From Methanothermococcus thermolithotrophicus DSM 2095 (GTDB lineage: Archaea; AGJL01; Methanococci; Methanococcales; Methanococcaceae), in assembly GCF_946463545.1 (NCBI RefSeq), contig NZ_OX296583.1, positions 1,215,035 through 1,279,034 on the forward strand: a DNA stretch of 64,000 nucleotides, written 5' to 3'. Positions within the stretch are counted from its first letter, which is position 1, and each line of letters opens with the position of its first letter. Made by a program: the position numbers and the translations under genes. The notes under the pieces were generated by a model, which saw nothing but the letters and a program-made list of their open reading frames with translations, was not told where the DNA came from and made no database searches. Of this stretch, positions 1 to 64,000 are shown piece by piece.

Positions 1-387
1 TCAATATATATTAATTTTAATTTATTTTTTTAATAAAAAGGAATTTAGTTATAAAAAGGAATAACGAAAAAATTAATAAAAAAATATTTGGTATTGATGC
101 ACGATTGAGGAGAATTTATAATATATTAAATAAATAAAATAAAGGGAGCTCCCAAATTTCCAATTTTATTTTAAATCCGATAAAAAAATTAAAAAAAGAA
201 AATTTATTATTTTATTATTTTATATGCAGCTTTACGTCTTTCCATGAAACTTTTAAAAAAGTTGAACGAAAACGTTTAGGTTTTCGTTGCATTGAAAGTT
301 TTCAACTTTCAAAGCTTGAAATTGCAAAGCAATTTCATGCTCGAAACAAAGATTTCGATTTCATCAAAAAGAATAAAAGTTAAAGAT
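1..387. other. Gene-free AT-rich stretch with hairpin array
   Basis: No convincing gene is seen here. The stretch lies downstream of the scaffold gene that ends at 388. Its first 230 bases are very AT-rich. From about 248 onwards it holds a run of perfect hairpins, listed separately. Confidence 0.6.
248..358. repeat. Tandem array of five short hairpins
   Basis: Five consecutive inverted repeats are visible. They are 248-254 with 257-263; 265-273 with 280-288 (9 bp); 292-300 with 304-312 (9 bp, TTC loop); 317-325 with 329-337 (9 bp, AAA loop); and 341-346 with 353-358. The stems differ in sequence, so the shared feature is the structure with 3-nt loops. The array lies just past the 3' end of the scaffold gene and could end or stabilise its transcript. 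That role is inference. Confidence 0.7.
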
Positions 388-3300
388 TTAAGGCTTCTCA
401 ATTTTCACTACTTTATCATCCTGCCATTCTACAAATACTGGTTCATCCGGAATGTCATCCAATGTTTTGAAGTATTCCACTGCTGCCTTTGTTCCCCATC
501 TATCTGAACCTGCTAATAGTATTACTGTATGTCCATTTATTAGCTGCTTTTGGATAACCCCTTTATGAGCTCCTGGGTAGTCGTTGGTTACTTTTACTTT
601 AAAGGTCCATGCGTATTTTTTAACTAGTGGGTTTGCTACTGGTCCCCCAACTAAGATGCAATCTTCGGTTATTCCCAATGATTTATTTACCAATTCAGTG
701 GTATTTTTAAGGCATTTTGCTGATAAGTTGTCGTCTGTTTCTGAACCTATTATTAGTTTGTATTTATGAACTATTTCTTTTATTTTTTCTGATTTAATAT
801 CATCTGCTACATTTGGATATTTATCTACAGCTCTATGTCTGGAGCCTGATGATGTTGATGATATTTTAGTTGTTTCAGTGGTTGGCAGTGCTGCAGCAAG
901 TATAATATTTACCTCTGGGTCTTTGACTAAGGTTATTTCCAATACTCCTTCAACAGGTATTCTATACCACCCTATTTTACCAGTGATATCGTTTTCTTTT
1001 AAAGTTATATTTTCTGTTCCATTATTTACGGTTATATCTTCAACATCCAAAGTTCCTATTGGGATTCTTATTATTGAAAATCCTTTATTTGAGGTGTTTA
1101 TTGCTTTGAATTTTATCGTAGATATTAATTTATTATTTTCTTTTTTAGCTTCTTCTTTTGTTATGTTTGTTATGTTGAATCCTTCATTTAGGATTGGTTT
1201 AACCTCTGATAATATATTATCAATTGTTTTATTCATCTCGTTTTCATCGTTAATTTTAGTGTTTTTAAGTTCAGTAGCTTTCTGCGTCACTTCTTTTAAA
1301 GTTTTAATATGTTCTCCGGTAAAGTTTATTGATATGTTTTCAAGATGGGGTATCTCAATACTATCATTTTTTACTGGAATTACTGTTATATTAAGGCCTT
1401 TTCCAGATATTATTTTTACATTATCTAAATCAACGTCCTTCAATGCCTCAGAATCCATATTAATATGTTTCAATGCTTCTTTTAATTCTTTCCCCATAAT
1501 TGTGTTGTTTATAAATATTTTCTTAAATTTATATCCTTCACAATCTGACAATGTAGCATGTTTTAGTATTACTGAATATGTATTATTTTCATCAATGAGT
1601 TTGAATGTTATATTTCCAATATTGAATTTTCCAGATTCTGTGAAGTTATAACCGCTTATAAATAGACTGTCATTATTTACACTCCAATTAACTATGCCAA
1701 TTCCACTTACATTTAAAATTTCGATATTTTTAAAGGTTAGGTTAATATCATAACCACTACAAGGTCTTTTAGAACTTATAGATTCTGTATCAATAGATGC
1801 CACAATAGTTCCATTAGTTTCAGATGTATTATATAATTTCAAATAAACAGGTACTTCAACAACTTTTAAGTTTTTAACCAGTTTATTATCGCTTTCATTT
1901 TCTTCTTTAATGACATTTGATTTATCAACTACTGCAACAATTGTATATATTCTTGTATCATCCGGTGTCCAATTAAAGCTTACTGTTTTTGTTTCTCCAA
2001 TATTTAATGAATCAACAGTTTTTACTCCCAAGTCCTTTGAATCTATGTATAAATGAACATCAAATGATTTATTTGCTATATCCTGATGACCATTGTTTGT
2101 TAATGTTATATTTATTGTTGTCGGCATTCTATATATTGATGGATTTGAAATTTCCATATCGATGATTTTAATGTTTGGTCCCTGAACTACAACAGTTTTT
2201 GGATTAATAACTATATTATTAAATTTGTATCCATTTATATCGGATACTACAACTCCATCTAACCCAATTTCTGAGTTTCCAACATCCAATGCCTTAAAGG
2301 TTGCTTTTGCAATGGTTGTTGATGTGTTTATACTTCCATCCATTATACTGAATACAACTTTTCCATCTTCAAAGGTAATGTTTTTAAGGTTTTCTGACGC
2401 GTTTATTAAGAACGTAAAGTTTGCGCATTCCAATATTTTTGAATCGTAGGTTAAAACTCCATCCATCCCTTTTACAGGTCTGTTTGCTGTAATGCTGTCT
2501 AATGATATATTAACAGTAAATGTTTCATCTGTTTTTGTTAGGTTTGTTGATGGGATTAAGTTTAATGCGATAGGTTCTTCAACTGATTCAACTGTTTTTA
2601 TATATTTGTTATTGTTTTCATTAATTTCTTTTATTTCTCCATTTGAATCAACTACGGTAACAATTGTATAGTTTTTATTTTCTATCGGCATAAATGTAAA
2701 GTTTATGTTTTTTGTTTCTCCAACATTTAATCCTGTAATGGTTTTTGTTCCAAGGTCTTGGGAGTCAATATACAATACTACTGAGAAATTATTTGAAGCG
2801 TTTCTTTCACCGATATTTTTAATTGTAATTGATATTGTATTATTTTGATATGATTTTAAGTTTGACACTAAAATATCAGTAATTGTTAAATCTGATCCAG
2901 GAATAATTATCTTTGTGATATCTGAATTTTTAACAACGCTGTAACTTTCATTATCCTTGATAGTAACATCCTTTAACTGAGTTGTGGTGTTTCCAACATT
3001 TATTATGTTATAAGTAATATTTACTGTGAAATTTGTTGATTTATTAAGGCCATCTATTTTAAAGAAGTCATTTGAGGTATTAAACAAAACAGTCCCTGCG
3101 CTTGATGATATATTAACCGGTGTTATTATTGTTTTATCGTAGCTCAGCGTTCCACTAATTTCACTTAGAGTTTCATTTTCTTTTGGGGATATGATTATTG
3201 GAACGGTTATATTCTCTCCGAGCTCACCACTTACAGTTGCAGGGGTTATTATATCAGCTATTGGTTTTAGTAGTATTGTTATGTTTGAGTTTTTTAGAGT

Positions 3301-3741
3301 TAATGGTTCAATATGGAACCCATTTACATCAGACATGACAGTTCCGCTTAATGATACTGCTCCACTTCCCTCATTTAATGTATTAAATGAAAGAGTTGCT
3401 ATTGTGAAGTTTCCTGTAAAACTATTACTAAACCATAATGAAATCCAAATTTTTCCATTAGATACAGTTATATCATCTTTAGTTGTATGTCCACTTATAT
3501 CTTTTAGGACGATATTACTTTCAGATATATTCATCATACTTGAGTTATAATTAATATATGTCTCAAAGCCCTCGCACCCGGTATCGTTTGGGACATTTTT
3601 TACAACTAAATCCAAATTAAATGAATCCCCAGTATATGCATTTACATTGTCTGGGACTAATTCTACTGATACATCTTCTGCATAACACATCCCAATTAGA
3701 GAAATCATCAAAACCGAGAGTGTAAAAAACTTCCACTTCAT
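388..3741 (-). CDS. Secreted cohesin/CARDB scaffold protein with S-layer-type C-terminus
   Basis: This 1117-residue protein has a Sec signal peptide (about 1-21). A cohesin-like domain follows at about 22-156, starting VSVELVPDN. A second beta-rich, probably cohesin-like module lies at 163-280. CARDB domains lie at about 282-385 and 522-628, and further cohesin-like modules at 390-512 and 630-745. The last 130 residues resemble the C-terminal domain of methanogen S-layer proteins (ILVGGPVANPLV near 1029, LLAGSDRWGTKAAVEYF near 1075). NxS/T sequons are abundant, as in glycosylated archaeal surface proteins. I infer a surface scaffold that binds the dockerin-bearing proteins encoded next door. 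A GGTGA ribosome site lies just before the ATG. The cohesin assignment is by pattern and by near identity of the first domain to that of the protein at 6930-9011. Which modules really bind dockerin cannot be told from sequence alone. Confidence 0.82.
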   Translation of the reverse strand: MKWKFFTLSVLMISLIGMCYAEDVSVELVPDNVNAYTGDSFNLDLVVKNVPNDTGCEGFETYINYNSSMMNISESNIVLKDISGHTTKDDITVSNGKIWISLWFSNSFTGNFTIATLSFNTLNEGSGAVSLSGTVMSDVNGFHIEPLTLKNSNITILLKPIADIITPATVSGELGENITVPIIISPKENETLSEISGTLSYDKTIITPVNISSSAGTVLFNTSNDFFKIDGLNKSTNFTVNITYNIINVGNTTTQLKDVTIKDNESYSVVKNSDITKIIIPGSDLTITDILVSNLKSYQNNTISITIKNIGERNASNNFSVVLYIDSQDLGTKTITGLNVGETKNINFTFMPIENKNYTIVTVVDSNGEIKEINENNNKYIKTVESVEEPIALNLIPSTNLTKTDETFTVNISLDSITANRPVKGMDGVLTYDSKILECANFTFLINASENLKNITFEDGKVVFSIMDGSINTSTTIAKATFKALDVGNSEIGLDGVVVSDINGYKFNNIVINPKTVVVQGPNIKIIDMEISNPSIYRMPTTINITLTNNGHQDIANKSFDVHLYIDSKDLGVKTVDSLNIGETKTVSFNWTPDDTRIYTIVAVVDKSNVIKEENESDNKLVKNLKVVEVPVYLKLYNTSETNGTIVASIDTESISSKRPCSGYDINLTFKNIEILNVSGIGIVNWSVNNDSLFISGYNFTESGKFNIGNITFKLIDENNTYSVILKHATLSDCEGYKFKKIFINNTIMGKELKEALKHINMDSEALKDVDLDNVKIISGKGLNITVIPVKNDSIEIPHLENISINFTGEHIKTLKEVTQKATELKNTKINDENEMNKTIDNILSEVKPILNEGFNITNITKEEAKKENNKLISTIKFKAINTSNKGFSIIRIPIGTLDVEDITVNNGTENITLKENDITGKIGWYRIPVEGVLEITLVKDPEVNIILAAALPTTETTKISSTSSGSRHRAVDKYPNVADDIKSEKIKEIVHKYKLIIGSETDDNLSAKCLKNTTELVNKSLGITEDCILVGGPVANPLVKKYAWTFKVKVTNDYPGAHKGVIQKQLINGHTVILLAGSDRWGTKAAVEYFKTLDDIPDEPVFVEWQDDKVVKIEKP

Positions 3742-3809
3742 AATATATCACCCGATATTAAAAAATCAAAATAAATAGAAATAATTAGAATTAAATTAGT
3801 AATAATAAC

Positions 3810-5171
3810 TTAATTTGCAGTGTATGGGGTTGCTGTTCCAGTGTCTGGGTCATAACTAAGGAAGTAATGGGTGGTTCTTCCACTGAATGCATCTGGGTGT
3901 ATGATTGTTCCCAAATCCATTAATACTTCATCTGTATTCATAAGTCCAAATTGCCAGTAATCTTCACTTATACAGAATAATTTACCATTCTGAACTGATT
4001 TAAATAAGTCATATCCAGGATGGTCATTTTTGAAGTTCGATAGCCAGTTTGTATTTGATGGCACGACCCAAATATCGGCACCTTTTGCTCTTTCGGCAAA
4101 TGTTTCATAGTCAATCTTTGCACTGCCTGTTCCAGGATAATCACTGAATATATAGTTCCCATGACAGTCATCCATTATTCCCTTAGCTATATAGGATTGA
4201 GCTTTAGGTACATAGGTTCCACCATAGGATGGGTAATTTTTACCCCATGCAACTAGAACAGGTTCTTTGCCTCTTGTTAATCTTCTAACATTTAATGCCT
4301 TCTTTTCAACCTTTGTGAAGTATTTGCTTGCCATATCTTCTTTATTGTAGTATGCTGCAAACATCTTGACCCATTCACATCTTGCGAGATATGAATCTTC
4401 TAAATATTCTGCATTTGCGATATAAGTAATATTCAAATCGTTACATTTTGCAATAATGGCATCCCCACTGTATCCTGGATATACTAATACCGCCTGTGGA
4501 GATATGTTTATTATTATATCATAATTTGGACTGTATGATGAACCAACGTCAACTATGGAGCCGTTATCAAGCCCTTGTTTAATATCGTCGAAATACCATG
4601 TGTAGCCTCCACCCCACATGATTCCTTTAACTGAATCAATTACTGAACCATCACTGTTTAATGGTTGCATTAGTGCTATATGAGTAGAGCTCATTACAAC
4701 TACATTTGTCAATGGAACATTTAGGATTTTATCATATTTTCCATCAGTCCAGGTTGGTATGGATTGAGATGCATTTTTTAATAAGAATTTCTGCCCTGTG
4801 GCATCTTCAACTATTTTATATGAGTATGCATCGCCGTTGTATGGATTTACTTCATTTCCATTTTCGTCATAGTATGTAATCTTTATATTTTTGGCATAAT
4901 GGATAGGTTTTCTCAGACTGTCATAGTTTTTGAACAGATATACCACATCGGCAATATCTATTGAATTATCACAGTTCAAATCTCCATCTTCAAGGTTGAG
5001 ATTTCTATTTTTGAACAGATATACCACATCGGCAATATCTATTGAGTTGTCTGCATTTACATCGCCTAATCTGTGGTTGTAATCCCCATTTGCAAATGAA
5101 GGAGATATACATATTAATAAAGATAATACACTAAGTATTATCATAAGATGAGTATTTATATTTTTCGACAT
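3810..5171 (-). CDS. Dockerin-tethered FecB/BtuF-type substrate-binding protein (1)
   Basis: A 453-residue secreted protein. The signal peptide (1-27) has no lipobox Cys. A type I dockerin follows at about 35-85, with two calcium loops, DVNADNSIDIAD and DLNCDNSIDIAD, each followed by VVYLFKN. From about 90 to the end it is a periplasmic-binding-protein type 2 domain of the iron-chelate/cobalamin class. Landmarks include SPQAVLVYPG, WVKMFAAYYN and DYPGTGSAKIDYETF. The dockerin takes the place where a lipid or membrane anchor would be expected. I therefore infer that this binding protein is docked on the neighbouring cohesin proteins and feeds the FecCD-type permeases at 10732-12928. The start has a GGTGATGTAAT ribosome site. 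The ligand is unknown; a metal chelate or corrinoid/tetrapyrrole is likely by family. Confidence 0.85.
   Translation of the reverse strand: MSKNINTHLMIILSVLSLLICISPSFANGDYNHRLGDVNADNSIDIADVVYLFKNRNLNLEDGDLNCDNSIDIADVVYLFKNYDSLRKPIHYAKNIKITYYDENGNEVNPYNGDAYSYKIVEDATGQKFLLKNASQSIPTWTDGKYDKILNVPLTNVVVMSSTHIALMQPLNSDGSVIDSVKGIMWGGGYTWYFDDIKQGLDNGSIVDVGSSYSPNYDIIINISPQAVLVYPGYSGDAIIAKCNDLNITYIANAEYLEDSYLARCEWVKMFAAYYNKEDMASKYFTKVEKKALNVRRLTRGKEPVLVAWGKNYPSYGGTYVPKAQSYIAKGIMDDCHGNYIFSDYPGTGSAKIDYETFAERAKGADIWVVPSNTNWLSNFKNDHPGYDLFKSVQNGKLFCISEDYWQFGLMNTDEVLMDLGTIIHPDAFSGRTTHYFLSYDPDTGTATPYTAN
4921..5063 (-). repeat. Dockerin-coding 143-bp block identical to 9227-9369
   Basis: Read on the minus strand, these 143 bases match 9227-9369 on the plus strand without a single mismatch, while the flanking binding-protein sequences have diverged strongly. 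Inside the block, a roughly 40-base unit encoding NSIDIADVVYLFKN occurs twice with one base difference. Recent duplication or gene conversion of the dockerin module is the simplest reading. Confidence 0.9.
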
Positions 5172-5314
5172 ATTACATCACCCAAAAAGTTTTTAAAGTA
5201 ATATTCTAATCATATATTGTATTTTATTTAGGCTATGCGAGAAGACTTTAAGAAAATTCATAGTTATATATTATGGTTTAATTTAATACATGTAAAAATA
5301 TCTTTAATACATTA
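5157..5314. repeat. 158-bp tandem direct repeat, copy 1
   Basis: This is a perfect copy of 5315-5472, read base by base with an offset of 158. It contains the first five codons, the ribosome binding site and the upstream promoter region of the dockerin-binding-protein gene that starts at 5171. Confidence 0.93.
5202..5215 (-). promoter_or_regulatory. 14-bp motif shared with cobN upstream region
   Basis: On the minus strand this reads ATATGATTAGAATA. The same 14 bases occur at 18201-18214. In both cases the motif sits 31-44 bases upstream of the A of the start codon (5171 and 18170). A further copy lies at 5360-5373 inside the tandem duplication. It could be a core promoter element or an operator. 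Confidence 0.45.
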
Positions 5315-5472
5315 TATATTTTTCGACATATTACATCACCCAAAAAGTTTTTAAAGTAATATTCTAATCATATATTGTATTTTATTTAGGCTATGCGAGA
5401 AGACTTTAAGAAAATTCATAGTTATATATTATGGTTTAATTTAATACATGTAAAAATATCTTTAATACATTA
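5315..5472. repeat. 158-bp tandem direct repeat, copy 2
   Basis: The second perfect copy of 5157-5314. It contains a dead duplicate of the start codon and first codons of the binding-protein gene. It ends 30 bases before the start of the cohesin gene at 5503. Confidence 0.93.
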
Positions 5473-5502
5473 AAATAAATATTAAAATATGAACGTGATA
5501 TC

Positions 5503-6063
5503 ATGAAAAAAATAATATTGGTTATTGCCCTGTCCATTCTGTTAATCCCCATGGTTTTGGCAGATGATGTAAGTCTAAATGTAAATATGCCTAACGAAGT
5601 AAATAAAGGCGATAATTTTACTATCAATATAGATGTTAATGTAAAAAATAAGGATATATCGGGTTTTGAATGCACAGTGAAAATCCCTATCGAAAACGTG
5701 GACAATATAAATATAACAAGTATCACAGGAAACGAAGAAATAAAAAAAGAAGCAGGGAAATTCTATGAAATTAAAAAGAAAGATTCATTAGTATCTATAA
5801 GATTTGCCACTTTTGGAACGCCATTGAATTCAGATTTTCATTTAATGACCATAAACGCAGTAGCTTTAAAAGAAGGTAATGTATCATTTACATTTGAATC
5901 AATAGCATCTGATGAAAATGGACAAAGGATTCCTGTTGATAAAAAAACAACTGATTTAATAATAATCGACAATAACAACAAAACAGTTGAATCCAGTGAA
6001 AATTTTTTATCATCGATAATTAACGCTATAATGAATTTTTTAAAATCCATACTCGGTGGTTAA
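5503..6063 (+). CDS. Small secreted cohesin-like protein
   Basis: A 186-residue protein with a signal peptide (1-20, MKKIILVIALSILLIPMVLA) and one cohesin-like beta domain (about 21-155). The opening DDVSLNVNMP, the GFECTVKI strand and the ASDENG segment parallel the cohesins of the neighbouring proteins. The C-terminus (about 166-186) is hydrophobic and could touch the membrane, but is short for a standard anchor. GTGAT lies before the ATG. It is the first gene of a tightly coupled trio: its stop codon abuts the next start. I infer that it is a dockerin receptor; the fold is assigned by resemblance only. Confidence 0.7.
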   Translation: MKKIILVIALSILLIPMVLADDVSLNVNMPNEVNKGDNFTINIDVNVKNKDISGFECTVKIPIENVDNINITSITGNEEIKKEAGKFYEIKKKDSLVSIRFATFGTPLNSDFHLMTINAVALKEGNVSFTFESIASDENGQRIPVDKKTTDLIIIDNNNKTVESSENFLSSIINAIMNFLKSILGG

Positions 6064-6933
6064 ATGAATATAACTAAATTATTAATTATATCTATTTTTT
6101 TTGTATTGTTTACTGAAAATTTTGCACTAGATGATATTGTTGTGAGATTAACCCCCGATAACATAGAAACGAGTGGAGATTTGGTAAATTTTAATATTAC
6201 AGTAGAAAATATACCTCCAAAGGAAAGTTTAGGTGTGCCCTCATCGTATACTGACCCAGAAATAAAGGACGGTGGATGTCAAGGTGTAGATATTTATATA
6301 AACTATTCAAAGGATTATTTAAGCCCCATTGGATTTAATTGGAGCGATAAGTGTAAGGATGTTAAAATAAAGGAATATAAATTCGAAGATGGAATTTTTT
6401 ATTTATCAATAATGTTTAATGAGATAATATATGATAATACTGTAAACCTCGGGACAATAACCTTCAACCCCATAAAAAAAGGAGAAACTACATTAAATGT
6501 TAGCGGTAAGGTGAGCTCCGAATGGGGCATTAAATATGATGAGGATAATAAGTATTGGCGTAATTATGGTGAAACGTCACAATATAAAGAGCCCTACCCT
6601 GACACTAAATTCTATGGTGCAACAGTAAATATTAAGGAAATAGGAAATTACACAGGTTCTACTAGTTTAAGCGGAGAATTGAATGAAAATGCAATTTCAT
6701 CATCACCTTCTTCATCGACAATAATCAACAAGGTAAATGTAATTGCAAACCAAAATGCGCCCGAAATTGTTGTAAAGGAAATAAATATTTCAGAAGAGAA
6801 GCCGAATATAACGATTATAATAAATACTGATGGAAAAAATGGTTTGGATTACAACCTGTTAATATCTATTTTTGTTGGAAGCATTTTATCTGGAATCACA
6901 TTTGGATTATTATTTAGAAGGATGATACTATGA
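6064..6933 (+). CDS. Membrane-anchored cohesin-like protein
   Basis: A 289-residue protein with a signal peptide (about 1-21). A cohesin-like domain follows at about 22-195 (DIVVRLTPDNIETSGD, GGCQGVDIYINYS), then a Ser/Asn-rich linker. One transmembrane helix lies near the C-terminus (about 263-284), followed by a short basic tail (RRM). Its ATG directly follows the previous stop codon, which indicates translational coupling. The layout of secreted domain, linker and anchor suits a cell-surface receptor for the dockerin-bearing binding proteins. Binding specificity is inference from context. Confidence 0.7.
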   Translation: MNITKLLIISIFFVLFTENFALDDIVVRLTPDNIETSGDLVNFNITVENIPPKESLGVPSSYTDPEIKDGGCQGVDIYINYSKDYLSPIGFNWSDKCKDVKIKEYKFEDGIFYLSIMFNEIIYDNTVNLGTITFNPIKKGETTLNVSGKVSSEWGIKYDEDNKYWRNYGETSQYKEPYPDTKFYGATVNIKEIGNYTGSTSLSGELNENAISSSPSSSTIINKVNVIANQNAPEIVVKEINISEEKPNITIIINTDGKNGLDYNLLISIFVGSILSGITFGLLFRRMIL

Positions 6934-9011
6934 AATACATAATTTTATTTCTATCCTTTTTTGTTTTTTTATCGGGAGTATGTGGTGAAAATGTATCCGT
7001 AGAATTAGTTCCAGACAATATAAATGCGTATGTTGGAGATACATTCAACTTAGATTTAGTTGTAAAAAATATCCCTACTGATAGGAAATGTGGTGGATTT
7101 GAAACTACAATATCTTATGATTCAAGTATTTTGAATTTAACAAATATTGCGTTAAGTGATACGTCCAATACTGCAAATTTAAAAGAAGTGGATGTTTCAG
7201 CTGGAAAGATAAAATTATTATGGACGTCAAATGAACCCTATGGTAACTTTACAATAGCAACACTATCATTTAATGCGTTAAAGGATGGAAATGATTCAGT
7301 AGATTTAACTCAAACTTCCGTATCTGATGTAAATGGAGTAAAATATTATATAACTTTAAAAAACTCAAACATAACAATAAATCCATTAAACCAGACTTTA
7401 GGAACCATTACATTGAAAGATTTTGAACTGAATAAAAATATTGATGCAGTTTTATCTATAACTGGAGCAAAAACTCCTATAAAGAATATTTCAGGTAGCA
7501 TTTCATTCAAGAATATAACAATAGAAAACAGTCCTACTCTGATGGATATATTTTGTAATAATTTCAGCTATACCATATATAATAACAATATTTCATTTTT
7601 TATTATTCCAAATGAAAAGGACGAAAATAAAACCATATTCAATCTTTTAAAAATACCTGTGAATGTCAATGATGCTAACTATAATATTTCAATGGACTTA
7701 ACGATAAATGGGGAGCAAATCAAGAACATAACAATAAAAACGGAAGAAAAACAGGAAAATATCTCAGAGTATAAAGGGTTGGTATTCTATGTAGATTCTG
7801 GATATAATGAAGAAACAAATATCTCAATAGGTTATTCAAAAGAAATTAAATTAAAAGTATATAATATTGACAAAAATTTAACAAATTTTTCAGGATATAT
7901 TTTCATAAATAGTTCCTTATTTGATGTTTCAGATTATGGAATTCCAGAATATTCTGCCATATATAATAGGATAAACACATCAAATATTACATTAAATAAC
8001 AGCCACTTGTATTTCAATATTTCGCTAACAAACGGGACAAACGGGACATTTAGTATTTTAAAGTTTAAATTATCTTCAAAGATTAATGAGAATATATCTT
8101 CAATAATATATCTTGAAAATCTATCCATATACGCAAATGATACAAAAATAAACTTATCGATTAAAAATTTAACAGTGAATATTGTAAAAAGGGAATCCAA
8201 CAACCCGCCAAAATTAAAAATAGTCTACAAAATAGTTAATAACAAAGAAGTCCATTTTTATGCCTTAGGCTATGACGAAGATAACGACGATTTAAAATAT
8301 GTATGGGATTTTGGAGATGGGAAAAACTCAACAGACGAAAATCCAATTCATATATATTCAAATTATTCGATATATAAAATAGGATGTATTGTTAAGGACC
8401 CATTAAATGGAACAGATAAAGTGGAAGGGATTATATCTATTAAAAATATTAATCCAGTAAATTATTCAATTTCCAATGATTCATTCATGTTGGACAAACA
8501 AAATGAAAATAAAACCATTTATTTGAATATAACCTTAAAAAATCCATTAATTCATAATGTTGATGGATATATCAATTTTGTAGATTATGGCGATAATTAT
8601 CGTCCACTAAAAACCCAGTATCAAGTTATATTAAAGCCAAATGGAACAAAAAATCTTATTATTCCAATAAATGTGTCAAAATCATGTGAAATTAAATGGA
8701 ATGTCGTATATTATCCTAATATACGAAGTGATACAAGAGATAGCATAGACTTCAAATTCTATCAATGGGATTTTGAAAAAAAGATAGAATTCAAATCCAA
8801 ACCCCAAGTGGTAATAAATAATTATACAAAAATCATAACCCTCAACAATACAAAGATAATATTAAAAGTAAATAAAGTTGAGACCGTTAAAAACTATGTT
8901 ATAAACAAAACCCTAACAACTACAAGTCAAAACTCTATGCCATATTATACATTTGCTTCATTATTTGGATTTATCATAGGCATCATATTAATTAGATTTA
9001 AAATTAAATAA
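6930..9011 (+). CDS. Membrane-anchored multi-domain cohesin/PKD surface protein
   Basis: A 693-residue protein with a signal peptide (1-19). Its cohesin-like domain at about 20-150 is nearly the same as the first module of the scaffold at 388-3741 (NVSVELVPDN, FNLDLVVKNIP). Two further beta domains follow at about 155-270 and 275-425, then a PKD domain (about 430-515, VWDFGDGKNSTDENP). Another beta region precedes a C-terminal transmembrane helix (about 671-689) ending RFKIK. It overlaps the previous gene by ATGA. Many N-glycosylation sequons are present. It probably projects a cohesin away from the membrane so that dockerin-bearing solute-binding proteins can be held near their permease. Confidence 0.75.
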   Translation: MKYIILFLSFFVFLSGVCGENVSVELVPDNINAYVGDTFNLDLVVKNIPTDRKCGGFETTISYDSSILNLTNIALSDTSNTANLKEVDVSAGKIKLLWTSNEPYGNFTIATLSFNALKDGNDSVDLTQTSVSDVNGVKYYITLKNSNITINPLNQTLGTITLKDFELNKNIDAVLSITGAKTPIKNISGSISFKNITIENSPTLMDIFCNNFSYTIYNNNISFFIIPNEKDENKTIFNLLKIPVNVNDANYNISMDLTINGEQIKNITIKTEEKQENISEYKGLVFYVDSGYNEETNISIGYSKEIKLKVYNIDKNLTNFSGYIFINSSLFDVSDYGIPEYSAIYNRINTSNITLNNSHLYFNISLTNGTNGTFSILKFKLSSKINENISSIIYLENLSIYANDTKINLSIKNLTVNIVKRESNNPPKLKIVYKIVNNKEVHFYALGYDEDNDDLKYVWDFGDGKNSTDENPIHIYSNYSIYKIGCIVKDPLNGTDKVEGIISIKNINPVNYSISNDSFMLDKQNENKTIYLNITLKNPLIHNVDGYINFVDYGDNYRPLKTQYQVILKPNGTKNLIIPINVSKSCEIKWNVVYYPNIRSDTRDSIDFKFYQWDFEKKIEFKSKPQVVINNYTKIITLNNTKIILKVNKVETVKNYVINKTLTTTSQNSMPYYTFASLFGFIIGIILIRFKIK

Positions 9012-9151
9012 TCATTTTTTAATATATTTAATACTATTCTAATAATTATTTATAAATAAATGATAAATTTTAAATATTATTCTAGTTAATATAATATTAT
9101 AATAATATAAATATCTAATTAATTATTACCAATAGATAAAAAGGTGTTAGT

Positions 9152-10417
9152 ATGAAACGAGTATTAATACTCTCTATTTTGGCATTGATATCATTGATTC
9201 CCGTAGCTATGGGGGCAGAAATCGGGGATGTAAATGCAGACAACTCAATAGATATTGCCGATGTGGTATATCTGTTCAAAAATAGAAATCTCAACCTTGA
9301 AGATGGAGATTTGAACTGTGATAATTCAATAGATATTGCCGATGTGGTATATCTGTTCAAAAACTATGATACATTTAGACGTCCAGTTGTATTTGCTGAA
9401 ACATTTAGTTTAGAGCCGCACTGGGATGAAGGATACTGTTATATAGTAGATTCAAAGGGATACAAATTTGTTTTATTAAAAGAAGGAGCAACAGCACCAA
9501 ATATCCCTGATGCAAAGGTAATAACAACACCTGTAAAAAACATTAGTACCATATTTTACTGTCCAATTGTTTCAACAGCAGATATATTAAATGATTCCTC
9601 ATGCTATGATACAATAAAAGGAGTTCCGAGCTCTGTTTTAAAATATTCGCCAGAACTTACAAAAAGATATAACGAAGGTAAAGTTGCAAATATTGGCTCA
9701 TCATCTGAAATTAATTATGATGTAGTGGTTAATACAAGTCCAGATATTGTATTCTTAGGAGATTGGTCATCCCATGATGCAATGGAAGCTAAATTAAATG
9801 AACTAGGTATTACAGTATCAAGGTTCTACACATACGATGAACCAACATTTCTAGGAAGGATAGAGTGGGTGAAATATGCCGCGGCCTTCTGGGGGGAAGA
9901 CAAGTACAACAAAACGAAAGATTACTTCCAAGGTGCATGGAAAAAGAAGAACGAGTTGTTAAGAACAACAAGAAATGCAAATGATTATCCAAAAGTTGTT
10001 AATTTCTGGAAGTGGAGTGATACAAGCACACCGAGTGTTCCACAGGCTCAGAATTTTTACAGTAGGTTGATAAATGACTTTAGAGGAGATTACGCATTTA
10101 ACGACATACCTGGAACAGGTTCTGAAAAATTAGATACAGAAACTTTCATGGAAAGAACAGTAAATGCTGATGTGATTATATTGAGGCAGTGTAAAGATAT
10201 AAAAACAAAAGAAGATTTATTGGCCAGATACCCAACCTCAGGCTTTGAAAACTTCAATGCATATAAAAATGGAAGATTCTATGTTTCAAAACCTGATTAC
10301 TATGTATGGGAAGCAAGGGACCCACTAGGATATATGGAGGATTATGCTAAGATGGTTCATCCAGAGTTATTCCCTAATGGAGATAATGATTTAAAGTACT
10401 ACATCAAACTTCAGTAA
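9152..10417 (+). CDS. Dockerin-tethered FecB/BtuF-type substrate-binding protein (2)
   Basis: A 421-residue protein with a signal peptide (1-21) without a lipobox. An N-terminal dockerin (about 23-73) is identical in its core to that of the protein at 3810-5171. A binding-protein domain follows (about 78-421; INYDVVVNTSPDIVFLG, RIEWVKYAAAFWG, DIPGTGSEKLDTETF). The binding domain is clearly related to that of protein 1 but much diverged, so the two probably bind different forms of ligand. AAGGTG precedes the ATG. It lies directly upstream of the two permease genes on the same strand, though about 300 bases away with repeats between. Confidence 0.85.
   Translation: MKRVLILSILALISLIPVAMGAEIGDVNADNSIDIADVVYLFKNRNLNLEDGDLNCDNSIDIADVVYLFKNYDTFRRPVVFAETFSLEPHWDEGYCYIVDSKGYKFVLLKEGATAPNIPDAKVITTPVKNISTIFYCPIVSTADILNDSSCYDTIKGVPSSVLKYSPELTKRYNEGKVANIGSSSEINYDVVVNTSPDIVFLGDWSSHDAMEAKLNELGITVSRFYTYDEPTFLGRIEWVKYAAAFWGEDKYNKTKDYFQGAWKKKNELLRTTRNANDYPKVVNFWKWSDTSTPSVPQAQNFYSRLINDFRGDYAFNDIPGTGSEKLDTETFMERTVNADVIILRQCKDIKTKEDLLARYPTSGFENFNAYKNGRFYVSKPDYYVWEARDPLGYMEDYAKMVHPELFPNGDNDLKYYIKLQ
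9227..9369 (+). repeat. Dockerin-coding 143-bp block identical to 4921-5063
   Basis: The plus-strand member of an exact 143-bp inverted pair with 4921-5063, encoding both calcium loops of the dockerin. The identity stops at the dockerin borders on both sides. Confidence 0.9.
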
Positions 10418-10619
10418 ACTACCTGCCCTTATGGACTGGCATTTTATGGTCCTGTTAAAATAAATAATAAAATTTTTTATTATTTTTCCAATCTTCCGTT
10501 TTTTAGGAAAATTTACTAATAATTCAAGAGTTAATATTCCATTTACTATTACATTCGCTTTCAGGGTTCCATTCTTTTATAATGACGTGTCTTATTGAAA
10601 TTTTTATGGCTATATTATG

Positions 10620-10651
10620 TTATTTCCTATTTTTTTATAAATTTTAATAAT
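10620..10651 (+). repeat. 32-bp direct repeat, copy 1 (possible duplicated promoter)
   Basis: Identical to 10682-10713, 62 bases apart. It starts TTATTTCCTATTTT and includes a TATA-like element. It lies upstream of the FecCD gene. Confidence 0.75.
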
Positions 10652-10681
10652 TTAGATATTAAGTAGAATTTTTATATATTA

Positions 10682-10713
10682 TTATTTCCTATTTTTTTAT
10701 AAATTTTAATAAT
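10682..10713 (+). repeat. 32-bp direct repeat, copy 2
   Basis: The second exact copy. It ends only 18 bases before the likely TTG start of the permease gene, so any transcript starting from its TATA-like part would have little or no leader. Confidence 0.75.
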
Positions 10714-10731
10714 ATAGTTATGGGTGGAATT

Positions 10732-11781
10732 TTGAAAGTTAAAAGATTTTTGGGATTGTATATATTATCTTTAGTATTGTTGGTAATTTTATCTTATTTT
10801 AGTATTGCAGAAGGGACAATTCCAATAAAAGATGAACAGTTGGAAAAATATTTATTAGAAGGAACTACTGGAAATGTAATTATGGATCAAATTATAGAAA
10901 AATTAAGACTTCCAAGGGTTGTTGGAGCAATTGTTGTTGGATTAGGTATTGCCGTGGCAGGGATTTTAATGCAAGGGTATTTTAGAAATCCACTGGCAGA
11001 CCCCTATTTAATGGGTGTGGCAAGTGGAGCATCTCTTGGCGTTGTTTTGTATGTTTTTACATCGTTATTGTTTAAAATGGGGGTTCCTCGTTCAATATAT
11101 GGATTTATTATCTCTGCGTATATTGGCTCATTAGCCACCATGGTTGCTGTTATAAATATGGCAAGAATTGTAAAGCAAACTGCAACATTATTGATTTGCG
11201 GTATTATGATAGGAGCAATAGCATCTGGATTAACCACGCTTGTTGTATATACTGGGGATTATATGGGTGAAGAAAATTCCAAACTCGCAGAGTATTTAAT
11301 GTGGGGGATGGGCTCACTTAACAATTTAACATGGGGCCAGATTAAGATTATGACGATTGTAATAATTCCAACAGTTATTTTAACTTACATATTTTTTTCA
11401 AAAAAACTTGATGCAAACCTTCTTGGAGAGAAATATGCCATAAGTGTTGGAGTAGATGTAAAAAATTTAAGAAAATGGCTGATAACATTATCCTGCATAT
11501 TGACGGCAACTGTTGTATCATTTACAGGGCCTATTGCCTTTGTAGGGTTGGTATGTCCCATTATGGCAAGAATGATTTCTGGCACCTCAAAGCACATCTA
11601 TGTAATACCTATGACGGCTTTATTGGGTTCTATATATGTGCTATTTGCAGATATACTAACAAGACCTGGAGTAGTAATACCACAGACATCCAACAATATT
11701 CCACTATTGGCTCCATTATCCATAATCGGAGCTCCGATTGCTATAATTGTATATCTAAAAGTTAGAAAAATGGGAATATAA
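10732..11781 (+). CDS. FecCD/BtuC-family ABC permease (1)
   Basis: A permease of the iron-siderophore/cobalamin (FecCD, BtuC) class with about ten membrane helices and usual length (about 350 residues). Family landmarks are [23 protein letters not shown]-type N-terminal signature, [19 protein letters not shown], and the cytoplasmic [15 protein letters not shown] loop that contacts the ATPase. An in-frame ATG lies at 10720 without a ribosome site. GGGTGGA at 10722-10728 points to TTG at 10732 (MKVKRFLG) as the true start. It is followed after 16 bases by a second, different permease, so a heterodimeric channel is possible. The substrate is probably that of the dockerin-borne binding proteins. 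Confidence 0.9.
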
Positions 11782-11797
11782 AATTTAAAAATGGGAT

Positions 11798-12928
11798 ATG
11801 ATGAATTATAGATATGTTATAATTTTAGCTTTACTTGTTTCAGTGGTTGGATTATTTATTACTGGGGTGTATTTTGGTGGAAATGCCAAATCAATTACAA
11901 TAGATGATACTACAAATTTTGTTATATATCAAACAAAAAGTACGGTGGATTCCATATATTATAAAATAACTGGGAAGCATATTTTTCCCCAAACTCCATT
12001 GGATGAAAGTACTAAATTTAAATATATCATATTAAAAAAATATCGTTTACCACCAATTGTTGGAGCAATTCTTGTGGGTTTAACGTTATCAACATGCGGT
12101 TTAATGTTGCAGACATTATTTAGAAATCTTTTATCATCCCCATATACGACAGGTATCTCAAGTGGAGTTTTATTTGCTGTTACACTTGTTATATTTATAT
12201 ATAGTTTTGCAGAACTATTTTCAACCTTTAAAGTAGATGAAAATATAATAGCAGGATGGTGTGGTGGATTATTATCACTAATCATGCTTATTATTATAGC
12301 CCTTAGGGTTAAAGAAGTAAATGGAGTTTTGATTGTTGCTCTGTTAATGAGTTACCTATTTAGGGGAATAAGTGCATATCTAATGGCAAATGGAACAGAT
12401 TTTACAATTCAGGAGTATTATACGTTCATTATTGGAAATGTAGCGAGAGTTAATGTAAATAATATATTTCAGATGGTCATATCCACAATAGTATTTATAA
12501 TTGGGAGTATTTTTTTAATAAAACCATTAAACGCCCTGTTATTTGGTGAAACCTACGCAAAAAGTTTTGGGTTAAATGTAAAAAAGATTAGAATATTGAT
12601 ACTATTATTGGCATCATTTATTGTAGGGGTTATAATTCCGTATGTTGGGTTAATGGCATTTGTGGGTATTGCAGCACCATATTTGGCAAGACCTATTATA
12701 AGAACCTCAGACCACAGGTGGCTACTGCCTGCAACTATGCTTGTTGGTGTGGTGTTGATGCTCATGTGTCATATTATTTCATTGAAATACTGGGTCCCCA
12801 TCTTTTACCTGTATAATATAGACCGTCCAGCTCAGGTTTTACCAATAGGCTCCATCCTTGACGTACTAGGTGGATTACTGGTAATATATTTAGTATATAA
12901 TGGTGAAAAAAAGATAAGAATACAATAA
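11798..12928 (+). CDS. FecCD/BtuC-family ABC permease (2)
   Basis: The second FecCD-type permease (376 residues, about ten helices). It contains LPPIVGAILVGLTLSTCGLMLQ-type and RNLLSSPYTTGISSGVL signatures and a GLMAFVGIAAPYLARP ATPase-contact loop. It diverges clearly from the first permease, with a longer periplasmic segment after helix 1. Two tandem ATG codons open the frame; no strong ribosome site is seen, so translation may be coupled to the upstream gene. The paired permeases could form a heterodimer or serve one binding protein each. The likely ATPase is encoded convergently at 12988-14127. Confidence 0.88.
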   Translation: MMNYRYVIILALLVSVVGLFITGVYFGGNAKSITIDDTTNFVIYQTKSTVDSIYYKITGKHIFPQTPLDESTKFKYIILKKYRLPPIVGAILVGLTLSTCGLMLQTLFRNLLSSPYTTGISSGVLFAVTLVIFIYSFAELFSTFKVDENIIAGWCGGLLSLIMLIIIALRVKEVNGVLIVALLMSYLFRGISAYLMANGTDFTIQEYYTFIIGNVARVNVNNIFQMVISTIVFIIGSIFLIKPLNALLFGETYAKSFGLNVKKIRILILLLASFIVGVIIPYVGLMAFVGIAAPYLARPIIRTSDHRWLLPATMLVGVVLMLMCHIISLKYWVPIFYLYNIDRPAQVLPIGSILDVLGGLLVIYLVYNGEKKIRIQ

Positions 12929-12987
12929 ATAATAAACATGCAAAAAAATAAACAATAAAATAGATTTGATTATTCTTCAATTAATCA

Positions 12988-14127
12988 TTATTCTAACATC
13001 TCTTTTAAAGATTTAATATTTCCATCATATTTTATTACCTTCTTATTCGTATTAATCGCATGTTCAACAAGTTTTTTATTTAAAATATTGGTCTGCCCCA
13101 CTGGAAAATCCGTATATATAACTACATCAGATGTTCTGAGCTCATGTAATGCCTTTTCAAATTTTTCATTTGATATGGGTTCATAAGGCTCTTCGCATAT
13201 TATCTCCAATTCCATGGTTTTTGCCACAATATAATCTATATCATTTTTATGTAATATTCCTACAACCACATCGTATCCATTCTTAGTAAGAAATCTTAAC
13301 ACATCAACACCTGTCCCTGCACCACAAACTAAAAAAATCCTATTATAACCCCCAAATCCAGAATTTGCATTTTTTAGTTCAAAATAACCTATTATTTCGT
13401 TGTAATTTGCATTATCCAAATCATAAAGATTATTTACGATTTCTTTTTTCATAACATCCTCTGGATGTCCGTATGCTATTACCCTGTGGTTTTTTATTAA
13501 TGCCATTTTATCGGCTATCCTCAGAGCGAGCTCTATATCATGAAGTGTAACAATTATTGCTAAATTATTTTCTGTTGCAAGTTTTCTCAGTAAAAGAGTC
13601 AGTTCAATTTTATGTTTTGCATCCAAAAAACTCGTTGGCTCATCCAGTATGAGAGCGTTAGGTTTCTGAGCAAGAGCTCTTGCTATCATTATCTTCTGTC
13701 TCTCCCCATCACTCATTTCAAAAAAGTTTTTATTTAATAGATACTCGGCATTTACAGATTTTGCGGCATGTGTGATTATTTCCTTATCCTTTTCGGTTAA
13801 TCTACCAAATAAATCAGTGTAAGGGTGCCGTCCAATGGCGATAATATCATATCCAGTCATATTTCCCGGATTTACTCGCTCAGTTAATACCACTGCCATT
13901 TCCTTTGCAAGTTTTTTTGGCGTTAAACTATGTATATTTTGACCATTTAAATAAACTACCCCCTTTTTAGGTTTTAAATATGTTGCTATGGTTTTTAGAA
14001 GTGTGGATTTACCTGCACCATTTGGACCTATGATGCACAGTATTTCTCTTTCCTTTATATGTAAATTCACATCTTCAACTACAATATAATTTTTATATCC
14101 TACAGTTAAATTCTCAGTTTTTAACAT
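12988..14127 (-). CDS. ABC transporter ATPase, FecE/BtuD type, with extra C-terminal domain
   Basis: A 379-residue protein. Residues 1-255 are a standard ATPase of metal-chelate/cobalamin importers, with Walker A GPNGAGKS (34-41), signature MSDGE (138-142), Walker B ALILDE (158-163) and switch His 196. About 120 residues (258-379) extend beyond the usual FecE length. They begin IFLVCGAGTGVDVLRFL and look like a Rossmann-type nucleotide or ligand-binding domain, possibly regulatory. GTGAT precedes the ATG. It converges with the permease genes, leaving 59 bases between. I infer that it powers those permeases, since no other ATPase of this type lies near. Confidence 0.88.
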   Translation of the reverse strand: MLKTENLTVGYKNYIVVEDVNLHIKEREILCIIGPNGAGKSTLLKTIATYLKPKKGVVYLNGQNIHSLTPKKLAKEMAVVLTERVNPGNMTGYDIIAIGRHPYTDLFGRLTEKDKEIITHAAKSVNAEYLLNKNFFEMSDGERQKIMIARALAQKPNALILDEPTSFLDAKHKIELTLLLRKLATENNLAIIVTLHDIELALRIADKMALIKNHRVIAYGHPEDVMKKEIVNNLYDLDNANYNEIIGYFELKNANSGFGGYNRIFLVCGAGTGVDVLRFLTKNGYDVVVGILHKNDIDYIVAKTMELEIICEEPYEPISNEKFEKALHELRTSDVVIYTDFPVGQTNILNKKLVEHAINTNKKVIKYDGNIKSLKEMLE

Positions 14128-14504
14128 ATATTATCACGATTTAAATTTATTTATTATCATATCATACCAAACCCGTTATTATATTAATTGTAAATTTTCT
14201 TTAATAATATGTATAAATACTTTTATCAAGTGTCTACTTTAATAAACGCCACAAAATATATACTCACTAAAAATAATACAACCTTCTAACTAATGGCCTA
14301 AGTTTTTGGTGCTGAGCTCAGAGTAATATACCTAATGATAATGCTACCACCGATATATCCAAAAAAATATTTGTTGGGGTTATCAAATCTTTAAAAGAAA
14401 AATCCTGCCCCTTCATAGTTGCTACTCCCTGCATGTAATAGTATATTATACACTATGGGTCATTAACAACATATACTTTTTACAGGACATGTTAAACATG
14501 GAAT
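14128..14504. other. Gap between ABC ATPase and cobN
   Basis: This holds the ATPase promoter region. On the opposite strand, an open 40-codon stretch without a start codon (14316-14438) reads like a protein fragment (DNATTDISKKIFVGVIKSLK) ending in VATPCM and a stop. I do not recognise it. No riboswitch-like structure was found. Confidence 0.4.
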
Positions 14505-17500
14505 TTATTTAATGGCCAAATTTTCCTTTAATTTATCTTTCCATGTTAAATCAATATCAATGCCCCCGCCTTGGAAGTCTCCAATATCAACATCTCCGTA
14601 GGTGTCCTCAATATCTCCTTCAATTTCCATATAAATTCTTTTTAATTCTTCAAGGTTCTCTTCACTTGTTTTCCAAAGGCCTCTTTGATATGCCTCCAGC
14701 AATCTCCTACTAATTTCTTCTAATGCATAGATGTTGTTTTCTTTAAAGAATTTCCTATTTTCCTCATTTTTCACATGGGTGTTGAATATCTCATCAAAAA
14801 CCCAATTATCAACCTCTTTTGTTGTGGCACTCCATCCAAATACTCTTCCAACTCTCTTCGCTATATCTCCTGCCCCTTTATAATCATGTCTTTTCATCCC
14901 TTCAATCCACTTTGGATTTAAAAGTTTTGATAAGGAAACCCTCTCTATCTCCTCCTTTAAAGTCCTTATCTCAACTTTATTTGGATTTCTCGTATCCTCA
15001 TAATAGACCTTAACATCCTTTTTTGAAATGACCCTTGCAGCATTTGTTAATCCACCATGCGTTCCAAAATAACTACAGCATCCAAATAAATCATATTCAT
15101 CAGTAACGGTTTTGTTAAATGTCAAGTCAACACTCTTTAAGATACTTTCAAATGCATCCTTTGCAAATGTTCCGTGAACATTTTTTCCATAAGCATATGA
15201 GTTCCAAAGCATGAATGCATCCTTTAAATCTTCCTCATTTTCCCATGCACTTGAATATATTGCATATTTAACCCCATTCCCATAAGTCCCTGGTTTTGAA
15301 CTGAATATTCTATATGTTGCTTCTCTGAGGGATAACTCCTTCTCTAAACCTTCTAACACATGTTTTTTAACAAAATTCATCTCTATTGGTTCATCTAACT
15401 TTGCCACTTTTGTTATTGCCTCATCAACAATTTCTATACAATTTGGGAAATTATCTCTCAAAATCCCACTAACCCTTATAGTCACATCAATTCTCGGTCT
15501 TCCCAACTCCTCCAATGGAATAACTTCTACACCAACAATCGTCCCATGTTTCCATTTTGGTTTAACCCCTAATAGATGAAGAATTTGTGCCATCCCCTCT
15601 CCATCAGACCACATAATATCTGATGCCATCCAATAACTAGCAACGTTTTCAGGATATTTACCATTTTCGTTGATATATTTTTCAATCAACTTCTCAGCCA
15701 ATAAAACTCCGACCCTATATGCTGCCTTTGTTGGAATCTTATACGGATCAAGAGAATAGAAGTTCCTTCCAGTTGGAAGAATATCATCCCTTCCTCTTGT
15801 TATTAATCCAGATGGTCCCGGTTCTATATATTTTACATCAATGGCATTTAAAAGTGCATTTATTTCCTTAGATTGTTCTAATCTTTCATTTATATCAAAT
15901 ATTTTTTCTTTTAATTCATTATCCTCAATATTTATTCCATCTAATACGTTTTTTATCTCATCTTGCAACTTTCTTTTATATTCAAACTCCAAAATGGTAT
16001 TTATAAATTCAACTTTTCTTTCCCCGCTTGGTAGTTCCCCAAATATATGCATACCATCATTTATCTTTGAATTCTTTATCATTTCCAAGGTATTTCTCAA
16101 TTCATCAAAGATTTCCTTAAAGTTTGAATGAATTGAGTAAGACTCTTCGAGTTTTGCAGCTCTCCGCTTTGCTCCGATATCACCTTCTTTTGAAATATTT
16201 TCTATTTTCTCCTTAATTTTTAATAAGTTGGTTTTCTTTACTTCTTCAATAATTAAATGCTCTAACTGATGCCTTCTTGATGTATTCATATCTTTTAGAT
16301 ATTCGTTTACATAATTATCTAGGGTTTCAAGTTCTTCATTCATTGCATCGGTCATTACCGTTTGCATGTGGTCAATTAATACTGCATAACTTCTTCTCTT
16401 TGCAATAGTTCCCTCTGGTGGGTTATCTGAGTTGTAAATGTATAAGTGAGGAATGTCATTTATGCAGATATCTGGATAACATTCATTTGATAAACCAACA
16501 TTCTTCCCAGGCAAAAATTCCAAAGTACCGTGGGTTCCAACATGAACTATAACATCAGCAATCTCACTGAAATACTTATATGTGGCAATGTATTGGTGTG
16601 TTGGTGGGCATTCTGGGTCGTGCAAAATTTTGCATACGTTTCCATCACATCTTGCTCCCGCACAACCTCTCTTTGGTTGAACGCAGACATATATATTTCC
16701 AAATTCTAAGCCAGTTATGACAATCTTGTTTTTTCCAGTACTGTCTTTATAAATCATAGATGCTGGGATATCTTTTCCATTTAAGTCTCCCCACGTATCT
16801 AAAACCTTCTTTTTAACGTTTTCTGGAAGTGTCTTGAAGTATTCCATATACTCTTCTTCATCCATTAGGTATAGATGGCCTCCTTTTGCAATAATCTCAT
16901 TTACAGTCGTCCATCTAAATTCGGAGATTGCCTTTTTGTCTAATATCAATTTTGCCAATTCGTTTCCATTTTTGGGAATATTTTCAATACAATAACCTTC
17001 CTCGTTCATCTTTTTCATTATTCTTATCAAACTTTCAAATGAATCCAAATGTGCAGCACTTCCAACCGTTGCCTCAACAGATGCACATGCAGCATTATGC
17101 AAAACAAATATGACTTTTCTATCTTTTTTTGGTTTGTTTTTTAATTCCATCCATTTTTTTATTCTTTTAACTACTTTATCAATCCTATCATCTATTGGCA
17201 TTTTCTTTTCCAAGTTCCCCTCCTTATGTACGGTTCCAATTAAAATTGGTTCTATAACCCCTTCAAATTCAGGTAAGGCAATTGTCCACCCTATATCCGC
17301 AGATAATCCTTGTATGTCATTTTTCCATTCTTCGTAGGTTTTGTAGTAGCTCACTATTGGATGGAAAACAGGGATGTTGAGTTTTTTTAGGACATCTATT
17401 CCTTGCAATTTCTTTAAACTGCCTTTTTCAACGACCGTTCCCAATGGAAAAGATAGTAAATTTATTAATGTATCTATTATTGGTTTTTCATTCTTAAAGA

Positions 17501-18170
17501 AGTATTTTAAGATACACTCTCCCCCTCCTATGGCATTTAAATCTTCATTTTTTGCCCCATAAGAAAAAACAGGAATTATATTAAAGTATTTTTCCAATTT
17601 ACTTATCAGGGCATTTATAACGCCCATATCTTCATTCATAAGATAATGTCTTGAAAATAAAACCCCTATGGTATTCTTTTTATTAAAGTCTGCATTATTT
17701 AAAAATTCATCCAGATTCTCAAAGATTTCTCCCCTATAAAATATACCTTGGAAGGGTAGTTCTTTTGGTGGAGATAGGGGGAGGGCCATGTTTAAGGTTT
17801 CTTTTATAAGGTACATAATGAGATTTTTGAAATTTTCAACTCCTCCGTAAACCGTATATAGATATGCTTTGTGAGATAGCTTTGAGTTCCAATATGTGGG
17901 ATCTTGGCTTGTTACTATTAAATTTTTGAATTTATTGGCACTAATATCTTCATAAAAATCATCAGTGGAAGTTCTATACATAAAAACAATATCCGACTTT
18001 TTTGCGTCATTTAAAAAATCGTCCAATTTATCTGGCATATCTTTTGTTGAATATAGTCTTAAATCAACATTTAAATGAGATAATTCTTTTTTTAATTCAT
18101 CCCATGCTTTGTTTAATATGGAGCAATAGGATGCCCACATTAGGGTAGTTATAGTTATGGTTTTAGACAT
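14505..18170 (-). CDS. cobN: CobN/BchH-family metal chelatase large subunit
   Basis: This 1221-residue protein matches the CobN/BchH/ChlH family over its length. The most conserved block lies at about 498-560: VQPKRG, then HDPECPPTHQYIA, then HVGTHGTLEFLPGKNVGLS (543-562). Later landmarks include PTGRNFYSLDP and SYWMASDIMWSDGEGMAQIL. An unusual feature is a Cys cluster, C503-x4-C508-x4-C513-x7-C521, inside the core block; it could hold an iron-sulfur cluster or zinc. The partner AAA+ and von Willebrand subunits are encoded divergently. CobN proteins insert cobalt in the aerobic B12 pathway, yet methanogens use the anaerobic route and have CfbA for F430. Its role here is therefore open; processing of an imported tetrapyrrole, as proposed for HmuS-type CobN homologues, is attractive. 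The start is set by GGTGATTAT. Confidence 0.88.
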   Translation of the reverse strand: MSKTITITTLMWASYCSILNKAWDELKKELSHLNVDLRLYSTKDMPDKLDDFLNDAKKSDIVFMYRTSTDDFYEDISANKFKNLIVTSQDPTYWNSKLSHKAYLYTVYGGVENFKNLIMYLIKETLNMALPLSPPKELPFQGIFYRGEIFENLDEFLNNADFNKKNTIGVLFSRHYLMNEDMGVINALISKLEKYFNIIPVFSYGAKNEDLNAIGGGECILKYFFKNEKPIIDTLINLLSFPLGTVVEKGSLKKLQGIDVLKKLNIPVFHPIVSYYKTYEEWKNDIQGLSADIGWTIALPEFEGVIEPILIGTVHKEGNLEKKMPIDDRIDKVVKRIKKWMELKNKPKKDRKVIFVLHNAACASVEATVGSAAHLDSFESLIRIMKKMNEEGYCIENIPKNGNELAKLILDKKAISEFRWTTVNEIIAKGGHLYLMDEEEYMEYFKTLPENVKKKVLDTWGDLNGKDIPASMIYKDSTGKNKIVITGLEFGNIYVCVQPKRGCAGARCDGNVCKILHDPECPPTHQYIATYKYFSEIADVIVHVGTHGTLEFLPGKNVGLSNECYPDICINDIPHLYIYNSDNPPEGTIAKRRSYAVLIDHMQTVMTDAMNEELETLDNYVNEYLKDMNTSRRHQLEHLIIEEVKKTNLLKIKEKIENISKEGDIGAKRRAAKLEESYSIHSNFKEIFDELRNTLEMIKNSKINDGMHIFGELPSGERKVEFINTILEFEYKRKLQDEIKNVLDGINIEDNELKEKIFDINERLEQSKEINALLNAIDVKYIEPGPSGLITRGRDDILPTGRNFYSLDPYKIPTKAAYRVGVLLAEKLIEKYINENGKYPENVASYWMASDIMWSDGEGMAQILHLLGVKPKWKHGTIVGVEVIPLEELGRPRIDVTIRVSGILRDNFPNCIEIVDEAITKVAKLDEPIEMNFVKKHVLEGLEKELSLREATYRIFSSKPGTYGNGVKYAIYSSAWENEEDLKDAFMLWNSYAYGKNVHGTFAKDAFESILKSVDLTFNKTVTDEYDLFGCCSYFGTHGGLTNAARVISKKDVKVYYEDTRNPNKVEIRTLKEEIERVSLSKLLNPKWIEGMKRHDYKGAGDIAKRVGRVFGWSATTKEVDNWVFDEIFNTHVKNEENRKFFKENNIYALEEISRRLLEAYQRGLWKTSEENLEELKRIYMEIEGDIEDTYGDVDIGDFQGGGIDIDLTWKDKLKENLAIK

Positions 18171-18200
18171 ATAATCACCATAAAAATCTCATACTTTTAT

Positions 18201-18214
18201 TATTCTAATCATAT
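18201..18214 (-). promoter_or_regulatory. 14-bp motif upstream of cobN, shared with dockerin gene
   Basis: ATATGATTAGAATA on the minus strand, 31-44 bases before the cobN start. It is identical in sequence and spacing to the site at 5202-5215. Confidence 0.45.
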
Positions 18215-18246
18215 TATTTAATGAATATTATTACTATTTATATTTT

Positions 18247-18260
18247 ATGATATTTATCAT
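18247..18260. promoter_or_regulatory. Palindrome ATGATA-TT-TATCAT
   Basis: A perfect inverted repeat in the middle of the divergent chelatase promoter region. This is the kind of site bound by a dimeric metal regulator, though in DNA this AT-rich chance is not excluded. Confidence 0.3.
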
Positions 18261-18440
18261 GATTAATAATTATAAATTAGGTTTTAATACCAATTAGTAA
18301 AAAAGATTATAAGATTCATAAAAATATTTATTAAGTATTACGTAATTCATAATAATTTTGTGATTGTATGAAATGTTATTTATATAAGAAATTAAAATAA
18401 ATTTGTGTAAATATAAAATACATTTAAATTAGGTGAGAAG

Positions 18441-19520
18441 ATGAATTATTCATTTACTGCAATTGTTGGGCAGGAAAAAATGAAACAGGCGCTGGTCTTA
18501 AACGCAATAAACCCAAAAATTGGGGGAGTTTTAATAAGGGGAGAGAAGGGAACTGCAAAATCTACAACAGTAAGAGCTCTGGCTGATTTATTGCCAGAAA
18601 TTGAGGTTGTTGAAGGATGTCTATTCAACTGTGACCCCAATGGGGATTTGTGTGATGTATGTAGAGAAAAGAAGGAACGGGGAGAATTAAAAACAATTAA
18701 GAAAAAGATGAAGGTTGTTAACCTCCCAATTGGTGCTACGGAAGACAGGGTTATCGGAACACTTGATATTGAAAAAGCAATCAAAGAAGGGATTAGAGCT
18801 CTTGATTCAGGAATTTTGGCTGAGGCAAATAGGAATATTTTGTACATTGACGAAGTGAATCTTTTAGATGATCATATTGTTGATATCCTTTTAGATGCTG
18901 CTGCAATGGGGTGGAATGTTATTGAGAGGGAGGGGATAAAGATTAAGCATCCCTCACGATTTATCTTAGTTGGAACAATGAATCCAGAAGAAGGGGAGTT
19001 GAGGCCTCAGATCCTTGATAGGTTTGGGTTGATGGTGGATGTTGATGGATTAAACGATATAAAGCAGAGAGTTGAGGTAATAAAGAGAGTTGAAGAATTT
19101 AATGAAAATCCGGAAGAATTTCATAGAAAATATGAGGAAGAGCAATTAAAGTTGAGGGGGAAGATAGAAAGGGCAAGAGAATTATTGAATAATGTAAAAA
19201 TAAATGATGATTTATTGGAACTAGTTTCAAAGATTTGTATTGAATTAGGTATTCCAACAAATAGGGCAGATATAACCGTTGCAAGGACGGCAAAAACCAT
19301 TGCTGCATTTAATGGAAGGGATAATGTAACTGTTGACGATGTAAAAAAGGCATGTGAGCTTGCCCTCTTACACAGAATGAGGAGGAAGCCGTTTGAACCA
19401 CCACAATTAAACAAAGAAAAGATCGAGCAAATATTTAATGAGTTTGAGGAGAAGAATAAAGAAAAAAACGAAAATGAAAATGAAGGTAATAACAAAGAAG
19501 ATGAAGTAAAAAAAAACTAA
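18441..19520 (+). CDS. chlI: ChlI-type AAA+ chelatase subunit
   Basis: A 359-residue AAA+ ATPase of the BchI/ChlI family, the motor subunit that drives CobN/BchH-type chelatases. Walker A is GEKGTAKS (34-41), Walker B ILYIDE (133-138), and a conserved [21 protein letters not shown] sensor region lies near 176-196. Four Cys (60, 64, 71, 74) form a small insertion that may bind zinc or a cluster. After about residue 330 the sequence becomes a Glu/Asn/Lys-rich tail and stops at 19518. That tail continues in the -1 frame into the ChlD part (see 19511-19517), so this product is probably the short form of a ChlI-ChlD gene. GGTGAGAAG precedes the ATG. Confidence 0.9.
19511..19517 (+). promoter_or_regulatory. 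Slippery heptamer A AAA AAC for -1 frameshifting
   Basis: The zero frame reads GTA AAA AAA AAC TAA. The heptamer A-AAA-AAC is in the correct phase and is followed directly by the stop codon. A -1 slip continues with CTA AAT GAA AGT, which is exactly the open ChlD frame. Programmed frameshifting that makes ChlI-like and ChlD products from one gene has been described for chlD genes in cobN-bearing genomes. No convincing downstream stem was identified by eye. Confidence 0.7.
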
Positions 19521-20518
19521 ATGAAAGTAATAGTAGGGATGAAAATAATAACGAAAATAGAGAACATCCCGAAAACCATGAAAACGATAATAAAAACAGT
19601 GACAACAATGAAAGCAACAATAACGAAAATAGCGACATTGGAGATGGGGATAGGACATTTGGTATAAATGGAAGGGTAAATCCAAAAATTCTTAACATAA
19701 AGTTGAGGGATAATCTATACAGGTACAGTAGCGGGAGGCACATAAGGAGCATCAGCAAAAAAGGAAGATATATACAATACCGAATTCCACATGGGAAAAC
19801 AACCGATATTGCCTTTGATGCAACATTTAGGGTTAGTGCATTGTATCAAAAAGAGCGAAGAGAGAAATTTAAGGACAAAAATTTGGTATTATACTTAAAA
19901 AAAGAAGATTTAAGGGAGAAGGTTAGGGGGAGGAAGATATCATCTAATTTGCTGTTTGTTGTTGATGCAAGTGGTTCTATGGGTGCGATGAGGAGAATGG
20001 AAGTAGCGAAAGGAGCAGTTTTATCTCTCTTAATGGATGCCTATCAAAAAAGAAATAATGTGGGAATGATTGCATTTAGAAAAGATAGTGCAGAACTTGT
20101 TTTGCCTTTCACTTCATCTGTTGAACTTGGGGAGAAATTACTCAAAGAGCTCCCAACTGGAGGAAAAACGCCCCTATCAAAAGCATTTTTAAAGGCATAT
20201 GAGATTTTTAAAAATGAAATGAGGAAAAACCCAAACATAATACCTATTATGATATTTATCAGTGACTTTAAACCAAATGTGGCTATTAAAAAAGATTATA
20301 TAAGGGAGGTCTTTGATATTTGTGATAAAATTGCAGAGGAAGGAATAAATGTCATTTTAATAGACACTGAGCCAAAATCATTAATAAAAATAGGTATTGG
20401 AGATAAAATTGCCAAAAAATATGGGTTTGGATATTATAAGATAGATGATATTAATGTAGATGGAATTTTGGACATCGTTAACCCTTTAATGAATTATTAT
20501 GGCGGTGTGCAATTTTAA
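19517..20518 (+). CDS. chlD: ChlD part: acidic linker plus von Willebrand A domain
   Basis: This frame is open from 19517 and has no credible start of its own; a TTG at 19703 lies inside it and lacks a ribosome site. Read through from chlI by a -1 slip it gives a protein of about 692 residues, the normal ChlD/BchD size. The first 55 residues are an Asn/Glu/Asp-rich linker typical of ChlD. A von Willebrand A domain follows, with the metal-site motif DASGS (VVDASGSMG), the Thr in GGKTPLSKA, and FISDFKPN. It should form the middle subunit that bridges the ChlI ring and CobN. The alternatives are a real frameshift mutation or a sequence error in the nine-A run. Confidence 0.85.
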
Positions 20519-20745
20519 TAAGTATCTCTGTTAATCAAATATTCATATGATATTTCAATTTTTTATATGTTAAATATAGTCTTTCTGCAATTATATAACA
20601 ACCATGCTTATTATAATTTACATTAATTCTGCAATTTTAATAGAATTTTTAAGCAGTATTTACATAAATTTTTAATTTGTAGGTAATACATTTAGTGCCT
20701 GAATTCGCAGAACGACTATAAATACAAAATTTTGTAAACTATCGA
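20519..20745. other. Convergent gap
   Basis: An AT-rich gap between the convergent chlD and Gate-domain genes. It contains the short motif GAACGACTATA, seen also in other gaps of this window. No gene is seen. Confidence 0.5.
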
Positions 20746-21699
20746 TTAGATCAGCAATAGCCCCATTATTATCAAAATGTCCAACAATAAAGTTATTATT
20801 GCATTAATCATAACTATTTTAGTCCCAAATTTTGGTCCAAATAATGAAACATGCAAGGGCAGGGAGTGTTTAGCATATCTACTTGAAAGGGTCATAACAT
20901 TTCCAATAATCAAACCAATCAAAACTTCTTTTGAACTTAAAATGTCTTCATTTAAAAACCCGCCTGCCATAACTATTGCTGCATGGACATTCATAACCTC
21001 AGTTAATGCTAAGATTCCTACATTGGGATTCAAATGCAAAAAATTCGTTATTGGCTCAACAAATCTTTCAACATAATCAAAAAACCCTATTTTAGACAAA
21101 TAAATAACCAATGTCATCATAAAGAACATTATTGGAATCAATCTCTTAGCAAACCTCAAAGTACTATTAAATGATTTCTTTGCGTTTTCTTTTTTGTCCA
21201 TTTTATTGATATGTGGCATCTCGAAATTACAATCTTTTGATATAATGGATAAATACAAAAATCCAATTACTGTTTTTGCGAATGCAACTCCTAACCTAAT
21301 CAAAACAAACAAAACTCCAGTGATACCTAAAATTGGAATAACAACAGGAATAAAAAATGTGAATGTGTGTGATAGTACAGATGGAAAAGAATTTGCTAAT
21401 GATGTTCCAATAACTTCTTTTTTATTTAATTTATTCTCTTTTAATCCTTCTGCCAAAATTGAATATCCGATAGTAGGGCTAAAAAAGCATGTTAAGATTG
21501 AGGATATTGAGAAAGGATTTATTTTTAATCTTCTTAAAATTGGTGATAGGCTTTCACCTATTTTTCCCATAGCCCCGGTATTCATAATATAACTAACAAT
21601 AAACATGGTTAATAAAATAATAATGGATATTTTTGCTGTGTAGAGCATAGATATTTTTAAGGTGTTAATTAAAGTATTGAGATAAAACTCCAACTCCAT
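20746..21699 (-). CDS. Gate-domain (nucleoside-recognition-like) membrane protein
   Basis: A 317-residue integral membrane protein with about eight hydrophobic segments. It resembles the Gate/nucleoside-recognition domain proteins that methanogens carry. The two halves both contain loop patterns of that family (SPTIGYSILAEGLKENKL; ALTEVMNVHAAIVMAGG), suggesting an internal repeat typical of transporters. Family substrates are mostly unknown; some members are linked to metal or nucleoside transport. It has a GGTGATATT ribosome site and stands alone, convergent with chlD. Link to the chelatase cluster is possible but not shown by the sequence. Confidence 0.65.
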   Translation of the reverse strand: MELEFYLNTLINTLKISMLYTAKISIIILLTMFIVSYIMNTGAMGKIGESLSPILRRLKINPFSISSILTCFFSPTIGYSILAEGLKENKLNKKEVIGTSLANSFPSVLSHTFTFFIPVVIPILGITGVLFVLIRLGVAFAKTVIGFLYLSIISKDCNFEMPHINKMDKKENAKKSFNSTLRFAKRLIPIMFFMMTLVIYLSKIGFFDYVERFVEPITNFLHLNPNVGILALTEVMNVHAAIVMAGGFLNEDILSSKEVLIGLIIGNVMTLSSRYAKHSLPLHVSLFGPKFGTKIVMINAIITLLLDILIIMGLLLI

Positions 21700-22120
21700 A
21701 ATATCACCAATGTTTAATATGTTGAAATAAAAATAAATTAAATATTTGTTTTCAAATTATCTTGATTATTAACGCTTCCTTAACACTTTTTTAAAACATT
21801 TTACAGTCATTTTCTCAATCTGGTATGCCGCCCCTCATTATACTATAAATCTATCTTTACAGCATCTTTAAAACTTTTCCCTGCTATCACCATGAAAAAT
21901 TTTTATATATTGATAAACTGTTGTTGTAACTTGATAGAACGACTACATGATATCAGAGAAGGTGTATTAATTAATCTAAAAAAGAGCATTTTAATAATTA
22001 AATTTAAAAAAAATAATTTTAATTTTATCCTTAGTTACCTGTACCTTTATAAATCAAGACATCCAGCAAATTCCTTTAGAATTTGATGGTCTTATTTTAA
22101 CCAAAAACATCTAATAAATT
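21700..22120. other. 421-base gap without recognised gene
   Basis: This stretch holds the promoter of the Gate-domain gene at its left. A 64-codon open frame at 21892 has no ribosome site and low-complexity composition, so I do not call it. GAACGACTA occurs near 21938. No RNA structure was recognised. Confidence 0.45.
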
Positions 22121-22711
22121 TCAGTCTTTCAAAATCGGATACCATCTTAAATCTTCATTTACAATAATTGTCGTTTTATTTGGATAACCATAATAATAAA
22201 GTTTCTTACCATTTGTGGATAATGCCACTGCATTTAATTCTTGGATATTCATAACTTTATTACACTTAAACACTGCTATCTTTTTCAATGAAATCGGAAT
22301 TCTATATCGATTAGGTTCAGAACCAGTCTCTATAAAAGCTACTCGTGAATCTGTTGTAGTTACTGCCAAAACTGTGATTTGTTCCCGGTTTTTATTTGTG
22401 TAACTCATCCATCCTATTGTCTTTACTTTATCTTCAGGATTATCTTTTATGAATACCGCCACCTTACATCTCCATAAAAATCCAGATTTTTCTGATAGCG
22501 CAGTACGATAATATCCATCCTTCGTCTTAAATATAAAGACCTTACCCCATCCTATATCTATTTCATCAATAAGTTCTGCATCCTCTCCAATTGTGAAATG
22601 GGACTTTGCTGCATCAATTCCTGTTAATCTATAGTTTCCTAAATATAAAAACACCACTAAAATACAGACTAACAATGCTATTCCCAATGTTATTTTGTAA
22701 GATTTTTTCAC
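22121..22711 (-). CDS. Membrane-anchored protein of unknown function, bacterial-like
   Basis: About 196 residues when started at the GTG at 22709-22711, which follows a strong GGGGGGAA ribosome site; a longer frame to 22807 lacks one. There is one N-terminal transmembrane helix (about 7-26). A soluble domain follows with IDEIDIGWGKVFIFKT, GYYRTALSEKSGFLWR and YYYGYPNKTTIIVNEDLRWYPI. This pattern recalls small membrane-anchored proteins of Bacillus and Clostridium relatives, so lateral gain is possible. It sits alone between unrelated genes. No function can be assigned. Confidence 0.7.
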   Translation of the reverse strand: MKKSYKITLGIALLVCILVVFLYLGNYRLTGIDAAKSHFTIGEDAELIDEIDIGWGKVFIFKTKDGYYRTALSEKSGFLWRCKVAVFIKDNPEDKVKTIGWMSYTNKNREQITVLAVTTTDSRVAFIETGSEPNRYRIPISLKKIAVFKCNKVMNIQELNAVALSTNGKKLYYYGYPNKTTIIVNEDLRWYPILKD

Positions 22712-22960
22712 GGAAATTCCCCCCGTGATATAAATACATAAGGCTTCACATTCCCAATTTACTATATTATAGGATTTTGTTCTATAAAGAAAAGTTGTAT
22801 CATCCATTATTTAAAACTTTTATCTCGAACCTATGATTTAGAGCTCTATATATAAACACATGCGACTTAATAATTGGTTTTATTTTTGAAGATAAAACAT
22901 CACCATAAAACTAAAAAATAAGGAATGTTATTAAGAATAGGCAAAAAATTTAAAAAAATA

Positions 22961-23824
22961 TTATTTTTCTACTATTTCAACAATTTTTTCAACAACTTTT
23001 TTAAATTCTTCAGAAGCCTTACAGTCTAATGTAACCATAGGTACTCCTTTATCGGAAGCTTCTCTGGCTTTAACATCCAATGGTATTCTTCCTAAGAATT
23101 TAACATCGAGCTCTTTAGCAGCCTTCTCCCCACCGCCTTTTCCAAATACATCTACAACTTCATCACAGTGTGGACAGATAAAGCCGCCCATGTTTTCAAT
23201 TAAGCCCAATATTGGTATATTCATTGTTTTTGCCATTGTCACAGACTTTTTAGCATCTAAAACAGCCACTTCTTCAGGAGTAGTTACTATGATTATACCA
23301 TCAATATCAGGAATTGATTGTAGGATAGTCAATTGTATATCTCCTGATCCTGGTGGTGTGTCTATCAATAGATAGTCGAGCTCTCCCCAGACAACATCGC
23401 TTAAAAACTGCCTAACTGCTCCACTGACTTTTGGACCTCTCCAGATTACCGGTGTTTTTTCATCAGGTAAGAAGTAACTAATTGACATTGTTTTTATTCC
23501 TTCAGGAGTTGTAACTGGGAATATTCCGTTTTCGTCTGCCATTGGTTGTATATTTTCAACACCGAGCATTTTAGGAATATTTGGACCGTGTATATCCCCA
23601 TCCAGCACTCCAACTTTTTTACCCATCATGTTTAAGGCAGCTGCCAAGTTGACAGTAACTGTTGATTTACCTACTCCACCTTTTCCACTTACAATTGCTA
23701 TTTTATGCTTTATTTTACTCATATTTTCTCTTATTTTTGCGTTTTGCTGTTCCATCATCTTTTTTGCATCTGAGCATGAGTTACTAAGGGCACAACTTTC
23801 GCATTTTCCATCGCATTCTGCCAT
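22961..23824 (-). CDS. Mrp/NBP35-family iron-sulfur carrier ATPase
   Basis: A 287-residue P-loop ATPase of the ApbC/Nbp35 family, which holds and delivers [4Fe-4S] clusters. The deviant Walker A is GKGGVGKST (about 48-56). DGDIHGPNIPKMLG and LIDTPPGSGD mark switch and Walker B regions. The CPHC motif (about 217-220) is the bridging cluster site. A Cys-rich N-terminus (CDGKCESCALSNSC) is present, as in NBP35-type members. The length is usual for methanogens. It has a TGGTGATTAT ribosome site and is transcribed as a single gene. Likely substrates are the many Fe-S enzymes of methanogenesis such as HdrBC. Confidence 0.92.
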   Translation of the reverse strand: MAECDGKCESCALSNSCSDAKKMMEQQNAKIRENMSKIKHKIAIVSGKGGVGKSTVTVNLAAALNMMGKKVGVLDGDIHGPNIPKMLGVENIQPMADENGIFPVTTPEGIKTMSISYFLPDEKTPVIWRGPKVSGAVRQFLSDVVWGELDYLLIDTPPGSGDIQLTILQSIPDIDGIIIVTTPEEVAVLDAKKSVTMAKTMNIPILGLIENMGGFICPHCDEVVDVFGKGGGEKAAKELDVKFLGRIPLDVKAREASDKGVPMVTLDCKASEEFKKVVEKIVEIVEK

Positions 23825-23980
23825 ATAATCACCATGATTAAATTATAATAACTAATTGGTGTTAAATGATATAAAACTAACTCATTTAAAAAAAGATGAT
23901 GTGTGTATGGGCTTAAAATTGCACACCACTATAAATGTTAAAAAAATAAAATAATGGACTAACATAAACTTTAAAATTAA

Positions 23981-24169
23981 TTATATGTTACCAAATCCTC
24001 CACATCTCCTGCCATTACCACGCCCCATTCTCCTTCCCCCCGAATCTATTCTGTGGATAATGTCTTGAGATGCACCACAATTTGGACATTTTGAAGGTTT
24101 TGGAGCTCCGTAGGGAACTTCGATTATATTATTACATGATGAACATTGGAATTTTTTCAATTCTGTCAT
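23981..24169 (-). CDS. Small zinc-ribbon protein
   Basis: A 62-residue protein with a four-Cys zinc ribbon (CSSC at 9-12, CPNC at 28-31) and a basic Gly/Arg-rich tail (GGRRMGRGNGRRCGG). Small ribbon proteins of this kind occur in methanogens near iron-sulfur and FeMo-cofactor-like genes. Here it follows the Cys/Gly-rich genes at 24212-24596 on the same strand, with 42 bases between. Function is unknown; nucleic acid or metal binding is possible. Confidence 0.7.
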   Translation of the reverse strand: MTELKKFQCSSCNNIIEVPYGAPKPSKCPNCGASQDIIHRIDSGGRRMGRGNGRRCGGFGNI

Positions 24170-24211
24170 GTTATCCCTTTTTTATTATATGTAGTTGATA
24201 CACTCCCTATT

Positions 24212-24451
24212 TTATTCTTCTTTATCAATTAAATCCTTTAATTTTTTAATTTCGTTTTCAAGATGTGCTTTTTCTTCTTTCAGATGGTTTATTATCCCAG
24301 ATAATTTATTTTTTAAAACAGTTTTATTTTCACTTACTATTGGAATTCTATGCCTGTATAATTCAGAAGCATGGGGATATTCTTCCAGTTTTTGTGTCTT
24401 TATAGTATACATGAAATCCTGTTCCACATCTACATGTTCCAATATACTCAT
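24212..24451 (-). CDS. Small coiled-coil protein, overlapping or frameshifted with 24363-24596
   Basis: From the ATG at 24449-24451, which follows GGTGG by five bases, this encodes 79 residues. The last half is a clear coiled coil (LKNKLSGIINHLKEEK, then LENEIKKLKDLIDKEE). Its first part overlaps the end of the gene at 24363-24596 in another frame by about 90 bases. Either two genes overlap, or a single protein of about 125 residues with a Cys-rich head and coiled-coil tail has been broken by a frameshift near the CCCC run at about 24376. I cannot decide from sequence alone. Confidence 0.5.
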   Translation of the reverse strand: MSILEHVDVEQDFMYTIKTQKLEEYPHASELYRHRIPIVSENKTVLKNKLSGIINHLKEEKAHLENEIKKLKDLIDKEE

Positions 24452-24596
24452 AGTTTCCACCGCTTAATGGCGTTTCTCTTGGTGCAACATGAGCTCTTGG
24501 TTCAGAGTACCCTGTGTATCTTCTACCAAGTAATTGGCATAATTTCCTACCAAAGAATCCTCTATCTCTACCAAATCCGTATCCGCACCTGAACAT
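24363..24596 (-). CDS. Small Cys/Gly-rich protein
   Basis: A 77-residue frame with a strong ribosome site (GAGGTGGTAGT) before the ATG, so the start is secure. The sequence is rich in Gly, Arg and aromatic residues (MFRCGYGFGRDRGFFGRKLC). It ends with a Cys-containing segment, IGTCRCGTGFHVYYKDTK, that looks like a half metal site. The C-terminus overlaps the coiled-coil frame of 24212-24451. It is not a family I recognise, though small Gly/Cys-rich proteins next to zinc ribbons are common in methanogens. Confidence 0.55.
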   Translation of the reverse strand: MFRCGYGFGRDRGFFGRKLCQLLGRRYTGYSEPRAHVAPRETPLSGGNYEYIGTCRCGTGFHVYYKDTKTGRISPCF

Positions 24597-24720
24597 ACTA
24601 CCACCTCATTAGTTATAATATTGCACATATGTGTTGATATATTTATCATTTACTAATTAGTTAATAATAATGACACAAAAATACACTAGTAAATTCAAAA
24701 AATAAAATTCTGATTAATAT

Positions 24721-25809
24721 TTAATAGTTGTACAAAATTTCAACAATCTTTTTCCCAGCGTTCCCATCTCCAAAAGGATTTTCCCAATTTCTATTTCGTT
24801 TGAGCATTATTTCCACGGAGTTCATAATTTTTTCTTTATTGTAACCTGCAAGCATGTTGCTACCGACTTCTAGAGTTTCGGGCCTCTCTGTATTTTCTCT
24901 CAATGTTACACACGGGACTTTTAAAATACAGGCTTCCTCCTGGACTCCTCCACTATCGGTTAATATCAATTTTGCATTTTTTTCCAGAATTAAAAACTCC
25001 AAGTATCCTATTGGCTCTATTATCTTTATTAAGGGATTATTTTCAAGTTTTTTCATTAAATCGTATTCTTTTAACTTCTTCTCAGTTCTTGGGTGTATTG
25101 GGAATACAATGTTATGGTTAAAATGTTCTACAACCTGGATTATAGACTCTACAATATTTTTTAACCTTTCTATATTGTCGGTATTTTCTGCCCTATGGAG
25201 TGTTAAAAGGAAATAATCCTTGCCATTTGTAATTTTTGTTAAAAATTCTTTAATTGATTCTCTTTCTTCAGCTATCCTTAGATTCTGTAGTGTGGCATCT
25301 ACAATAGTGTTTCCTACAACAAATATATTTTTTTCATTTATCCCTTCTTTTAATAAGTTGTTCTTTGCAGTTTTTGTTGGTGCAAAGAGATAATCCGATA
25401 TATGGTCGGTTAGTACCCTGTTTGTTTCTTCAGGCATGGTTCTATCGTAACTTCTTAAACCTGCTTCAATATGGGCTATTTTTATATTTAGTTTTGATGC
25501 TGCAAGAGCTCCAGCTAAAACAGTATTTGTATCTCCCTGAACAACAACTAAATCTGGCTTTTCATTCAAAAGAATTTTTTCTATTTTAGCCAGCATTTTT
25601 CCAGTTTGTTCTCCATGGGTGCCTGATCCAATATTTAAATTATAATCTTGGGAGGGAAGGTTCAACTCCTGAAAAAATATACTATCCATATTTTCAGAAT
25701 AGTGCTGATTTGTATGAATTATAAAATAATTTCTGCCCCCTAATTCTCGAATGATGGGGGACATTTTAATTATTTCTGGCCTGGTGCCTAATATAACACC
25801 TATTTTCAT
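24721..25809 (-). CDS. wecB: UDP-N-acetylglucosamine 2-epimerase
   Basis: About 362 residues, the full length of the non-hydrolysing epimerase that makes UDP-ManNAc from UDP-GlcNAc. Family motifs are present: GTRPEIIKMSPIIREL at the N-terminus, HIEAGLRSYDRTMPEE, GNTIVDA, and the UDP-binding DSGGVQEEA near residue 285. Two tandem ATG codons occur; the second (25809) has better spacing from GGTGA. It follows wecC by a few bases, so the two are one operon. In Methanococcus this pathway supplies ManNAc-uronic acid for the N-linked glycan of S-layer and archaellum proteins. Those glycans would also decorate the sequon-rich cohesin proteins in this window. Confidence 0.95.
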   Translation of the reverse strand: MKIGVILGTRPEIIKMSPIIRELGGRNYFIIHTNQHYSENMDSIFFQELNLPSQDYNLNIGSGTHGEQTGKMLAKIEKILLNEKPDLVVVQGDTNTVLAGALAASKLNIKIAHIEAGLRSYDRTMPEETNRVLTDHISDYLFAPTKTAKNNLLKEGINEKNIFVVGNTIVDATLQNLRIAEERESIKEFLTKITNGKDYFLLTLHRAENTDNIERLKNIVESIIQVVEHFNHNIVFPIHPRTEKKLKEYDLMKKLENNPLIKIIEPIGYLEFLILEKNAKLILTDSGGVQEEACILKVPCVTLRENTERPETLEVGSNMLAGYNKEKIMNSVEIMLKRNRNWENPFGDGNAGKKIVEILYNY

Positions 25810-25813
25810 CATT

Positions 25814-27094
25814 TCACCAAGTTCTCCCGTTCCCTAATAGTTTAACATCGAATTTAGATTCCCCCCATAAGTCATGATTTAAAATGTTTCTAGTATCTAT
25901 TACAATTTTATTTCTCATTTTTGAATACATGCTTTCGAGCTCTTCCTTTTTGAAGTTTTTAAATTCATCATGATCGGTTAGAAAAACAATACAATCTGAA
26001 TCAACGATACTATTCTCTAAACTATCCAATGGATATTCAAAGATTTTTGCATGGGGATCGTATATTGAAACGTTAATATTTTTAGATAAAAGAACATCAA
26101 TAACTTTTTTAGAAGGACTTTCCCTTGTATCTTCCACATTTCCTTTGTAAGTAACCCCAAAAATACTTACTTTTGGATTTTTAACATTTAATTTTTCTAT
26201 CTCTTTTAAAATTAGATTGGCCACATAGTTTGGCATTTCTTCATTTAATTCCCTGGCCATTCTTATTAATTTAGCATTTTTGGACTTTTCGACTATGAAC
26301 CAAGGATCTATGCTTATACAATGGCCACCTACACCAGGTCCTGGTTTTAATATATCTACTCTGGGATGTTTATTTGCAAGATCTATGGCTTCCCAAACAT
26401 TTACACCTACTTCATTACATACTTTTGCAAAATCATTTGCAAGGGCGATATTCACGTCCCTGTATGTGTTCTCCATCAATTTTACCATTTCTGCAGTAGT
26501 TGAATCTGTCAGGTAAATATCCCCTTCTACAAAAGTCTTGTAAATTTCACCTGCAAGTTCTGCAGATTCTCTGGTTATTCCCCCAATAATCCTGTCGTTT
26601 TCAACTAACTCTTTTAATATTTTTCCAGGAAGAACCCTTTCTGGACAGTATGCCACATATATATCTTTTTGAATTAAACTATATACGAGCTCAGTGGTTT
26701 TTGGAGGTATGGTGCTTTCAATTACCAATAGATTTCCATCTTTTAAGTATGGCTTAATCTTTTCTGCCACACTTAATACACAGCTTAAGTCACATTTCTT
26801 AGATCCATCTTCATTAGGTGTTGCAGGGGTGGGAACACATATGATGAATGCATCGGCTTCTTCAGGTTCTGTTTTAACCTTGAGGTTTTCTGAATTTATT
26901 GCACCTTTTACAAGAGTCATTAATCCAGGTTCTTCGATTATTAATCTTCCTTCTTTTATGGCACTAACTCTTTTTTCATCGATATCCACCCCAATTACGT
27001 CAAATCCATGGTTTGCAAGCATTGAGGCAGTTGGCAGCCCGATATAACCAAGACCTATTACGCATATTTTTTTAATCCTTCTATTTTTTTCCAT
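25814..27094 (-). CDS. wecC: UDP-N-acetyl-D-mannosamine dehydrogenase
   Basis: A 426-residue UDP-sugar dehydrogenase that oxidises UDP-ManNAc to UDP-ManNAc-uronate with two NAD. The NAD-binding motif [13 protein letters not shown] opens the protein (about 14-26). The catalytic Cys lies in [15 protein letters not shown] (about 256-270). The C-terminal UDP-binding domain contains [15 protein letters not shown]. The GGGTGATTGA ribosome site supports the start. It sits between the antiporter gene (16 bases upstream) and wecB, so all three may be co-transcribed. Confidence 0.95.
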
Positions 27095-27110
27095 TCAATC
27101 ACCCAAAAGC

Positions 27111-28367
27111 TTACTTAAGGAGTTTTTCAGCCAAGATGTTGGCCCAGGAAGCTTCAATAACTACGCTTATAAATATCGTCATAAAGGTGACCACAAGTAT
27201 TGAACCAGCTATTGTTTCAGGAGGTATGTATTGTGATATATAGGAGGGTATTACGTGAGGGTTTCCCATTATAGCAGAGTATATTGTTGCAGCAAGTGCT
27301 GCGGGAACTACACCTCTTGGTCCTTCAAGAGCAAAGTATATCCTTTCTTTTATTGACCTTATAGGAGGTATTGAAGTTGCAACTAAAACGCCTATAGGTC
27401 TTGCGATAAATACTGAACCAATTGCACATAGTAATCCAAGAGCTCCGAATTTTTGAAGAAGTGGTAAGCTCATACTGGCACCTAAGAATACAAAAATCAA
27501 AATTCTTACTACAGTTGATAAGTCCGTACAAAATTCGGCTATTTTTTCAACTTCCCTGGACTTTGTAGGATATTTTGTAAGAACATTACCTATGTAAAGC
27601 CCCATTATGGCTACAGCCATAAATCCACTTAGCTCATATCCTGTAATTTTTGAGAATATTACTTCTCCAAAGTACCACAGTGCTAAAGCCATTCCAACAC
27701 TGAATGGTGCAATATACTCTTCAAATTCTCCTGCTAAAACTGTAGCTTCAAAGATTCTTCCTCCAACGTATCCAAGAAGAGCTCCACCAAATGCAAGTGC
27801 TAAAAAGTCCAATATTGGATTTACCTTTTCAGATAGACCTAATACCGATAAACCTAACGTTGTAGTTACGATACCTAATGGATCATTAAATACACTTTCA
27901 GCTTCAAGTGTAACAGCTATTTCCGGATCTATATCGGATTTTGAAAATATTGGTATCAATGTCGCAGGATCTGTGGCACTGTTAACTGCACCGTACAGAT
28001 ATCCCACAGGGTTATTGTATGGAATGTTAAAAACTAAATTGAATATTAGTCCTGAAATAAATAGAGACAGTACCAATGCTATTGTATCGAGTTTTAAGAC
28101 CGTTTTTAATACTCGCTTTAAAACAATCCATCTCATTTCAAAAGCTCCAACTAATAAAATGATTATTAAACCAACATTACCGACAAATGCAAAAATGTTT
28201 TGAGCATGTATTGGAGATATGATTCCTGTAAAGGGTCCGACAATTAAACCAAATATTAACAGTAGAGGTATATCTGGAATATTTATCTTTTCCCCTATTT
28301 TTGCTATTATTGACCCGAATACTAACAGAAGTGAAATGTATCCGATCACAATGGAAAAGTCCATCAT
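27111..28367 (-). CDS. NhaP-type (CPA1) Na+/H+ antiporter
   Basis: A 418-residue membrane protein with about 12-13 helices, the size of MjNhaP1. The ion-site motifs are NSATDPATLIPIF (helix 5 region) and the ND pair in AESVFNDPLGIV (helix 6 region). The conserved Arg is in LEGPRGVVPAALA (helix 11 region). It exchanges sodium for protons across the cell membrane, balancing the sodium gradient used by methanogens. AAGGTG precedes tandem ATG codons. It is the first gene of the cluster leading to wecC and wecB, which is an unrelated pathway. Confidence 0.93.
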   Translation of the reverse strand: MMDFSIVIGYISLLLVFGSIIAKIGEKINIPDIPLLLIFGLIVGPFTGIISPIHAQNIFAFVGNVGLIIILLVGAFEMRWIVLKRVLKTVLKLDTIALVLSLFISGLIFNLVFNIPYNNPVGYLYGAVNSATDPATLIPIFSKSDIDPEIAVTLEAESVFNDPLGIVTTTLGLSVLGLSEKVNPILDFLALAFGGALLGYVGGRIFEATVLAGEFEEYIAPFSVGMALALWYFGEVIFSKITGYELSGFMAVAIMGLYIGNVLTKYPTKSREVEKIAEFCTDLSTVVRILIFVFLGASMSLPLLQKFGALGLLCAIGSVFIARPIGVLVATSIPPIRSIKERIYFALEGPRGVVPAALAATIYSAIMGNPHVIPSYISQYIPPETIAGSILVVTFMTIFISVVIEASWANILAEKLLK

Positions 28368-28600
28368 AACACCTTCAATTGTAAATTGATATATATTTAA
28401 AAAATAAATTCCATATGGTATGGATATATAAATTTGTATCGTTAAAGATAGTGTTTCTGTATTATATATTCAATCGTTAAATTTTTATATATTAAATAGT
28501 TTTTCAATATTGTAACTTATTATTGGCTTACTAATAAATACTTTTAAAGCTTATATACTTTAAGTTGTCAGGATTCTAAGTTAAGGTTTTGGGTGAAATT
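28368..28600. promoter_or_regulatory. Divergent promoter region of antiporter and mfnB
   Basis: An AT-rich gap of 233 bases with several TATA-like stretches (for example TTTTTATATATTAAATA near 28482). No other feature was recognised. Confidence 0.4.
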
Positions 28601-29311
28601 GTGATTATACTAGTTAGTCCTAAAGATGTTAATGAAGCAATTGAAGCAATTGAAGGTGGAGCCGATATTATAGACGTTAAAAACCCTCCAGAAGGTTCGT
28701 TAGGTGCTAACTTCCCATGGGTGATAAAGCAAATAAAGGAAGTAACACCTGAAAACAGGTTAGTTAGTGCTACAATAGGGGATGTTCCATATAAGCCAGG
28801 TACAGCTTCACTTGCCGCCTTGGGGGCTTGTGTAAGTGGTGCAGATTACATAAAGGTAGGACTCTATGGGACAAAATCCTATAGTCAATCATTGGACTTG
28901 ATGGAAAAAGTTACAAAGGCAGTTAAGGATTTTGATGAGAAGAAGATAGTTGTAGCTGCAGGATATGCAGATGCATACAGGGTGGGAGCTGTTGATCCAT
29001 TAGTTATCCCTAAAATTGCTAGGGATGCTGGGTGCGATGTTGCAATGTTAGATACTGCGGTTAAGGATGGTAAAACATTGTTTGATCATTTAAATGAGAA
29101 GTTACTTGAGGAATTTATAAATGAGACACACGCCTATGGAATGAAATGCGCCCTTGCAGGTTCCATAAAGAAGGAAGAAATTCCTATTTTAAAGGATATT
29201 GGCTGTGATATTGTAGGGGTTAGAGGGGCTGCATGTACCAAAGGAGACAGAAACGAAGGCAGGATACAAAGAAATTTGGTAAATGAATTAGTTAAACTTT
29301 GTAGGGACTAA
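28601..29311 (+). CDS. mfnB: 4-(hydroxymethyl)-2-furancarboxaldehyde-phosphate synthase (methanofuran synthesis)
   Basis: About 236 residues, matching MfnB, which makes the furan precursor of methanofuran from two glyceraldehyde-3-phosphate molecules. It is a TIM-barrel with active-site Lys in [16 protein letters not shown] and the [11 protein letters not shown] strand. Other landmarks are [29 protein letters not shown] and [14 protein letters not shown]. The open frame reaches a TTG at 28589, but GGGTGA at 28591-28596 points to GTG at 28601, giving [10 protein letters not shown] as in homologues. It is a single gene, upstream of a tRNA. Confidence 0.95.
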
Positions 29312-29495
29312 CCAAATATTATTTTAATGCCTTTAATATTTTAAATACTAATCGTTTGATGAATATCATTCACGTATTTCATATATAAAATTTAGTAATA
29401 AATAAATGACATATTAAAAAATAGTTAAATATAAATTCCATAATTATATATATCCGAGTCGTTTAATCGTTAAAATTGTTGAACTGTCATATCTT

Positions 29496-29569
29496 GCCCC
29501 CGTAGGCTAGTCTGGACAGACTCGCGGACTGCGGATCCGTGGACTCGGGTTCAAATCCCGACGGGGGCG
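29496..29569 (+). tRNA. tRNA-Arg (anticodon GCG)
   Basis: A 74-base tRNA. The acceptor stem GCCCCCG (29496-29502) pairs with CGGGGGC (29562-29568). The anticodon arm GCGGA-CTGCGGA-TCCGT gives anticodon GCG, which reads CGC and CGT. The T arm is CGGGTTCAAATCCCG. The CCA end is not encoded, and there is no intron. Confidence 0.95.
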
Positions 29570-29943
29570 TTATTCATTAAGATTTCTAATAATTTGCTAA
29601 GGAACCTATGAGATAGACTCACAAAACTTGCAGATTTCGTCGAGAAATGAAGAAATTTAAAACTAAAGGTTTTAAGTTCCTATTCCCTTCAATTGTTCTT
29701 ATAAGTGTACTGTTTGGATGCAACTTTTTAAACTTGCGTTTTAAATCCCCAACGGTTGAGGTTATTTTAAAATACTGTTGAACGAACAATTGAATAAAAT
29801 ACTGAGGTTGTTTTTAAGTTTAGGTGTCCACCTATATGGAATATCATAGTAGTTATATATTTTTTACATGCTTTTTTAAAACACGTAATTTTATAAGTTT
29901 CAAGGGATATATTGTAGACACATATAAAAAGTAGGTGGGTATT
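29570..29943. other. Gap after tRNA-Arg with an 11-bp inverted repeat
   Basis: No gene is called. An exact inverted repeat (29688-29698 with 29784-29794, TTCAATTGTTC) encloses 85 bases. It may mark a small non-coding element. Promoter sequences for the gene at 29944 must lie near the right end. Confidence 0.4.
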
Positions 29944-30597
29944 ATGATAACATGGTATGGACATGCATGTTTTAAAATAGATAATGTTTTAGTGGATCCA
30001 TTTATTCCAAATCCTATGTGTGATATTTCCTTTGACGAGATAATGGATGGAGTAAATGTTATAGCCGTAACTCACGGTCATGCTGACCACTTGGGGAATT
30101 CAGAATTGCTTTCAAAAGAATACGATGTCCCTGTTGTTTCAAACCATGAAATTTCAGTATATTTGTGTGAAAAAGGAGTTAAAGCAGAAGGTATGAACAT
30201 AGGCGGTACGTTAAATATTAACAATGCCAAATTAACCATGGTTAGGGCAGAACATTCTTCAGATATAGATACATGCACCCCTGGAGGGGTGGCAGGAGGG
30301 TATGTAATAAATGATAGAATTTACCATGCTGGAGATACAGGTGTATTTAGGGATATGGAATTGATCGGAGAACTTTATTCTCCATCCATAGCATTGTTAC
30401 CAATAGGTGGTAGATACACCATGGATATTAAAGAGGCCCTGGTAGCAATTGAGTTAATTTACCCTGAAGTTGTTATCCCTATGCACTATAATACGTTCCC
30501 ATTGATTGAGACAAATGTCGCTGAATTTAAGAGATTAGTGGAAGGGTTTGGAGTAGATGTAATTATTCCGAAAATAGGAGAACCAATAGATATTTAA
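29944..30597 (+). CDS. UPF0173-type metal-dependent hydrolase (metallo-beta-lactamase fold)
   Basis: About 217 residues of the UPF0173 family. The opening MITWYGHACFKI is typical. The metal-binding motif THGHADHLGN (about 44-53) is followed by further ligands in RAEHSSDID and YHAGDTG, and by a late His in IPMHYNTFP. Members are predicted hydrolases of unknown substrate. A GTG at 29935 belongs to the ribosome site AGGTGGG; the ATG at 29944 is the start. It is a single gene downstream of tRNA-Arg. Confidence 0.9.
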   Translation: MITWYGHACFKIDNVLVDPFIPNPMCDISFDEIMDGVNVIAVTHGHADHLGNSELLSKEYDVPVVSNHEISVYLCEKGVKAEGMNIGGTLNINNAKLTMVRAEHSSDIDTCTPGGVAGGYVINDRIYHAGDTGVFRDMELIGELYSPSIALLPIGGRYTMDIKEALVAIELIYPEVVIPMHYNTFPLIETNVAEFKRLVEGFGVDVIIPKIGEPIDI

Positions 30598-30661
30598 AAT
30601 TTTATTTTTATTTTATCTGGTATAAAATAATAGAAATCATTGGGAATAAAAAATATATTTA

Positions 30662-31624
30662 TCATTTAATCATTTCTTTTATATACTCTATTAGAGCTAC
30701 GGCGTCGTCCATTTTTTCGAGCTCCTTCATACTAATTACTGCCAAATTTTTGTAGTATCTTTCTTTTTTTTCTAAGACTAGTAATGAGTGACTGTTTAAG
30801 ATCTTAGATATTTCGTTTACGATTAATGCCTTTTTTCTTATTTCTGCGGTCTCAGTTTCTTCGATATTGGTAAGTAATATATTTTGATCATACTCTTCTC
30901 TGTGTTTCTCTGCAACTGCATCAAATGGGGCCTTTCTAGTAGGGACTAAATTAAATCCCAAATTTCCCAATATATCCATTATTTGTATTTTGAAGTCCTC
31001 AGTATTTGTTGAGTTATTTTTATTTTCCAAACTCTCTTTTTCAGTTTCCAGTTCTTTTGGGAATTCAGACAGTTGTATTCCCTTAACCAATGGAACATCC
31101 AGATATTCTTCTATTTTTAAGGCTATTTCAACTGCAGGATTTGCTGCATTTTGTTCGTACTTGTAGATAGTTTTCTTGGAAACTCTTGAAAATTCTGCTA
31201 ACTCACTGACTGAGATGTTTAATTTTTCCCTGGTTTCTTTTAGAACGTTTCCATCAATGTTTACGAAGAAACCTCCCCGATGTGCATATATTACCGGAGG
31301 ACTTCCTTTCAAATATAAATCAAAAGTATCATAGGTTATTGCTTTTATATTGTAACGTTCATAAACTACACCATTTTCCATTGGGGAGTTTCTAGTCCTT
31401 GTACCAATTATGATAGGTACTGCATTTACCATACTGGATATTTTTATAAGTTCTTCAGACTGTTCTTTACTTAAACTGTCGATATTCTTTAGTATTTTTA
31501 TTAAGAATCTAGAATCTTTTTTTCTTGCAATTAGGTCAAAGCAAGATCTACCTAATGGCTGTGAAACGATGAATTTATGATTATTCAGTAAGTTTATACA
31601 TTCGGAAAGAATCATCTCCCTCAT
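30662..31624 (-). CDS. HTH-type transcriptional regulator (MJ0568-like family)
   Basis: A 320-residue protein of an archaeal regulator family. The N-terminal 120 residues resemble an endonuclease-like or ligand domain (SCFDLIARKKDSRFLIK). A Cro/C1-type helix-turn-helix lies at about 128-185 (LKETREKLNISVSELAEFS, then SKKTIYKYEQNAANPA). The C-terminal half is unassigned. GGGTGATAGT precedes the ATG. It is divergent from hdrC across 200 bases, so it may control itself and perhaps heterodisulfide reductase. That target is inference from position. Confidence 0.85.
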   Translation of the reverse strand: MREMILSECINLLNNHKFIVSQPLGRSCFDLIARKKDSRFLIKILKNIDSLSKEQSEELIKISSMVNAVPIIIGTRTRNSPMENGVVYERYNIKAITYDTFDLYLKGSPPVIYAHRGGFFVNIDGNVLKETREKLNISVSELAEFSRVSKKTIYKYEQNAANPAVEIALKIEEYLDVPLVKGIQLSEFPKELETEKESLENKNNSTNTEDFKIQIMDILGNLGFNLVPTRKAPFDAVAEKHREEYDQNILLTNIEETETAEIRKKALIVNEISKILNSHSLLVLEKKERYYKNLAVISMKELEKMDDAVALIEYIKEMIK

Positions 31625-31824
31625 ACTATCACCCGATTAAATTTGGATATATTAATAAAGTCTAAACCTAATCCATCAAGTATATATTATTTATGGAAAA
31701 GGTATATATATATAAGTATTTATCCATTGTATGGTTTAGGTTCATTATACTTGTGTATTATACACGTTATCGATTGATAATTAATATATGATATATATGT
31801 AAATGATAATTCTGAGGTGATAAT
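31625..31824. promoter_or_regulatory. Divergent promoter region of regulator gene and hdrC
   Basis: A 200-base gap with strong AT-rich TATA candidates (ATGGAAAAGGTATATATATA near 31692; TTAATATATGATATATATG near 31781). The second would serve hdrC, a highly expressed gene. Confidence 0.5.
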
Positions 31825-32379
31825 ATGATATATAGTAGTGATTTGAATAAAAATCTTGCATCACAAATCATTGAAGCTGGAACACCTATACCAGGAGATG
31901 ATGTGGTTTCATCATTAAAGGCATGCTACCAGTGTGGAACCTGTACAGGAAGCTGCCCAAGTGGTAGAAGAACATCCTACAGAACAAGAAAAGTTATAAG
32001 AAAAGCTTTGTTAGGAATGGATGATGTTTTAGATAGTGACGATATCTGGAAATGTACAACATGCTACACATGTTACGAAAGATGTCCAAGGGATGTTAAA
32101 GTTACTGAAATAATAAAAACAATAAGAAATCTCGCTGCACAAAAAGGAAACATGGCAAAAGCTCATAAAATGACTGCAATGTATGTTTTAAAATACGGTC
32201 ATGCAGTTCCTGCAAACAAAAATACTGCAGAACTTAGAAAATCAATAGGTTTATCTGAAAAAGCTCCAATTGCACAGTTCAGTGAAAAGGACTTAAACGA
32301 AATGAATACCTTAATTAAAGAATTAGGATTTGATGAATTAATAGGATTTGACTGGGAAAAAGGAGCATTAAAAGAATAA
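31825..32379 (+). CDS. hdrC: Heterodisulfide reductase subunit C
   Basis: A 184-residue ferredoxin-like subunit. Two [4Fe-4S] motifs are complete: C34-x2-C37-x2-C40-x3-C44 (CYQCGTCTGSC) and C77-x2-C80-x2-C83-x3-C87 (CTTCYTCYERC). HdrC passes electrons from HdrA to HdrB, which reduces CoM-S-S-CoB, the last step of methanogenesis. Length and sequence fit cytosolic HdrABC. The ribosome site GAGGTGATAAT is strong. hdrB follows after 146 bases; hdrA is not in this window, as is usual in Methanococcales. Confidence 0.96.
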   Translation: MIYSSDLNKNLASQIIEAGTPIPGDDVVSSLKACYQCGTCTGSCPSGRRTSYRTRKVIRKALLGMDDVLDSDDIWKCTTCYTCYERCPRDVKVTEIIKTIRNLAAQKGNMAKAHKMTAMYVLKYGHAVPANKNTAELRKSIGLSEKAPIAQFSEKDLNEMNTLIKELGFDELIGFDWEKGALKE

Positions 32380-32525
32380 TTAATTCAATTTACAATATTA
32401 AATTTAAAACAGGGGGTTAAATTAAATCTTCGAGTTATGGAATAACAGAGCTGTTTAATTCCACATATCTCATGGATACATGGAGATGGCCCCCTTAACA
32501 TAAAAAATAAATTTTAGGTGATAAA
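32380..32525 (+). other. Structured spacer between hdrC and hdrB
   Basis: A 146-base spacer, long for an operon. It holds a hairpin (TCTCATG-GATA-CATGGAGA, near 32465-32483) and a ribosome site for hdrB. It may be an RNA processing site that sets separate levels of HdrC and HdrB. Confidence 0.4.
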
Positions 32526-33401
32526 ATGAAATATGCTTTTTTCCTTGGATGTATTATGCCGAATAGATATGCAGGGGTCGAAGCTGCTACAAGAACTGTT
32601 ATGGAAAAATTAGGTGTAGAATTAGTAGACATGACAGGTGCATCATGCTGTCCTGCACCTGGTGTATTTGGTTCATTTGACCAAAAAACATGGTTAACTT
32701 TAGCTGCAAGAAACCTCTGTATCGCAGAAGAGATGGGTGTCGATATAGTAACCGTATGTAACGGATGTTATGGTTCATTGTTTGAAGCTGCTCACTTGTT
32801 GCATGACAATAAGGAAGCTTTAAACTTTGTAAATGAAAAACTCGATAAAGTTGGAAAAGAATACAAAGGCAATGTTAAAGTTAGACACTTTGCAGAATTG
32901 ATCTACAACGATATTGGTGTAGACAAAATTGCTGAAAAAGTTGAAAGACCATTAAACATTAACGTAGGGGTTCACTACGGATGCCACTTCTTAAAACCAA
33001 CTGATGTAAAACATTTAGGAAGTGCTGAAAGACCTGTAATGTTGGATGAAATTGTAGAAGCTACAGGTGCAAAATCAGTACCTTATGCAGACAAGATGAT
33101 GTGCTGTGGTGCTGGTGGTGGAGTTAGAGCAAGAGAATTGGAATTATCCCTCGATATGACAAATGAAAAAATTGAAAACATGATAAAAGCTGGTGCAGAT
33201 TGTACAGTAAACGTATGTCCATTCTGCCATTTGCAGTTTGACAGAGGACAGATTGAGATAAAAGAAAAATTCGGAAAAGAATACAACTTCCCTGTTTTAC
33301 ACTTAAGTCAGCTCTTAGGTCTTGCAATGGGAATGGATCCAAAAGACTTGGCATTAAGTGTTCACCAAATCTCAGTTGATCCATTATTGAAAAAAATTTA
33401 A
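32526..33401 (+). CDS. hdrB: Heterodisulfide reductase subunit B
   Basis: A 291-residue catalytic subunit with two CCG domains that bind the noncubane [4Fe-4S] clusters cleaving CoM-S-S-CoB. The first has C9, C41-C42 and C78-x2-C81 (CNGC). The second has the Cys of [16 protein letters not shown], and CPFCH. The layout is complete. TTAGGTGATAAA precedes the ATG. It is encoded with hdrC and ends before a convergent winged-helix gene. Confidence 0.96.
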
Positions 33402-33456
33402 TTGGATAAATATTTTTATTTATTTTATTTATATTATTTTTTAAATTTTAATTTTT

Positions 33457-34245
33457 TTAATTTTCTAGTGATTTTGTCGTATCCAATACGGTATAGCTTA
33501 TTTTTTCTTTGTTTAATGATTTAACTACTTTTTCAGTCATTTTTCCAGTAATTAGCGCTATAACATCACATCCTCTATTACATGCAGTCACTATACCTTC
33601 TGAAACTGCAAATTTTATATCTGGATGAAGCCCTAATTTTTGAGTTACAACGTTTCCCACAGTTCCCATCGTGGCTATAACTGCATCTTTGTTTTCATTT
33701 AATATTCTTTTAATTAAATTGTAATTTACGTTTTTTGAACCTCCTTTTACTTTTGGAGGTATTTTTAATATTGTTACTTTTCCTTTTGGAATATCTATAA
33801 AACCTTTTATTTCATGGATTGCAATATCTTCTCCCTTTTTGCCTCCTTCAAATACCTTTGCTGTAGCTTCTGATTCTGTAGTTTTTGACGCACAGATAAA
33901 CCCTTTTTTCATGTATAAATATACTTTATCCCCTTCTTTCAAATCTTCGTCAGCAATTGCGGGCCAAATATCTTTATATCTGTAAAGATCCTGGTTAACA
34001 TTACTTAGGTAGTTTTTAAACTCTGAAATCCATATCTTTAATGCCTGCATACCCTTGTCTGTAATTACATATTCTCCCCTTCCCCTTGATTTAATATATT
34101 CTTTTTTTAGCAGGTTTCTTATGTGTTCAGATACCCCTTGGACTGTTATGCCCAAAACTTCTGCGATTTCTTTCTGCTTTATGTGTGGCTGCTTCCTAAC
34201 GATTTCTGAAAGTATTTGAAATTCTGTAATATTTCTCTTTTTCAT
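33457..34245 (-). CDS. Winged-helix regulator with unknown C-terminal domain
   Basis: A 262-residue protein. The first 75 residues form a MarR/Lrp-like winged helix (IVRKQPHIKQKEIAEVL, TVQGVSEHIRNLLKKEYI). The C-terminal 170 residues form a domain conserved in methanogens (VIATMGTVGNVVTQKLGLHPD, SEGIVTACNRGCDVIALITG). It contains a conserved Cys and may bind a small ligand. It is convergent with hdrB and divergent from surE. Its target genes are unknown. Confidence 0.82.
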   Translation of the reverse strand: MKKRNITEFQILSEIVRKQPHIKQKEIAEVLGITVQGVSEHIRNLLKKEYIKSRGRGEYVITDKGMQALKIWISEFKNYLSNVNQDLYRYKDIWPAIADEDLKEGDKVYLYMKKGFICASKTTESEATAKVFEGGKKGEDIAIHEIKGFIDIPKGKVTILKIPPKVKGGSKNVNYNLIKRILNENKDAVIATMGTVGNVVTQKLGLHPDIKFAVSEGIVTACNRGCDVIALITGKMTEKVVKSLNKEKISYTVLDTTKSLEN

Positions 34246-34328
34246 AATCTCACCGAAGATTAATTAAGAAGTTTTTATTATATAATTATTAATATTATAG
34301 TTAGATAATTATGTTATGTGGTGATTTT

Positions 34329-35135
34329 ATGGTTGATATTCTTTTAGTAAATGATGATGGGATACATTCAAGTGGTTTAATGATATTAAAAAACGTTTTA
34401 ACTAATGAACTGAATGCAAATGTTACCGTTGTAGCACCTACAAACCAACAAAGTGGTATTGGAAGAGCCATAAGTCTTTTTGAACCTTTAAGGATAACGA
34501 AAACTAAACTATCGGACGGTTCTTATGGTTATGCAGTTTCAGGCACGCCTACAGACTGTGTTATATTGGGAATATATGAGGTACTGAAAAAAATACCTGA
34601 TTTTGTTATTTCCGGTATAAATATAGGGGAAAACTTGGGAACTGAAATAACTACATCCGGGACGTTGGGAGCAGCTTTTGAAGGAGCTCACCATGGTGCA
34701 AAATCTATTGCAGTATCCTTGCAGGTAACAACCGATCATTTGAAATTTAGGGAAGGAGAAACACCCATTAATTTCTTAACTGCTGCTAAAATTACGGCAA
34801 AAGTTGTCAAAAATTTCATTGATTCGGAATTTCCCTGTGATGTGATTAATCTCAACATCCCTGAAAACGCCACTGAGGACACACCCATAGAAGTTACAAA
34901 ATTGGCTAGAAAGATGTACACAACCCATGTTGAGGAAAGAATAGATCCAAGAGGTAGAAGTTACTACTGGATAGATGGTTACCCAATAATGGAGGAAGAA
35001 GAAGGTACGGATGTTTATGTTGTTAGAAGAAAAAATCATGTTTCATTAACTCCTTTAACTCTTGATACAACAGTGTCTAATCTAAAGGAGCTCAAGGATA
35101 AATACGAGAAGATATTGAATTTGGATAATAAATAA
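34329..35135 (+). CDS. surE: 5'/3'-nucleotidase SurE
   Basis: About 268 residues. The metal-binding N-terminus VNDDGIHSSGL, the APTNQQSGIG loop, SGTPTDCV and SGINIGENLGTE are diagnostic of SurE phosphatases, which hydrolyse nucleoside monophosphates. An in-frame ATG at 34311 is not preceded by a ribosome site, whereas GGTGAT at 34320-34325 points to the ATG at 34329 (MVDILLVNDDG). It is a single gene with normal length. Confidence 0.95.
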   Translation: MVDILLVNDDGIHSSGLMILKNVLTNELNANVTVVAPTNQQSGIGRAISLFEPLRITKTKLSDGSYGYAVSGTPTDCVILGIYEVLKKIPDFVISGINIGENLGTEITTSGTLGAAFEGAHHGAKSIAVSLQVTTDHLKFREGETPINFLTAAKITAKVVKNFIDSEFPCDVINLNIPENATEDTPIEVTKLARKMYTTHVEERIDPRGRSYYWIDGYPIMEEEEGTDVYVVRRKNHVSLTPLTLDTTVSNLKELKDKYEKILNLDNK

Positions 35136-35271
35136 TATATATTTGATTTCAGTTTATATTGGTTTTGGATGAAAACCCTGTTTCATGGTTTTCTCTATTT
35201 CATCAGGATTGGATTTAATTTTTTAATATGATTTTGATTAATTATCACTTTTGGAATTATATGGTGAGAGA

Positions 35272-35940
35272 ATGTGGAAGAAATTAGGCAATTTGAAAAA
35301 GTTTTATGTGAGGACGGGGGGCAAAAAAGGAACTAATAAAATGGCGTTACTTATTGACGGACCAAACATGCTGAGGAAGGAATTTAATGTTGATTTGGAT
35401 AAAATAAGAGAGGCATTAGATGAGTTTGGTGATATTGTTATTGGCAGGGTTTATTTGAATCAATACGCTTCAGATAAGTTAATTGAAGCTATTATTAACC
35501 AAGGTTTTGAACCTAAGATTTCGGCGGGAGATGTTGATGTTGAAATGGCAGTGGACGGTACTGAACTAATTTTCAACGATAATATTGATACAATCGTATA
35601 TATGACAAGAGATGCGGATTTCCTTCCGGCAATTAGGAAGGCAAAAGAAAGAGGAAAAAAAATTATAGTTGTTGGGGCAGAACCTGGATTTAGTACTGCA
35701 ATTCAGAACATAGCTAACCATGTTATTAAGGTTGAAGAAGATTTTGAGTTAGACAAGGAAAAATTAGAGAAGAAGAAAAAAGAAAAAGAGTCAATGAGGT
35801 CCCACCACGATAACAACAATAATAATGCCAATACCGTCAGTAACGCAGATAATAAAAATGAAGATAAAAACGAATTAAACAATAATGAAGAGGAAAAAGA
35901 TTCCATATTTAAAAATAAGATCAATTGGTTGAAAAAATAA
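35272..35940 (+). CDS. NYN-domain (LabA/PIN-like) protein
   Basis: About 222 residues. The NYN fold shows its acidic sites: MALLIDGPNMLRKEF, GDVDVEMAVDG and MTRDADFLPAIRKAKERGK. Such proteins are predicted RNases or RNA-binding factors. The last 60 residues are Asn/Glu/Lys-rich and disordered. GGTGAGAG directly before the ATG at 35272 decides the start over an upstream TTG. It converges with the MnhG-like gene. Confidence 0.88.
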   Translation: MWKKLGNLKKFYVRTGGKKGTNKMALLIDGPNMLRKEFNVDLDKIREALDEFGDIVIGRVYLNQYASDKLIEAIINQGFEPKISAGDVDVEMAVDGTELIFNDNIDTIVYMTRDADFLPAIRKAKERGKKIIVVGAEPGFSTAIQNIANHVIKVEEDFELDKEKLEKKKKEKESMRSHHDNNNNNANTVSNADNKNEDKNELNNNEEEKDSIFKNKINWLKK

Positions 35941-35943
35941 TAC

Positions 35944-36213
35944 TTATAATTTAATCTCCATTCTTTTTTTCATAGTCTTAGAAAACGCCATTGTCCCAAT
36001 TGGACCACTAACTAATAGTAATAGTGCAACTGTTTCTCCAAATGACACTTCAAAATACTGCGAAAGAATAACTAAAAAAGTTGCTATGATTACAGCCATT
36101 AGGCCTTCTCCAATTAAAACATTTGATGTATTTTTATGGAATGATAGTTTTAATGAAGAAAATGCGCCAATTAAAAGAGCAAACATTGTAAAGTATATGA
36201 CATACTCGTTCAT
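35944..36213 (-). CDS. MnhG/EhbC-like small membrane protein
   Basis: An 89-residue protein with three hydrophobic helices. The pattern IGAFSSLKL at the start and LLLLVSGPIGTMAFSK at the end resembles subunit G of Mrp-type antiporters and the matching subunit of energy-converting hydrogenase (EhbC). In methanococci the ehb genes are scattered, which would suit this isolated position. The ribosome site TAGGTGATTTT lies just after the small gene at 36225-36404, so the two are an operon. The family call is tentative. Confidence 0.6.
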   Translation of the reverse strand: MNEYVIYFTMFALLIGAFSSLKLSFHKNTSNVLIGEGLMAVIIATFLVILSQYFEVSFGETVALLLLVSGPIGTMAFSKTMKKRMEIKL

Positions 36214-36224
36214 AAAATCACCTA

Positions 36225-36404
36225 TTATGCAGGACTTAAGTATTTATAGGCCCACACTATGAAGATTATTGCACCAAGTAGTACAGAGAACCAAACCCAT
36301 ATATTTACTATAAATAATATTTTATATATCTTTTCTCTTTTTTCAGGGTCGTTCATAATTCTTTTTATGGGATCTCTGCCGTAGTACTTCTTTCTTTTCA
36401 GCAT
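36225..36404 (-). CDS. 59-residue single-helix membrane protein
   Basis: A short gene of 60 codons including stop. It starts MLKRKKYYGRDPIKR, has a Lys/Arg/Glu-rich cytosolic half, and one transmembrane helix (about 31-53, IVNIWVWFSVLLGAIIFIVW). AAGGT lies seven bases before the ATG. It ends 11 bases before the MnhG/EhbC-like gene. It could be a small accessory subunit of the same membrane complex. I do not recognise a family. Confidence 0.65.
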   Translation of the reverse strand: MLKRKKYYGRDPIKRIMNDPEKREKIYKILFIVNIWVWFSVLLGAIIFIVWAYKYLSPA

Positions 36405-36500
36405 AATTTTACCTTGTTTATTGGATAAATATACGTATCAAAGATTTGTCTCGATTTTCTAAAAGGCCTAGTTTTAAAGGATCTGCCCGCCCATATATAC

Positions 36501-36614
36501 CTACTCAACTTCGTTGAGTAGTATCAGGTTTTGGAATCACCTGAGTGAAACGAAGGAGAGCTACAAAAATCACTTCGTGATTTTTGTTCAATCCAAGCCT
36601 TTTTCTAAAAGGCT
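36501..36614. repeat. Tandem hairpin array
   Basis: Four hairpins are seen: 36501-36509 with 36513-36521 (9 bp, TTC loop); 36524-36529 with 36539-36544; 36563-36573 with 36577-36587 (11 bp, TTC loop); and 36596-36603 with 36607-36614 (8 bp, TCT loop). The build matches the array at 248-358. It lies just past the 3' end of the DUF61 gene at 36630-37052. Confidence 0.75.
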
Positions 36615-36629
36615 CGGGTTGAAAATTTA

Positions 36630-37052
36630 TTAATCTAGTCCCATTCTAAATAAATACATGGTTGTGGTAGGGAGCTCCCTTCTTAAAATTCTAAGTTCTG
36701 GTTTGTATATGTAAAGTATTTTCTCCTCATTGAACATATCCAATTCCTTCCCCAATATTTTAGAAACCACTTTAATCTCTTCTTTCCCTTCTACTTTTAT
36801 AGTTCCACATTCTAAGGATGAATCGAATTCTAAAGTTATAGGTATTTTTAAATTTTCACTTGCTATTTCTTTTAATAGTTCGAGCTCTCTTTTTTTTATT
36901 CTGTGTCTCTGGCCATTTACAATTACGTAAGGTTTTTCTTCTTCCAAAAGTTCTTTTAAAGTTTTTCTTCTAAAATTGGTATTTAAATTATGCAAAAATT
37001 TATTAATTGAATATCTTTCATGGTCCGGGTTTATATTCGGTTCCATACTCAT
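36630..37052 (-). CDS. DUF61/UPF0216 family protein
   Basis: A 140-residue protein of the archaeal UPF0216 (DUF61) family: FRRKTLKELLEEEKPYVIV, GQRHRIKKRELELLKEI and LKIPITLEFD. Function unknown. The start is supported by TAGTGAAATT before the ATG. It stands alone, with a hairpin array downstream and an inverted-repeat element upstream. Confidence 0.88.
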   Translation of the reverse strand: MSMEPNINPDHERYSINKFLHNLNTNFRRKTLKELLEEEKPYVIVNGQRHRIKKRELELLKEIASENLKIPITLEFDSSLECGTIKVEGKEEIKVVSKILGKELDMFNEEKILYIYKPELRILRRELPTTTMYLFRMGLD

Positions 37053-37120
37053 AATTTCACTAAAAAAGAGTATTCAATAAATAATATAAATAGATATCTA
37101 AAATAAAAACTTAATAATTA

Positions 37121-37210
37121 ATTAGTCGTTCTATAGTAAGTAACGTTTGACTAACGTGAGCTCACCTGCTCTGACTAATTATAAATGTACTTAACATTTC
37201 TCAGAACGAC
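37121..37210. repeat. Intergenic inverted-repeat element
   Basis: Exact inverted repeats GTCGTTCT (37125-37132) and AGAACGAC (37203-37210) bound this stretch. Nested within are ATTAGTC/GACTAAT (37121-37127, 37173-37179), the palindrome GTGAGCTCAC (37156-37165) and a hairpin at 37183-37199. It may be a small structured RNA or a decayed mobile repeat. Confidence 0.45.
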
Positions 37211-37214
37211 GCGA

Positions 37215-37586
37215 TTATTCGCCATATATCATCATGAGGCTTCCTATGAGGTCCCCTTCTTTAACTTCACCATCTTTTATGGCAGTAAATGTTGCATATT
37301 CAGCACTTCTTTCTGAGTCAGATGGTACTGGTATTTCTTCACCAATATATATTGTATTTCCTATTATGTGCTGAGCGTATACTGAAAGGATAACAAAAGC
37401 TTTTGCTGGAATGTCTATTTTTTTTATTTTAACAGGTTTTGTTTCACCTGCTTTAAATTCTACGCTTTCAGCTGCAATAATTTGGACTTTTTTAGCAGCA
37501 ATTTCTAATTTGAATTCTCCAGTAGGCTTCTTTTTTTCTTCTATATGTTCTTCGATCTGTTTAATTTTTCCGGTAATTCGGAACAT
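37215..37586 (-). CDS. DUF22 family protein
   Basis: A 123-residue protein of the archaeal DUF22 family, a beta-rich domain of unknown role (KPVKIKKIDIPAKAFVIL, DGEVKEGDLIGSLMMIYGE). ACGGTGGTTAT precedes the ATG. It follows the ATP synthase D gene by 57 bases on the same strand, so it may ride on the end of that operon. Confidence 0.8.
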   Translation of the reverse strand: MFRITGKIKQIEEHIEEKKKPTGEFKLEIAAKKVQIIAAESVEFKAGETKPVKIKKIDIPAKAFVILSVYAQHIIGNTIYIGEEIPVPSDSERSAEYATFTAIKDGEVKEGDLIGSLMMIYGE

Positions 37587-37643
37587 ATATAACCACCGTT
37601 TGAATATCCCCTAAGGGAAGTTGGAAATCTATTTTTTATACAA

Positions 37644-38294
37644 TTATGCTTCTTCCCCAGATTCTTCTCTGGCATCTATTCTTGCTTTTATCATCTTCAA
37701 TCTGAAGAAGTTTTCTCTTTCCAATTCATCCAATCTCATGGATATGTACTTTCTAGTTTCTTCCATTCTAGGAATTACGACGTATTCAAGAGCATTAACT
37801 CTTCTTTTTGTAGTGATGATTTCTTCAGCAAGTAACTTTATTGAAGTTTCTATTTCTGCAAGTTCTGCGATTAATTCCAAAGCTTCTTCAAAGTTCTTTG
37901 CAGCTTCATCTAATTTTGATGATACGCCGTATGGGCTGTAACCTCTGCTGGACATGTCTCTTCTAACATTTTCAATCTCGAATACTGGAACAGTTACACC
38001 CATAATGTTTCTTGTATCTTTATCCAGGTTGATATTGTCATTCTTAGCAGCGAATGATGCTTCTTTTACTGAAAGGGTACCCATAACTGCTTGAGCGGTT
38101 ATTAGATCTTTGTATGCTTTTTCGAGAGCGTTATTTACTTTATCTCTTATACCTGAAGCCTGATCTATAATCTCAAAAAATTCCATTATGAGGGCATCCC
38201 TTTTCTGTTTCAAAAGTTTGTGACCCTTTTGAGCCAGTTTAATTTTGTTTTTTAGTTTTAATAATTCCATCCTTGTAGGGTTTATTTGTGCCAT
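37644..38294 (-). CDS. atpD: A-type ATP synthase subunit D
   Basis: A 216-residue central-stalk subunit (AhaD/AtpD). It is largely two long helices: N-terminal [21 protein letters not shown] and a C-terminal coil ([16 protein letters not shown]). It rotates inside the A3B3 head and joins it to the membrane ring. AGGGGGAT precedes the ATG. It is the last ATP synthase gene of the operon, 125 bases after subunit B, with hairpins between. Confidence 0.96.
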
Positions 38295-38320
38295 ATTATC
38301 CCCCTAAAATTGATAAATTG

Positions 38321-38376
38321 GTGAAATCAAAGATTTCACAGTCCTATGCTCCTCCTCATTTCATGAGCTCAGGACT
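38321..38376. repeat. Paired hairpins between atpB and atpD
   Basis: An 8-bp stem with AAA loop (38321-38328 with 38332-38339) is followed by a stem 38340-38345 with 38371-38376 that encloses a 5-bp stem with TTC loop (38355-38359 with 38363-38367). It may protect the upstream mRNA or attenuate atpD. Confidence 0.6.
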
Positions 38377-38419
38377 AAGAAATAATTAAAATAAAAAGAT
38401 TTAGAGAATTAATTCTTGT

Positions 38420-39814
38420 TTATTTTCTGTATTTTGGGTGGTATTTCTTAATTAAATCATCTGAAACTCTCTTCAATTCTTCTTCTGGTAATATTGTGAG
38501 TAATTCCCAGACTAAGTCGAGTGTTTCTTCAATACTTCTGTCTTCGTCTTTACCTTGTGTAACCAATTTCTTTTCAAATTCATCTGCAAACTTCAAGTAA
38601 GCTCTATCCCTTTCTGTTAAAGCTTCTTCACCGACAACTGCAACTAAGTCCCTTAAACCTCTACCTTCTGCGTATGCAGCGTAAGCTTGGTTAATGACTT
38701 TTGAGTGGTCTTCTCTTGTTTTACCTTCGCCAATACCGTTACCCATCAATCTTGAAAGTGATGGTAAAACATCTACTGGTGGGTATATACCTTTCCTGTG
38801 GAGCTCTCTTGAAAGAACTATCTGTCCTTCGGTAATGTAACCCGTCAAGTCAGGAATTGGGTGTGTGATATCGTCGTGAGGCATTGTTAAAATTGGAATC
38901 TGGGTTACGGTTCCTTTTCTACCTTTAACTCTACCTGCTCTTTCGTAGAGTGTAGCCAAGTCTGTATACATGTAACCAGGGTAACCTCTTCTTCCTGGAA
39001 CTTCGTTTCTTGCTGCTGCAATTTCCCTTAAAGCTTCACAGTAGTTTGTCATATCAGTTAAGACAACTAAAACGTGCATATCTTTTTCGTATGCAAGGTA
39101 TTCTGCTGTTGTTAAAGCAAGTCTTGGGGTAATAATTCTTTCAATTGCAGGGTCGTTTGCCAAGTTGATGAAAACAACAGCGTTTTCTAGAGCTCCTGTC
39201 TTTTTGAATTCTTCCATGAAGTAGTTTGCTTCTTCGTTTGTAATCCCCATTGCAGCGAATACTACCGCAAACTGTTCTCCTTCTCCTCTAACTTTTGCCT
39301 GTCTTGCAATTTGTGCAGCTAAGGTGTTGTGTGGTAAACCTGAACCTGAGAAGATAGGTAACTTCTGACCTCTAACAAGTGTGTTTGTACCGTCGATTGT
39401 TGAGATACCGGTTTGAACGAAAGCGTTAGGTGGGTTTCTTGAAACTGGGTTTAATGGGTAACCGTTAATGTCCAATTTCTTTTCAGGGATAATTTCTGGA
39501 CCGCCGTCAATTGGTTTACCTGCACCGTTGAAAATCCTACCTAACATTTCAAGGGATACTCCAATTTTTGCGGTTTCTCCTGTGAATCTAACTTTTGTTT
39601 CGTTTGTGTTCAATGCGGTTGTACCTTCGAAAACCTGAACAACAGCCATATTTCCTCTAGCTTCTAAAACCTGACCTGTCCTCTTTTCTCCATCTGGGGT
39701 GGTAATTTCTACAATTTCACCGTATGCTACTCCTTCAATTTTGTCAACTACCATTAAAGGACCAGCTATTCTTGAAACTGAGGTGTACTCAATACTTTTA
39801 TCCATAGCGTCCAT
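38420..39814 (-). CDS. atpB: A-type ATP synthase subunit B
   Basis: A 464-residue non-catalytic head subunit. It has [11 protein letters not shown] at the start, a degenerate P-loop region ([20 protein letters not shown]) in place of GKT, and [33 protein letters not shown]-type B-subunit signature (about 253-285). It forms the A3B3 hexamer with subunit A. GGAGGG precedes the ATG. Order and spacing within the operon are typical of methanococci. Confidence 0.97.
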
Positions 39815-39860
39815 GATAACCCTCCATAATATTTCAAAATTTAAATTATAAAGGTTGTAT

Positions 39861-41621
39861 TTATTTAATTAAAGCATTTAATTCGTTTTCTATCTTTTTC
39901 AAGATTTCTGGGGCTTTTTTGTTTAGGAACTCATCTTCTGGAACATATTTCATTCTTGCTATATCTCCTTTAACTGGGATGTTAGCAATTGCAGCTGGGT
40001 CAACACCTTTTGATACTGCATCTAAAGCTTTTCTGTATAACGTCATAATTACTTTTAACATGGTGTACTGTTTCATTGGTGAACAGTAGCTATCTACATC
40101 GCTGAATGCATCTTGTTGTAAGAAGTCTTCTCTCAGCATTCTTGCAATTTCCAAGATAACTCTTTCTCTGTCAGGTAATGCATCAGGACCAACTAATTGA
40201 ACAATTTCTTGCAATTCAGCCTCTTTCTGTAAGAGGTTCATAGCTTCGTCCCTTAATTCTCTCCAGTCGCTTCCTGTGTTCTCATTCCACCAGGATGCGA
40301 TATCGTCGATATATAATGAATAACTCTGTAACCAGTTGATAGCAGGGAAGTGTCTTCTTCTTGCTAAGTTTGCATCAAGAGCCCAGAATACCTTAACAAT
40401 CCTTAAAGTGTTTGATGTAACAGGTTCTGAGAAGTCACCACCAGGTGGTGAAACAGCACCAACAATACAGATAAATCCTTGCTTGTCATCGGAACCTAAA
40501 CAGTTAACTCTTCCAGCTCTTTCGTAGAACTGTGCAAGTCTTGAGGCAAGGTAAGCAGGGTAACCTTCTTCCCCTGGCATTTCTTCCAATCTTCCTGAAA
40601 TCTCTCTCATTGCCTCTGCCCATCTTGAGGTTGAGTCTGCAGTTAAGAGAACACCGTATCCCATGTCTCTAAAGTATTCTGCAATTGTAATTCCTGTGTA
40701 AACTGATGCTTCCCTCGCAGCAACCGGCATGTTTGAGGTGTTTGCAATTAAAACAGTCCTATCCATTAACTTGTTTCCTGTTTTAATGTCTTCCAAGTGT
40801 GGGAATTCTTCAATAACTTCAGTCATCTCGTTTCCTCTTTCCCCACATCCGATGTAAACCACAACGTCAACATCTGACCACTTAGCAAGCTGGTGCTGTG
40901 TAACAGTTTTACCACTTCCGAATGGACCAGGAATAGCTGAAGTACCTCCTTTAGCAAGACCAAAGAATGTATCTTCTACCCTCTGACCTGTAATTAATGG
41001 GATAATTGGTGGCAATTTTCCTTTGTGTGGTCTTGGCTTTCTTACTGGCCACTTTTGCATCATTGTAACTTCTTTATCTCCGTTTTCTGTTTCAATAACA
41101 GCAACGGTTTCTTCTACGGTAAAGCTTCCTGATTTTATTTCTTTTACTTTACCGTTTACACCAACTGGAACCATTATTTTGTGGATAATGGATGGGGTTT
41201 CAGGTACTGTACCTATAACGTCTCCTTCGCTAACTATATCCCCAACGTTTACGGTTGGTGTGAAGTCCCATTTTACATCCCTTGGTAATGAAGGAACATG
41301 TACACCTCTTGGAATAAATATTGATCCAGTTTCGGTTTCGATTGCAGTTAATGGCCTTTGAATACCATCGTACATCGCTTTCATCATACCAGGACCGAGC
41401 TCAACTGAAAGAGGAGCTCCTGTACCTTCAACTGGTTCTCCAGGTTTTATACCTGCAGTTTCTTCGTAAACTTGAATAACAGCTTTATCATCTTGTAACT
41501 GAATAATTTCTCCAGTTAATCCTTCGTTACCTACTCTAACCACTTCGTACATTTGTGAACCTTTCATTCCTTCGGCAACGACAACAGGACCAGATATCTT
41601 TATAATCTTACCTAAAACCAT
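39861..41621 (-). CDS. atpA: A-type ATP synthase subunit A (catalytic)
   Basis: About 586 residues. The catalytic P-loop is [12 protein letters not shown] (about 220-231), and the arginine-finger region and [27 protein letters not shown] signature are present. No intein interrupts the P-loop. The open frame extends to 41660, overlapping the F gene, but GAGGTGAAAAAA decides for the ATG at 41619-41621 ([11 protein letters not shown]). It hydrolyses or makes ATP in the head of the sodium- or proton-driven enzyme. Confidence 0.97.
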
Positions 41622-41640
41622 TTTTTTCACCTCAGAATTC

Positions 41641-41940
41641 TTACTTAATATCGACTCCAACTGCTTTTCTTACAAGAACTCTAACTGGGTCGTGCTCTCT
41701 TACTATTGGGCCGTTTTTATCTGGAATCTCTACAACAACTTTTTTTAAATTTGATATGATATCCCTAATTTCTTCACCGATTTTTTCAGTGGTTATTATT
41801 AATCCGATATCATCCTTATTTTCAAGTTCTTTAAGGGCCTTTATGGCTTCTTCACTATTTTTAACTTCGTAAACGTCTTCAAGACCAGCAAGTCTGAATC
41901 CAACAGCGACATCTGGACCTCCAACTACTCCAATTTTCAT
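41641..41940 (-). CDS. atpF: A-type ATP synthase subunit F
   Basis: A 99-residue central-stalk subunit. [19 protein letters not shown] and [15 protein letters not shown] are diagnostic. It binds subunit D and regulates coupling. It lies between subunits C and A with short spacers. Confidence 0.96.
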
Positions 41941-41961
41941 ATATATCCCTTTATGGATTTT

Positions 41962-43134
41962 TTATTCAACCAACAATTCCCTAATTTGACTGGCAGGCAA
42001 TCCTTCGATTTTACCTTTTATTATTATTTTCAAGTTTCTTACTTCCAATTCTTTTGAAGTTATCAATCCAATTATTGGTCCAACACCAAATGGCTGTCTG
42101 AGTGATAACCTTCTACCCAGTTCTACCAGGTATTTGTCAAGGGCCTTTTCAAATACATATGTAGTTTTGGCCTTTTCAAATTCTTCAAGATTGTCGGTTA
42201 GTATTGAAGCATACTTTGTGCCTTCCAAGGAACTTATAACACCTTCAATGGATTCGGCATCTGCAAGTTCCTTTAATTTCCAAGGTGCAAGTTCGTATCC
42301 AAAATCTGTTATATATTCTGAGATAATTTCTGATGATAAACCGTCTGCCTTACCCTTTAATATCATCTTTAAGTTTTCGATGTCTATCATAGTTCCAACG
42401 AATTCTTTGAACAAGTCTTTCTCAGTACCGTCAATACTTATATTTTTCCAGAGCTCGCCAAGAACGTATTTATCCAGTGACATTTCAAGTGAAGTTAACT
42501 TACCGGTTTGTTCGTATTTTGATAACTCATCTGAGAGTATGTGAGCGTATTCAGTCCCTTCTAATCCACTTACAATTTCTTCAATGGTTTTTGCTTCACT
42601 TAGCTCCCTTAACTTGCTTTCAGGGATGGTGCCAAGTGGTATAAGCAATTTGAAGGTTTCTTCTGCGTCTAATCCAACGTACTTGGCTCTTAAAAGCGTT
42701 TTGATGTTTTTTACATCAAATTTCTTTTCAAGCAATTTTAATATTTTTTTTGCACTGTCTGGAACAATATTTGATAGTGTCTTGTAAATATGAGCCAAAT
42801 GAATGTTCAATGCCTTTTCAACAATAACAGAATCACTGGATTGATTCATAACTTCAGAAAGGTATGGACCATAATCTGTGTCTTCTAAAAATCCTATAAG
42901 ATCAGTTATTCCTGTAGCTTCTATTAACTCATTTAATTTATGCTCATTTAATAATCTGGACTCCATACTTCTTACTCTTGCATTAACATAGGCAAATGGG
43001 GCGGTTTCTATCAAATATCTTATTAAGAATATAATAATTACTAAAAATATGGTGATACCTGCCAATACCAACAATGTCATAAATATATTGGTTGGCAAAC
43101 TTGCAATCTGCGTTACTTGTGTCAGTATTTCCAT
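41962..43134 (-). CDS. atpC: A-type ATP synthase subunit C
   Basis: A 390-residue subunit C (V-type d subunit homologue), which caps the proteolipid ring. It contains the typical internal repeats with NLKIIIKGKIEGL-like and NIKTLLRAKYVGLD segments. An N-terminal hydrophobic segment (about 16-42) precedes the domain; family members in methanococci share this. AAAGGTGATTCTAA precedes the ATG. Confidence 0.94.
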   Translation of the reverse strand: MEILTQVTQIASLPTNIFMTLLVLAGITIFLVIIIFLIRYLIETAPFAYVNARVRSMESRLLNEHKLNELIEATGITDLIGFLEDTDYGPYLSEVMNQSSDSVIVEKALNIHLAHIYKTLSNIVPDSAKKILKLLEKKFDVKNIKTLLRAKYVGLDAEETFKLLIPLGTIPESKLRELSEAKTIEEIVSGLEGTEYAHILSDELSKYEQTGKLTSLEMSLDKYVLGELWKNISIDGTEKDLFKEFVGTMIDIENLKMILKGKADGLSSEIISEYITDFGYELAPWKLKELADAESIEGVISSLEGTKYASILTDNLEEFEKAKTTYVFEKALDKYLVELGRRLSLRQPFGVGPIIGLITSKELEVRNLKIIIKGKIEGLPASQIRELLVE

Positions 43135-43146
43135 TTAGAATCACCT

Positions 43147-43758
43147 TTAAAATAACATCTCTGCTATTTTTGCCCTTATTGCCTCTGAATTCCTATCAAA
43201 TACTGATTCTAAACTGTTGTCACATACTTTCAATTGGTCGGCGGTTTTTATAATACATCCACCTACGATATCCACTGATTCTCCTTTCTTTAAAATTGTG
43301 ACTTTTTTCAACACTTCTTCCATTTCCTTTTCAATAGCCCAGATTGTTGAATCATCAATTAATTCAAAATCTCTTTTGTTTAAGTGTAGTGTTAATTCAC
43401 CGCCACCAACGGATATTACTCCATTGATGATTAATTTTAACAATATATCCTTATAGCTCTCTTTTTGAGGTAATTTTAACATGTCTTCCTCTAATTTTTC
43501 AATAGCCATTTTAAGAATATTTTCTCTTTCTTCAAGTGATTTTCTTTTTGCGGATAATTTAGCATCGGCTATTATTCTGTTTTTTGCCATTTCAGCTTCT
43601 TTTTCTCCTTTCTTCAATATATTCTGTTTTCTTTTTTCAGCGTCCATCTTTGCCTTCTCTAAAATGGAGTCAGCCTCTTTCTGAGCTTCTGATATAATTT
43701 CATCAGCTTTCTTTTTTGCATCGTCCAATATTTTGGAAGTTATTTTTTCCGCTCCCAT
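43147..43758 (-). CDS. atpE: A-type ATP synthase subunit E
   Basis: About 203 residues. The N-terminal half is a long Lys/Glu/Ala coiled coil (peripheral stalk, pairs with subunit H). The C-terminal half is a globular domain that binds the head ([38 protein letters not shown]). The open frame begins with a GTG that is part of the AAGGTGG ribosome site; the ATG at 43758 ([11 protein letters not shown]) is the start. Confidence 0.95.
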
Positions 43759-43796
43759 TATTTCCACCTTGCAGAATTAAGTTTATTAAAAAGTAA

Positions 43797-43825
43797 GGAT
43801 AACAAAAGTTTTTACTTTTGTATCC
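43797..43825. repeat. Hairpin between atpK and atpE
   Basis: An 8-bp stem (43802-43809 with 43814-43821) with a TTTT loop, extended by GGAT/ATCC (43797-43800 with 43822-43825) across one bulged A. It lies 3' of the highly expressed proteolipid gene and may stabilise that mRNA end. Confidence 0.6.
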
Positions 43826-43863
43826 CTTCGGTACGATGACCTTAAATGTTTAGTATACGTTCC

Positions 43864-44532
43864 TTAGAACATGATACCGAGCATTATTAAGATCGCGATT
43901 AACAAACCGAAGATAGCGAATGTTTCTGGCATAACTGCTAAAACAAGACCTTTACCCATAGCATCTGGATCTCTTGCAGTAGCTCCAATAGCACCAGCAG
44001 CGGTAATACCCTGACCGATACCTGAAAGACCTGCGAAACCAACTGCTAAACCAGCACCAAGTGCAGCAATTGTTGATACACCAGGACTACTGAATACACC
44101 AACTAACAACAAAATAGCTACTAATAAACCATAGATAGCCTGGGTTTCTGGAAGAACTGAGAAGACCATAGCTTTACCAAAGATACCTTCGTCTTCTGCA
44201 ACTGCTCCTAAACCTGAAGCTGATGCGATTCCCTGACCGATAGCAGATAAACCTGCTAAACCTGTACCAATACCTGCTGCGAGCATTGCCCAGTCTGGTG
44301 CGGTTTTAAAGACGAATAAAATCAAGATAGCTACCAAGAATCCATATAAACCCTGGGTCTGTGGAAGAGCTTGGAAAACTATTGCAGTACCGAATTTGTT
44401 AGGGTCTTCTGCTACAACTCCAGCACCACTGGCACCAGTAATACCTGCACCAATACCAGAACCTAAACCTGCGATACCTACTGCTAAACCTGCTCCTATT
44501 GCTCCAAGTAATAATGGGTTTTCAAATACCAT
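43864..44532 (-). CDS. atpK: A-type ATP synthase proteolipid subunit K, triplicated hairpin
   Basis: A 222-residue protein made of three fused helical hairpins (six helices), not the single hairpin of most c subunits. The ion-binding Glu is present in hairpins 2 and 3 (LPETQ, E129; MPETF, E203). Hairpin 1 has Gln 58 in LPQTQ. Q100 and Q174 in the first helices of hairpins 2 and 3 complete a sodium-type site. Triplication with a lost first carboxylate is known in Methanocaldococcus and Methanococcus. The ring therefore has fewer ion sites per turn. GAGGTGATGAAG precedes the ATG. Confidence 0.96.
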   Translation of the reverse strand: MVFENPLLLGAIGAGLAVGIAGLGSGIGAGITGASGAGVVAEDPNKFGTAIVFQALPQTQGLYGFLVAILILFVFKTAPDWAMLAAGIGTGLAGLSAIGQGIASASGLGAVAEDEGIFGKAMVFSVLPETQAIYGLLVAILLLVGVFSSPGVSTIAALGAGLAVGFAGLSGIGQGITAAGAIGATARDPDAMGKGLVLAVMPETFAIFGLLIAILIMLGIMF

Positions 44533-44645
44533 TCTTCATCACCTCATTTTATCAAGAATTTAAGAGTATTTGAGTTTATTTGGTTTTATATTATTTTATA
44601 TTATTTTTGATAAGGTATCAAAACTTTTGTAAAATTTTATTTGAA

Positions 44646-46706
44646 TTATAGGGAAGTATATTCCCTCTTAGCTTTGAATGGAGTGAATTTCTTTCCTCCT
44701 CCTTCATAGAACTGTCCAAAGAACTCAACGTAGTGTAACCTTAGTGAGTGAATAAATGAACCTAAACCATTCATCACAAAGTTGAATGTATGACCTACTA
44801 AGAGCATTGCAACAGCTAATACTACACCTATTACAGGTACGCTGTCATTTAGCAATCCTGCCATAATGTTGATAGCCATGGCAAGACCACCTGTGGCCAA
44901 ACATAAAGCCAAAAGCCTTGCATAGGATAAAACGTTACCTAAAAATCCGGTTATATCCATTGCTCCAAGACCGGCATCCAATATGCCGCCGTTTGAGTAT
45001 CCCTTAATTATACATAGGAGGATTACAATTCCTACGGCAGCTCCGATTAACATGGAGTTTCCAATTCCTAAGCCCACTGCAAGAGCCAATATTAAGAATA
45101 ACCAGATACCTTGGTTGAAAAATGCTTCTTTAAATCCACCGTTTTTGAGATTTTCTTTAAACCCTACAAATAAACCAATGAATAAGTGTATAATACCTAC
45201 AACTACGGAGAATAGCAATATTGCCATTGGACCATTATTAACTGATATGTTTCCAAGATTAAGCAGTGGATTTGAACTGCTTATGTACAAGCTTTCTCCA
45301 AGTGGGTTTACAAGAGCAAATGCAGTATTATAGACATTAAATCCAAGGAACTCTTCGGTAAAGTTTCCTAAATAACCTCCGGTCAAAACACCGAAGAACA
45401 TGGTTGAAATTCCTGATAATGTTAATATGTATCCTAAATTGTAAGCTCCTTCACTAGCTTTACCTAACTTTTTCCAAAGGACAAGCCCAACAAGTGTTAA
45501 TAAAAAACCGTAAAATGCGTCTGTAAGCATAATACCATAGAACATTAAAAATCCTGGCATTATCATCATTGTAGGATCTATTTCGTTATACTTAGGAGGA
45601 GCAAACATTTCAGTTAACATTTCAAATGGTTTCACTGGTTTCGGGTTGTCTAACATTACCGGTATTTTTTCTTCAGGTTCGTCCGGATTTGTTATTTCCA
45701 CAACTGCGTAACCTTCAGAAGCAGTTTCTATTATTTCTTTTACCTTGTCTGAGTATTTTACGGGGACCCATGCTTCAAGCATGTAGCTCCTATCTGTTTT
45801 ACCGCATAATGAGTATGCTTCAGCTCTTTCCTTTTCGATTTCAAGGATTTCATGAAGCACATAAACGTCGTCTTTCCATTTTTTAGATAACGCTCTTAAT
45901 TTTTCTAAAATAGAGTTAATATTACTTTCAATTTCTGAAAGTTCTTTTTTGGTATTTTCAAGAACTTCTTTTGGAGAACCTTCAACACCAGATATATCGA
46001 ATCTTTCAAAGTTGAATTTTCTCAATTCTGTTCCAACTGCATCACTGTATTCTTTTAGTGTAGCTACTATTACTGGAACTTTTTCACTATCACTTTCGTC
46101 TTTAACAGTATTTCCTTTAACAACTTGAACATAGTCATTGGTTACTTCAGATAATGAAGCTTCGAGCTCTGTAAGATTTTCCTTTGGAACCATCCCAGAT
46201 ACAATGTATGTGTAAACACCTTCTCCGAGATAGGATAAATCTAAATCAAAATCAGTCAAGTATTTAACATAATTTTTTAAGGTTTCCAAAGTGCCTTTTC
46301 TGTTTTCTAGTTCACTTAACTTTTTAGCAGGTTCTGTTACTTCTCTTTCAACTTGACTTATAACATTTTCAACATAAGATATAACTTCTTCAGCTGATGA
46401 GAATGATAATTCTTTTTTATCTGGGATTTCTGGGTTTAATATTCCAGACAATCCTTTCTTTTCTTCTTCAGTTACGCTCTCGAATAAATCGAGAAACCTA
46501 CTAACTTTTATTATTAATGAAGCAGCGTTTCTACCATATTCTGCAGAAGAGGACGGTGACAACAACGTGCTCCACTCTGGGTCTTCTATTTTTGTAGACA
46601 GGTCGGATAATTCTACCAACCCGCTTTCGTGGAGACTCCTCACTACAGAATCCATCTTTTCATCCAAAATCACTGCTCTCAATTTGCCCATCCTTGCAGG
46701 TCTCAC
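44646..46706 (-). CDS. atpI: A-type ATP synthase subunit I (a-type stator subunit)
   Basis: About 686 residues. The N-terminal 330 residues are cytosolic with coiled coil. The C-terminal half has about seven to eight helices and includes MLTDAFYGFLLTL, GFLGNVLSYARLLALCLA with the essential Arg, and GHTFNFVMNGLGSFIHSLRLHYVEFFG. It forms the ion half-channels against the proteolipid ring. The frame opens at a GTG at 46715 inside AAAGGTGG; the GTG at 46706 (giving MRPARMGKLRAVIL) fits the ribosome spacing and homologues better. Confidence 0.95.
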   Translation of the reverse strand: MRPARMGKLRAVILDEKMDSVVRSLHESGLVELSDLSTKIEDPEWSTLLSPSSSAEYGRNAASLIIKVSRFLDLFESVTEEEKKGLSGILNPEIPDKKELSFSSAEEVISYVENVISQVEREVTEPAKKLSELENRKGTLETLKNYVKYLTDFDLDLSYLGEGVYTYIVSGMVPKENLTELEASLSEVTNDYVQVVKGNTVKDESDSEKVPVIVATLKEYSDAVGTELRKFNFERFDISGVEGSPKEVLENTKKELSEIESNINSILEKLRALSKKWKDDVYVLHEILEIEKERAEAYSLCGKTDRSYMLEAWVPVKYSDKVKEIIETASEGYAVVEITNPDEPEEKIPVMLDNPKPVKPFEMLTEMFAPPKYNEIDPTMMIMPGFLMFYGIMLTDAFYGFLLTLVGLVLWKKLGKASEGAYNLGYILTLSGISTMFFGVLTGGYLGNFTEEFLGFNVYNTAFALVNPLGESLYISSSNPLLNLGNISVNNGPMAILLFSVVVGIIHLFIGLFVGFKENLKNGGFKEAFFNQGIWLFLILALAVGLGIGNSMLIGAAVGIVILLCIIKGYSNGGILDAGLGAMDITGFLGNVLSYARLLALCLATGGLAMAINIMAGLLNDSVPVIGVVLAVAMLLVGHTFNFVMNGLGSFIHSLRLHYVEFFGQFYEGGGKKFTPFKAKREYTSL

Positions 46707-47040
46707 CAAAACCACCTTTATATTTTAAATACGAGCCAGAAATTTTCATCCAAAGCTGGATTAAATCCCCCCATATATTTATTAATTTTTGATGAAACTC
46801 AAACCTTTCTGTCATGCAAAACATTCTGTTGAACAAACTCAAGGAGTTTGTAACTTCTATAGTTTTGCTATTTTCCAATCTTTGATTAGGGAAGGTCTGA
46901 TCCAAAGCTTACTCAAAAAATCTTAGGGATATGAGTTAACTAGCTTTGATTAATCTTATTATATATATTTCTTATAATACATGTAATTTTAGCTGTAACA
47001 CGTTATATTGAAATAATCTCTACTATACTTTTAAAGTTCA
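46707..47040. other. Long spacer between atpH and atpI
   Basis: A 334-base gap within the operon without a gene. It has an 8-bp hairpin with AAG loop at 46833-46851 and TATA-like sequence near 46960-46975 that could be a second promoter for atpI onwards. Frames in this stretch lack ribosome sites and look random. Confidence 0.5.
46833..46851. repeat. 8-bp hairpin with AAG loop
   Basis: ACAAACTC (46833-46840) pairs with GAGTTTGT (46844-46851). It is of the same short-loop type as the arrays at 248-358 and 36501-36614. Confidence 0.6.
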
Positions 47041-47349
47041 TTAGAGCTCTAAAACGTCTTCTAGCTTAATAGATAATATTTTTACTTTTGCAATTGATGA
47101 TATTTCGTGGATTTCTTTTTCTTCTTTTTCTAATATTTCTTTTGCAATATTTTTAGCTTCTTCTTCAACTTTTAATATTTTGTTTTTAACTTCAGCTTCA
47201 GCTTCAGCTTCAGCATTAGCTATTATCTTTTTACCTTCTTCTATGGCATTTAACTTTATTTCTTCTGCCTTTTTCTTTGCTGCGTCTATTTCATTTATAG
47301 CTTCAATTTCAGCATGCTTTATTTCCTTGATGGCTTCTACAGCACTCAC
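47041..47349 (-). CDS. atpH: A-type ATP synthase subunit H
   Basis: A 102-residue protein, almost entirely a Glu/Lys/Ala coiled coil ([20 protein letters not shown]). It pairs with subunit E to form the peripheral stalk. The start is a GTG behind a strong GGAGGTATTTCT site. It is the first gene of the operon. Confidence 0.92.
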
Positions 47350-47682
47350 AGAAATACCTCCTTAAAAATAGCTTAATCTATCATGTAGGATATTCCTATA
47401 TATAATTTTCTTTTTAAATTCATTTATAATGAATAATCATTATAAATTATTGAGTACATGCCAAATTAATGGATTTAAAAGAATATAACCTATTATAATG
47501 TCTTAATATTTAATAGTTTGAGTAATATCATCAAATATAAAATTTAGGTTAACAATAATTAGAATAATATAATTTAGATAAGTAATTGATATAATATAGT
47601 ATAACACAGTGATCAAACAAATTGATAACACAGTAAAAAAATACAGATCAGAATAAGAATCGAGAAAAGTGATAATTATAAA
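47350..47682. promoter_or_regulatory. Upstream region of ATP synthase operon
   Basis: A very AT-rich gap. An exact palindrome, 47422-47432 with 47437-47447 (11 bp, ATAA spacer), includes TATA-like ATTATAAATG on the operon strand, about 75-100 bases before the atpH start. The left part carries a direct repeat, ATAACACAGT (near 47601 and 47624). No gene is seen. Confidence 0.5.
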
Positions 47683-48201
47683 TTAGATGTATTTCTGATG
47701 TGAATATATTATAGAGGGTATTGTAGCTATTGCAGTACATGTTTCCAGGGAAACACCTTTTTCTGTTATATCTAGCTGATATTCTCCGAGCTTCATTATG
47801 TTCTTTGGTAGTCCATGCCTTCCAAGCCCTACAAAAATCCCACAAGGTTTTTTTAATAGCAATTCTGCTACCTCTACAGGTTTTATGGTCTTTTTTTCAT
47901 CAGGTTTTGATGTTGAAGCTATAGGTATTCCCAGCTGAGGTTGGTATTTATCTATTATTAAAAATCTGTTTTTTTCAATTAATTCCCTTAGATAGGTTCC
48001 TGAACCTCCTATAGTGGTTTCTATTGATACAATATCTTCTTTTTTACATGGAAAATCCATTATAGCTAAATTGCAGTCAAATGCGTAACAGATTGGTGCA
48101 GCTCTTGCAATGGCTCTCTTGTGAGCTTCGTGCCATCTAGTTTTATCGTATGAGTTGTATAAAATCAAAGTCATTCTTTTGAAATGTTTATCGCCCTTCA
48201 T
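47683..48201 (-). CDS. DUF531 family protein
   Basis: A 172-residue protein of the archaeal DUF531 family: MTLILYNSYDKTRWHEAHKR, ARAAPICYAFDCNLAIMDFP and CGIFVGLGRHGLPK. The fold resembles SPOUT-like RNA methyltransferases (a late Gly-rich loop), but the activity is unknown. The ATG follows GATGTGAAATC. It lies upstream of the ATP synthase operon on the same strand, separated by 333 bases. Confidence 0.85.
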   Translation of the reverse strand: MKGDKHFKRMTLILYNSYDKTRWHEAHKRAIARAAPICYAFDCNLAIMDFPCKKEDIVSIETTIGGSGTYLRELIEKNRFLIIDKYQPQLGIPIASTSKPDEKKTIKPVEVAELLLKKPCGIFVGLGRHGLPKNIMKLGEYQLDITEKGVSLETCTAIATIPSIIYSHQKYI

Positions 48202-48318
48202 GATTTCACATCGTTAGTTTTAAACCATAACAAAAAAGAGAAAAAACGGATATAAAAATATAATCAAAGTAATATAAAATTAAAATTTAAAAATGGTTAG
48301 TTAAAAAAAGTTATTTAA

Positions 48319-49125
48319 TTATTGCTGTTTTACAAATTTCTTTGCAATATCCATAACATTTTCAGATATTACATACTTTGTATTGTCCTTTAGAACTAAT
48401 GAAGTAACGTCAAGGGCCTTGTACAATTGTGCTTCATCCTTAAAGTATTGCTGTGCAGCTTCTGCAACTATTTTTATAGCTTTTGCCTGACCTTCGGCTT
48501 CAATTCTTAAACTCTGTGCTATACCCTCGGCTTTTAAAATTTTACTCTGTTTTTCACCTTCTGCTTCCAATATTGCAGCTCTTTTTAATCTTTCAGCCTT
48601 CATCTGCTGAGTCATAGCATCCTTAATATCCTTAGGTGGTTCTATCTCCCTAAGTTCAACTTTCTCAACCCTTACACCCCAGGCATCTGTGTCTTTATCC
48701 AATGTATCCAAAAGCTTAGAGTTTATATACTCCCTCCTATCCAATACCCCATCCAATTCCATACTACCAATTATTGCCCTTAACGTAGTCTGTGCAAGAT
48801 TAATAATAGCATATTCGTAATTTTGAACTTCCAACAATGCCCTATCTACATCTACGACCCTATAGTAAATTACTGCATCTATGGTAACCGCTGCATTATC
48901 CTTTGTAATCATCTCTTGTGGCGGTATATCGATTACTTTAGTCCTTACATCCACCTTTATAGGAACGTCAATAAGTGGTATAATAATATTAACCCCAGGT
49001 TTTAATATCCCTGCAACTTTACCTAGTCTAAATATTAAGCCCATTTCATACTGATTTACTATAACTACTGATTTTATTAAAATATACATGACAATTAGGC
49101 CTACTATTATCCAAAACCAGAACAT
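48319..49125 (-). CDS. Stomatin/SPFH-family membrane protein
   Basis: A 268-residue slipin. There is an N-terminal membrane helix (about 3-24) and an SPFH domain (about 25-200) with [36 protein letters not shown] and [19 protein letters not shown]-terminal coil follows ([20 protein letters not shown]). Stomatins form membrane rings and pair with NfeD proteins, and the nfeD gene lies 70 bases upstream. GAGGGGGTATT precedes the ATG. Confidence 0.94.
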
Positions 49126-49195
49126 AATACCCCCTCTTTAGTGTTGTTGATTTATTATTAACTATATGGATAATATACTATATAGTTATTAGCTG

Positions 49196-49621
49196 TTACT
49201 CGGTATGGTTTGTATTTATCTTTTCGACAACCAATGATACCCCTTCAATACCTACGATTTTAACTTTATCGCCTTTTTTCAATGGTTCTTTTGCTTTAAT
49301 GTGCCATTTTTCATTGTCTATTGTGATAAGACCATAGTTTTGTTCATCTAAATCAGATCCCAATATGAGCTCTCTTCCAACAAATTTTTCAGCTCCAATC
49401 TTTATATCTTTGCCTACTCCATATACCGCCCTATACAGTGCATACACCGTAATAACCCCTGAGACTATCGCCATAGGAAGAGCCATTGATGGAAATATCA
49501 ATAAAAATACGCCGTATATTATTAATGCAATACCTGCTGCTGGAAAGTAGAGTCCAGGTGTAATTACTTCAAAAAGTATTGCAATTAGTCCCAAAAGTAT
49601 CATTAAATATCCCAGTTCCAT
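49196..49621 (-). CDS. NfeD-family protein (short form)
   Basis: A 141-residue protein with three to four N-terminal helices (LGYLMILLGLIAILFEVITPG) and a C-terminal OB-fold (about 80-136; LGSDLDEQNYGLITIDNEK, KGDKVKIVGIEGVSLVVE). It lacks the ClpP-like protease domain of long NfeD. It partners the stomatin encoded downstream. GAAGGTGGGTT precedes the ATG. Confidence 0.92.
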   Translation of the reverse strand: MELGYLMILLGLIAILFEVITPGLYFPAAGIALIIYGVFLLIFPSMALPMAIVSGVITVYALYRAVYGVGKDIKIGAEKFVGRELILGSDLDEQNYGLITIDNEKWHIKAKEPLKKGDKVKIVGIEGVSLVVEKINTNHTE

Positions 49622-49660
49622 AACCCACCTTCTTTTTTCAGCTGTACCTCTATTTTATAT

Positions 49661-50260
49661 TTATACATTCTTATCTATTATATTCTTATCCTTAAGAATT
49701 TTTACAATTTTCTCGTGAATGAAATTAATATCTCCGCTATCAACCTTAACAACAATGAAATCGTCTTTAGGTTTAAATATAAAATTCGAGTTTGCAAGTT
49801 CTAAATATTTTTCTCTGATTTTTTTTAAGAATTCTCTTTTTTCAAATACTTCTTTGCTTCTATGTTCCATCCTTTTCATGGCTATTTCTAAGTCAACGTC
49901 CAATAAAATTACCACATCAGGTCTTTTTGCATGCTTGTTTATCTCTAAAATGTAACTTTCTTCAATTCCTTGGGTAGATTGATAGACTAAAGAAGAGTAC
50001 ACGTATCTATCGCAAATAACATGACCTTCTTTTAATTTCTCTTCGATTTTTTTAACATGTTCAATTCTATCTGCAGCAAATAGTAATGCCAGAGTCTCTT
50101 TTTCACATTTTTTACCGCTTAAGATTTTTCTTATGAGTTCCCCAATTTCTCCGTTTGTAGGTTCGCAGGTGTATGTGCCATTTAGTCTTTTAGCCAATAA
50201 TTTCGCCTGTGTGGTCTTTCCACTGCCATCGATGCCTTCAAAAACGATAAATTTATTCAC
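49661..50260 (-). CDS. tmk: Thymidylate kinase
   Basis: A 199-residue dTMP kinase. It has FEGIDGSGKTTQAKLLA (P-loop, about 7-23), the DR-containing ICDRYVYSSLVYQ, and a lid region with basic residues (MKRMEHRSKEVFEKR). The start is GTG after TCGGTGAAAAA. It is separated by 13 bases from the HEAT-repeat gene, with which it is probably co-transcribed. Confidence 0.94.
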   Translation of the reverse strand: MNKFIVFEGIDGSGKTTQAKLLAKRLNGTYTCEPTNGEIGELIRKILSGKKCEKETLALLFAADRIEHVKKIEEKLKEGHVICDRYVYSSLVYQSTQGIEESYILEINKHAKRPDVVILLDVDLEIAMKRMEHRSKEVFEKREFLKKIREKYLELANSNFIFKPKDDFIVVKVDSGDINFIHEKIVKILKDKNIIDKNV

Positions 50261-50273
50261 TTTTTCACCGAAA

Positions 50274-53207
50274 TTATATTCTGTGCCTGATTTTGTTGAA
50301 ATACAACAATCTTATTCTTAATATTTCTTCTTTGATACTCCATGTAGTGTAATTTTCCATTTCTTCTAATATTGGCAGTATTCTTTCCAAGATTTTACTA
50401 TCTTTCTGGCCGTATTTTTTCAATGTTAAGAGTGCCTTTAAAACTACTGACTCGTCTCCGTCCTTCAAGAGTTTTATTATCTTTGGGATAGCGTATGTTA
50501 CTAATTCTGGATCTATTTTGGACAGTATGCCTAAAGCAGCGTTTTTAACCCTCCAATGTGGATCATCCAGTTTTCTTATCACGTAATTTAAGTATTCAAA
50601 ATGTCCCTCATCAATGAAATCTCCTAAGGATTTCAATGTTTCCACTCTAACTACCCAGTCGCTATCTTCTAACAATATTTCAATTTTTCTTATTTTTTCA
50701 GATACGGTTTTACTTACGTCAATGCGAGCGCTTGAGTTTAATCTATTGAGTATGTCTTCAATCATCTCTGAAATAAGTGGATTTTCTTCATTATTTGTTA
50801 AACACCAATTTACTATTTCATAATGGTATTTTTCAGTTTTGCTTTTATCTATTATATTCTGTAGTATCTTGTATGCATAGGCCCTTATAAACCAAAACTC
50901 ACTGTCTTTGAATTTAGAAATTATTATCATTACATTATCTATATTCTCTATATCACGAGTACTTAGTTCATATAACGCTTCGAAGGTTCCCTCAAAATCA
51001 TGTTTAAGTAGGCCTATAATCTTATCCTCTGAGCTAAATGCAAGCATTTTACATTTTTCTTTGTCTATTTCAGGGCACGGATAGTCTATTTTTTTAAGTA
51101 ATTCTAAAGCTTTTTCTCTTAATTGGAACATTGGGTCAAAGAGCGCAATCTTCATTAGATCTAATGTATATACATCGATTAAATTTACATTGAGTTTTGA
51201 AATATTTTCAATATGGGTTAATCCTTTTAATCTAATTTTCCAATTATATTCGTCCAAATATCCTCTTATAATAATGACTTTAAATGTCATACATTTGTTC
51301 GGTACTTTGCTTAGAGCTATATCTATTGGTCTACGTAGTTCTTCATTAAATGTTCCTATTTCATCTAAAATACATAATACATTACAGCTATCTGAATGAT
51401 CTGAATATTCGCTGGTCTTTTCTATTATTTTTCTCAATACATCAGTGTTTCCTTTATTTTTTCTTGCCAGATATTTTAATATTGCAGGAAGGGCTTCAGG
51501 ATATTTATTTGCATATTTATTAATATTTTCAATGGAAATTTCTTTTTTGTCCAGTTCTACGTTCAAATCGTATTTTAGTATTAGTTCTGAAACTTTGGAA
51601 ACTATCTTCTTTTCATCATTAAGTGCTTCATATGCTAATATTCCCACTATTTCATCTATTTCTTTTTTTGAATCTTCTGTATTTTTTAGTATTTGGATCA
51701 TTTTTCTAAGTACCATAATGAAATTTAATCTAACAAACATGTCTGAGTCATTTAAAACAATGTAGGGATTTATATGGTCTCCTAATTTCGATAATATATA
51801 TAATGGGTTTTCACTTGTTTCTAAAATCAACCTGAGTAGCCACAACCCCTGAGCTCTAATAAGTCCAAACGGATTTTCAAGGGATTTTTTAATTACATCA
51901 ATAGTCTCATTAGCATATTGGGGATTTTCAGCTATTGCATATCCCAAACTTACAATGTTGTTAATTTCTGAAATCCAAAGTTCTTCTTCATCATTATTCA
52001 TTAGTTTTTCAACTATATTTTCTATTCTTGCCTCCTCTAACTCTAAAAATTCATTATCCACCTTATTGTAAATATAGTTCCAAGGGTTTTGAAGTTCATT
52101 TAGGAATTTAACTTTCAATGAATCTGGGACATCGTCTTTCACGAATCTTTCAATTGTGGCTAAATATGTGGATAGGTGACCATCATTTAATAATTTAAGA
52201 CCTTTTTCTAAGTCATTTTTTAGTAAAAGTACTCCCAAAGAACTTACTAACGGACATTCATAATCTAAAAATGACGTGTCGTTGATCGTTTCACCAATCA
52301 TATAAAGAACTGCAAGTGAAGAGAATATTAAAAGCCAGTCTTCCTCTGAATGCAGCGTCTTTTTCACATAATTGCTTAAAATACTCTTTAAGAATGGGTG
52401 GTTTTCTGATAGACTACATAGTGTAAATAAAAGTCTGGCTTTTACGGGCCTATTGAGTTTTGGCATATATAACAATTTCAAAAGTTCTTCAATGGTTTTA
52501 TTATCGATTTTATGGCTATTCCTACTTATTAAAACAAAACCTGTGAGTTTTAAAATATCACTGGGGTGTGAAAGTAAGTCCCTAATGTGTTTTGGCGAAT
52601 ATTCTATCTCGTCAATTAAATTACAACTTACGTTTTTAATGATGTTGCATATTTCTTCCATTGTTTCGTGGTCATCGCATTCAATAATGGTTCTTGAGAA
52701 GAATCCTCCAATAATGTCGTCCATACGGACTTTTTCGGTACATAAGTCCATAATTTCAGGGATTACTGGGATTACTAAATCAGGTTTTAATGGCGATAGT
52801 TCCCAAACACTACACATTGCATGGATTCTTTTAAAGTAATTATTTGAGTATAATCTTTTGGATAGTATAATAGGATATTTTGAAATAACACTTTTTAAAT
52901 TAGGTTTATTTAGTATATTATTGGCAGCATCTTCTATGGCATCATTACCACAAGTAGTTAATTTAATTAGGCCAGGAAGGACATCAAATATTATGTCAGG
53001 GTAAATTTTGAGTATATTATTAATGGCCCAAAGTATTCTTATTATTACTATGGGTTTAGGGTAGTCTAACTCTAAAACCAAGTGCTTAGCAACATATAAT
53101 GCATCTTTATAGTCTTCATAGGATATATTTCCCAACGTGTTTATTGCACGAGATTTTAGGTACCAATTGTCTTGTTTAAGATCCATTATTAGTTTTTTGA
53201 TATCCAT
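50274..53207 (-). CDS. Large HEAT-repeat protein
   Basis: About 977 residues of helical repeats without a catalytic domain. HEAT-like units are clear at both ends (KQDNWYLKSRAINTLGNI near the N-terminus; DDPHWRVKNAALGILSKID and DGDESVVLKALLTLKKYG near the C-terminus). There is no signal peptide or membrane helix. The frame is open to 53234, but CAGGGTGGG at 53214-53222 selects the ATG at 53207 (MDIKKLIMDL). Probably a cytosolic scaffold for protein or nucleic-acid contacts. The partner is not evident; it is divergent from RPA. Confidence 0.85.
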   Translation of the reverse strand: MDIKKLIMDLKQDNWYLKSRAINTLGNISYEDYKDALYVAKHLVLELDYPKPIVIIRILWAINNILKIYPDIIFDVLPGLIKLTTCGNDAIEDAANNILNKPNLKSVISKYPIILSKRLYSNNYFKRIHAMCSVWELSPLKPDLVIPVIPEIMDLCTEKVRMDDIIGGFFSRTIIECDDHETMEEICNIIKNVSCNLIDEIEYSPKHIRDLLSHPSDILKLTGFVLISRNSHKIDNKTIEELLKLLYMPKLNRPVKARLLFTLCSLSENHPFLKSILSNYVKKTLHSEEDWLLIFSSLAVLYMIGETINDTSFLDYECPLVSSLGVLLLKNDLEKGLKLLNDGHLSTYLATIERFVKDDVPDSLKVKFLNELQNPWNYIYNKVDNEFLELEEARIENIVEKLMNNDEEELWISEINNIVSLGYAIAENPQYANETIDVIKKSLENPFGLIRAQGLWLLRLILETSENPLYILSKLGDHINPYIVLNDSDMFVRLNFIMVLRKMIQILKNTEDSKKEIDEIVGILAYEALNDEKKIVSKVSELILKYDLNVELDKKEISIENINKYANKYPEALPAILKYLARKNKGNTDVLRKIIEKTSEYSDHSDSCNVLCILDEIGTFNEELRRPIDIALSKVPNKCMTFKVIIIRGYLDEYNWKIRLKGLTHIENISKLNVNLIDVYTLDLMKIALFDPMFQLREKALELLKKIDYPCPEIDKEKCKMLAFSSEDKIIGLLKHDFEGTFEALYELSTRDIENIDNVMIIISKFKDSEFWFIRAYAYKILQNIIDKSKTEKYHYEIVNWCLTNNEENPLISEMIEDILNRLNSSARIDVSKTVSEKIRKIEILLEDSDWVVRVETLKSLGDFIDEGHFEYLNYVIRKLDDPHWRVKNAALGILSKIDPELVTYAIPKIIKLLKDGDESVVLKALLTLKKYGQKDSKILERILPILEEMENYTTWSIKEEILRIRLLYFNKIRHRI

Positions 53208-53422
53208 ATATTCCCACCCTGGAATAATTACCATACAATTATGCTATATATTATTAGGTATTTATTATTAAGTATTAAATATATTAAAACATTATGAATA
53301 CTGTCATGTATAATTATAAATAATGAAAAATATAATTTTATTTTATCTTAATAATAAATATTAATCTTAAGAAATATATTTTTTGATATTTATTAGTTAT
53401 GATCATATGTTGTGGTGAGATT

Positions 53423-55375
53423 ATGAATGTTGAAATATTAAAACAAAAAATACTATATAAAATATCTGAAGACGAACTTAAAAAAAGAATTGATGAAAAA
53501 ATTATGGATAATTCAGGGTTGTTAAATGAAGAGGGGGCACTGATATTAATTTCCCAAGAGCTCGGGATCGATGTTACATACGATGATGAAGACGATGAAG
53601 ATGAGTATGAATTTACAATCAAAGATATTGAAGAAGGTCAAAGGAACGTAGAAGTCACTGGAAAAATTATAAGAACTTCTGAAATAAGAAAATTCCGAAG
53701 AAAAGATGGTTCTGAAGGAAAAATGGCTTCAATAGTAATAGCAGACAATACTGGGTCTATTAGGTTAACGCTTTGGAATGATAAAATAGATCTAATTGCT
53801 GGACTAAAAAAAGGGGATGTTGTTAAAATAGAAAATGCTTTTTCAAGGACATGGAACAATAGACTTGAATTAAACAGTGGTTCTGATTTAAAGATAGAAA
53901 AACTTGAAACTTATGATGAGTCAAAATATCCTGTTTTAAAGGAAAGTTATAAAATTTTAGAACTTGTCCCTAATCTTTCAGCCACTATTAAGGGAGAAGT
54001 TGTAGCATCTTATGAAAAGAAAGAGTTTAATAAAAGAGATGGTTCTTTAGGGAAGTTAAAATCATTCATACTAAAGGATGATTCTGGAAGCATAAGGGTA
54101 ACACTTTGGGATGATTTAGCCGATTATGAAGTTAATACTGGAGATAAGGTTGAATTAGAAGGGTATGTAAAACAAGGTTTTAGAGGGCTGGAAATTTCTG
54201 CCAACAAAATCAATATTTTAGAAAAAGGAAGTCCAAAAGAAGCTTTAGAAGTGACTGATGTTGATATCTCAAATGTGCCTAACTATGAAGAAAAACTTGT
54301 AAATGTTAAAGGTAGGATAACAAACATCTCAGGAATTAGAAACGTGGAATTTAAAGATAGGAGTGCAGAACTTCAGGAAATTTATTTAACCGATAGTACT
54401 GGTAGATTGAAAGTATCATTCTGGGGAAACAATATAAAATTATTAGAAGATCTAAACGAAGGCGATACAGTTAAGATTACAAATTGTAAAGTTAGAACAT
54501 ATCTTGACAGAGAAGGGAATAAAAAAGCAGATTTAACTGTGACTTACCAATCTAAAATAATAAAAGATGAAAATATTGATGCACCAGAATACGAGAAGAA
54601 AATCTATAAAATAAAGGATATCATTGATGGAAATGTTAATGAAATAGATAAAAATAACATAACGACTATTGGAAGAGTTTATAGGGTATTTGATATAAGG
54701 GAATTTGAAAGAGAAGGGGGAACATCAATAGGAAAAGTCAGGGGCATAGTTATCGAAGATGAAACTGGAAGAATAAGAGTTTCGTTATGGGATAAGGATG
54801 CAGAATTGGATATAAAAGAAGGAGATATCGTAAAAATAGTTAATGGATATGTTAAAGAAAATGGGGAATATTTAGATTTGAATATAGGAAGAATGGGGAG
54901 AATAATAATCAACCCAAAAGATGTGGAACTTAAATCAGTTAGAAAATTCATAGCAGACCTTGAAGAGGGGGATGCCGTTGAAATTAGGGGAACTATAGTA
55001 GATTATAGAAAGCAAGAATTAATACTTTATTTATGTCCAAACTGTAGAAAAAGAACAGTTTTAATTGAGGGCGAATACCACTGTAACGAATGCGGTGAAG
55101 TTAAACCTGATGAAGTACTGGTTTCCACACTGGTTGTTGATGATGGTACCGGAAACATAAGCTGTAGGCTTTATGGAAACAATGTTGAAAAAATAACTGG
55201 TATGACAAAAGAAGACTTAAAGGATACAAATCTGGAGATTTTGGATAACCTAATCGGCGAAGAGTTTGTATTTTATGGAACATCCACTATAAGAAATGAT
55301 GAATTGGAGTTCTCAGTTAAAGGCGTAAGTAAGGTAGATTTGGATAGGGAAATAGAATTATTGAAGGACTTTTAA
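53423..55375 (+). CDS. Replication protein A (single-stranded DNA-binding), multi-OB
   Basis: About 650 residues, like the single-chain RPA of Methanocaldococcus. Four OB folds lie at roughly 74-160, 186-267, 292-382 and 414-497, with repeated signatures such as IVIADNTGSIRLTLW, FILKDDSGSIRVTLW and IVIEDETGRIRVSLW. A fifth OB contains a zinc finger (CPNC at about 538-541, CNEC at 554-557). It coats single-stranded DNA in replication and repair. GGTGAG before the ATG at 53423 sets the start over an upstream ATG. Confidence 0.95.
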   Translation: MNVEILKQKILYKISEDELKKRIDEKIMDNSGLLNEEGALILISQELGIDVTYDDEDDEDEYEFTIKDIEEGQRNVEVTGKIIRTSEIRKFRRKDGSEGKMASIVIADNTGSIRLTLWNDKIDLIAGLKKGDVVKIENAFSRTWNNRLELNSGSDLKIEKLETYDESKYPVLKESYKILELVPNLSATIKGEVVASYEKKEFNKRDGSLGKLKSFILKDDSGSIRVTLWDDLADYEVNTGDKVELEGYVKQGFRGLEISANKINILEKGSPKEALEVTDVDISNVPNYEEKLVNVKGRITNISGIRNVEFKDRSAELQEIYLTDSTGRLKVSFWGNNIKLLEDLNEGDTVKITNCKVRTYLDREGNKKADLTVTYQSKIIKDENIDAPEYEKKIYKIKDIIDGNVNEIDKNNITTIGRVYRVFDIREFEREGGTSIGKVRGIVIEDETGRIRVSLWDKDAELDIKEGDIVKIVNGYVKENGEYLDLNIGRMGRIIINPKDVELKSVRKFIADLEEGDAVEIRGTIVDYRKQELILYLCPNCRKRTVLIEGEYHCNECGEVKPDEVLVSTLVVDDGTGNISCRLYGNNVEKITGMTKEDLKDTNLEILDNLIGEEFVFYGTSTIRNDELEFSVKGVSKVDLDREIELLKDF

Positions 55376-56198
<823 letters not shown>

Positions 56199-56255
56199 AT
56201 TTTATATATTTTAACTTTTTTTAATTAATACAAATCTATAAAAAAGGGGATAAGA

Positions 56256-56852
56256 ATGTTTGACTCTATTTTTAATGCATTTTATAGTTCAATGGATGCC
56301 ATATTTATGCCCATTGTGCAGAACATGCATCCTGGAATTTCTATATTTATTATAGCGTTCCTCGTATCGTTTATAATAAACTTAGCCACAAAAGTTCTCG
56401 TTAATCAGAACAGAATGGCAGAACTAAAAAAAGAGTTACAGGAATTTCAAGTTAAGGCTAGAAAGGCATCAAAAGATCCAGAGCTCATGAAGGAGCTCCA
56501 GGAAGAGCAACAGAAAATGATGGCAATGCAAATGGAAATGATGAAAATGAGCTTCAAACCTATGATATATACATGGGCGCCTATTATAGCCATATTTGCT
56601 TATTTAAGACATGTTTATGATTTTGGAGGGGTTGTCCATCAATTAAATCCTGACTGGAATGGCGTTGTAGTTCAACTGCCGTACATTATTTCTAAAATGA
56701 TTTTTGTATCATTCTGGCACTGGATTGGAGGTATTTTCTACCATGGTGGATTTGGAATCGTTTCCAATACTGCATTAGGGTGGTTAGGTTGGTACATACT
56801 GTGTTCAATGGCGACATCCATGGTTTTAAGGAAAGTTATGGGCATAAAATAA
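56256..56852 (+). CDS. DUF106 / YidC-like (EMC3/TMCO1-related) membrane insertase
   Basis: A 198-residue membrane protein with three main helices and a cytosolic coiled coil between helices 1 and 2 (about 50-95: [39 protein letters not shown]). This is the layout of archaeal YidC-like proteins, which help insert membrane proteins. A conserved [20 protein letters not shown] helix follows. It sits directly after adkA. AGGGGATAAGA precedes the ATG. Confidence 0.92.
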
Positions 56853-57100
56853 GTTCCCAAAGTGACGGGTAAATCTAATTATCGTTTTATTTTTTTAATT
56901 AGTAAAAATATAAAATTTATAGAAATTTATATTGTATTTATTTTTCATACGATATTACTAGTTTAACACCTGTGCAGGAACGACTATAATTTTAATTAAG
57001 CATATTTCCCATAAATTCTATGAAAAATTAGATATTAATAATGTAATTTTATCTAGGTTTTTAGTATATCTTAACGCACACCACAAATTTAGGTGAATTT
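56853..57100. other. Gap with short recurring motif
   Basis: No gene. GGAACGACTATAA occurs near 56972, a motif also near 20706 and 21938. A promoter for the ATPase gene is likely near the right end. Confidence 0.4.
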
Positions 57101-58441
57101 ATGAAGACTAAAACCCAACTGATAGATGAGATCATAAGCAATATAAAAACAAAATATCTAGATAGGGAAAAATTAACAAAACTCAATAAAAATAAGCTTT
57201 TTTATGTAGCCAAACAGGCAGATGGAAATTTAAAAGTAGTTCTTCCTTTTGTTTTTGGAAGAAGTGATTTTTTAAATTTAAACAAAGAGGGACTTGAAGG
57301 AGCAGCAGCTCGTATAATAGAATATATTAAGGAGGTCATAAGAAAGGGAAAATTTCCCAATCTATCCGGAAATCTAGGTAGAAGATACGAAGCTCTATAC
57401 GAACCTATTACCATAATAAATTGTGATTTAAACATCGGAAGTGATCTTTGGAGGGCGGATGAGTGTAACTACATAAGTCAGGATAAAATACACCTATTAC
57501 TTAGACTGATATTCGATGAAGAAAATCCAAAAATAATGGGCCGTAAAATCGATGAGTTAGCGGAGGAATTAAATGAGTTTATTCAAAAAATTCCCTATAA
57601 CGACCTTGAAAAAGAAACTATTAATTTAATAAATCAGAAGGAATTGAGAAACAGTCTGGATGAATTGGGTTTGGTATCATTTATTGCCGATAACTCAAAA
57701 CCTGCAAGGAGTTATACGAGAATAAGACGGCATCATAGGATAGCAGGGCCTAAAAAAGGTATTAATGTGGAATTTAAAACTCCAATGGAATTGAACCCTA
57801 TTGAAGTGGAACTATTCGATGGAAATGTTATAACTGGGCTCGGAATTAAAAAAAGAGAAGTTTTTATAATAACTGGAAGAAACGCACAGGGGAAATCAAC
57901 ATTATTAGAAGCCATAGAATGTGGACAGGACGACCATTTAATTGGCGATGGAAGGGAGTATATTGTAACAACAAAAGACATCTCAAAGGCTTCAGCTGGG
58001 ACTATGCAAATGAATGGGCAGGATATAAGTTTGTTCTTCCAAAAACTACCAAAGGGTATAAATGGAAATCCAAAAAAAGTTCATGGAACAGGCTCTGGTT
58101 CTATGACTATGGCATATCAAATACAGAAGGCACTATCGACCAAGACAGATTTAATATTAATAGATGAAGATAATTCAGCGGTGAATTTACTTGTGAATGG
58201 TTTATTGTCAAGCTGGTTTGAAGGCGTTAAACCACTTTCAGAACTAATTATGAATGAGAGGGAAAAGTTAACTTCTACGTTTATCATAGTTACCAGTAGT
58301 TTGGACCTATTAACCGCATCTGGCGATAGGGCAGTTTATCTTGAAGACCATGAGGTAAAATATTTAGATTTAGATAGTTTTAGGCGTAATTTAAGTGAAT
58401 ATTATTTAAAACTAAGTGGTGAATTGCATCAGTATAAGTGA
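57101..58441 (+). CDS. ABC-class predicted ATPase (COG3044 family)
   Basis: A 446-residue protein. The second half is a P-loop ATPase: Walker A TGRNAQGKSTLLEA (about 258-271), GDGREYIVTT, GSGSMTMAYQIQKAL as signature-like loop, and Walker B LILIDEDNSAVNLL (about 347-360). Members of this family lack permease partners and have an N-terminal domain, as here (1-225), that may bind RNA. There are no membrane helices. TTAGGTGAATTT precedes the ATG. The function is unknown. Confidence 0.85.
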   Translation: MKTKTQLIDEIISNIKTKYLDREKLTKLNKNKLFYVAKQADGNLKVVLPFVFGRSDFLNLNKEGLEGAAARIIEYIKEVIRKGKFPNLSGNLGRRYEALYEPITIINCDLNIGSDLWRADECNYISQDKIHLLLRLIFDEENPKIMGRKIDELAEELNEFIQKIPYNDLEKETINLINQKELRNSLDELGLVSFIADNSKPARSYTRIRRHHRIAGPKKGINVEFKTPMELNPIEVELFDGNVITGLGIKKREVFIITGRNAQGKSTLLEAIECGQDDHLIGDGREYIVTTKDISKASAGTMQMNGQDISLFFQKLPKGINGNPKKVHGTGSGSMTMAYQIQKALSTKTDLILIDEDNSAVNLLVNGLLSSWFEGVKPLSELIMNEREKLTSTFIIVTSSLDLLTASGDRAVYLEDHEVKYLDLDSFRRNLSEYYLKLSGELHQYK

Positions 58442-58588
58442 TTAATCATAAATTATAAATATTTGTTTTTTAACATATTATGTGTAGTAAAAATACTACA
58501 TATAAATGAATTATAAAACAAAGAATTAAATATATGGAAATCCAAAGAAATAGAATATACCGTCAATAAAAGAAGTATGGTGAAATAT

Positions 58589-59437
58589 ATGCTAAAAAAA
58601 CTGATATTATTGCTAACTCTGATTGTAGTGCCAATGGTATCTGCGACGGATGTTATTTTAGTAAGTGACAATCCTGCAGATTACGTGGCTGTGGAAGGTA
58701 TAGCAAAGGCAGTTAATGCAACAGTAATAAAGACGCCGTGGGGCATTTTCAATGAAAGCGTTTTAGATGAAATAAAATCATTGAATCCTAATAATGTTAT
58801 TGTTGTAGGGGGCCCGATGGCAGTTGTTGAAAACTACACAAAAGAATTAGAAAATATAGGAATTGAAGTTGAGAGAATTGCTGGAGAAAATAGATACGAA
58901 ACCAATGCAAACCTTGTATTGAAATTTAAGCATATGTTTGGAAATGGAACTACCGTATATGTTTACCATGGAGACGATATAGCGTTGAATGGAACATTTC
59001 AAGGAATGGATAAACCACTCTTGGTATTACTTACAAATGGGGTTAATTTAACGGTAGATCCCGAAGATTTAGACCTTGAAATTGAGGAAGTTGAAGTGAT
59101 GGACAGTCCACTATATAACGGTTCATTAGTAGCAGAAAAATTTAAAATGAAAGGAGCTAATGTAAAAATTAAAGCTGTTCCACAAGACGAAATAGAAGTT
59201 ATGATGGAAAATAAAATCACTGCACTTAAAATGAAAATCGATCTATTGAAAAGTCAAGGAATAGATGCATCAGAACTGGAAGATAAGTTAGAAGAATTAG
59301 AAAGTATATTGGATGAAACTGAAGAAGCAATGGATGAGGACAAATACGAAGAGGCCTATAAATTAATGGTAGAACTTCAAGGAGAACAGATGGCAATAGT
59401 TGTTAGAGCTCACGAGATGGACGATGACCACTTATGA
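58589..59437 (+). CDS. Secreted CWB2-type surface protein (1)
   Basis: About 282 residues. A signal peptide (about 1-20) is followed by CWB2-like (cell-wall-binding repeat 2) modules: VILVSDNPADYVAVEGIAKA, NNVIVVGGPMAVVENYTKE, ERIAGENRYETNANL. A helical coiled-coil domain follows (MKIDLLKSQGIDASELEDKL). GGTGAAATAT selects the ATG at 58589. The frame stops at 59435-59437 just after HEMDDDH. The DNA beyond encodes, in the +1 frame, a His/Glu-rich tail (59439-59705) whose counterpart in the paralogue at 60026 is in frame. The protein as read is thus probably truncated. Confidence 0.8.
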   Translation: MLKKLILLLTLIVVPMVSATDVILVSDNPADYVAVEGIAKAVNATVIKTPWGIFNESVLDEIKSLNPNNVIVVGGPMAVVENYTKELENIGIEVERIAGENRYETNANLVLKFKHMFGNGTTVYVYHGDDIALNGTFQGMDKPLLVLLTNGVNLTVDPEDLDLEIEEVEVMDSPLYNGSLVAEKFKMKGANVKIKAVPQDEIEVMMENKITALKMKIDLLKSQGIDASELEDKLEELESILDETEEAMDEDKYEEAYKLMVELQGEQMAIVVRAHEMDDDHL

Positions 59438-59438
59438 A

Positions 59439-59705
59439 ATGCATAAGGAAACACACAATGAAATACACGATGAGCTCAATGACATCGAAGATGACCATCA
59501 AGAGATACACAAAGAGATTGGCGATGAAATCATGGATAGGAACCATGATAACCAAGAAATGCATCAGGAGATGTACACCGAAATACACTCAGAAATTAAC
59601 GATACTGAAGATGACCATCAAGAGATGCACAATGAAGTGCACAAAGAGACACACAATGAGCGCGAGGGCATGGAGCATGATGGGGAGGATAATGACGATG
59701 AATAA
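59439..59705 (+). pseudogene. His/Glu/Asp-rich tail of the CWB2 protein, out of frame
   Basis: An open stretch of 88 codons of metal-ligand-rich repeats (MHKETHNEIHDELNDIEDDH, then QEMYTEIHSEINDTEDDH), with a His about every fourth to eighth residue. The unit around EIHxExNDxEDDHQE is repeated. There is no ribosome site before its ATG, and the frame is +1 relative to the preceding gene. I read it as a disconnected C-terminal tail reached only by a frameshift, or as a broken gene end. Confidence 0.5.
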
Positions 59706-60025
59706 TTAATTTTAAATTATTTTTATTTTTACTGCCGGTTGTGTAAATTAGTGACAATGTGGTGACACAATGAGGGATTATTACTTTAGTTTTTGTATAT
59801 CCATTATCCATTAATAACCAAGTAATGACTAAGGAAGCATTATTTAAATGCACGATTGAATCATGTTATTGCGCTAATTAACACCACCATGCAGAAGATG
59901 GATGTTGTGGGGAGCTCACAGATTAGGTTTAGGGTACAGACACGAGCTCAGAACTGTATGTATAATAGCAATTATATCCAATAATATACTATATATTAAA
60001 TGTTACAATCCATGGGGTGATGAAT
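59706..60025. promoter_or_regulatory. Gap before second CWB2 gene
   Basis: A 320-base stretch without a gene. It contains TTGTGT...ACACAA inverted ends around paired GTGACAATG and GTGACACAATG (about 59738-59770), which could be an operator. TATA-like AATAATATACTATATATTA lies near 59980. Confidence 0.4.
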
Positions 60026-61081
60026 ATGCTGAAAAAATTAATGGTGCTTTTATCACTAATAGCACTATCGGCATCAGTAGTATATGCAACAGATGTCGTA
60101 TTGGTAAGTGACAATAGTGCAGATCAAACAGTAGCTTTGGAAGTTGCAAATGTATTGAATGCGACAGTAGTTACTACAACATGGGGAATATACGACGAAA
60201 GCGTAATTGACGAAATAAAATCGCTTAATCCCGATAAAGTAATAGTAATCGGTGGAAATTTAGCAGTTGTTGATGATTATATTGTCGCATTGGAAAATGC
60301 GGGTTTAACAGTTGAAAGAATCGGGGGACAGACAAGATACGATACAAACGCAAATATTACATTGAGATTCCAAAATGAGTTTACTCATGCCTATGGAAAT
60401 GTAACAATCTGCGTTGCTCATGGAATGGATGATATATCACTGAACGAAACAATGGCAAGAGTAAGAGACGGTCATTGTTTGGTATTACTATCAAACGGCA
60501 CAAACCTATCAGTAGAACCTGAAAGATTACATTTGAGAATTAATAAAGTAGAAGTGATTGAAAATCCAGTTTACCCATACAATCACTCAGCAGTGGTAAA
60601 TAGATTGAGAAATAAGGGGCTTAATGTGGCTGTTCAGAATATTCCAGAAGACCGAGTAAAATTGATGATACAAAATAGAATAAGACACATGGAAATGAAA
60701 ATTGAAATGTTAAAAGAACAGGGAATAAACACCACTGAATTAGAAGAAAAATTAAATGAAGTTAATGAATTAATGAACCAAAATAAATACCAAGATGCAT
60801 ACCGAATAGTTTTACAGTTAGAAGGGGAACAGATGGCAACGATTAGGTTGCAATTACATGCTGGCGGTCATGGTAAAATGATGGGGAATGCAAACATGAA
60901 TAATATGGGCAACATGGGAGCTCCTATGAACCACCAAAATATTGGAAATGCAGGAACTCCTGCAAACACCAACGCACCTATGAACCATCAATATGAAAAT
61001 ACCACAGTAGGAAATGCAGGAGCTCCACACATTAATCATCAAAACATGAAGGATGGTGGCATGATAACTGCACAACACTGA
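60026..61081 (+). CDS. Secreted CWB2-type surface protein (2) with His/Met-rich tail
   Basis: About 351 residues. Signal peptide (about 1-22), CWB2-like modules (VVLVSDNSADQTVALEVANV, DKVIVIGGNLAVVDDY, ERIGGQTRYDTNANITL), and a helical region (MKIEMLKEQGINTTELEEKL) parallel the protein at 58589. The last 75 residues are rich in His, Met, Asn and Gly (NANMNNMGNMGAPMNHQN), the make-up of copper or silver binding tails. GGGGTGATGAAT selects the ATG at 60026. It heads a same-strand run with a ferritin-like lipoprotein and a NapH-like protein. Metal binding is inference. Confidence 0.82.
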   Translation: MLKKLMVLLSLIALSASVVYATDVVLVSDNSADQTVALEVANVLNATVVTTTWGIYDESVIDEIKSLNPDKVIVIGGNLAVVDDYIVALENAGLTVERIGGQTRYDTNANITLRFQNEFTHAYGNVTICVAHGMDDISLNETMARVRDGHCLVLLSNGTNLSVEPERLHLRINKVEVIENPVYPYNHSAVVNRLRNKGLNVAVQNIPEDRVKLMIQNRIRHMEMKIEMLKEQGINTTELEEKLNEVNELMNQNKYQDAYRIVLQLEGEQMATIRLQLHAGGHGKMMGNANMNNMGNMGAPMNHQNIGNAGTPANTNAPMNHQYENTTVGNAGAPHINHQNMKDGGMITAQH

Positions 61082-61120
61082 TGGATTTTTTTTATTTTTT
61101 AAATTTTAATGGTGATAATT

Positions 61121-61885
61121 ATGAAAGATATTTTAAAATTGACAGTTATATCATTAGTCGCTTCCATGGTTCTTTTAGCAGGATGCATATCTCAAAATAC
61201 GGATACCCAGATGCCAGATAATCAAATACAAAATAATAATCAGGCTGATTATCATCAAAACCAGATGGGCATGGGAAAGGGAGGAATTGTAGGAAGTAAT
61301 GGGGATGTAAATGTTAGCTTAATGTGTGAGAATATTGATGCACTCCCACAACAGTCAATAAGTGAGGAGGAAAAGGAAGGATTGCTTGAAATGAGAGAAG
61401 AAGAGAAATTGGCAAGAGATGTTTATTTAACATTATATGATAAGTGGAAATTACAGATATTCAAAAATATTGCTAATAGCGAACAAACCCATACTGATTC
61501 AGTAAAATATCTATTAGAAAAATACAATATCCCAGACCCAGTTGAAAGTGAAGAAGTTGGAAAATTCTCAAATCCAAAATTTGAGGAATTATATAATAAT
61601 TTAGTTGAAAAGGGTAGTCAGTCAGCTGTTGATGCGTTGATAGTTGGGGCAACTATTGAGGATTTAGATATTGCTGATTTAGAAAATTGGATAAGCAAAA
61701 CCGATAACGAAGACATAAAATTGGTTTATGAAAATCTAATGAAAGGTTCAAGAAATCATATGAGAGCTTTTGTTAGAATGTTAGATAGTTACGGAGCAAA
61801 TTACACTCCACAATACATAAGCAGTGAAGAATATGAACAAATACTAAGCAGCTCAATGGAGAGAGGAGGAGGCCCTAACAGGTGA
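61121..61885 (+). CDS. DUF2202 ferritin-like lipoprotein
   Basis: About 254 residues. It has a lipoprotein-type signal, MVLLAGC with Cys 22, then a Gln/Asn/Met-rich spacer. The DUF2202 domain (about 75-240) is a ferritin-like four-helix bundle with likely diiron ligands in REEEKLARDVYLTLYDKW, ANSEQTHTDSVKYLL and GSRNHMRAFVRML. It is exported and probably anchored outside. TGGTGATAATT selects the ATG at 61121. It lies in the run of surface redox or metal genes 60026-64000. Confidence 0.88.
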   Translation: MKDILKLTVISLVASMVLLAGCISQNTDTQMPDNQIQNNNQADYHQNQMGMGKGGIVGSNGDVNVSLMCENIDALPQQSISEEEKEGLLEMREEEKLARDVYLTLYDKWKLQIFKNIANSEQTHTDSVKYLLEKYNIPDPVESEEVGKFSNPKFEELYNNLVEKGSQSAVDALIVGATIEDLDIADLENWISKTDNEDIKLVYENLMKGSRNHMRAFVRMLDSYGANYTPQYISSEEYEQILSSSMERGGGPNR

Positions 61886-61889
61886 GATT

Positions 61890-62846
61890 ATGAAAAAACT
61901 ATTTTTTATTTTTTTTAATATATTTTTAATATCATCTTTAAGCACAATTTACGCATGGGATGACTGCCCTTATGGAATTACTGATTCGTCATGCACATTT
62001 CCGGGAAGTTGTGGGAAATACATTGACACAAACAATAACGGCATTTGTGACCACAGTGAGCCAGCTCCTACTATGAGCGGAGCTCCGTCAAACATACTGC
62101 CAACATTAACAACAAGTGAAGGAGTGATGTCCGAGGATATTATTGATAAATATGTTCCAACGCCAAGCAGTGAGTTGAAAAACTACACTATAAAACAGGT
62201 ATGCGAAGAATACAACATAAGTCAGGATTGTTTAATTAATGCTTTAAAATCAAAAATAAATGAAATCAACGAAATGAGCAAGAGCTCTCCATCTGATGAA
62301 ATACTGCTTACAGAGGAAATAATTGATGAATACATAACCATATCAGGAAGTGAGTTAAAGAGCTACACCATAAAACAAATTTGCGAAATGTATGGTATAA
62401 ATCCAGAGGATTTAAAGAGAAATTTAGGTATAGCAGTAGATGATGATACCACATTCTATACAATTAAAAAAACCTATGGTATATCCCCATCAAAATCCAA
62501 AGAGGCAATACTTAAATGTTTAATAGATGATGGAAAAGTCGTTTTGGACACCAACAAGGTTCAAGATTCTATTGATAAAAGTAATCAATTAAAAGAAACA
62601 TTAATTAATGAATTAAACGAAGATACCACTTTAAATGAAATTAAAGAAGTTTATGGATTATCCCCAACTGACCTTAAAGAAGCAATACTTAACTGTATGA
62701 TTGATGAAGGAATTGTAAGTATAAACCGTACCCAAAGTATCCCTGCTAATGACGATAATTTAAATACTTCTGAATCCATAATTGATAAAATAATAAAATT
62801 CCTATTTACGGAAATAAATTTAAAAAATTTGTTTAAATTTAATTAA
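61890..62846 (+). CDS. Secreted Cys- and repeat-containing protein linked to NapH-like ferredoxin
   Basis: A 318-residue protein with a signal peptide (1-22). A Cys-rich N-terminal motif follows: CPYGITDSSCTFPGSCGKY, then an acidic loop IDTNNNGICDHS with the look of a calcium site. The rest holds about four helical repeats of about 45-70 residues around YTIKQVCEEYNI, YTIKQICEMYGI, YTIKKTYGISPSKSKEAIL and TLNEIKEVYGLSPTDLKEAIL. Similar modules accompany NapH-type 4Fe-4S membrane proteins. Its ATG lies in CAGGTGAGATT, a few bases after the previous stop, so it is an operon gene. Function unknown; redox or metal handling at the surface is likely. Confidence 0.75.
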   Translation: MKKLFFIFFNIFLISSLSTIYAWDDCPYGITDSSCTFPGSCGKYIDTNNNGICDHSEPAPTMSGAPSNILPTLTTSEGVMSEDIIDKYVPTPSSELKNYTIKQVCEEYNISQDCLINALKSKINEINEMSKSSPSDEILLTEEIIDEYITISGSELKSYTIKQICEMYGINPEDLKRNLGIAVDDDTTFYTIKKTYGISPSKSKEAILKCLIDDGKVVLDTNKVQDSIDKSNQLKETLINELNEDTTLNEIKEVYGLSPTDLKEAILNCMIDEGIVSINRTQSIPANDDNLNTSESIIDKIIKFLFTEINLKNLFKFN

Positions 62847-62887
62847 ATTATTTTTACTCACTTTAACTTTTAATTGAGGTGAAGATA

Positions 62888-63130
62888 ATGTATTATGGTG
62901 CTGGAAGTAATCACATGGGAGGAAATACTATGCAATCTATAACCGGACATTTTTTCGGATATGAATGGTATATAGTAATAATACTCTTGGTAGTTATTAT
63001 AATAATGTTGGCATATTTGATATTTAAAAAACCAAGTAGCGATATAGAATTGGCAAAAATAGAGAAGGATACTGTGGAAATAAAAGAAACGGTTAAGGAG
63101 TTGAAGAAAAAATGGGATGAAATCGAGTGA
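62888..63130 (+). CDS. Small membrane protein with coiled coil
   Basis: About 80 residues. A short Gly/His/Met-bearing N-terminus (MYYGAGSNHMGGNTMQ), one membrane helix (about 27-46, WYIVIILLVVIIIMLAYLIF), and a C-terminal coiled coil (IELAKIEKDTVEIKETVKEL). GAGGTGAAGATA selects the ATG at 62888. The next gene starts four bases after its stop. Confidence 0.75.
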   Translation: MYYGAGSNHMGGNTMQSITGHFFGYEWYIVIILLVVIIIMLAYLIFKKPSSDIELAKIEKDTVEIKETVKELKKKWDEIE

Positions 63131-63134
63131 TTTT

Positions 63135-63416
63135 ATGAATTTGGAAAAAACTGTTAAGATAGGGGATGCACTGTCTAACCCTGTAAGAATTAAAATAATT
63201 CATCTTTTGAATAAAAAACCCATGAATATTTATGAATTGGCAAAAACTCTAAATCTATCGAGACCTGTGATATATGCCCATTTAAAAAAACTGGAAGAAG
63301 CTGATTTAGTGGAAAGTGATTTAATATTGGATGAAGCTAGGGCTAAGAGAATATACAAATCAAAGGAATTTAAATTTTGCATAGACAATGATAAAATAGA
63401 TGGATTTTTTAAGTGA
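63135..63416 (+). CDS. ArsR-like winged-helix regulator
   Basis: About 93 residues with a winged helix (LSNPVRIKIIHLLNKKPMN, YELAKTLNLSRPVIYAHLKK). ArsR-family proteins often sense metals or redox state. There is one Cys (KFCIDND). GAGTGATTTT lies at the end of the previous gene and selects the ATG at 63135. It probably controls its own operon. Confidence 0.85.
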   Translation: MNLEKTVKIGDALSNPVRIKIIHLLNKKPMNIYELAKTLNLSRPVIYAHLKKLEEADLVESDLILDEARAKRIYKSKEFKFCIDNDKIDGFFK

Positions 63417-63431
63417 TATTAAAGTGATATT

Positions 63432-64000
63432 ATGGATAAACTACAAACTGTAAGAAAAATAGTCCAGTCGGCATTTTTTATAAAATTTGTAATCTTATCG
63501 GCGGTTCTTTCAAGCTTCTTCTGCCTGCATTTTTGGATATATTGAGCAATTTATATTGATGGGGAGTATTTATTTTGTTCCCGTTGTAATTGTAATATCA
63601 CTGCTAACAATAATTTTTGGAAGGGTATTTTGCGGTTGGATGTGTCCACTGGGTTTTATTTTTGATTTAACATATCGATTGAGGGTTAAATTATCAGGGT
63701 TAAAAAAACTTCCAGAAGTTCCAAAAAACATTCATAATAAATTAAAATACTTAAAATATGTTATATTGGTGTTATTCATCATATTAACATACCATCTTAC
63801 AACATACGTCTATTGTTCAGTATGTCCTATCGGAGCTCTCACAAACTTATCTGGAACTGTCATTTCATTTGTCGTTCTCATCGGATTTATAATATTGGGA
63901 TTCATATATCCTATGGCATTTTGCAGATATCTCTGTCCAATAGGGGCGTTGTTGGGTATTTTCTCACTGAAACCGGTTTTTAAATTAAAACTTAATAAAG
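63432..64000 (+). CDS. NapH-like 4Fe-4S membrane protein, partial and apparently frameshifted
   Basis: The frame from the ATG at 63432 (MDKLQTVRKIVQSAFF) stops at TGA after about 37 codons. In another frame, from about 63526 to the window end, it continues as CIFGYIEQFILMGSIYFVPV, GRVFCGWMCPLGFIFDLTYR, VYCSVCPIGALTNLSG and FCRYLCPIGALLGIF. These are the CxxxCP motifs and helices of NapH/CcoG-type ferredoxin membrane proteins. The junction TTCTGCCTGCATTTTTGG lacks about two bases compared with an expected FCPxCIFGY. Either the gene is broken, or the sequence has an error. The 3' end lies outside the window. Confidence 0.75.

Follow-up and report, generated by a model that had tools for sequence, protein, structure and literature searches.

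A chelate importer locus in Methanothermococcus thermolithotrophicus with dockerin-bearing binding proteins, neighbouring cohesins and a probable role in corrinoid salvage

How does an archaeal ABC importer hold its secreted binding proteins at the cell surface when these carry an N-terminal dockerin and no second recognisable anchor, and which chelate would such a system bring in? The question is raised by a gene cluster in a 64,000-nucleotide stretch of the Methanothermococcus thermolithotrophicus genome (the window). All the genes that an earlier note had named were found in the window's own sequence where it had placed them: two dockerin-bearing binding proteins, four cohesin-type proteins, two FecCD permeases, an ATPase, CobN and ChlI/ChlD. 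A chance gathering of these genes is unlikely, because relatives repeat the same gene set together. We consider it probable that the locus encodes an importer for corrinoid (vitamin-B12-type) salvage, with both of its binding proteins moored by dockerin-cohesin pairs and not by a lipid anchor. No paper recognised as treating this locus was found in the open-licence PMC literature.

The binding proteins, SBP1 (3810..5171, minus strand) and SBP2 (9152..10417, plus strand), each comprise a signal peptide, a dockerin (residues ~35-85 and ~24-73, respectively) and a BtuF/FecB-type binding domain (Pfam Peripla_BP_2, 65.7 and 58.2 bits). Single-sequence Pfam scored the SBP1 dockerin at 13.7 bits, under the cut-off of 22.9, and made no call for that of SBP2, whereas the dockerin family profile gave 111.8 bits for SBP1, whose own row is part of that profile, and 107.9 bits for SBP2; single-sequence Pfam under-calls these dockerins. 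Searched against the PDB, the family profile retrieved dockerins of known structure, with a best E of 3e-7 and seven chains under 1e-5; the weaker rows included other EF-hand proteins. Residues G2, D3, N5, D7 and D14 of the Ca loop, together with D30 and D41, were invariant in 18 dockerin rows, and judged by sequence these domains are type I-like, with two predicted Ca-binding loop-helix repeats of dockerin type. Among 56 SBP rows longer than 200 aa from 28 genomes, 42 carried a dockerin, and the other 14 comprised ten with a lipobox (nine recognised by pattern and one, SBP1 of G024, by eye), three of a third paralogue with neither, and one cut by a contig end. Dockerin and lipobox occurred together in none of the 56.

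The four cohesin-type proteins end in a membrane helix (two), a weaker helix (one) or an S-layer domain (one). The scaffoldin-like protein of 1117 aa (388..3741, minus strand) matched Pfam Cohesin in three stretches (35.2 bits, cut-off 24.1), CARDB in two (121 bits) and S_layer_C, a C-terminal S-layer outer-domain segment (42.3 bits), and has no C-terminal hydrophobic helix (maximum 19-mer hydropathy 0.46); its G006 orthologue was 59% identical and received no cohesin call from Pfam. The other three lie on the plus strand: COH186 (5503..6063, 186 aa) with a single cohesin and a weak C-terminal helix, COH289 (6064..6933, 289 aa) with a cohesin-like domain and a C-terminal membrane helix, and COH693 (6930..9011, 693 aa) with an N-terminal cohesin, a PKD domain (PKD_4, 39.6 bits) and a C-terminal membrane helix, the C-terminal hydropathies being 1.29, 2.24 and 1.94, respectively. 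The hydropathy list covered orthologues whose match extends beyond 90% of the length of the window protein; in it, those of COH186 in G006, G023 and G026 had a strongly hydrophobic C-terminal helix (2.49-3.07).

Neither COH186 nor COH289 had a Pfam cohesin call of its own, and profile comparison (hhalign) with the cohesin domain of the scaffoldin and COH693 gave 98.9% for COH186 and 98.8% for COH289. In a six-frame search the G004 orthologue of COH186 and the first domain of COH693 each reached 37.8 bits for Pfam Cohesin, although hmmscan did not report the family for COH693 at full length. Cohesin profile A3 retrieved 12 PDB chains, every one a cohesin or scaffoldin. The AF2 model of COH186 (pLDDT 86.2) had 2vo8 as its best VIA match (Z 15.9, rmsd 2.7, 130 aligned), VIA rows 1-26 (Z 15.9-13.1) consisted entirely of cohesins and of scaffoldin chains that carry them, and the non-cellulosomal cohesin 2xdh of Archaeoglobus fulgidus was matched with Z 13.9, rmsd 4.2 and 131 aligned. 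The locus proteins are, on sequence and predicted fold, cohesin-type beta-sandwiches, COH289 by profile comparison only. Own profiles and Pfam placed all cohesin matches of the window's genome in this locus.

When the gene set was sought across the Methanococcales, as the earlier note had proposed, dockerin-SBP and cohesin occurred together in 24 of 36 genomes; nine had neither (G011, with its phosphatase-type dockerin, is counted here), one had the dockerin only and two, both incomplete genomes, had the cohesin only. These groups, and the CobN and CbiZ distances given below, were compiled by hand, and the Fisher test of co-occurrence takes no account of genome relatedness. In five genomes a lipobox replaces the dockerin on both binding proteins, and neither our own profiles nor Pfam found a cohesin in them. 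Pfam Cohesin, checked in 14 of the 36 genomes, scored above the cut-off in the four cohesin carriers among them and not in the other ten; the weak matches in G002 and G032 (13.9 and 11.8 bits) were under it. In a quick tree without bootstrap, which excluded rows of 310 aa or less and included one of two same-named G009 rows, the lipobox clade was nested within dockerin rows for SBP1 and for SBP2 alike. One branch seems to have traded the dockerin for a lipid anchor of the usual kind. This offers a natural experiment: on one and the same pair of proteins, the two anchors substitute for one another. The claim that the dockerins would moor the binding proteins is well supported by linkage, predicted cohesin fold, co-occurrence and the five lipobox genomes without cohesin.

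The dockerin-coding DNA forms a 146-bp inverted repeat, with arms at 4921..5066 (minus strand, inside the SBP1 gene) and 9224..9369 (plus strand, inside the SBP2 gene) that are 99% complementary, whereas the SBP1 and SBP2 gene bodies are 56% identical. It is homogenised between two divergent binding proteins. The dockerin DNA was also 99% alike in G009 and G031, and nine genomes were without such homogenisation (68-83%). For the suggestion that the binding proteins are exchangeable, the homogenised DNA offers indirect support.

The remaining genes form an importer and a chelatase. Permease 1 (10720..11781, plus strand; FecCD 221.8 bits) had BtuC as its best NCBIfam model (170.2 bits, under its cut-off of 334), and is followed by the FecCD-type permease 2 (11798..12928, plus strand; FecCD 179.1 bits) and by an ABC ATPase extended at its C terminus by ~130 aa (12988..14127, minus strand; ABC_tran 105.5 bits). 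For the ATPase the best NCBIfam model was PRK09536, that of a corrinoid ABC ATPase (220.2 bits across residues 1-358, under its cut-off of 537). Helical-backbone binding protein, FecCD and ABC ATPase together make this a BtuCDF/FecBCD-type importer. CobN (14505..18170, minus strand) scored 1200.8 bits for CobN-Mg_chel and 2279.9 bits for NF004643, above the cut-off of 1926. ChlI (18441..19520, plus strand; TIGR02030 443.5 bits, cut-off 466.95) and the ChlD (VWA) frame (19505..20518, plus strand, open from 19505 and with TTG at 19703 as the first start listed; VWA_2 53.8 bits, TIGR02442 241.7 bits) matched TIGR02442, TIGR02030 and TIGR02031, each under the model cut-off. Nine A's stand ahead of the ChlI stop, and the overlap at 19505-19520 with the -1 frame of ChlD reads as a putative frameshift-type chlD gene. 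With a large CobN subunit, a ChlI AAA and a ChlD VWA subunit, the set is a CobN/ChlID class I chelatase.

The tie between chelatase and importer that had been proposed is indeed conserved: CobN lies within 15 kb in 19 of 25 dockerin genomes, and CobN, ChlI and ChlD occur together in 7 of 39 loci fetched from outside Methanococcales. The distance to CobN is 76 kb in G009 and 101 kb in G031, and beside the loci of most relatives CobN shares only 30-44% identity with that of the window. We propose that secreted SBP1 and SBP2 would dock through interchangeable dockerins on membrane-tethered COH186, COH289 and COH693 near the FecCD permease, and also on the multi-cohesin scaffoldin held in the S-layer; that uptake would be driven by the ABC ATPase; and that CobN with ChlI/ChlD would then handle the metal of the imported ring, by cobalt insertion, repair or exchange.

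Corrinoid is a likelier substrate than haem, because in bacterial relatives the transporter goes together with CobN/ChlID and CbiZ, in many cases preceded by a cobalamin riboswitch, and because a published operon of this kind is induced by corrinoid starvation. Of 16 relative loci scanned, 10 had a cobalamin riboswitch, which lay in sense orientation and upstream in eight; of the seven loci with CobN, ChlI and ChlD, four had one. CbiZ was identified in six of six bacterial genes tested. In that operon, a dockerin-less relative of the locus, corrinoid starvation raised the transcript 346-fold (PMC4285132). It is operon-2 for corrinoid salvage in Dehalobacter restrictus, with synteny in Acetobacterium woodii, and comprises a FepBCD/BtuCDE-type transporter, CobN, magnesium-chelatase subunits, CbiZ and a cobalamin riboswitch; the terms dockerin and cohesin do not occur in the text of that paper (PMC4285132). 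Our locus shares the transporter, CobN and chelatase subunits and differs in that CbiZ, when looked for in the window's genome, was absent. Of the 36 genomes, 29 have CbiZ; among the 25 dockerin genomes, seven have it within 15 kb of the SBP genes. The relatives read mostly carry a lipobox (19 of 24 by eye).

Several points weigh against the corrinoid mooring model: the window's genome has no CbiZ, positions 1-24000 of the window gave no riboswitch on scan, the SBP1 model comes closest to siderophore binders among the matches listed, CobN is divergent beside most relatives' loci and unlinked in G009 and G031, and homogenisation is missing in nine genomes. Moreover, G012 keeps the dockerin in a genome without cohesin or CobN, and with no permeases in the 20-kb stretch read; in G011 a phosphatase-type dockerin frame stands with no cohesin found; and dockerin-COH186 co-variation beyond that of the SBP bodies was nil in 15 genomes (partial r 0.03, p 0.39).

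A broader reading, which we advance only tentatively, is a cellulosome-like nutrient-capture organelle, in which a membrane and S-layer docking field of cohesins would display interchangeable dockerin-SBPs and alkaline phosphatase, the docked SBP would tune the loading of one ABC importer and a metal-swapping chelatase, and the anchor of the whole set would switch between dockerin and lipid in evolution. Outside the locus, the window's genome does encode an alkaline phosphatase as its third dockerin protein, the match of which is by construction because dockerin profile A1 includes its row. Across 41 genomes (E <=0.01) the dockerin-profile matches were SBP frames or fragments, frames of ~350-516 aa, of which the single one tested was an alkaline phosphatase, and one 37-aa piece. 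Cellulose-degrading bacteria assemble enzyme complexes via cohesin-dockerin pairs, and the locus resembles these cellulosomes in its dockerin on the cargo, its multi-cohesin scaffoldin and its cohesins held at the surface, but the cargo here is a transporter's binding protein, and the Pfam matches of the surface proteins include no carbohydrate-binding module. A cellulosome proper was rejected: the dockerin matches showed no glycoside-hydrolase cargo.

It is unlikely that the same mooring serves haem or another iron or nickel tetrapyrrole, with CobN stripping the metal as HmuS does and feeding iron or F430 metabolism. In G015, G024, G028 and G029 the SBP or ATPase genes have a NifH-like gene as neighbour, and the M. 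jannaschii NifH-like gene is linked to F430 synthesis. A ferredoxin gene adjoins the other CobN in seven genomes, iron-chelate binders fit the SBP fold best among the matches listed, and CobN and HmuS share a superfamily (PMC12583661). The riboswitches and CbiZ of the bacterial relatives speak against this cargo, as do the corrinoid model that ranks first for the ATPase, though below cut-off, and the description of archaea as without complete hmu operons (PMC12583661). The findings on riboswitches and CbiZ put haem, the initial choice of substrate, second to corrinoids. HmuS, the haem de-chelatase of Bacteroidota, is likewise a class I chelatase large subunit tied to metallated-ring uptake (PMC12583661), but ChlI/ChlD adjoin CobN here. 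The role of archaeal HmuS/CobN homologues was called unclear (PMC12583661), an open question on which the locus bears.

We regard as quite improbable the import of a siderophore- or metallophore-type chelate, with CobN/ChlID as neighbours by history doing other tetrapyrrole work. In the predicted structure of SBP1 (pLDDT 92.8, pTM 0.88) the closest among the matches listed were siderophore binders (YiuA, Z 22.2; CeuE, 19.8), BtuF appeared in the Foldseek list only and was absent from the best 50 VIA rows, and CobN is unlinked in G009 and G031; the frequent proximity of CobN in dockerin genomes, and the recurrence of SBP, FecCD, ATPase, CobN, ChlI and ChlD as one set in bacteria, argue the other way. 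It is very improbable that the dockerins have other partners (contacts between SBPs or elsewhere on the surface) and that the neighbouring cohesins are there for different cargo, for example the alkaline phosphatase: this phosphatase, the absent co-variation and G012 would favour it, but the cohesin matches of the window's genome all lie in this locus and SBP dockerins and cohesins are absent from the same genomes.

The corrinoid mooring model, if true, gives non-cellulosomal cohesin-dockerin pairs a concrete job. The earlier view that no characterised transporter uses such mooring was too strong, as ABC-transporter binding proteins with dockerins were described for ANME archaea in 2022 (PMC9012536). 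There, dockerins occur on NikA/OppA- and TroA-type SBPs, with multi-cohesin proteins in the same groups, but as a genome-wide list with many dockerins per organism (PMC9012536), whereas the locus here is compact and brings cohesins, permease and chelatase of its own, the genomes each have few dockerin proteins, and in some of them the anchor is swapped. Beyond ChlD lies a recurrent neighbour, a Gate-domain membrane protein (20746..21699, minus strand; PF07670, 58.8 bits), with homologues in the compared stretches of nine genomes, the window's genome counted.

All the genes that the earlier note had listed at this locus proved to be real, and the window (G000:C1:1215035-1279034) belongs to a genome of 1.7 Mb on a single contig. 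In both binding proteins, SBP1 (3810-5171) and SBP2 (9152-10417), a signal peptide is followed by a two-loop dockerin and then by a BtuF/FecB-type domain. No lipobox was found in either of them, nor, by hydropathy, a C-terminal hydrophobic helix. The cohesin proteins COH186, COH289 and COH693 (named by length in aa) are located between SBP1 and SBP2, and a 1117-aa scaffoldin-like protein (388-3741, reverse strand) lies behind SBP1. Second SBP2 copies were observed in two other Methanococcales genomes (G003:C19:7852-9048 and G009:C2:956994-958238); they contain in-frame stop codons, one TGA and one TAG, which may reflect either decay or recoding. A gate-domain membrane protein (20746-21699) has homologues adjoining the locus in 9 genomes, including lipobox ones, and the C-terminal part of the ABC ATPase (12988-13407) has no Pfam match, yet is mostly covered by a corrinoid ATPase model.

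Pfam Cohesin was found above its cut-off in the scaffoldin (35.2 bits) and, by six-frame search, in the first domain of COH693 (37.8 bits); hmmscan of the whole COH693 protein did not list it, and the G006 orthologue of the scaffoldin has no Pfam cohesin call. Each of the 12 PDB chains retrieved with the profile of these first domains is a cohesin or a scaffoldin, with a best E of 1.4e-8. COH186 itself has no Pfam call; its G004 orthologue scores 37.8 bits for Cohesin, it aligns with the scaffoldin/COH693 profile at 98.9%, and its predicted model (pLDDT 86.2), ranked against solved structures, returned only cohesins or cohesin-bearing scaffoldin chains in rows 1-26 (Z 15.9 to 13.1; row 27, Z 12.5). 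COH289 is a putative cohesin by profile comparison (98.8%). A hydrophobic C-terminus was present in 12/12 listed orthologues of COH289 and 11/11 of COH693; for COH186 the C-terminal hydropathy was strong in G006, G023 and G026 (2.49-3.07) and weak in the other nine listed orthologues (0.57-1.46) and the window (1.29). The scaffoldin, whose C-terminus is not hydrophobic (0.46), has an S_layer_C segment at its end. We infer that COH186, COH289 and COH693 sit in the membrane and the scaffoldin in the S-layer. G009 has more cohesin matches outside the locus (C2:490706-491023, 24.3 bits; C2:498276-498575, 20.9 bits).

SBP dockerin and cohesin were found together in 24 of the 36 Methanococcales genomes, all of which were searched and which also make up the phylum-wide set (Fisher p = 5e-6, kinship uncorrected). 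Nine genomes had neither, among them G011 with a phosphatase-type dockerin; one (G012) had the SBP dockerin without cohesin, and there CobN is absent, ChlI is shortened and no permeases occur within the 20-kb stretch read; two (G019, G020) had cohesin without SBP dockerin, in incomplete assemblies with partial SBP1 matches. At E up to 0.01 the dockerin profile picked out three kinds of target: SBP1/SBP2 frames, whole or fragmentary; frames roughly 350-516 aa long, whose example in the window's genome is an alkaline phosphatase (261.9 bits); and a single piece of 37 aa. The phosphatase dockerin is C-terminal (L001, G000:C1:1482377-1482538), and this protein is possibly a third cargo for the cohesins.

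Five genomes (G024, G027, G028, G029, G033) have a lipobox at the start of both SBP1 and SBP2, without dockerin; they retain the permeases and the ATPase (split in G028), and no cohesins were detected in them by two profiles built for this analysis or by Pfam. In a quick tree of the SBP bodies the lipobox rows were nested among dockerin rows for both proteins, and by eye a lipobox was present in 19 of the 24 relatives outside Methanococcales whose N-termini were read. The simplest course would be a change from lipid anchor to dockerin and, in one lineage, back to lipid in both proteins, the cohesins being lost along with it.

In the window, the stretches of DNA that code for the dockerins of SBP1 and SBP2 make up an inverted repeat of 146 bp whose arms are 99% alike, the bodies being 56% alike. 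The likeness was 99% in G009 and G031, partial in G004 (90%), and only 68-83% in G001, G003, G006, G007, G023, G025, G026, G030 and G034. Between scaffoldin and COH693, the aligned part of the first cohesin domain was 95% alike in G031, 93% in G015 and 69% in the window. This is consistent with gene conversion by which, in some lineages, SBP1 and SBP2 stay interchangeable; a test for dockerin-COH186 co-variation was negative.

Dockerins on ABC-transporter binding proteins of ANME are already described in passages of one paper (PMC9012536), and passages of another report these domains as abundant in ANME-1 and ANME-2a (PMC5244752). Our literature search of open-licence PMC papers found none recognisably treating this locus, and we count the variant as new because of its dedicated locus, anchor swap and shared dockerin.

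In 19/25 dockerin genomes and 1/5 lipobox genomes, CobN and an SBP gene are no more than 15 kb apart; in the remaining six dockerin genomes CobN is 76 and 101 kb distant (two), on other contigs (three) or absent (one). The window CobN fits NF004643, and among the copies in neighbouring stretches read only that of G004 is close to it (74%), the rest being 30-44% identical; G015 CobN, the sole copy of the other type tested, fits TIGR02257 (1021.9 bits, cut-off 822.05). Next to this other type, a ferredoxin-like protein of 143-167 aa was observed in 7 genomes (L041:3821-4255, L029:1584-2015 and five more loci), possibly an electron source. The CobN by the G025 locus (L048:8678-11852) is broken into several pieces. 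ChlI and ChlD (18441-20518), with a run of nine A's leading up to the stop of ChlI and a ChlD frame (-1) overlapping by 16 bases, look like a single frameshift-type gene, an arrangement known for chlD according to part of PMC9227772. The use of archaeal CobN homologues is stated as unclear in a passage of the HmuS paper (PMC12583661); here we infer cobalt insertion or exchange in salvaged corrinoids.

Of 59 fetched loci with SBP relatives, 39 lie outside Methanococcales, and in seven of these (L125, L127, L130, L132, L133, L137, L138) the SBP gene is accompanied by CobN, ChlI and ChlD. The RNA-family scan covered 16 of the 39 and detected a cobalamin riboswitch in 10 (8 sense and upstream, 2 divergent, L106 and L111), including 4 of those seven; it was absent from the scanned L104, L121, L130, L133, L137 and L139. 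CbiZ was confirmed for all six candidate genes tested, five from CobN-bearing loci. Moreover, in Dehalobacter restrictus corrinoid starvation raised an operon of the same kind 346-fold in transcript and 46-fold in mean protein, as given in part of PMC4285132. CbiZ occurs in 29/36 Methanococcales genomes, within 15 kb of the SBP genes in G004, G008, G014, G016, G023, G025 and G034. Corrinoid is the likely substrate, though not proven, with two findings against it: no CbiZ was found in the window's genome, and siderophore binders rank first in the SBP fold comparison. In addition, four genomes encode a NifH-like protein next to SBP or ATPase genes (L041:5873-6715, L047:8962-9801, L052:15541-16380, L054:5451-6290); the single one tested fits PRK13230 and is under the CfbC cut-off.

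Follow-up and report, generated by a model that had tools for sequence, protein, structure and literature searches.

The dockerin-like modules of two anciently diverged binding proteins in Methanothermococcus thermolithotrophicus DSM 2095 (Methanococcales; genome G000) are encoded by nearly identical DNA, a pattern of domain-limited concerted evolution for which recurrent gene conversion is the best explanation. The identity includes synonymous codons, the dockerins pair by genome over orthology, the pattern recurs in several lineages, and no net inversion accompanies it in the sequences compared. Judged from these sequences, it is very probable that recurrent conversion has kept the dockerins of the two old proteins identical, probably for a shared docking specificity.

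Organization of the locus

The window (the whole 64-kb stretch of DNA analyzed) carries the genes of both binding proteins, designated A and B, which flank the cohesin operon C186-C289-C693 on the plus strand. The scaffold gene SC1 lies downstream of B, and two FecCD permeases, an ABC ATPase and a CobN-like chelatase lie downstream of A. The predicted features are as follows.

388..3741, minus: SC1, large surface scaffold with cohesins, CARDB and a C-terminal S_layer_C (Pfam Cohesin 1.7e-8 in 2 stretches, CARDB 2.8e-35, S_layer_C 8e-11)
3810..5171, minus: binding protein B, with signal peptide, N-terminal dockerin and Peripla_BP_2 (Pfam PF01497 5.6e-18; orthologues order-wide)
4921..5066, minus: dockerin of B, two F-hand repeats; repeat arm 1 (143 nt exact; 146 nt at 99%)
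5503..6063, plus: C186, single cohesin-fold protein with a C-terminal helix (AlphaFold, Foldseek)
6064..6933, plus: C289, predicted secreted protein of the cohesin operon with a C-terminal TM-like segment (conserved position, hydrophobic C terminus)
6930..9011, plus: C693, cohesin protein with a PKD domain and a C-terminal TM-like segment (PF00963 at genome 1222036-1222365; PKD)
9152..10417, plus: binding protein A, with signal peptide, N-terminal dockerin and Peripla_BP_2 (Pfam PF01497 1.1e-15; orthologues order-wide)
9224..9369, plus: dockerin of A; repeat arm 2 (143 nt exact; 146 nt at 99%)
10720..11781, plus: FecCD-type permease 1 (PF01032 1.4e-65)
11798..12928, plus: FecCD-type permease 2 (PF01032 1.4e-52)
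12988..14127, minus: ABC transporter ATPase (PF00005 4.5e-30)
14505..18170, minus: CobN-like chelatase (PF02514; frequently near A or B in relatives)

Cohesins were recognized in SC1 and C693 by Pfam and in C186 by fold. C186 has no Pfam match above the cut-off, and the top Foldseek PDB matches of its AlphaFold model (pLDDT 82.5) are cohesins, including the archaeal 2xdh (Archaeoglobus fulgidus). C289 has no Pfam match. The C termini of C289 and C693 are hydrophobic, and SC1 has no C-terminal TM-like segment. The first cohesin of C693 resembles the first cohesin of SC1.

Both window dockerins contain two calcium-binding F-hand repeats (DxNxDxxxxxxDVVYLF). Their scores against Pfam Dockerin_1 are 13.7 (A) and 13.8 bits (B), below the cut-off of 22.9, and the modules of the window pair are thus termed dockerin-like on sequence alone. 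Orthologues in G007, G008, G015, G025 and G026 pass the cut-off, some only with neighboring in-frame matches. Weak PDB sequence matches over the module of A, 5lxv_B and 2b59_B, are chains of cellulosomal complexes. The AlphaFold model of A is poor (pLDDT 50.7, 8 sequences) and was left out of the evidence. The sole further dockerin match in the genome is a divergent C-terminal module, not homogenized with those of A and B, of a protein that reads as alkaline-phosphatase-like (G000:C1:1481000-1485000, L090). This module may use the same scaffolds.

Three further repeats were observed in the window. A perfect 158-bp tandem duplication at 5157-5472 takes in the initial codons of B along with the promoter region, and the upstream copy would encode a 5-codon frame, MSKNI-stop, ahead of B; the duplication is either very recent or an assembly artefact. 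At 10611-10721, before the first FecCD gene, two AT-rich 49-nt direct repeats (90%) lie 62 nt apart. A degenerate direct-repeat family at 59436-59701, with 80-nt units 60-76% alike, encodes a histidine-rich stretch.

The inverted dockerin repeat

The initial annotation described an exact 143-bp match of dockerin DNA, inverted and about 4 kb apart, between genes with diverged binding domains. Direct sequence comparison confirmed that 4921-5063 (minus) and 9227-9369 (plus) match over 143 nt with 0 mismatches. A repeat finder placed the arms at 4921-5066 and 9224-9369 (146 nt, 99%, inverted, spacing 4157 nt), which makes them the longest near-perfect inverted repeat within the window. The two arms are the only copies of the repeat in the genome (1,706,496 bases, searched as DNA and as protein). 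Beyond both arms, the identity of the aligned A and B DNA drops at once to background on either side, and the binding domains show identities of only 29.4% in protein and 46.7% in DNA. The sharp edge at the dockerin in the window results from the A and B DNA being alignable there only. The identity had been said to stop at the dockerin borders, which is accurate for the window; the tract runs 5-6 codons farther in G009 and G031, fitting a conversion that halts where alignable DNA halts.

A and B have the same codon at 47 of the 49 dockerin positions, whereas 48% would be expected from the background of this genome, counted where the amino acids agree (binomial P 3e-13), indicating that chance or codon preference is not the explanation. 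For this and the corresponding tests below, the background was taken from the A and B binding domains of the genome in question, as the share of identical codons at residues that they have in common.

Homogenization across genomes

Near-identical dockerin pairs were also found in G009 and G031, which together with G000 span two families. The dockerin DNA of A and B is 98.6%, 98.6% and 99.3% identical in G000, G009 and G031, respectively, and the protein identity of the binding domains is 29%, 31% and 36%. Identical codons number 47/49 in G009 (P 3.5e-10) and 48/49 in G031 (P 7e-9). The exact A/B tracts are 143 nt in G000 and 159 nt in G031, and the tract of G009 is about 165 nt with 2 mismatches. 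Alignment of the locus in relatives, the check proposed at the outset, confined the high identity to the dockerin tract, and the earlier suggestion of ongoing gene conversion is strengthened, since the pattern recurs in no fewer than three genomes from two families.

The closest dockerin to each is that of the partner in the same genome, the best dockerin of another genome reaching 82% (G000), 89% (G009) and 80% (G031). In the dockerin tree, the modules of G000, G031 and G004 pair by genome with strong support, and the G009 modules, though near-identical, do not form a resolved pair. AU tests reject an A clade for the dockerins (p 6.6e-6) and, for the binding domains, pairing by genome in G000 (p 1.8e-77). 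Paralogues are thus closer than orthologues over a limited tract that includes synonymous sites, and the flanks keep the old paralogy, as in concerted evolution. The A and B dockerins of G004 are 89.8% identical; from its sequence, this genome is an older, partly decayed case of homogenization.

Extra A copies with identical dockerins are present in G003 (at least 223 nt exact) and G009 (278 nt exact), with binding domains about 50% identical; the 5' part of each is exactly equal to that of the neighbor copy. The extra copies at L049 8953-10257 and L062 7840-9099 (G009 and G003) contain one in-frame stop each (TAG and TGA). In the draft genome G015, two contigs break within this shared 5' part of two A copies.

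Homogenization may also act within a single dockerin, between its two repeats. In G004 the two repeats of A share CTA and those of B share TTA, and exact 37-38-nt runs common to the two repeats of one dockerin occur in G000, G004 and G007_B. In genomes without A/B conversion, 69% of the codons are identical between the repeats vs. 60% in the same-genome control (P 0.016), a modest excess that would support a minor claim.

Alternative explanations

The inverted pair was initially thought able to drive inversion of the cohesin operon. Reciprocal crossover between the arms could keep flipping the 4.2-kb operon as a switch, with homogenization as a by-product, and the near-identical arms are inverted and 3.7-4.2 kb apart in three genomes. 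However, each flip would turn C186-C289-C693 around and give A the promoter and signal peptide of B, and vice versa. The order and relative orientation of SC1-B and C186-C289-C693 are constant in all relatives that keep the genes together, only one relative orientation of the operon was found among the genome sequences of relatives, and the signal peptides of A and B are class-specific in relatives and never swapped. Inversion has thus not been fixed in any lineage seen, no sign of it was found, and such a switch is quite improbable.

Protein-level selection alone, by which a shared cohesin partner would hold both dockerins to one sequence with no DNA exchange, is highly improbable. The segment is short, its repeats are conserved, and docking modules are expected to match their partner; however, synonymous codons are 96-98% identical against a background of 48-64%, and the dockerin DNA tolerates differences of about 18-25% from one genome to another. 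The synonymous identity refutes this explanation, barring an RNA or DNA constraint separate in each species.

Recent module shuffling, also proposed for the window, would have copied a dockerin cassette into a gene previously without one. The sharp stop of identity at the dockerin agrees with such an event, but the edge is expected anyway from the lack of other closely alignable A/B DNA. Of the 35 other genomes searched within the order, 33 contain relatives of A or B, and in both families the orthologues of each protein carry the dockerin at one shared position behind the signal peptide. Together with the old clades of the binding domains, this shared position indicates that neither recent gene duplication nor fresh dockerin capture explains the identity, leaving shuffling with very little probability. 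A plasmid search returned distant bacterial binding proteins only.

Recent whole-gene duplication with rapid later divergence of the binding domains, named at the outset as the contrary case, has almost no probability, as A and B form binding-domain clades at 100/100 (four-genome test) that are both present in both families and stay separate in a wide tree, genome pairing of these domains is rejected, and nothing in the A/B pair itself resembles duplication, only the extra A copies of G009 and G003 looking like 5' partial duplication or conversion.

Distance and orientation of the gene pairs

The three near-identical pairs, for which recurrent gene conversion is preferred, are all inverted and closely spaced. 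In five genomes the pairs are dispersed, either far apart or on different contigs, and their dockerin DNA is 75-82% identical. In G006 and G023, where the pairs are in direct orientation with 4.9 kb between them, the identity is 72-74% and the A-type protein is of a divergent subtype. Inverted pairs 7.5 kb apart in G026/G030 are not homogenized, and their A-type protein belongs to a more divergent subtype. Near-identity is associated with distance and orientation (Fisher P 0.018) among few related cases uncorrected for phylogeny, and with so few cases the effects of distance, orientation and ancestry cannot be separated.

Cohesin partners and proposed surface anchoring

The first cohesins of SC1 and C693 in G031 are 99.7% identical over 299 nt and form an inverted pair. 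In the first-cohesin tree, grouping by genome is strongly supported for G031 and G004; the domains group by lineage in G001 and G021 and by gene in G000 and G009. Homogenization of the first cohesins is thus evident from sequence in G031 and likely in G004, with no recent event in the window. Within SC1 of G001 (L043 3766-7428), 354 nt are duplicated at 96% identity, which also points to repeat copying in scaffold genes.

In G024, G027, G028, G029 and G033, A and B both lack the dockerin and have lipobox-like signal peptides instead. In these five genomes, Pfam matched neither a cohesin nor a dockerin, and the genes recognized around A or B were FecCD and ABC genes, with none of the cohesin operon. 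The joint absence of dockerin and cohesin together with the lipobox replacement is the best evidence for a dockerin-cohesin surface anchor of the binding proteins, and supports such a role for A and B. It is also plausible that both proteins retain the use of the same cohesins, a suggestion strengthened by the homogenized cohesins and by the joint absence.

Proposed mechanism and relation to known systems

Under recurrent conversion, the dockerin segments would be the sole parts of A and B alike enough to recombine. Methanococcales are polyploid. Between the inverted repeats, some 4 kb from each other, copying could be non-reciprocal, with polyploidy as a possible aid; intermolecular gene conversion is documented in the polyploid archaeon Haloferax (PMC8223754). 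The direction of copying can only be guessed from a few linker residues, which are B-like in G000 and A-like in G031. The benefit would be that A and B dock with the same specificity on cohesins of the adjacent membrane- and S-layer-linked scaffolds. It is possible, though on balance doubtful, that conversion co-maintains both halves of the interface in one locus, the cargo dockerins and the first cohesins of the scaffolds, each as inverted pairs. If true, a change in docking specificity would spread fast to all partners, yet differ between species.

The closest known case is the concerted evolution of mtrA-1/mtrA-2 in Methanococcales and Methanomicrobiales, with long-lasting conversion of one domain (PMC4632066). 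In both cases, within the same order, one domain is homogenized and another kept distinct, and the tree pairs copies by species. There, homogenization affects the MtrA methyltransferase domain and the genes share an operon, whereas here it affects a short docking module of inverted genes about 4 kb apart, and the partner cohesin is homogenized in at least one genome. ANME archaea have dockerins on ABC substrate-binding proteins (NikA/OppA and TroA types) and cohesin proteins, for which an S-layer link was proposed (PMC9012536). The present system shares these features; however, the ANME cases are given by domain only, whereas here Peripla_BP_2 binding proteins occur with a cohesin operon and an importer, homogenized dockerins and lipobox replacement. 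As in type I cellulosomes, the calcium-loop repeats are duplicated with internal symmetry, and several cargoes share a dockerin specificity for one scaffold. In contrast to cellulosomes, the cargoes here are transport binding proteins, none is carbohydrate-active, and the similarity to Pfam Dockerin_1 is weak.

A search of the open-licence literature found no paper on gene conversion or concerted evolution of dockerins. Taken together, the recurrent homogenization of a docking module, the homogenization of some partners and the coupled lipobox replacement form a new version of an evolutionary process that is already known. The locus addresses how several cargo proteins hold one docking specificity while that specificity drifts between species. 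It offers a natural series: pairs that are homogenized, pairs that are dispersed and not homogenized, and lineages in which both proteins together have lipobox anchors in place of docking. At the level of gene content and sequence, it would also give concrete support to a non-cellulose role of archaeal cohesin-dockerin pairs, the keeping of ABC-transporter binding proteins at the cell surface.

Candidate ligand

Docking would hold A and B at the cell surface beside the FecCD/ABC importer. The association of FecCD, Peripla_BP_2 and CobN genes suggests that the ligand is a metal chelate or a tetrapyrrole-like compound. In M. marburgensis, a protein annotated as CobN1 is present at a high level only under nickel limitation (PMC12350162), which makes nickel, by analogy with that different organism, a candidate ligand metal here. 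The CobN-like gene of G025 is seemingly split into four open frames near transporter genes (L055 7678-10852).
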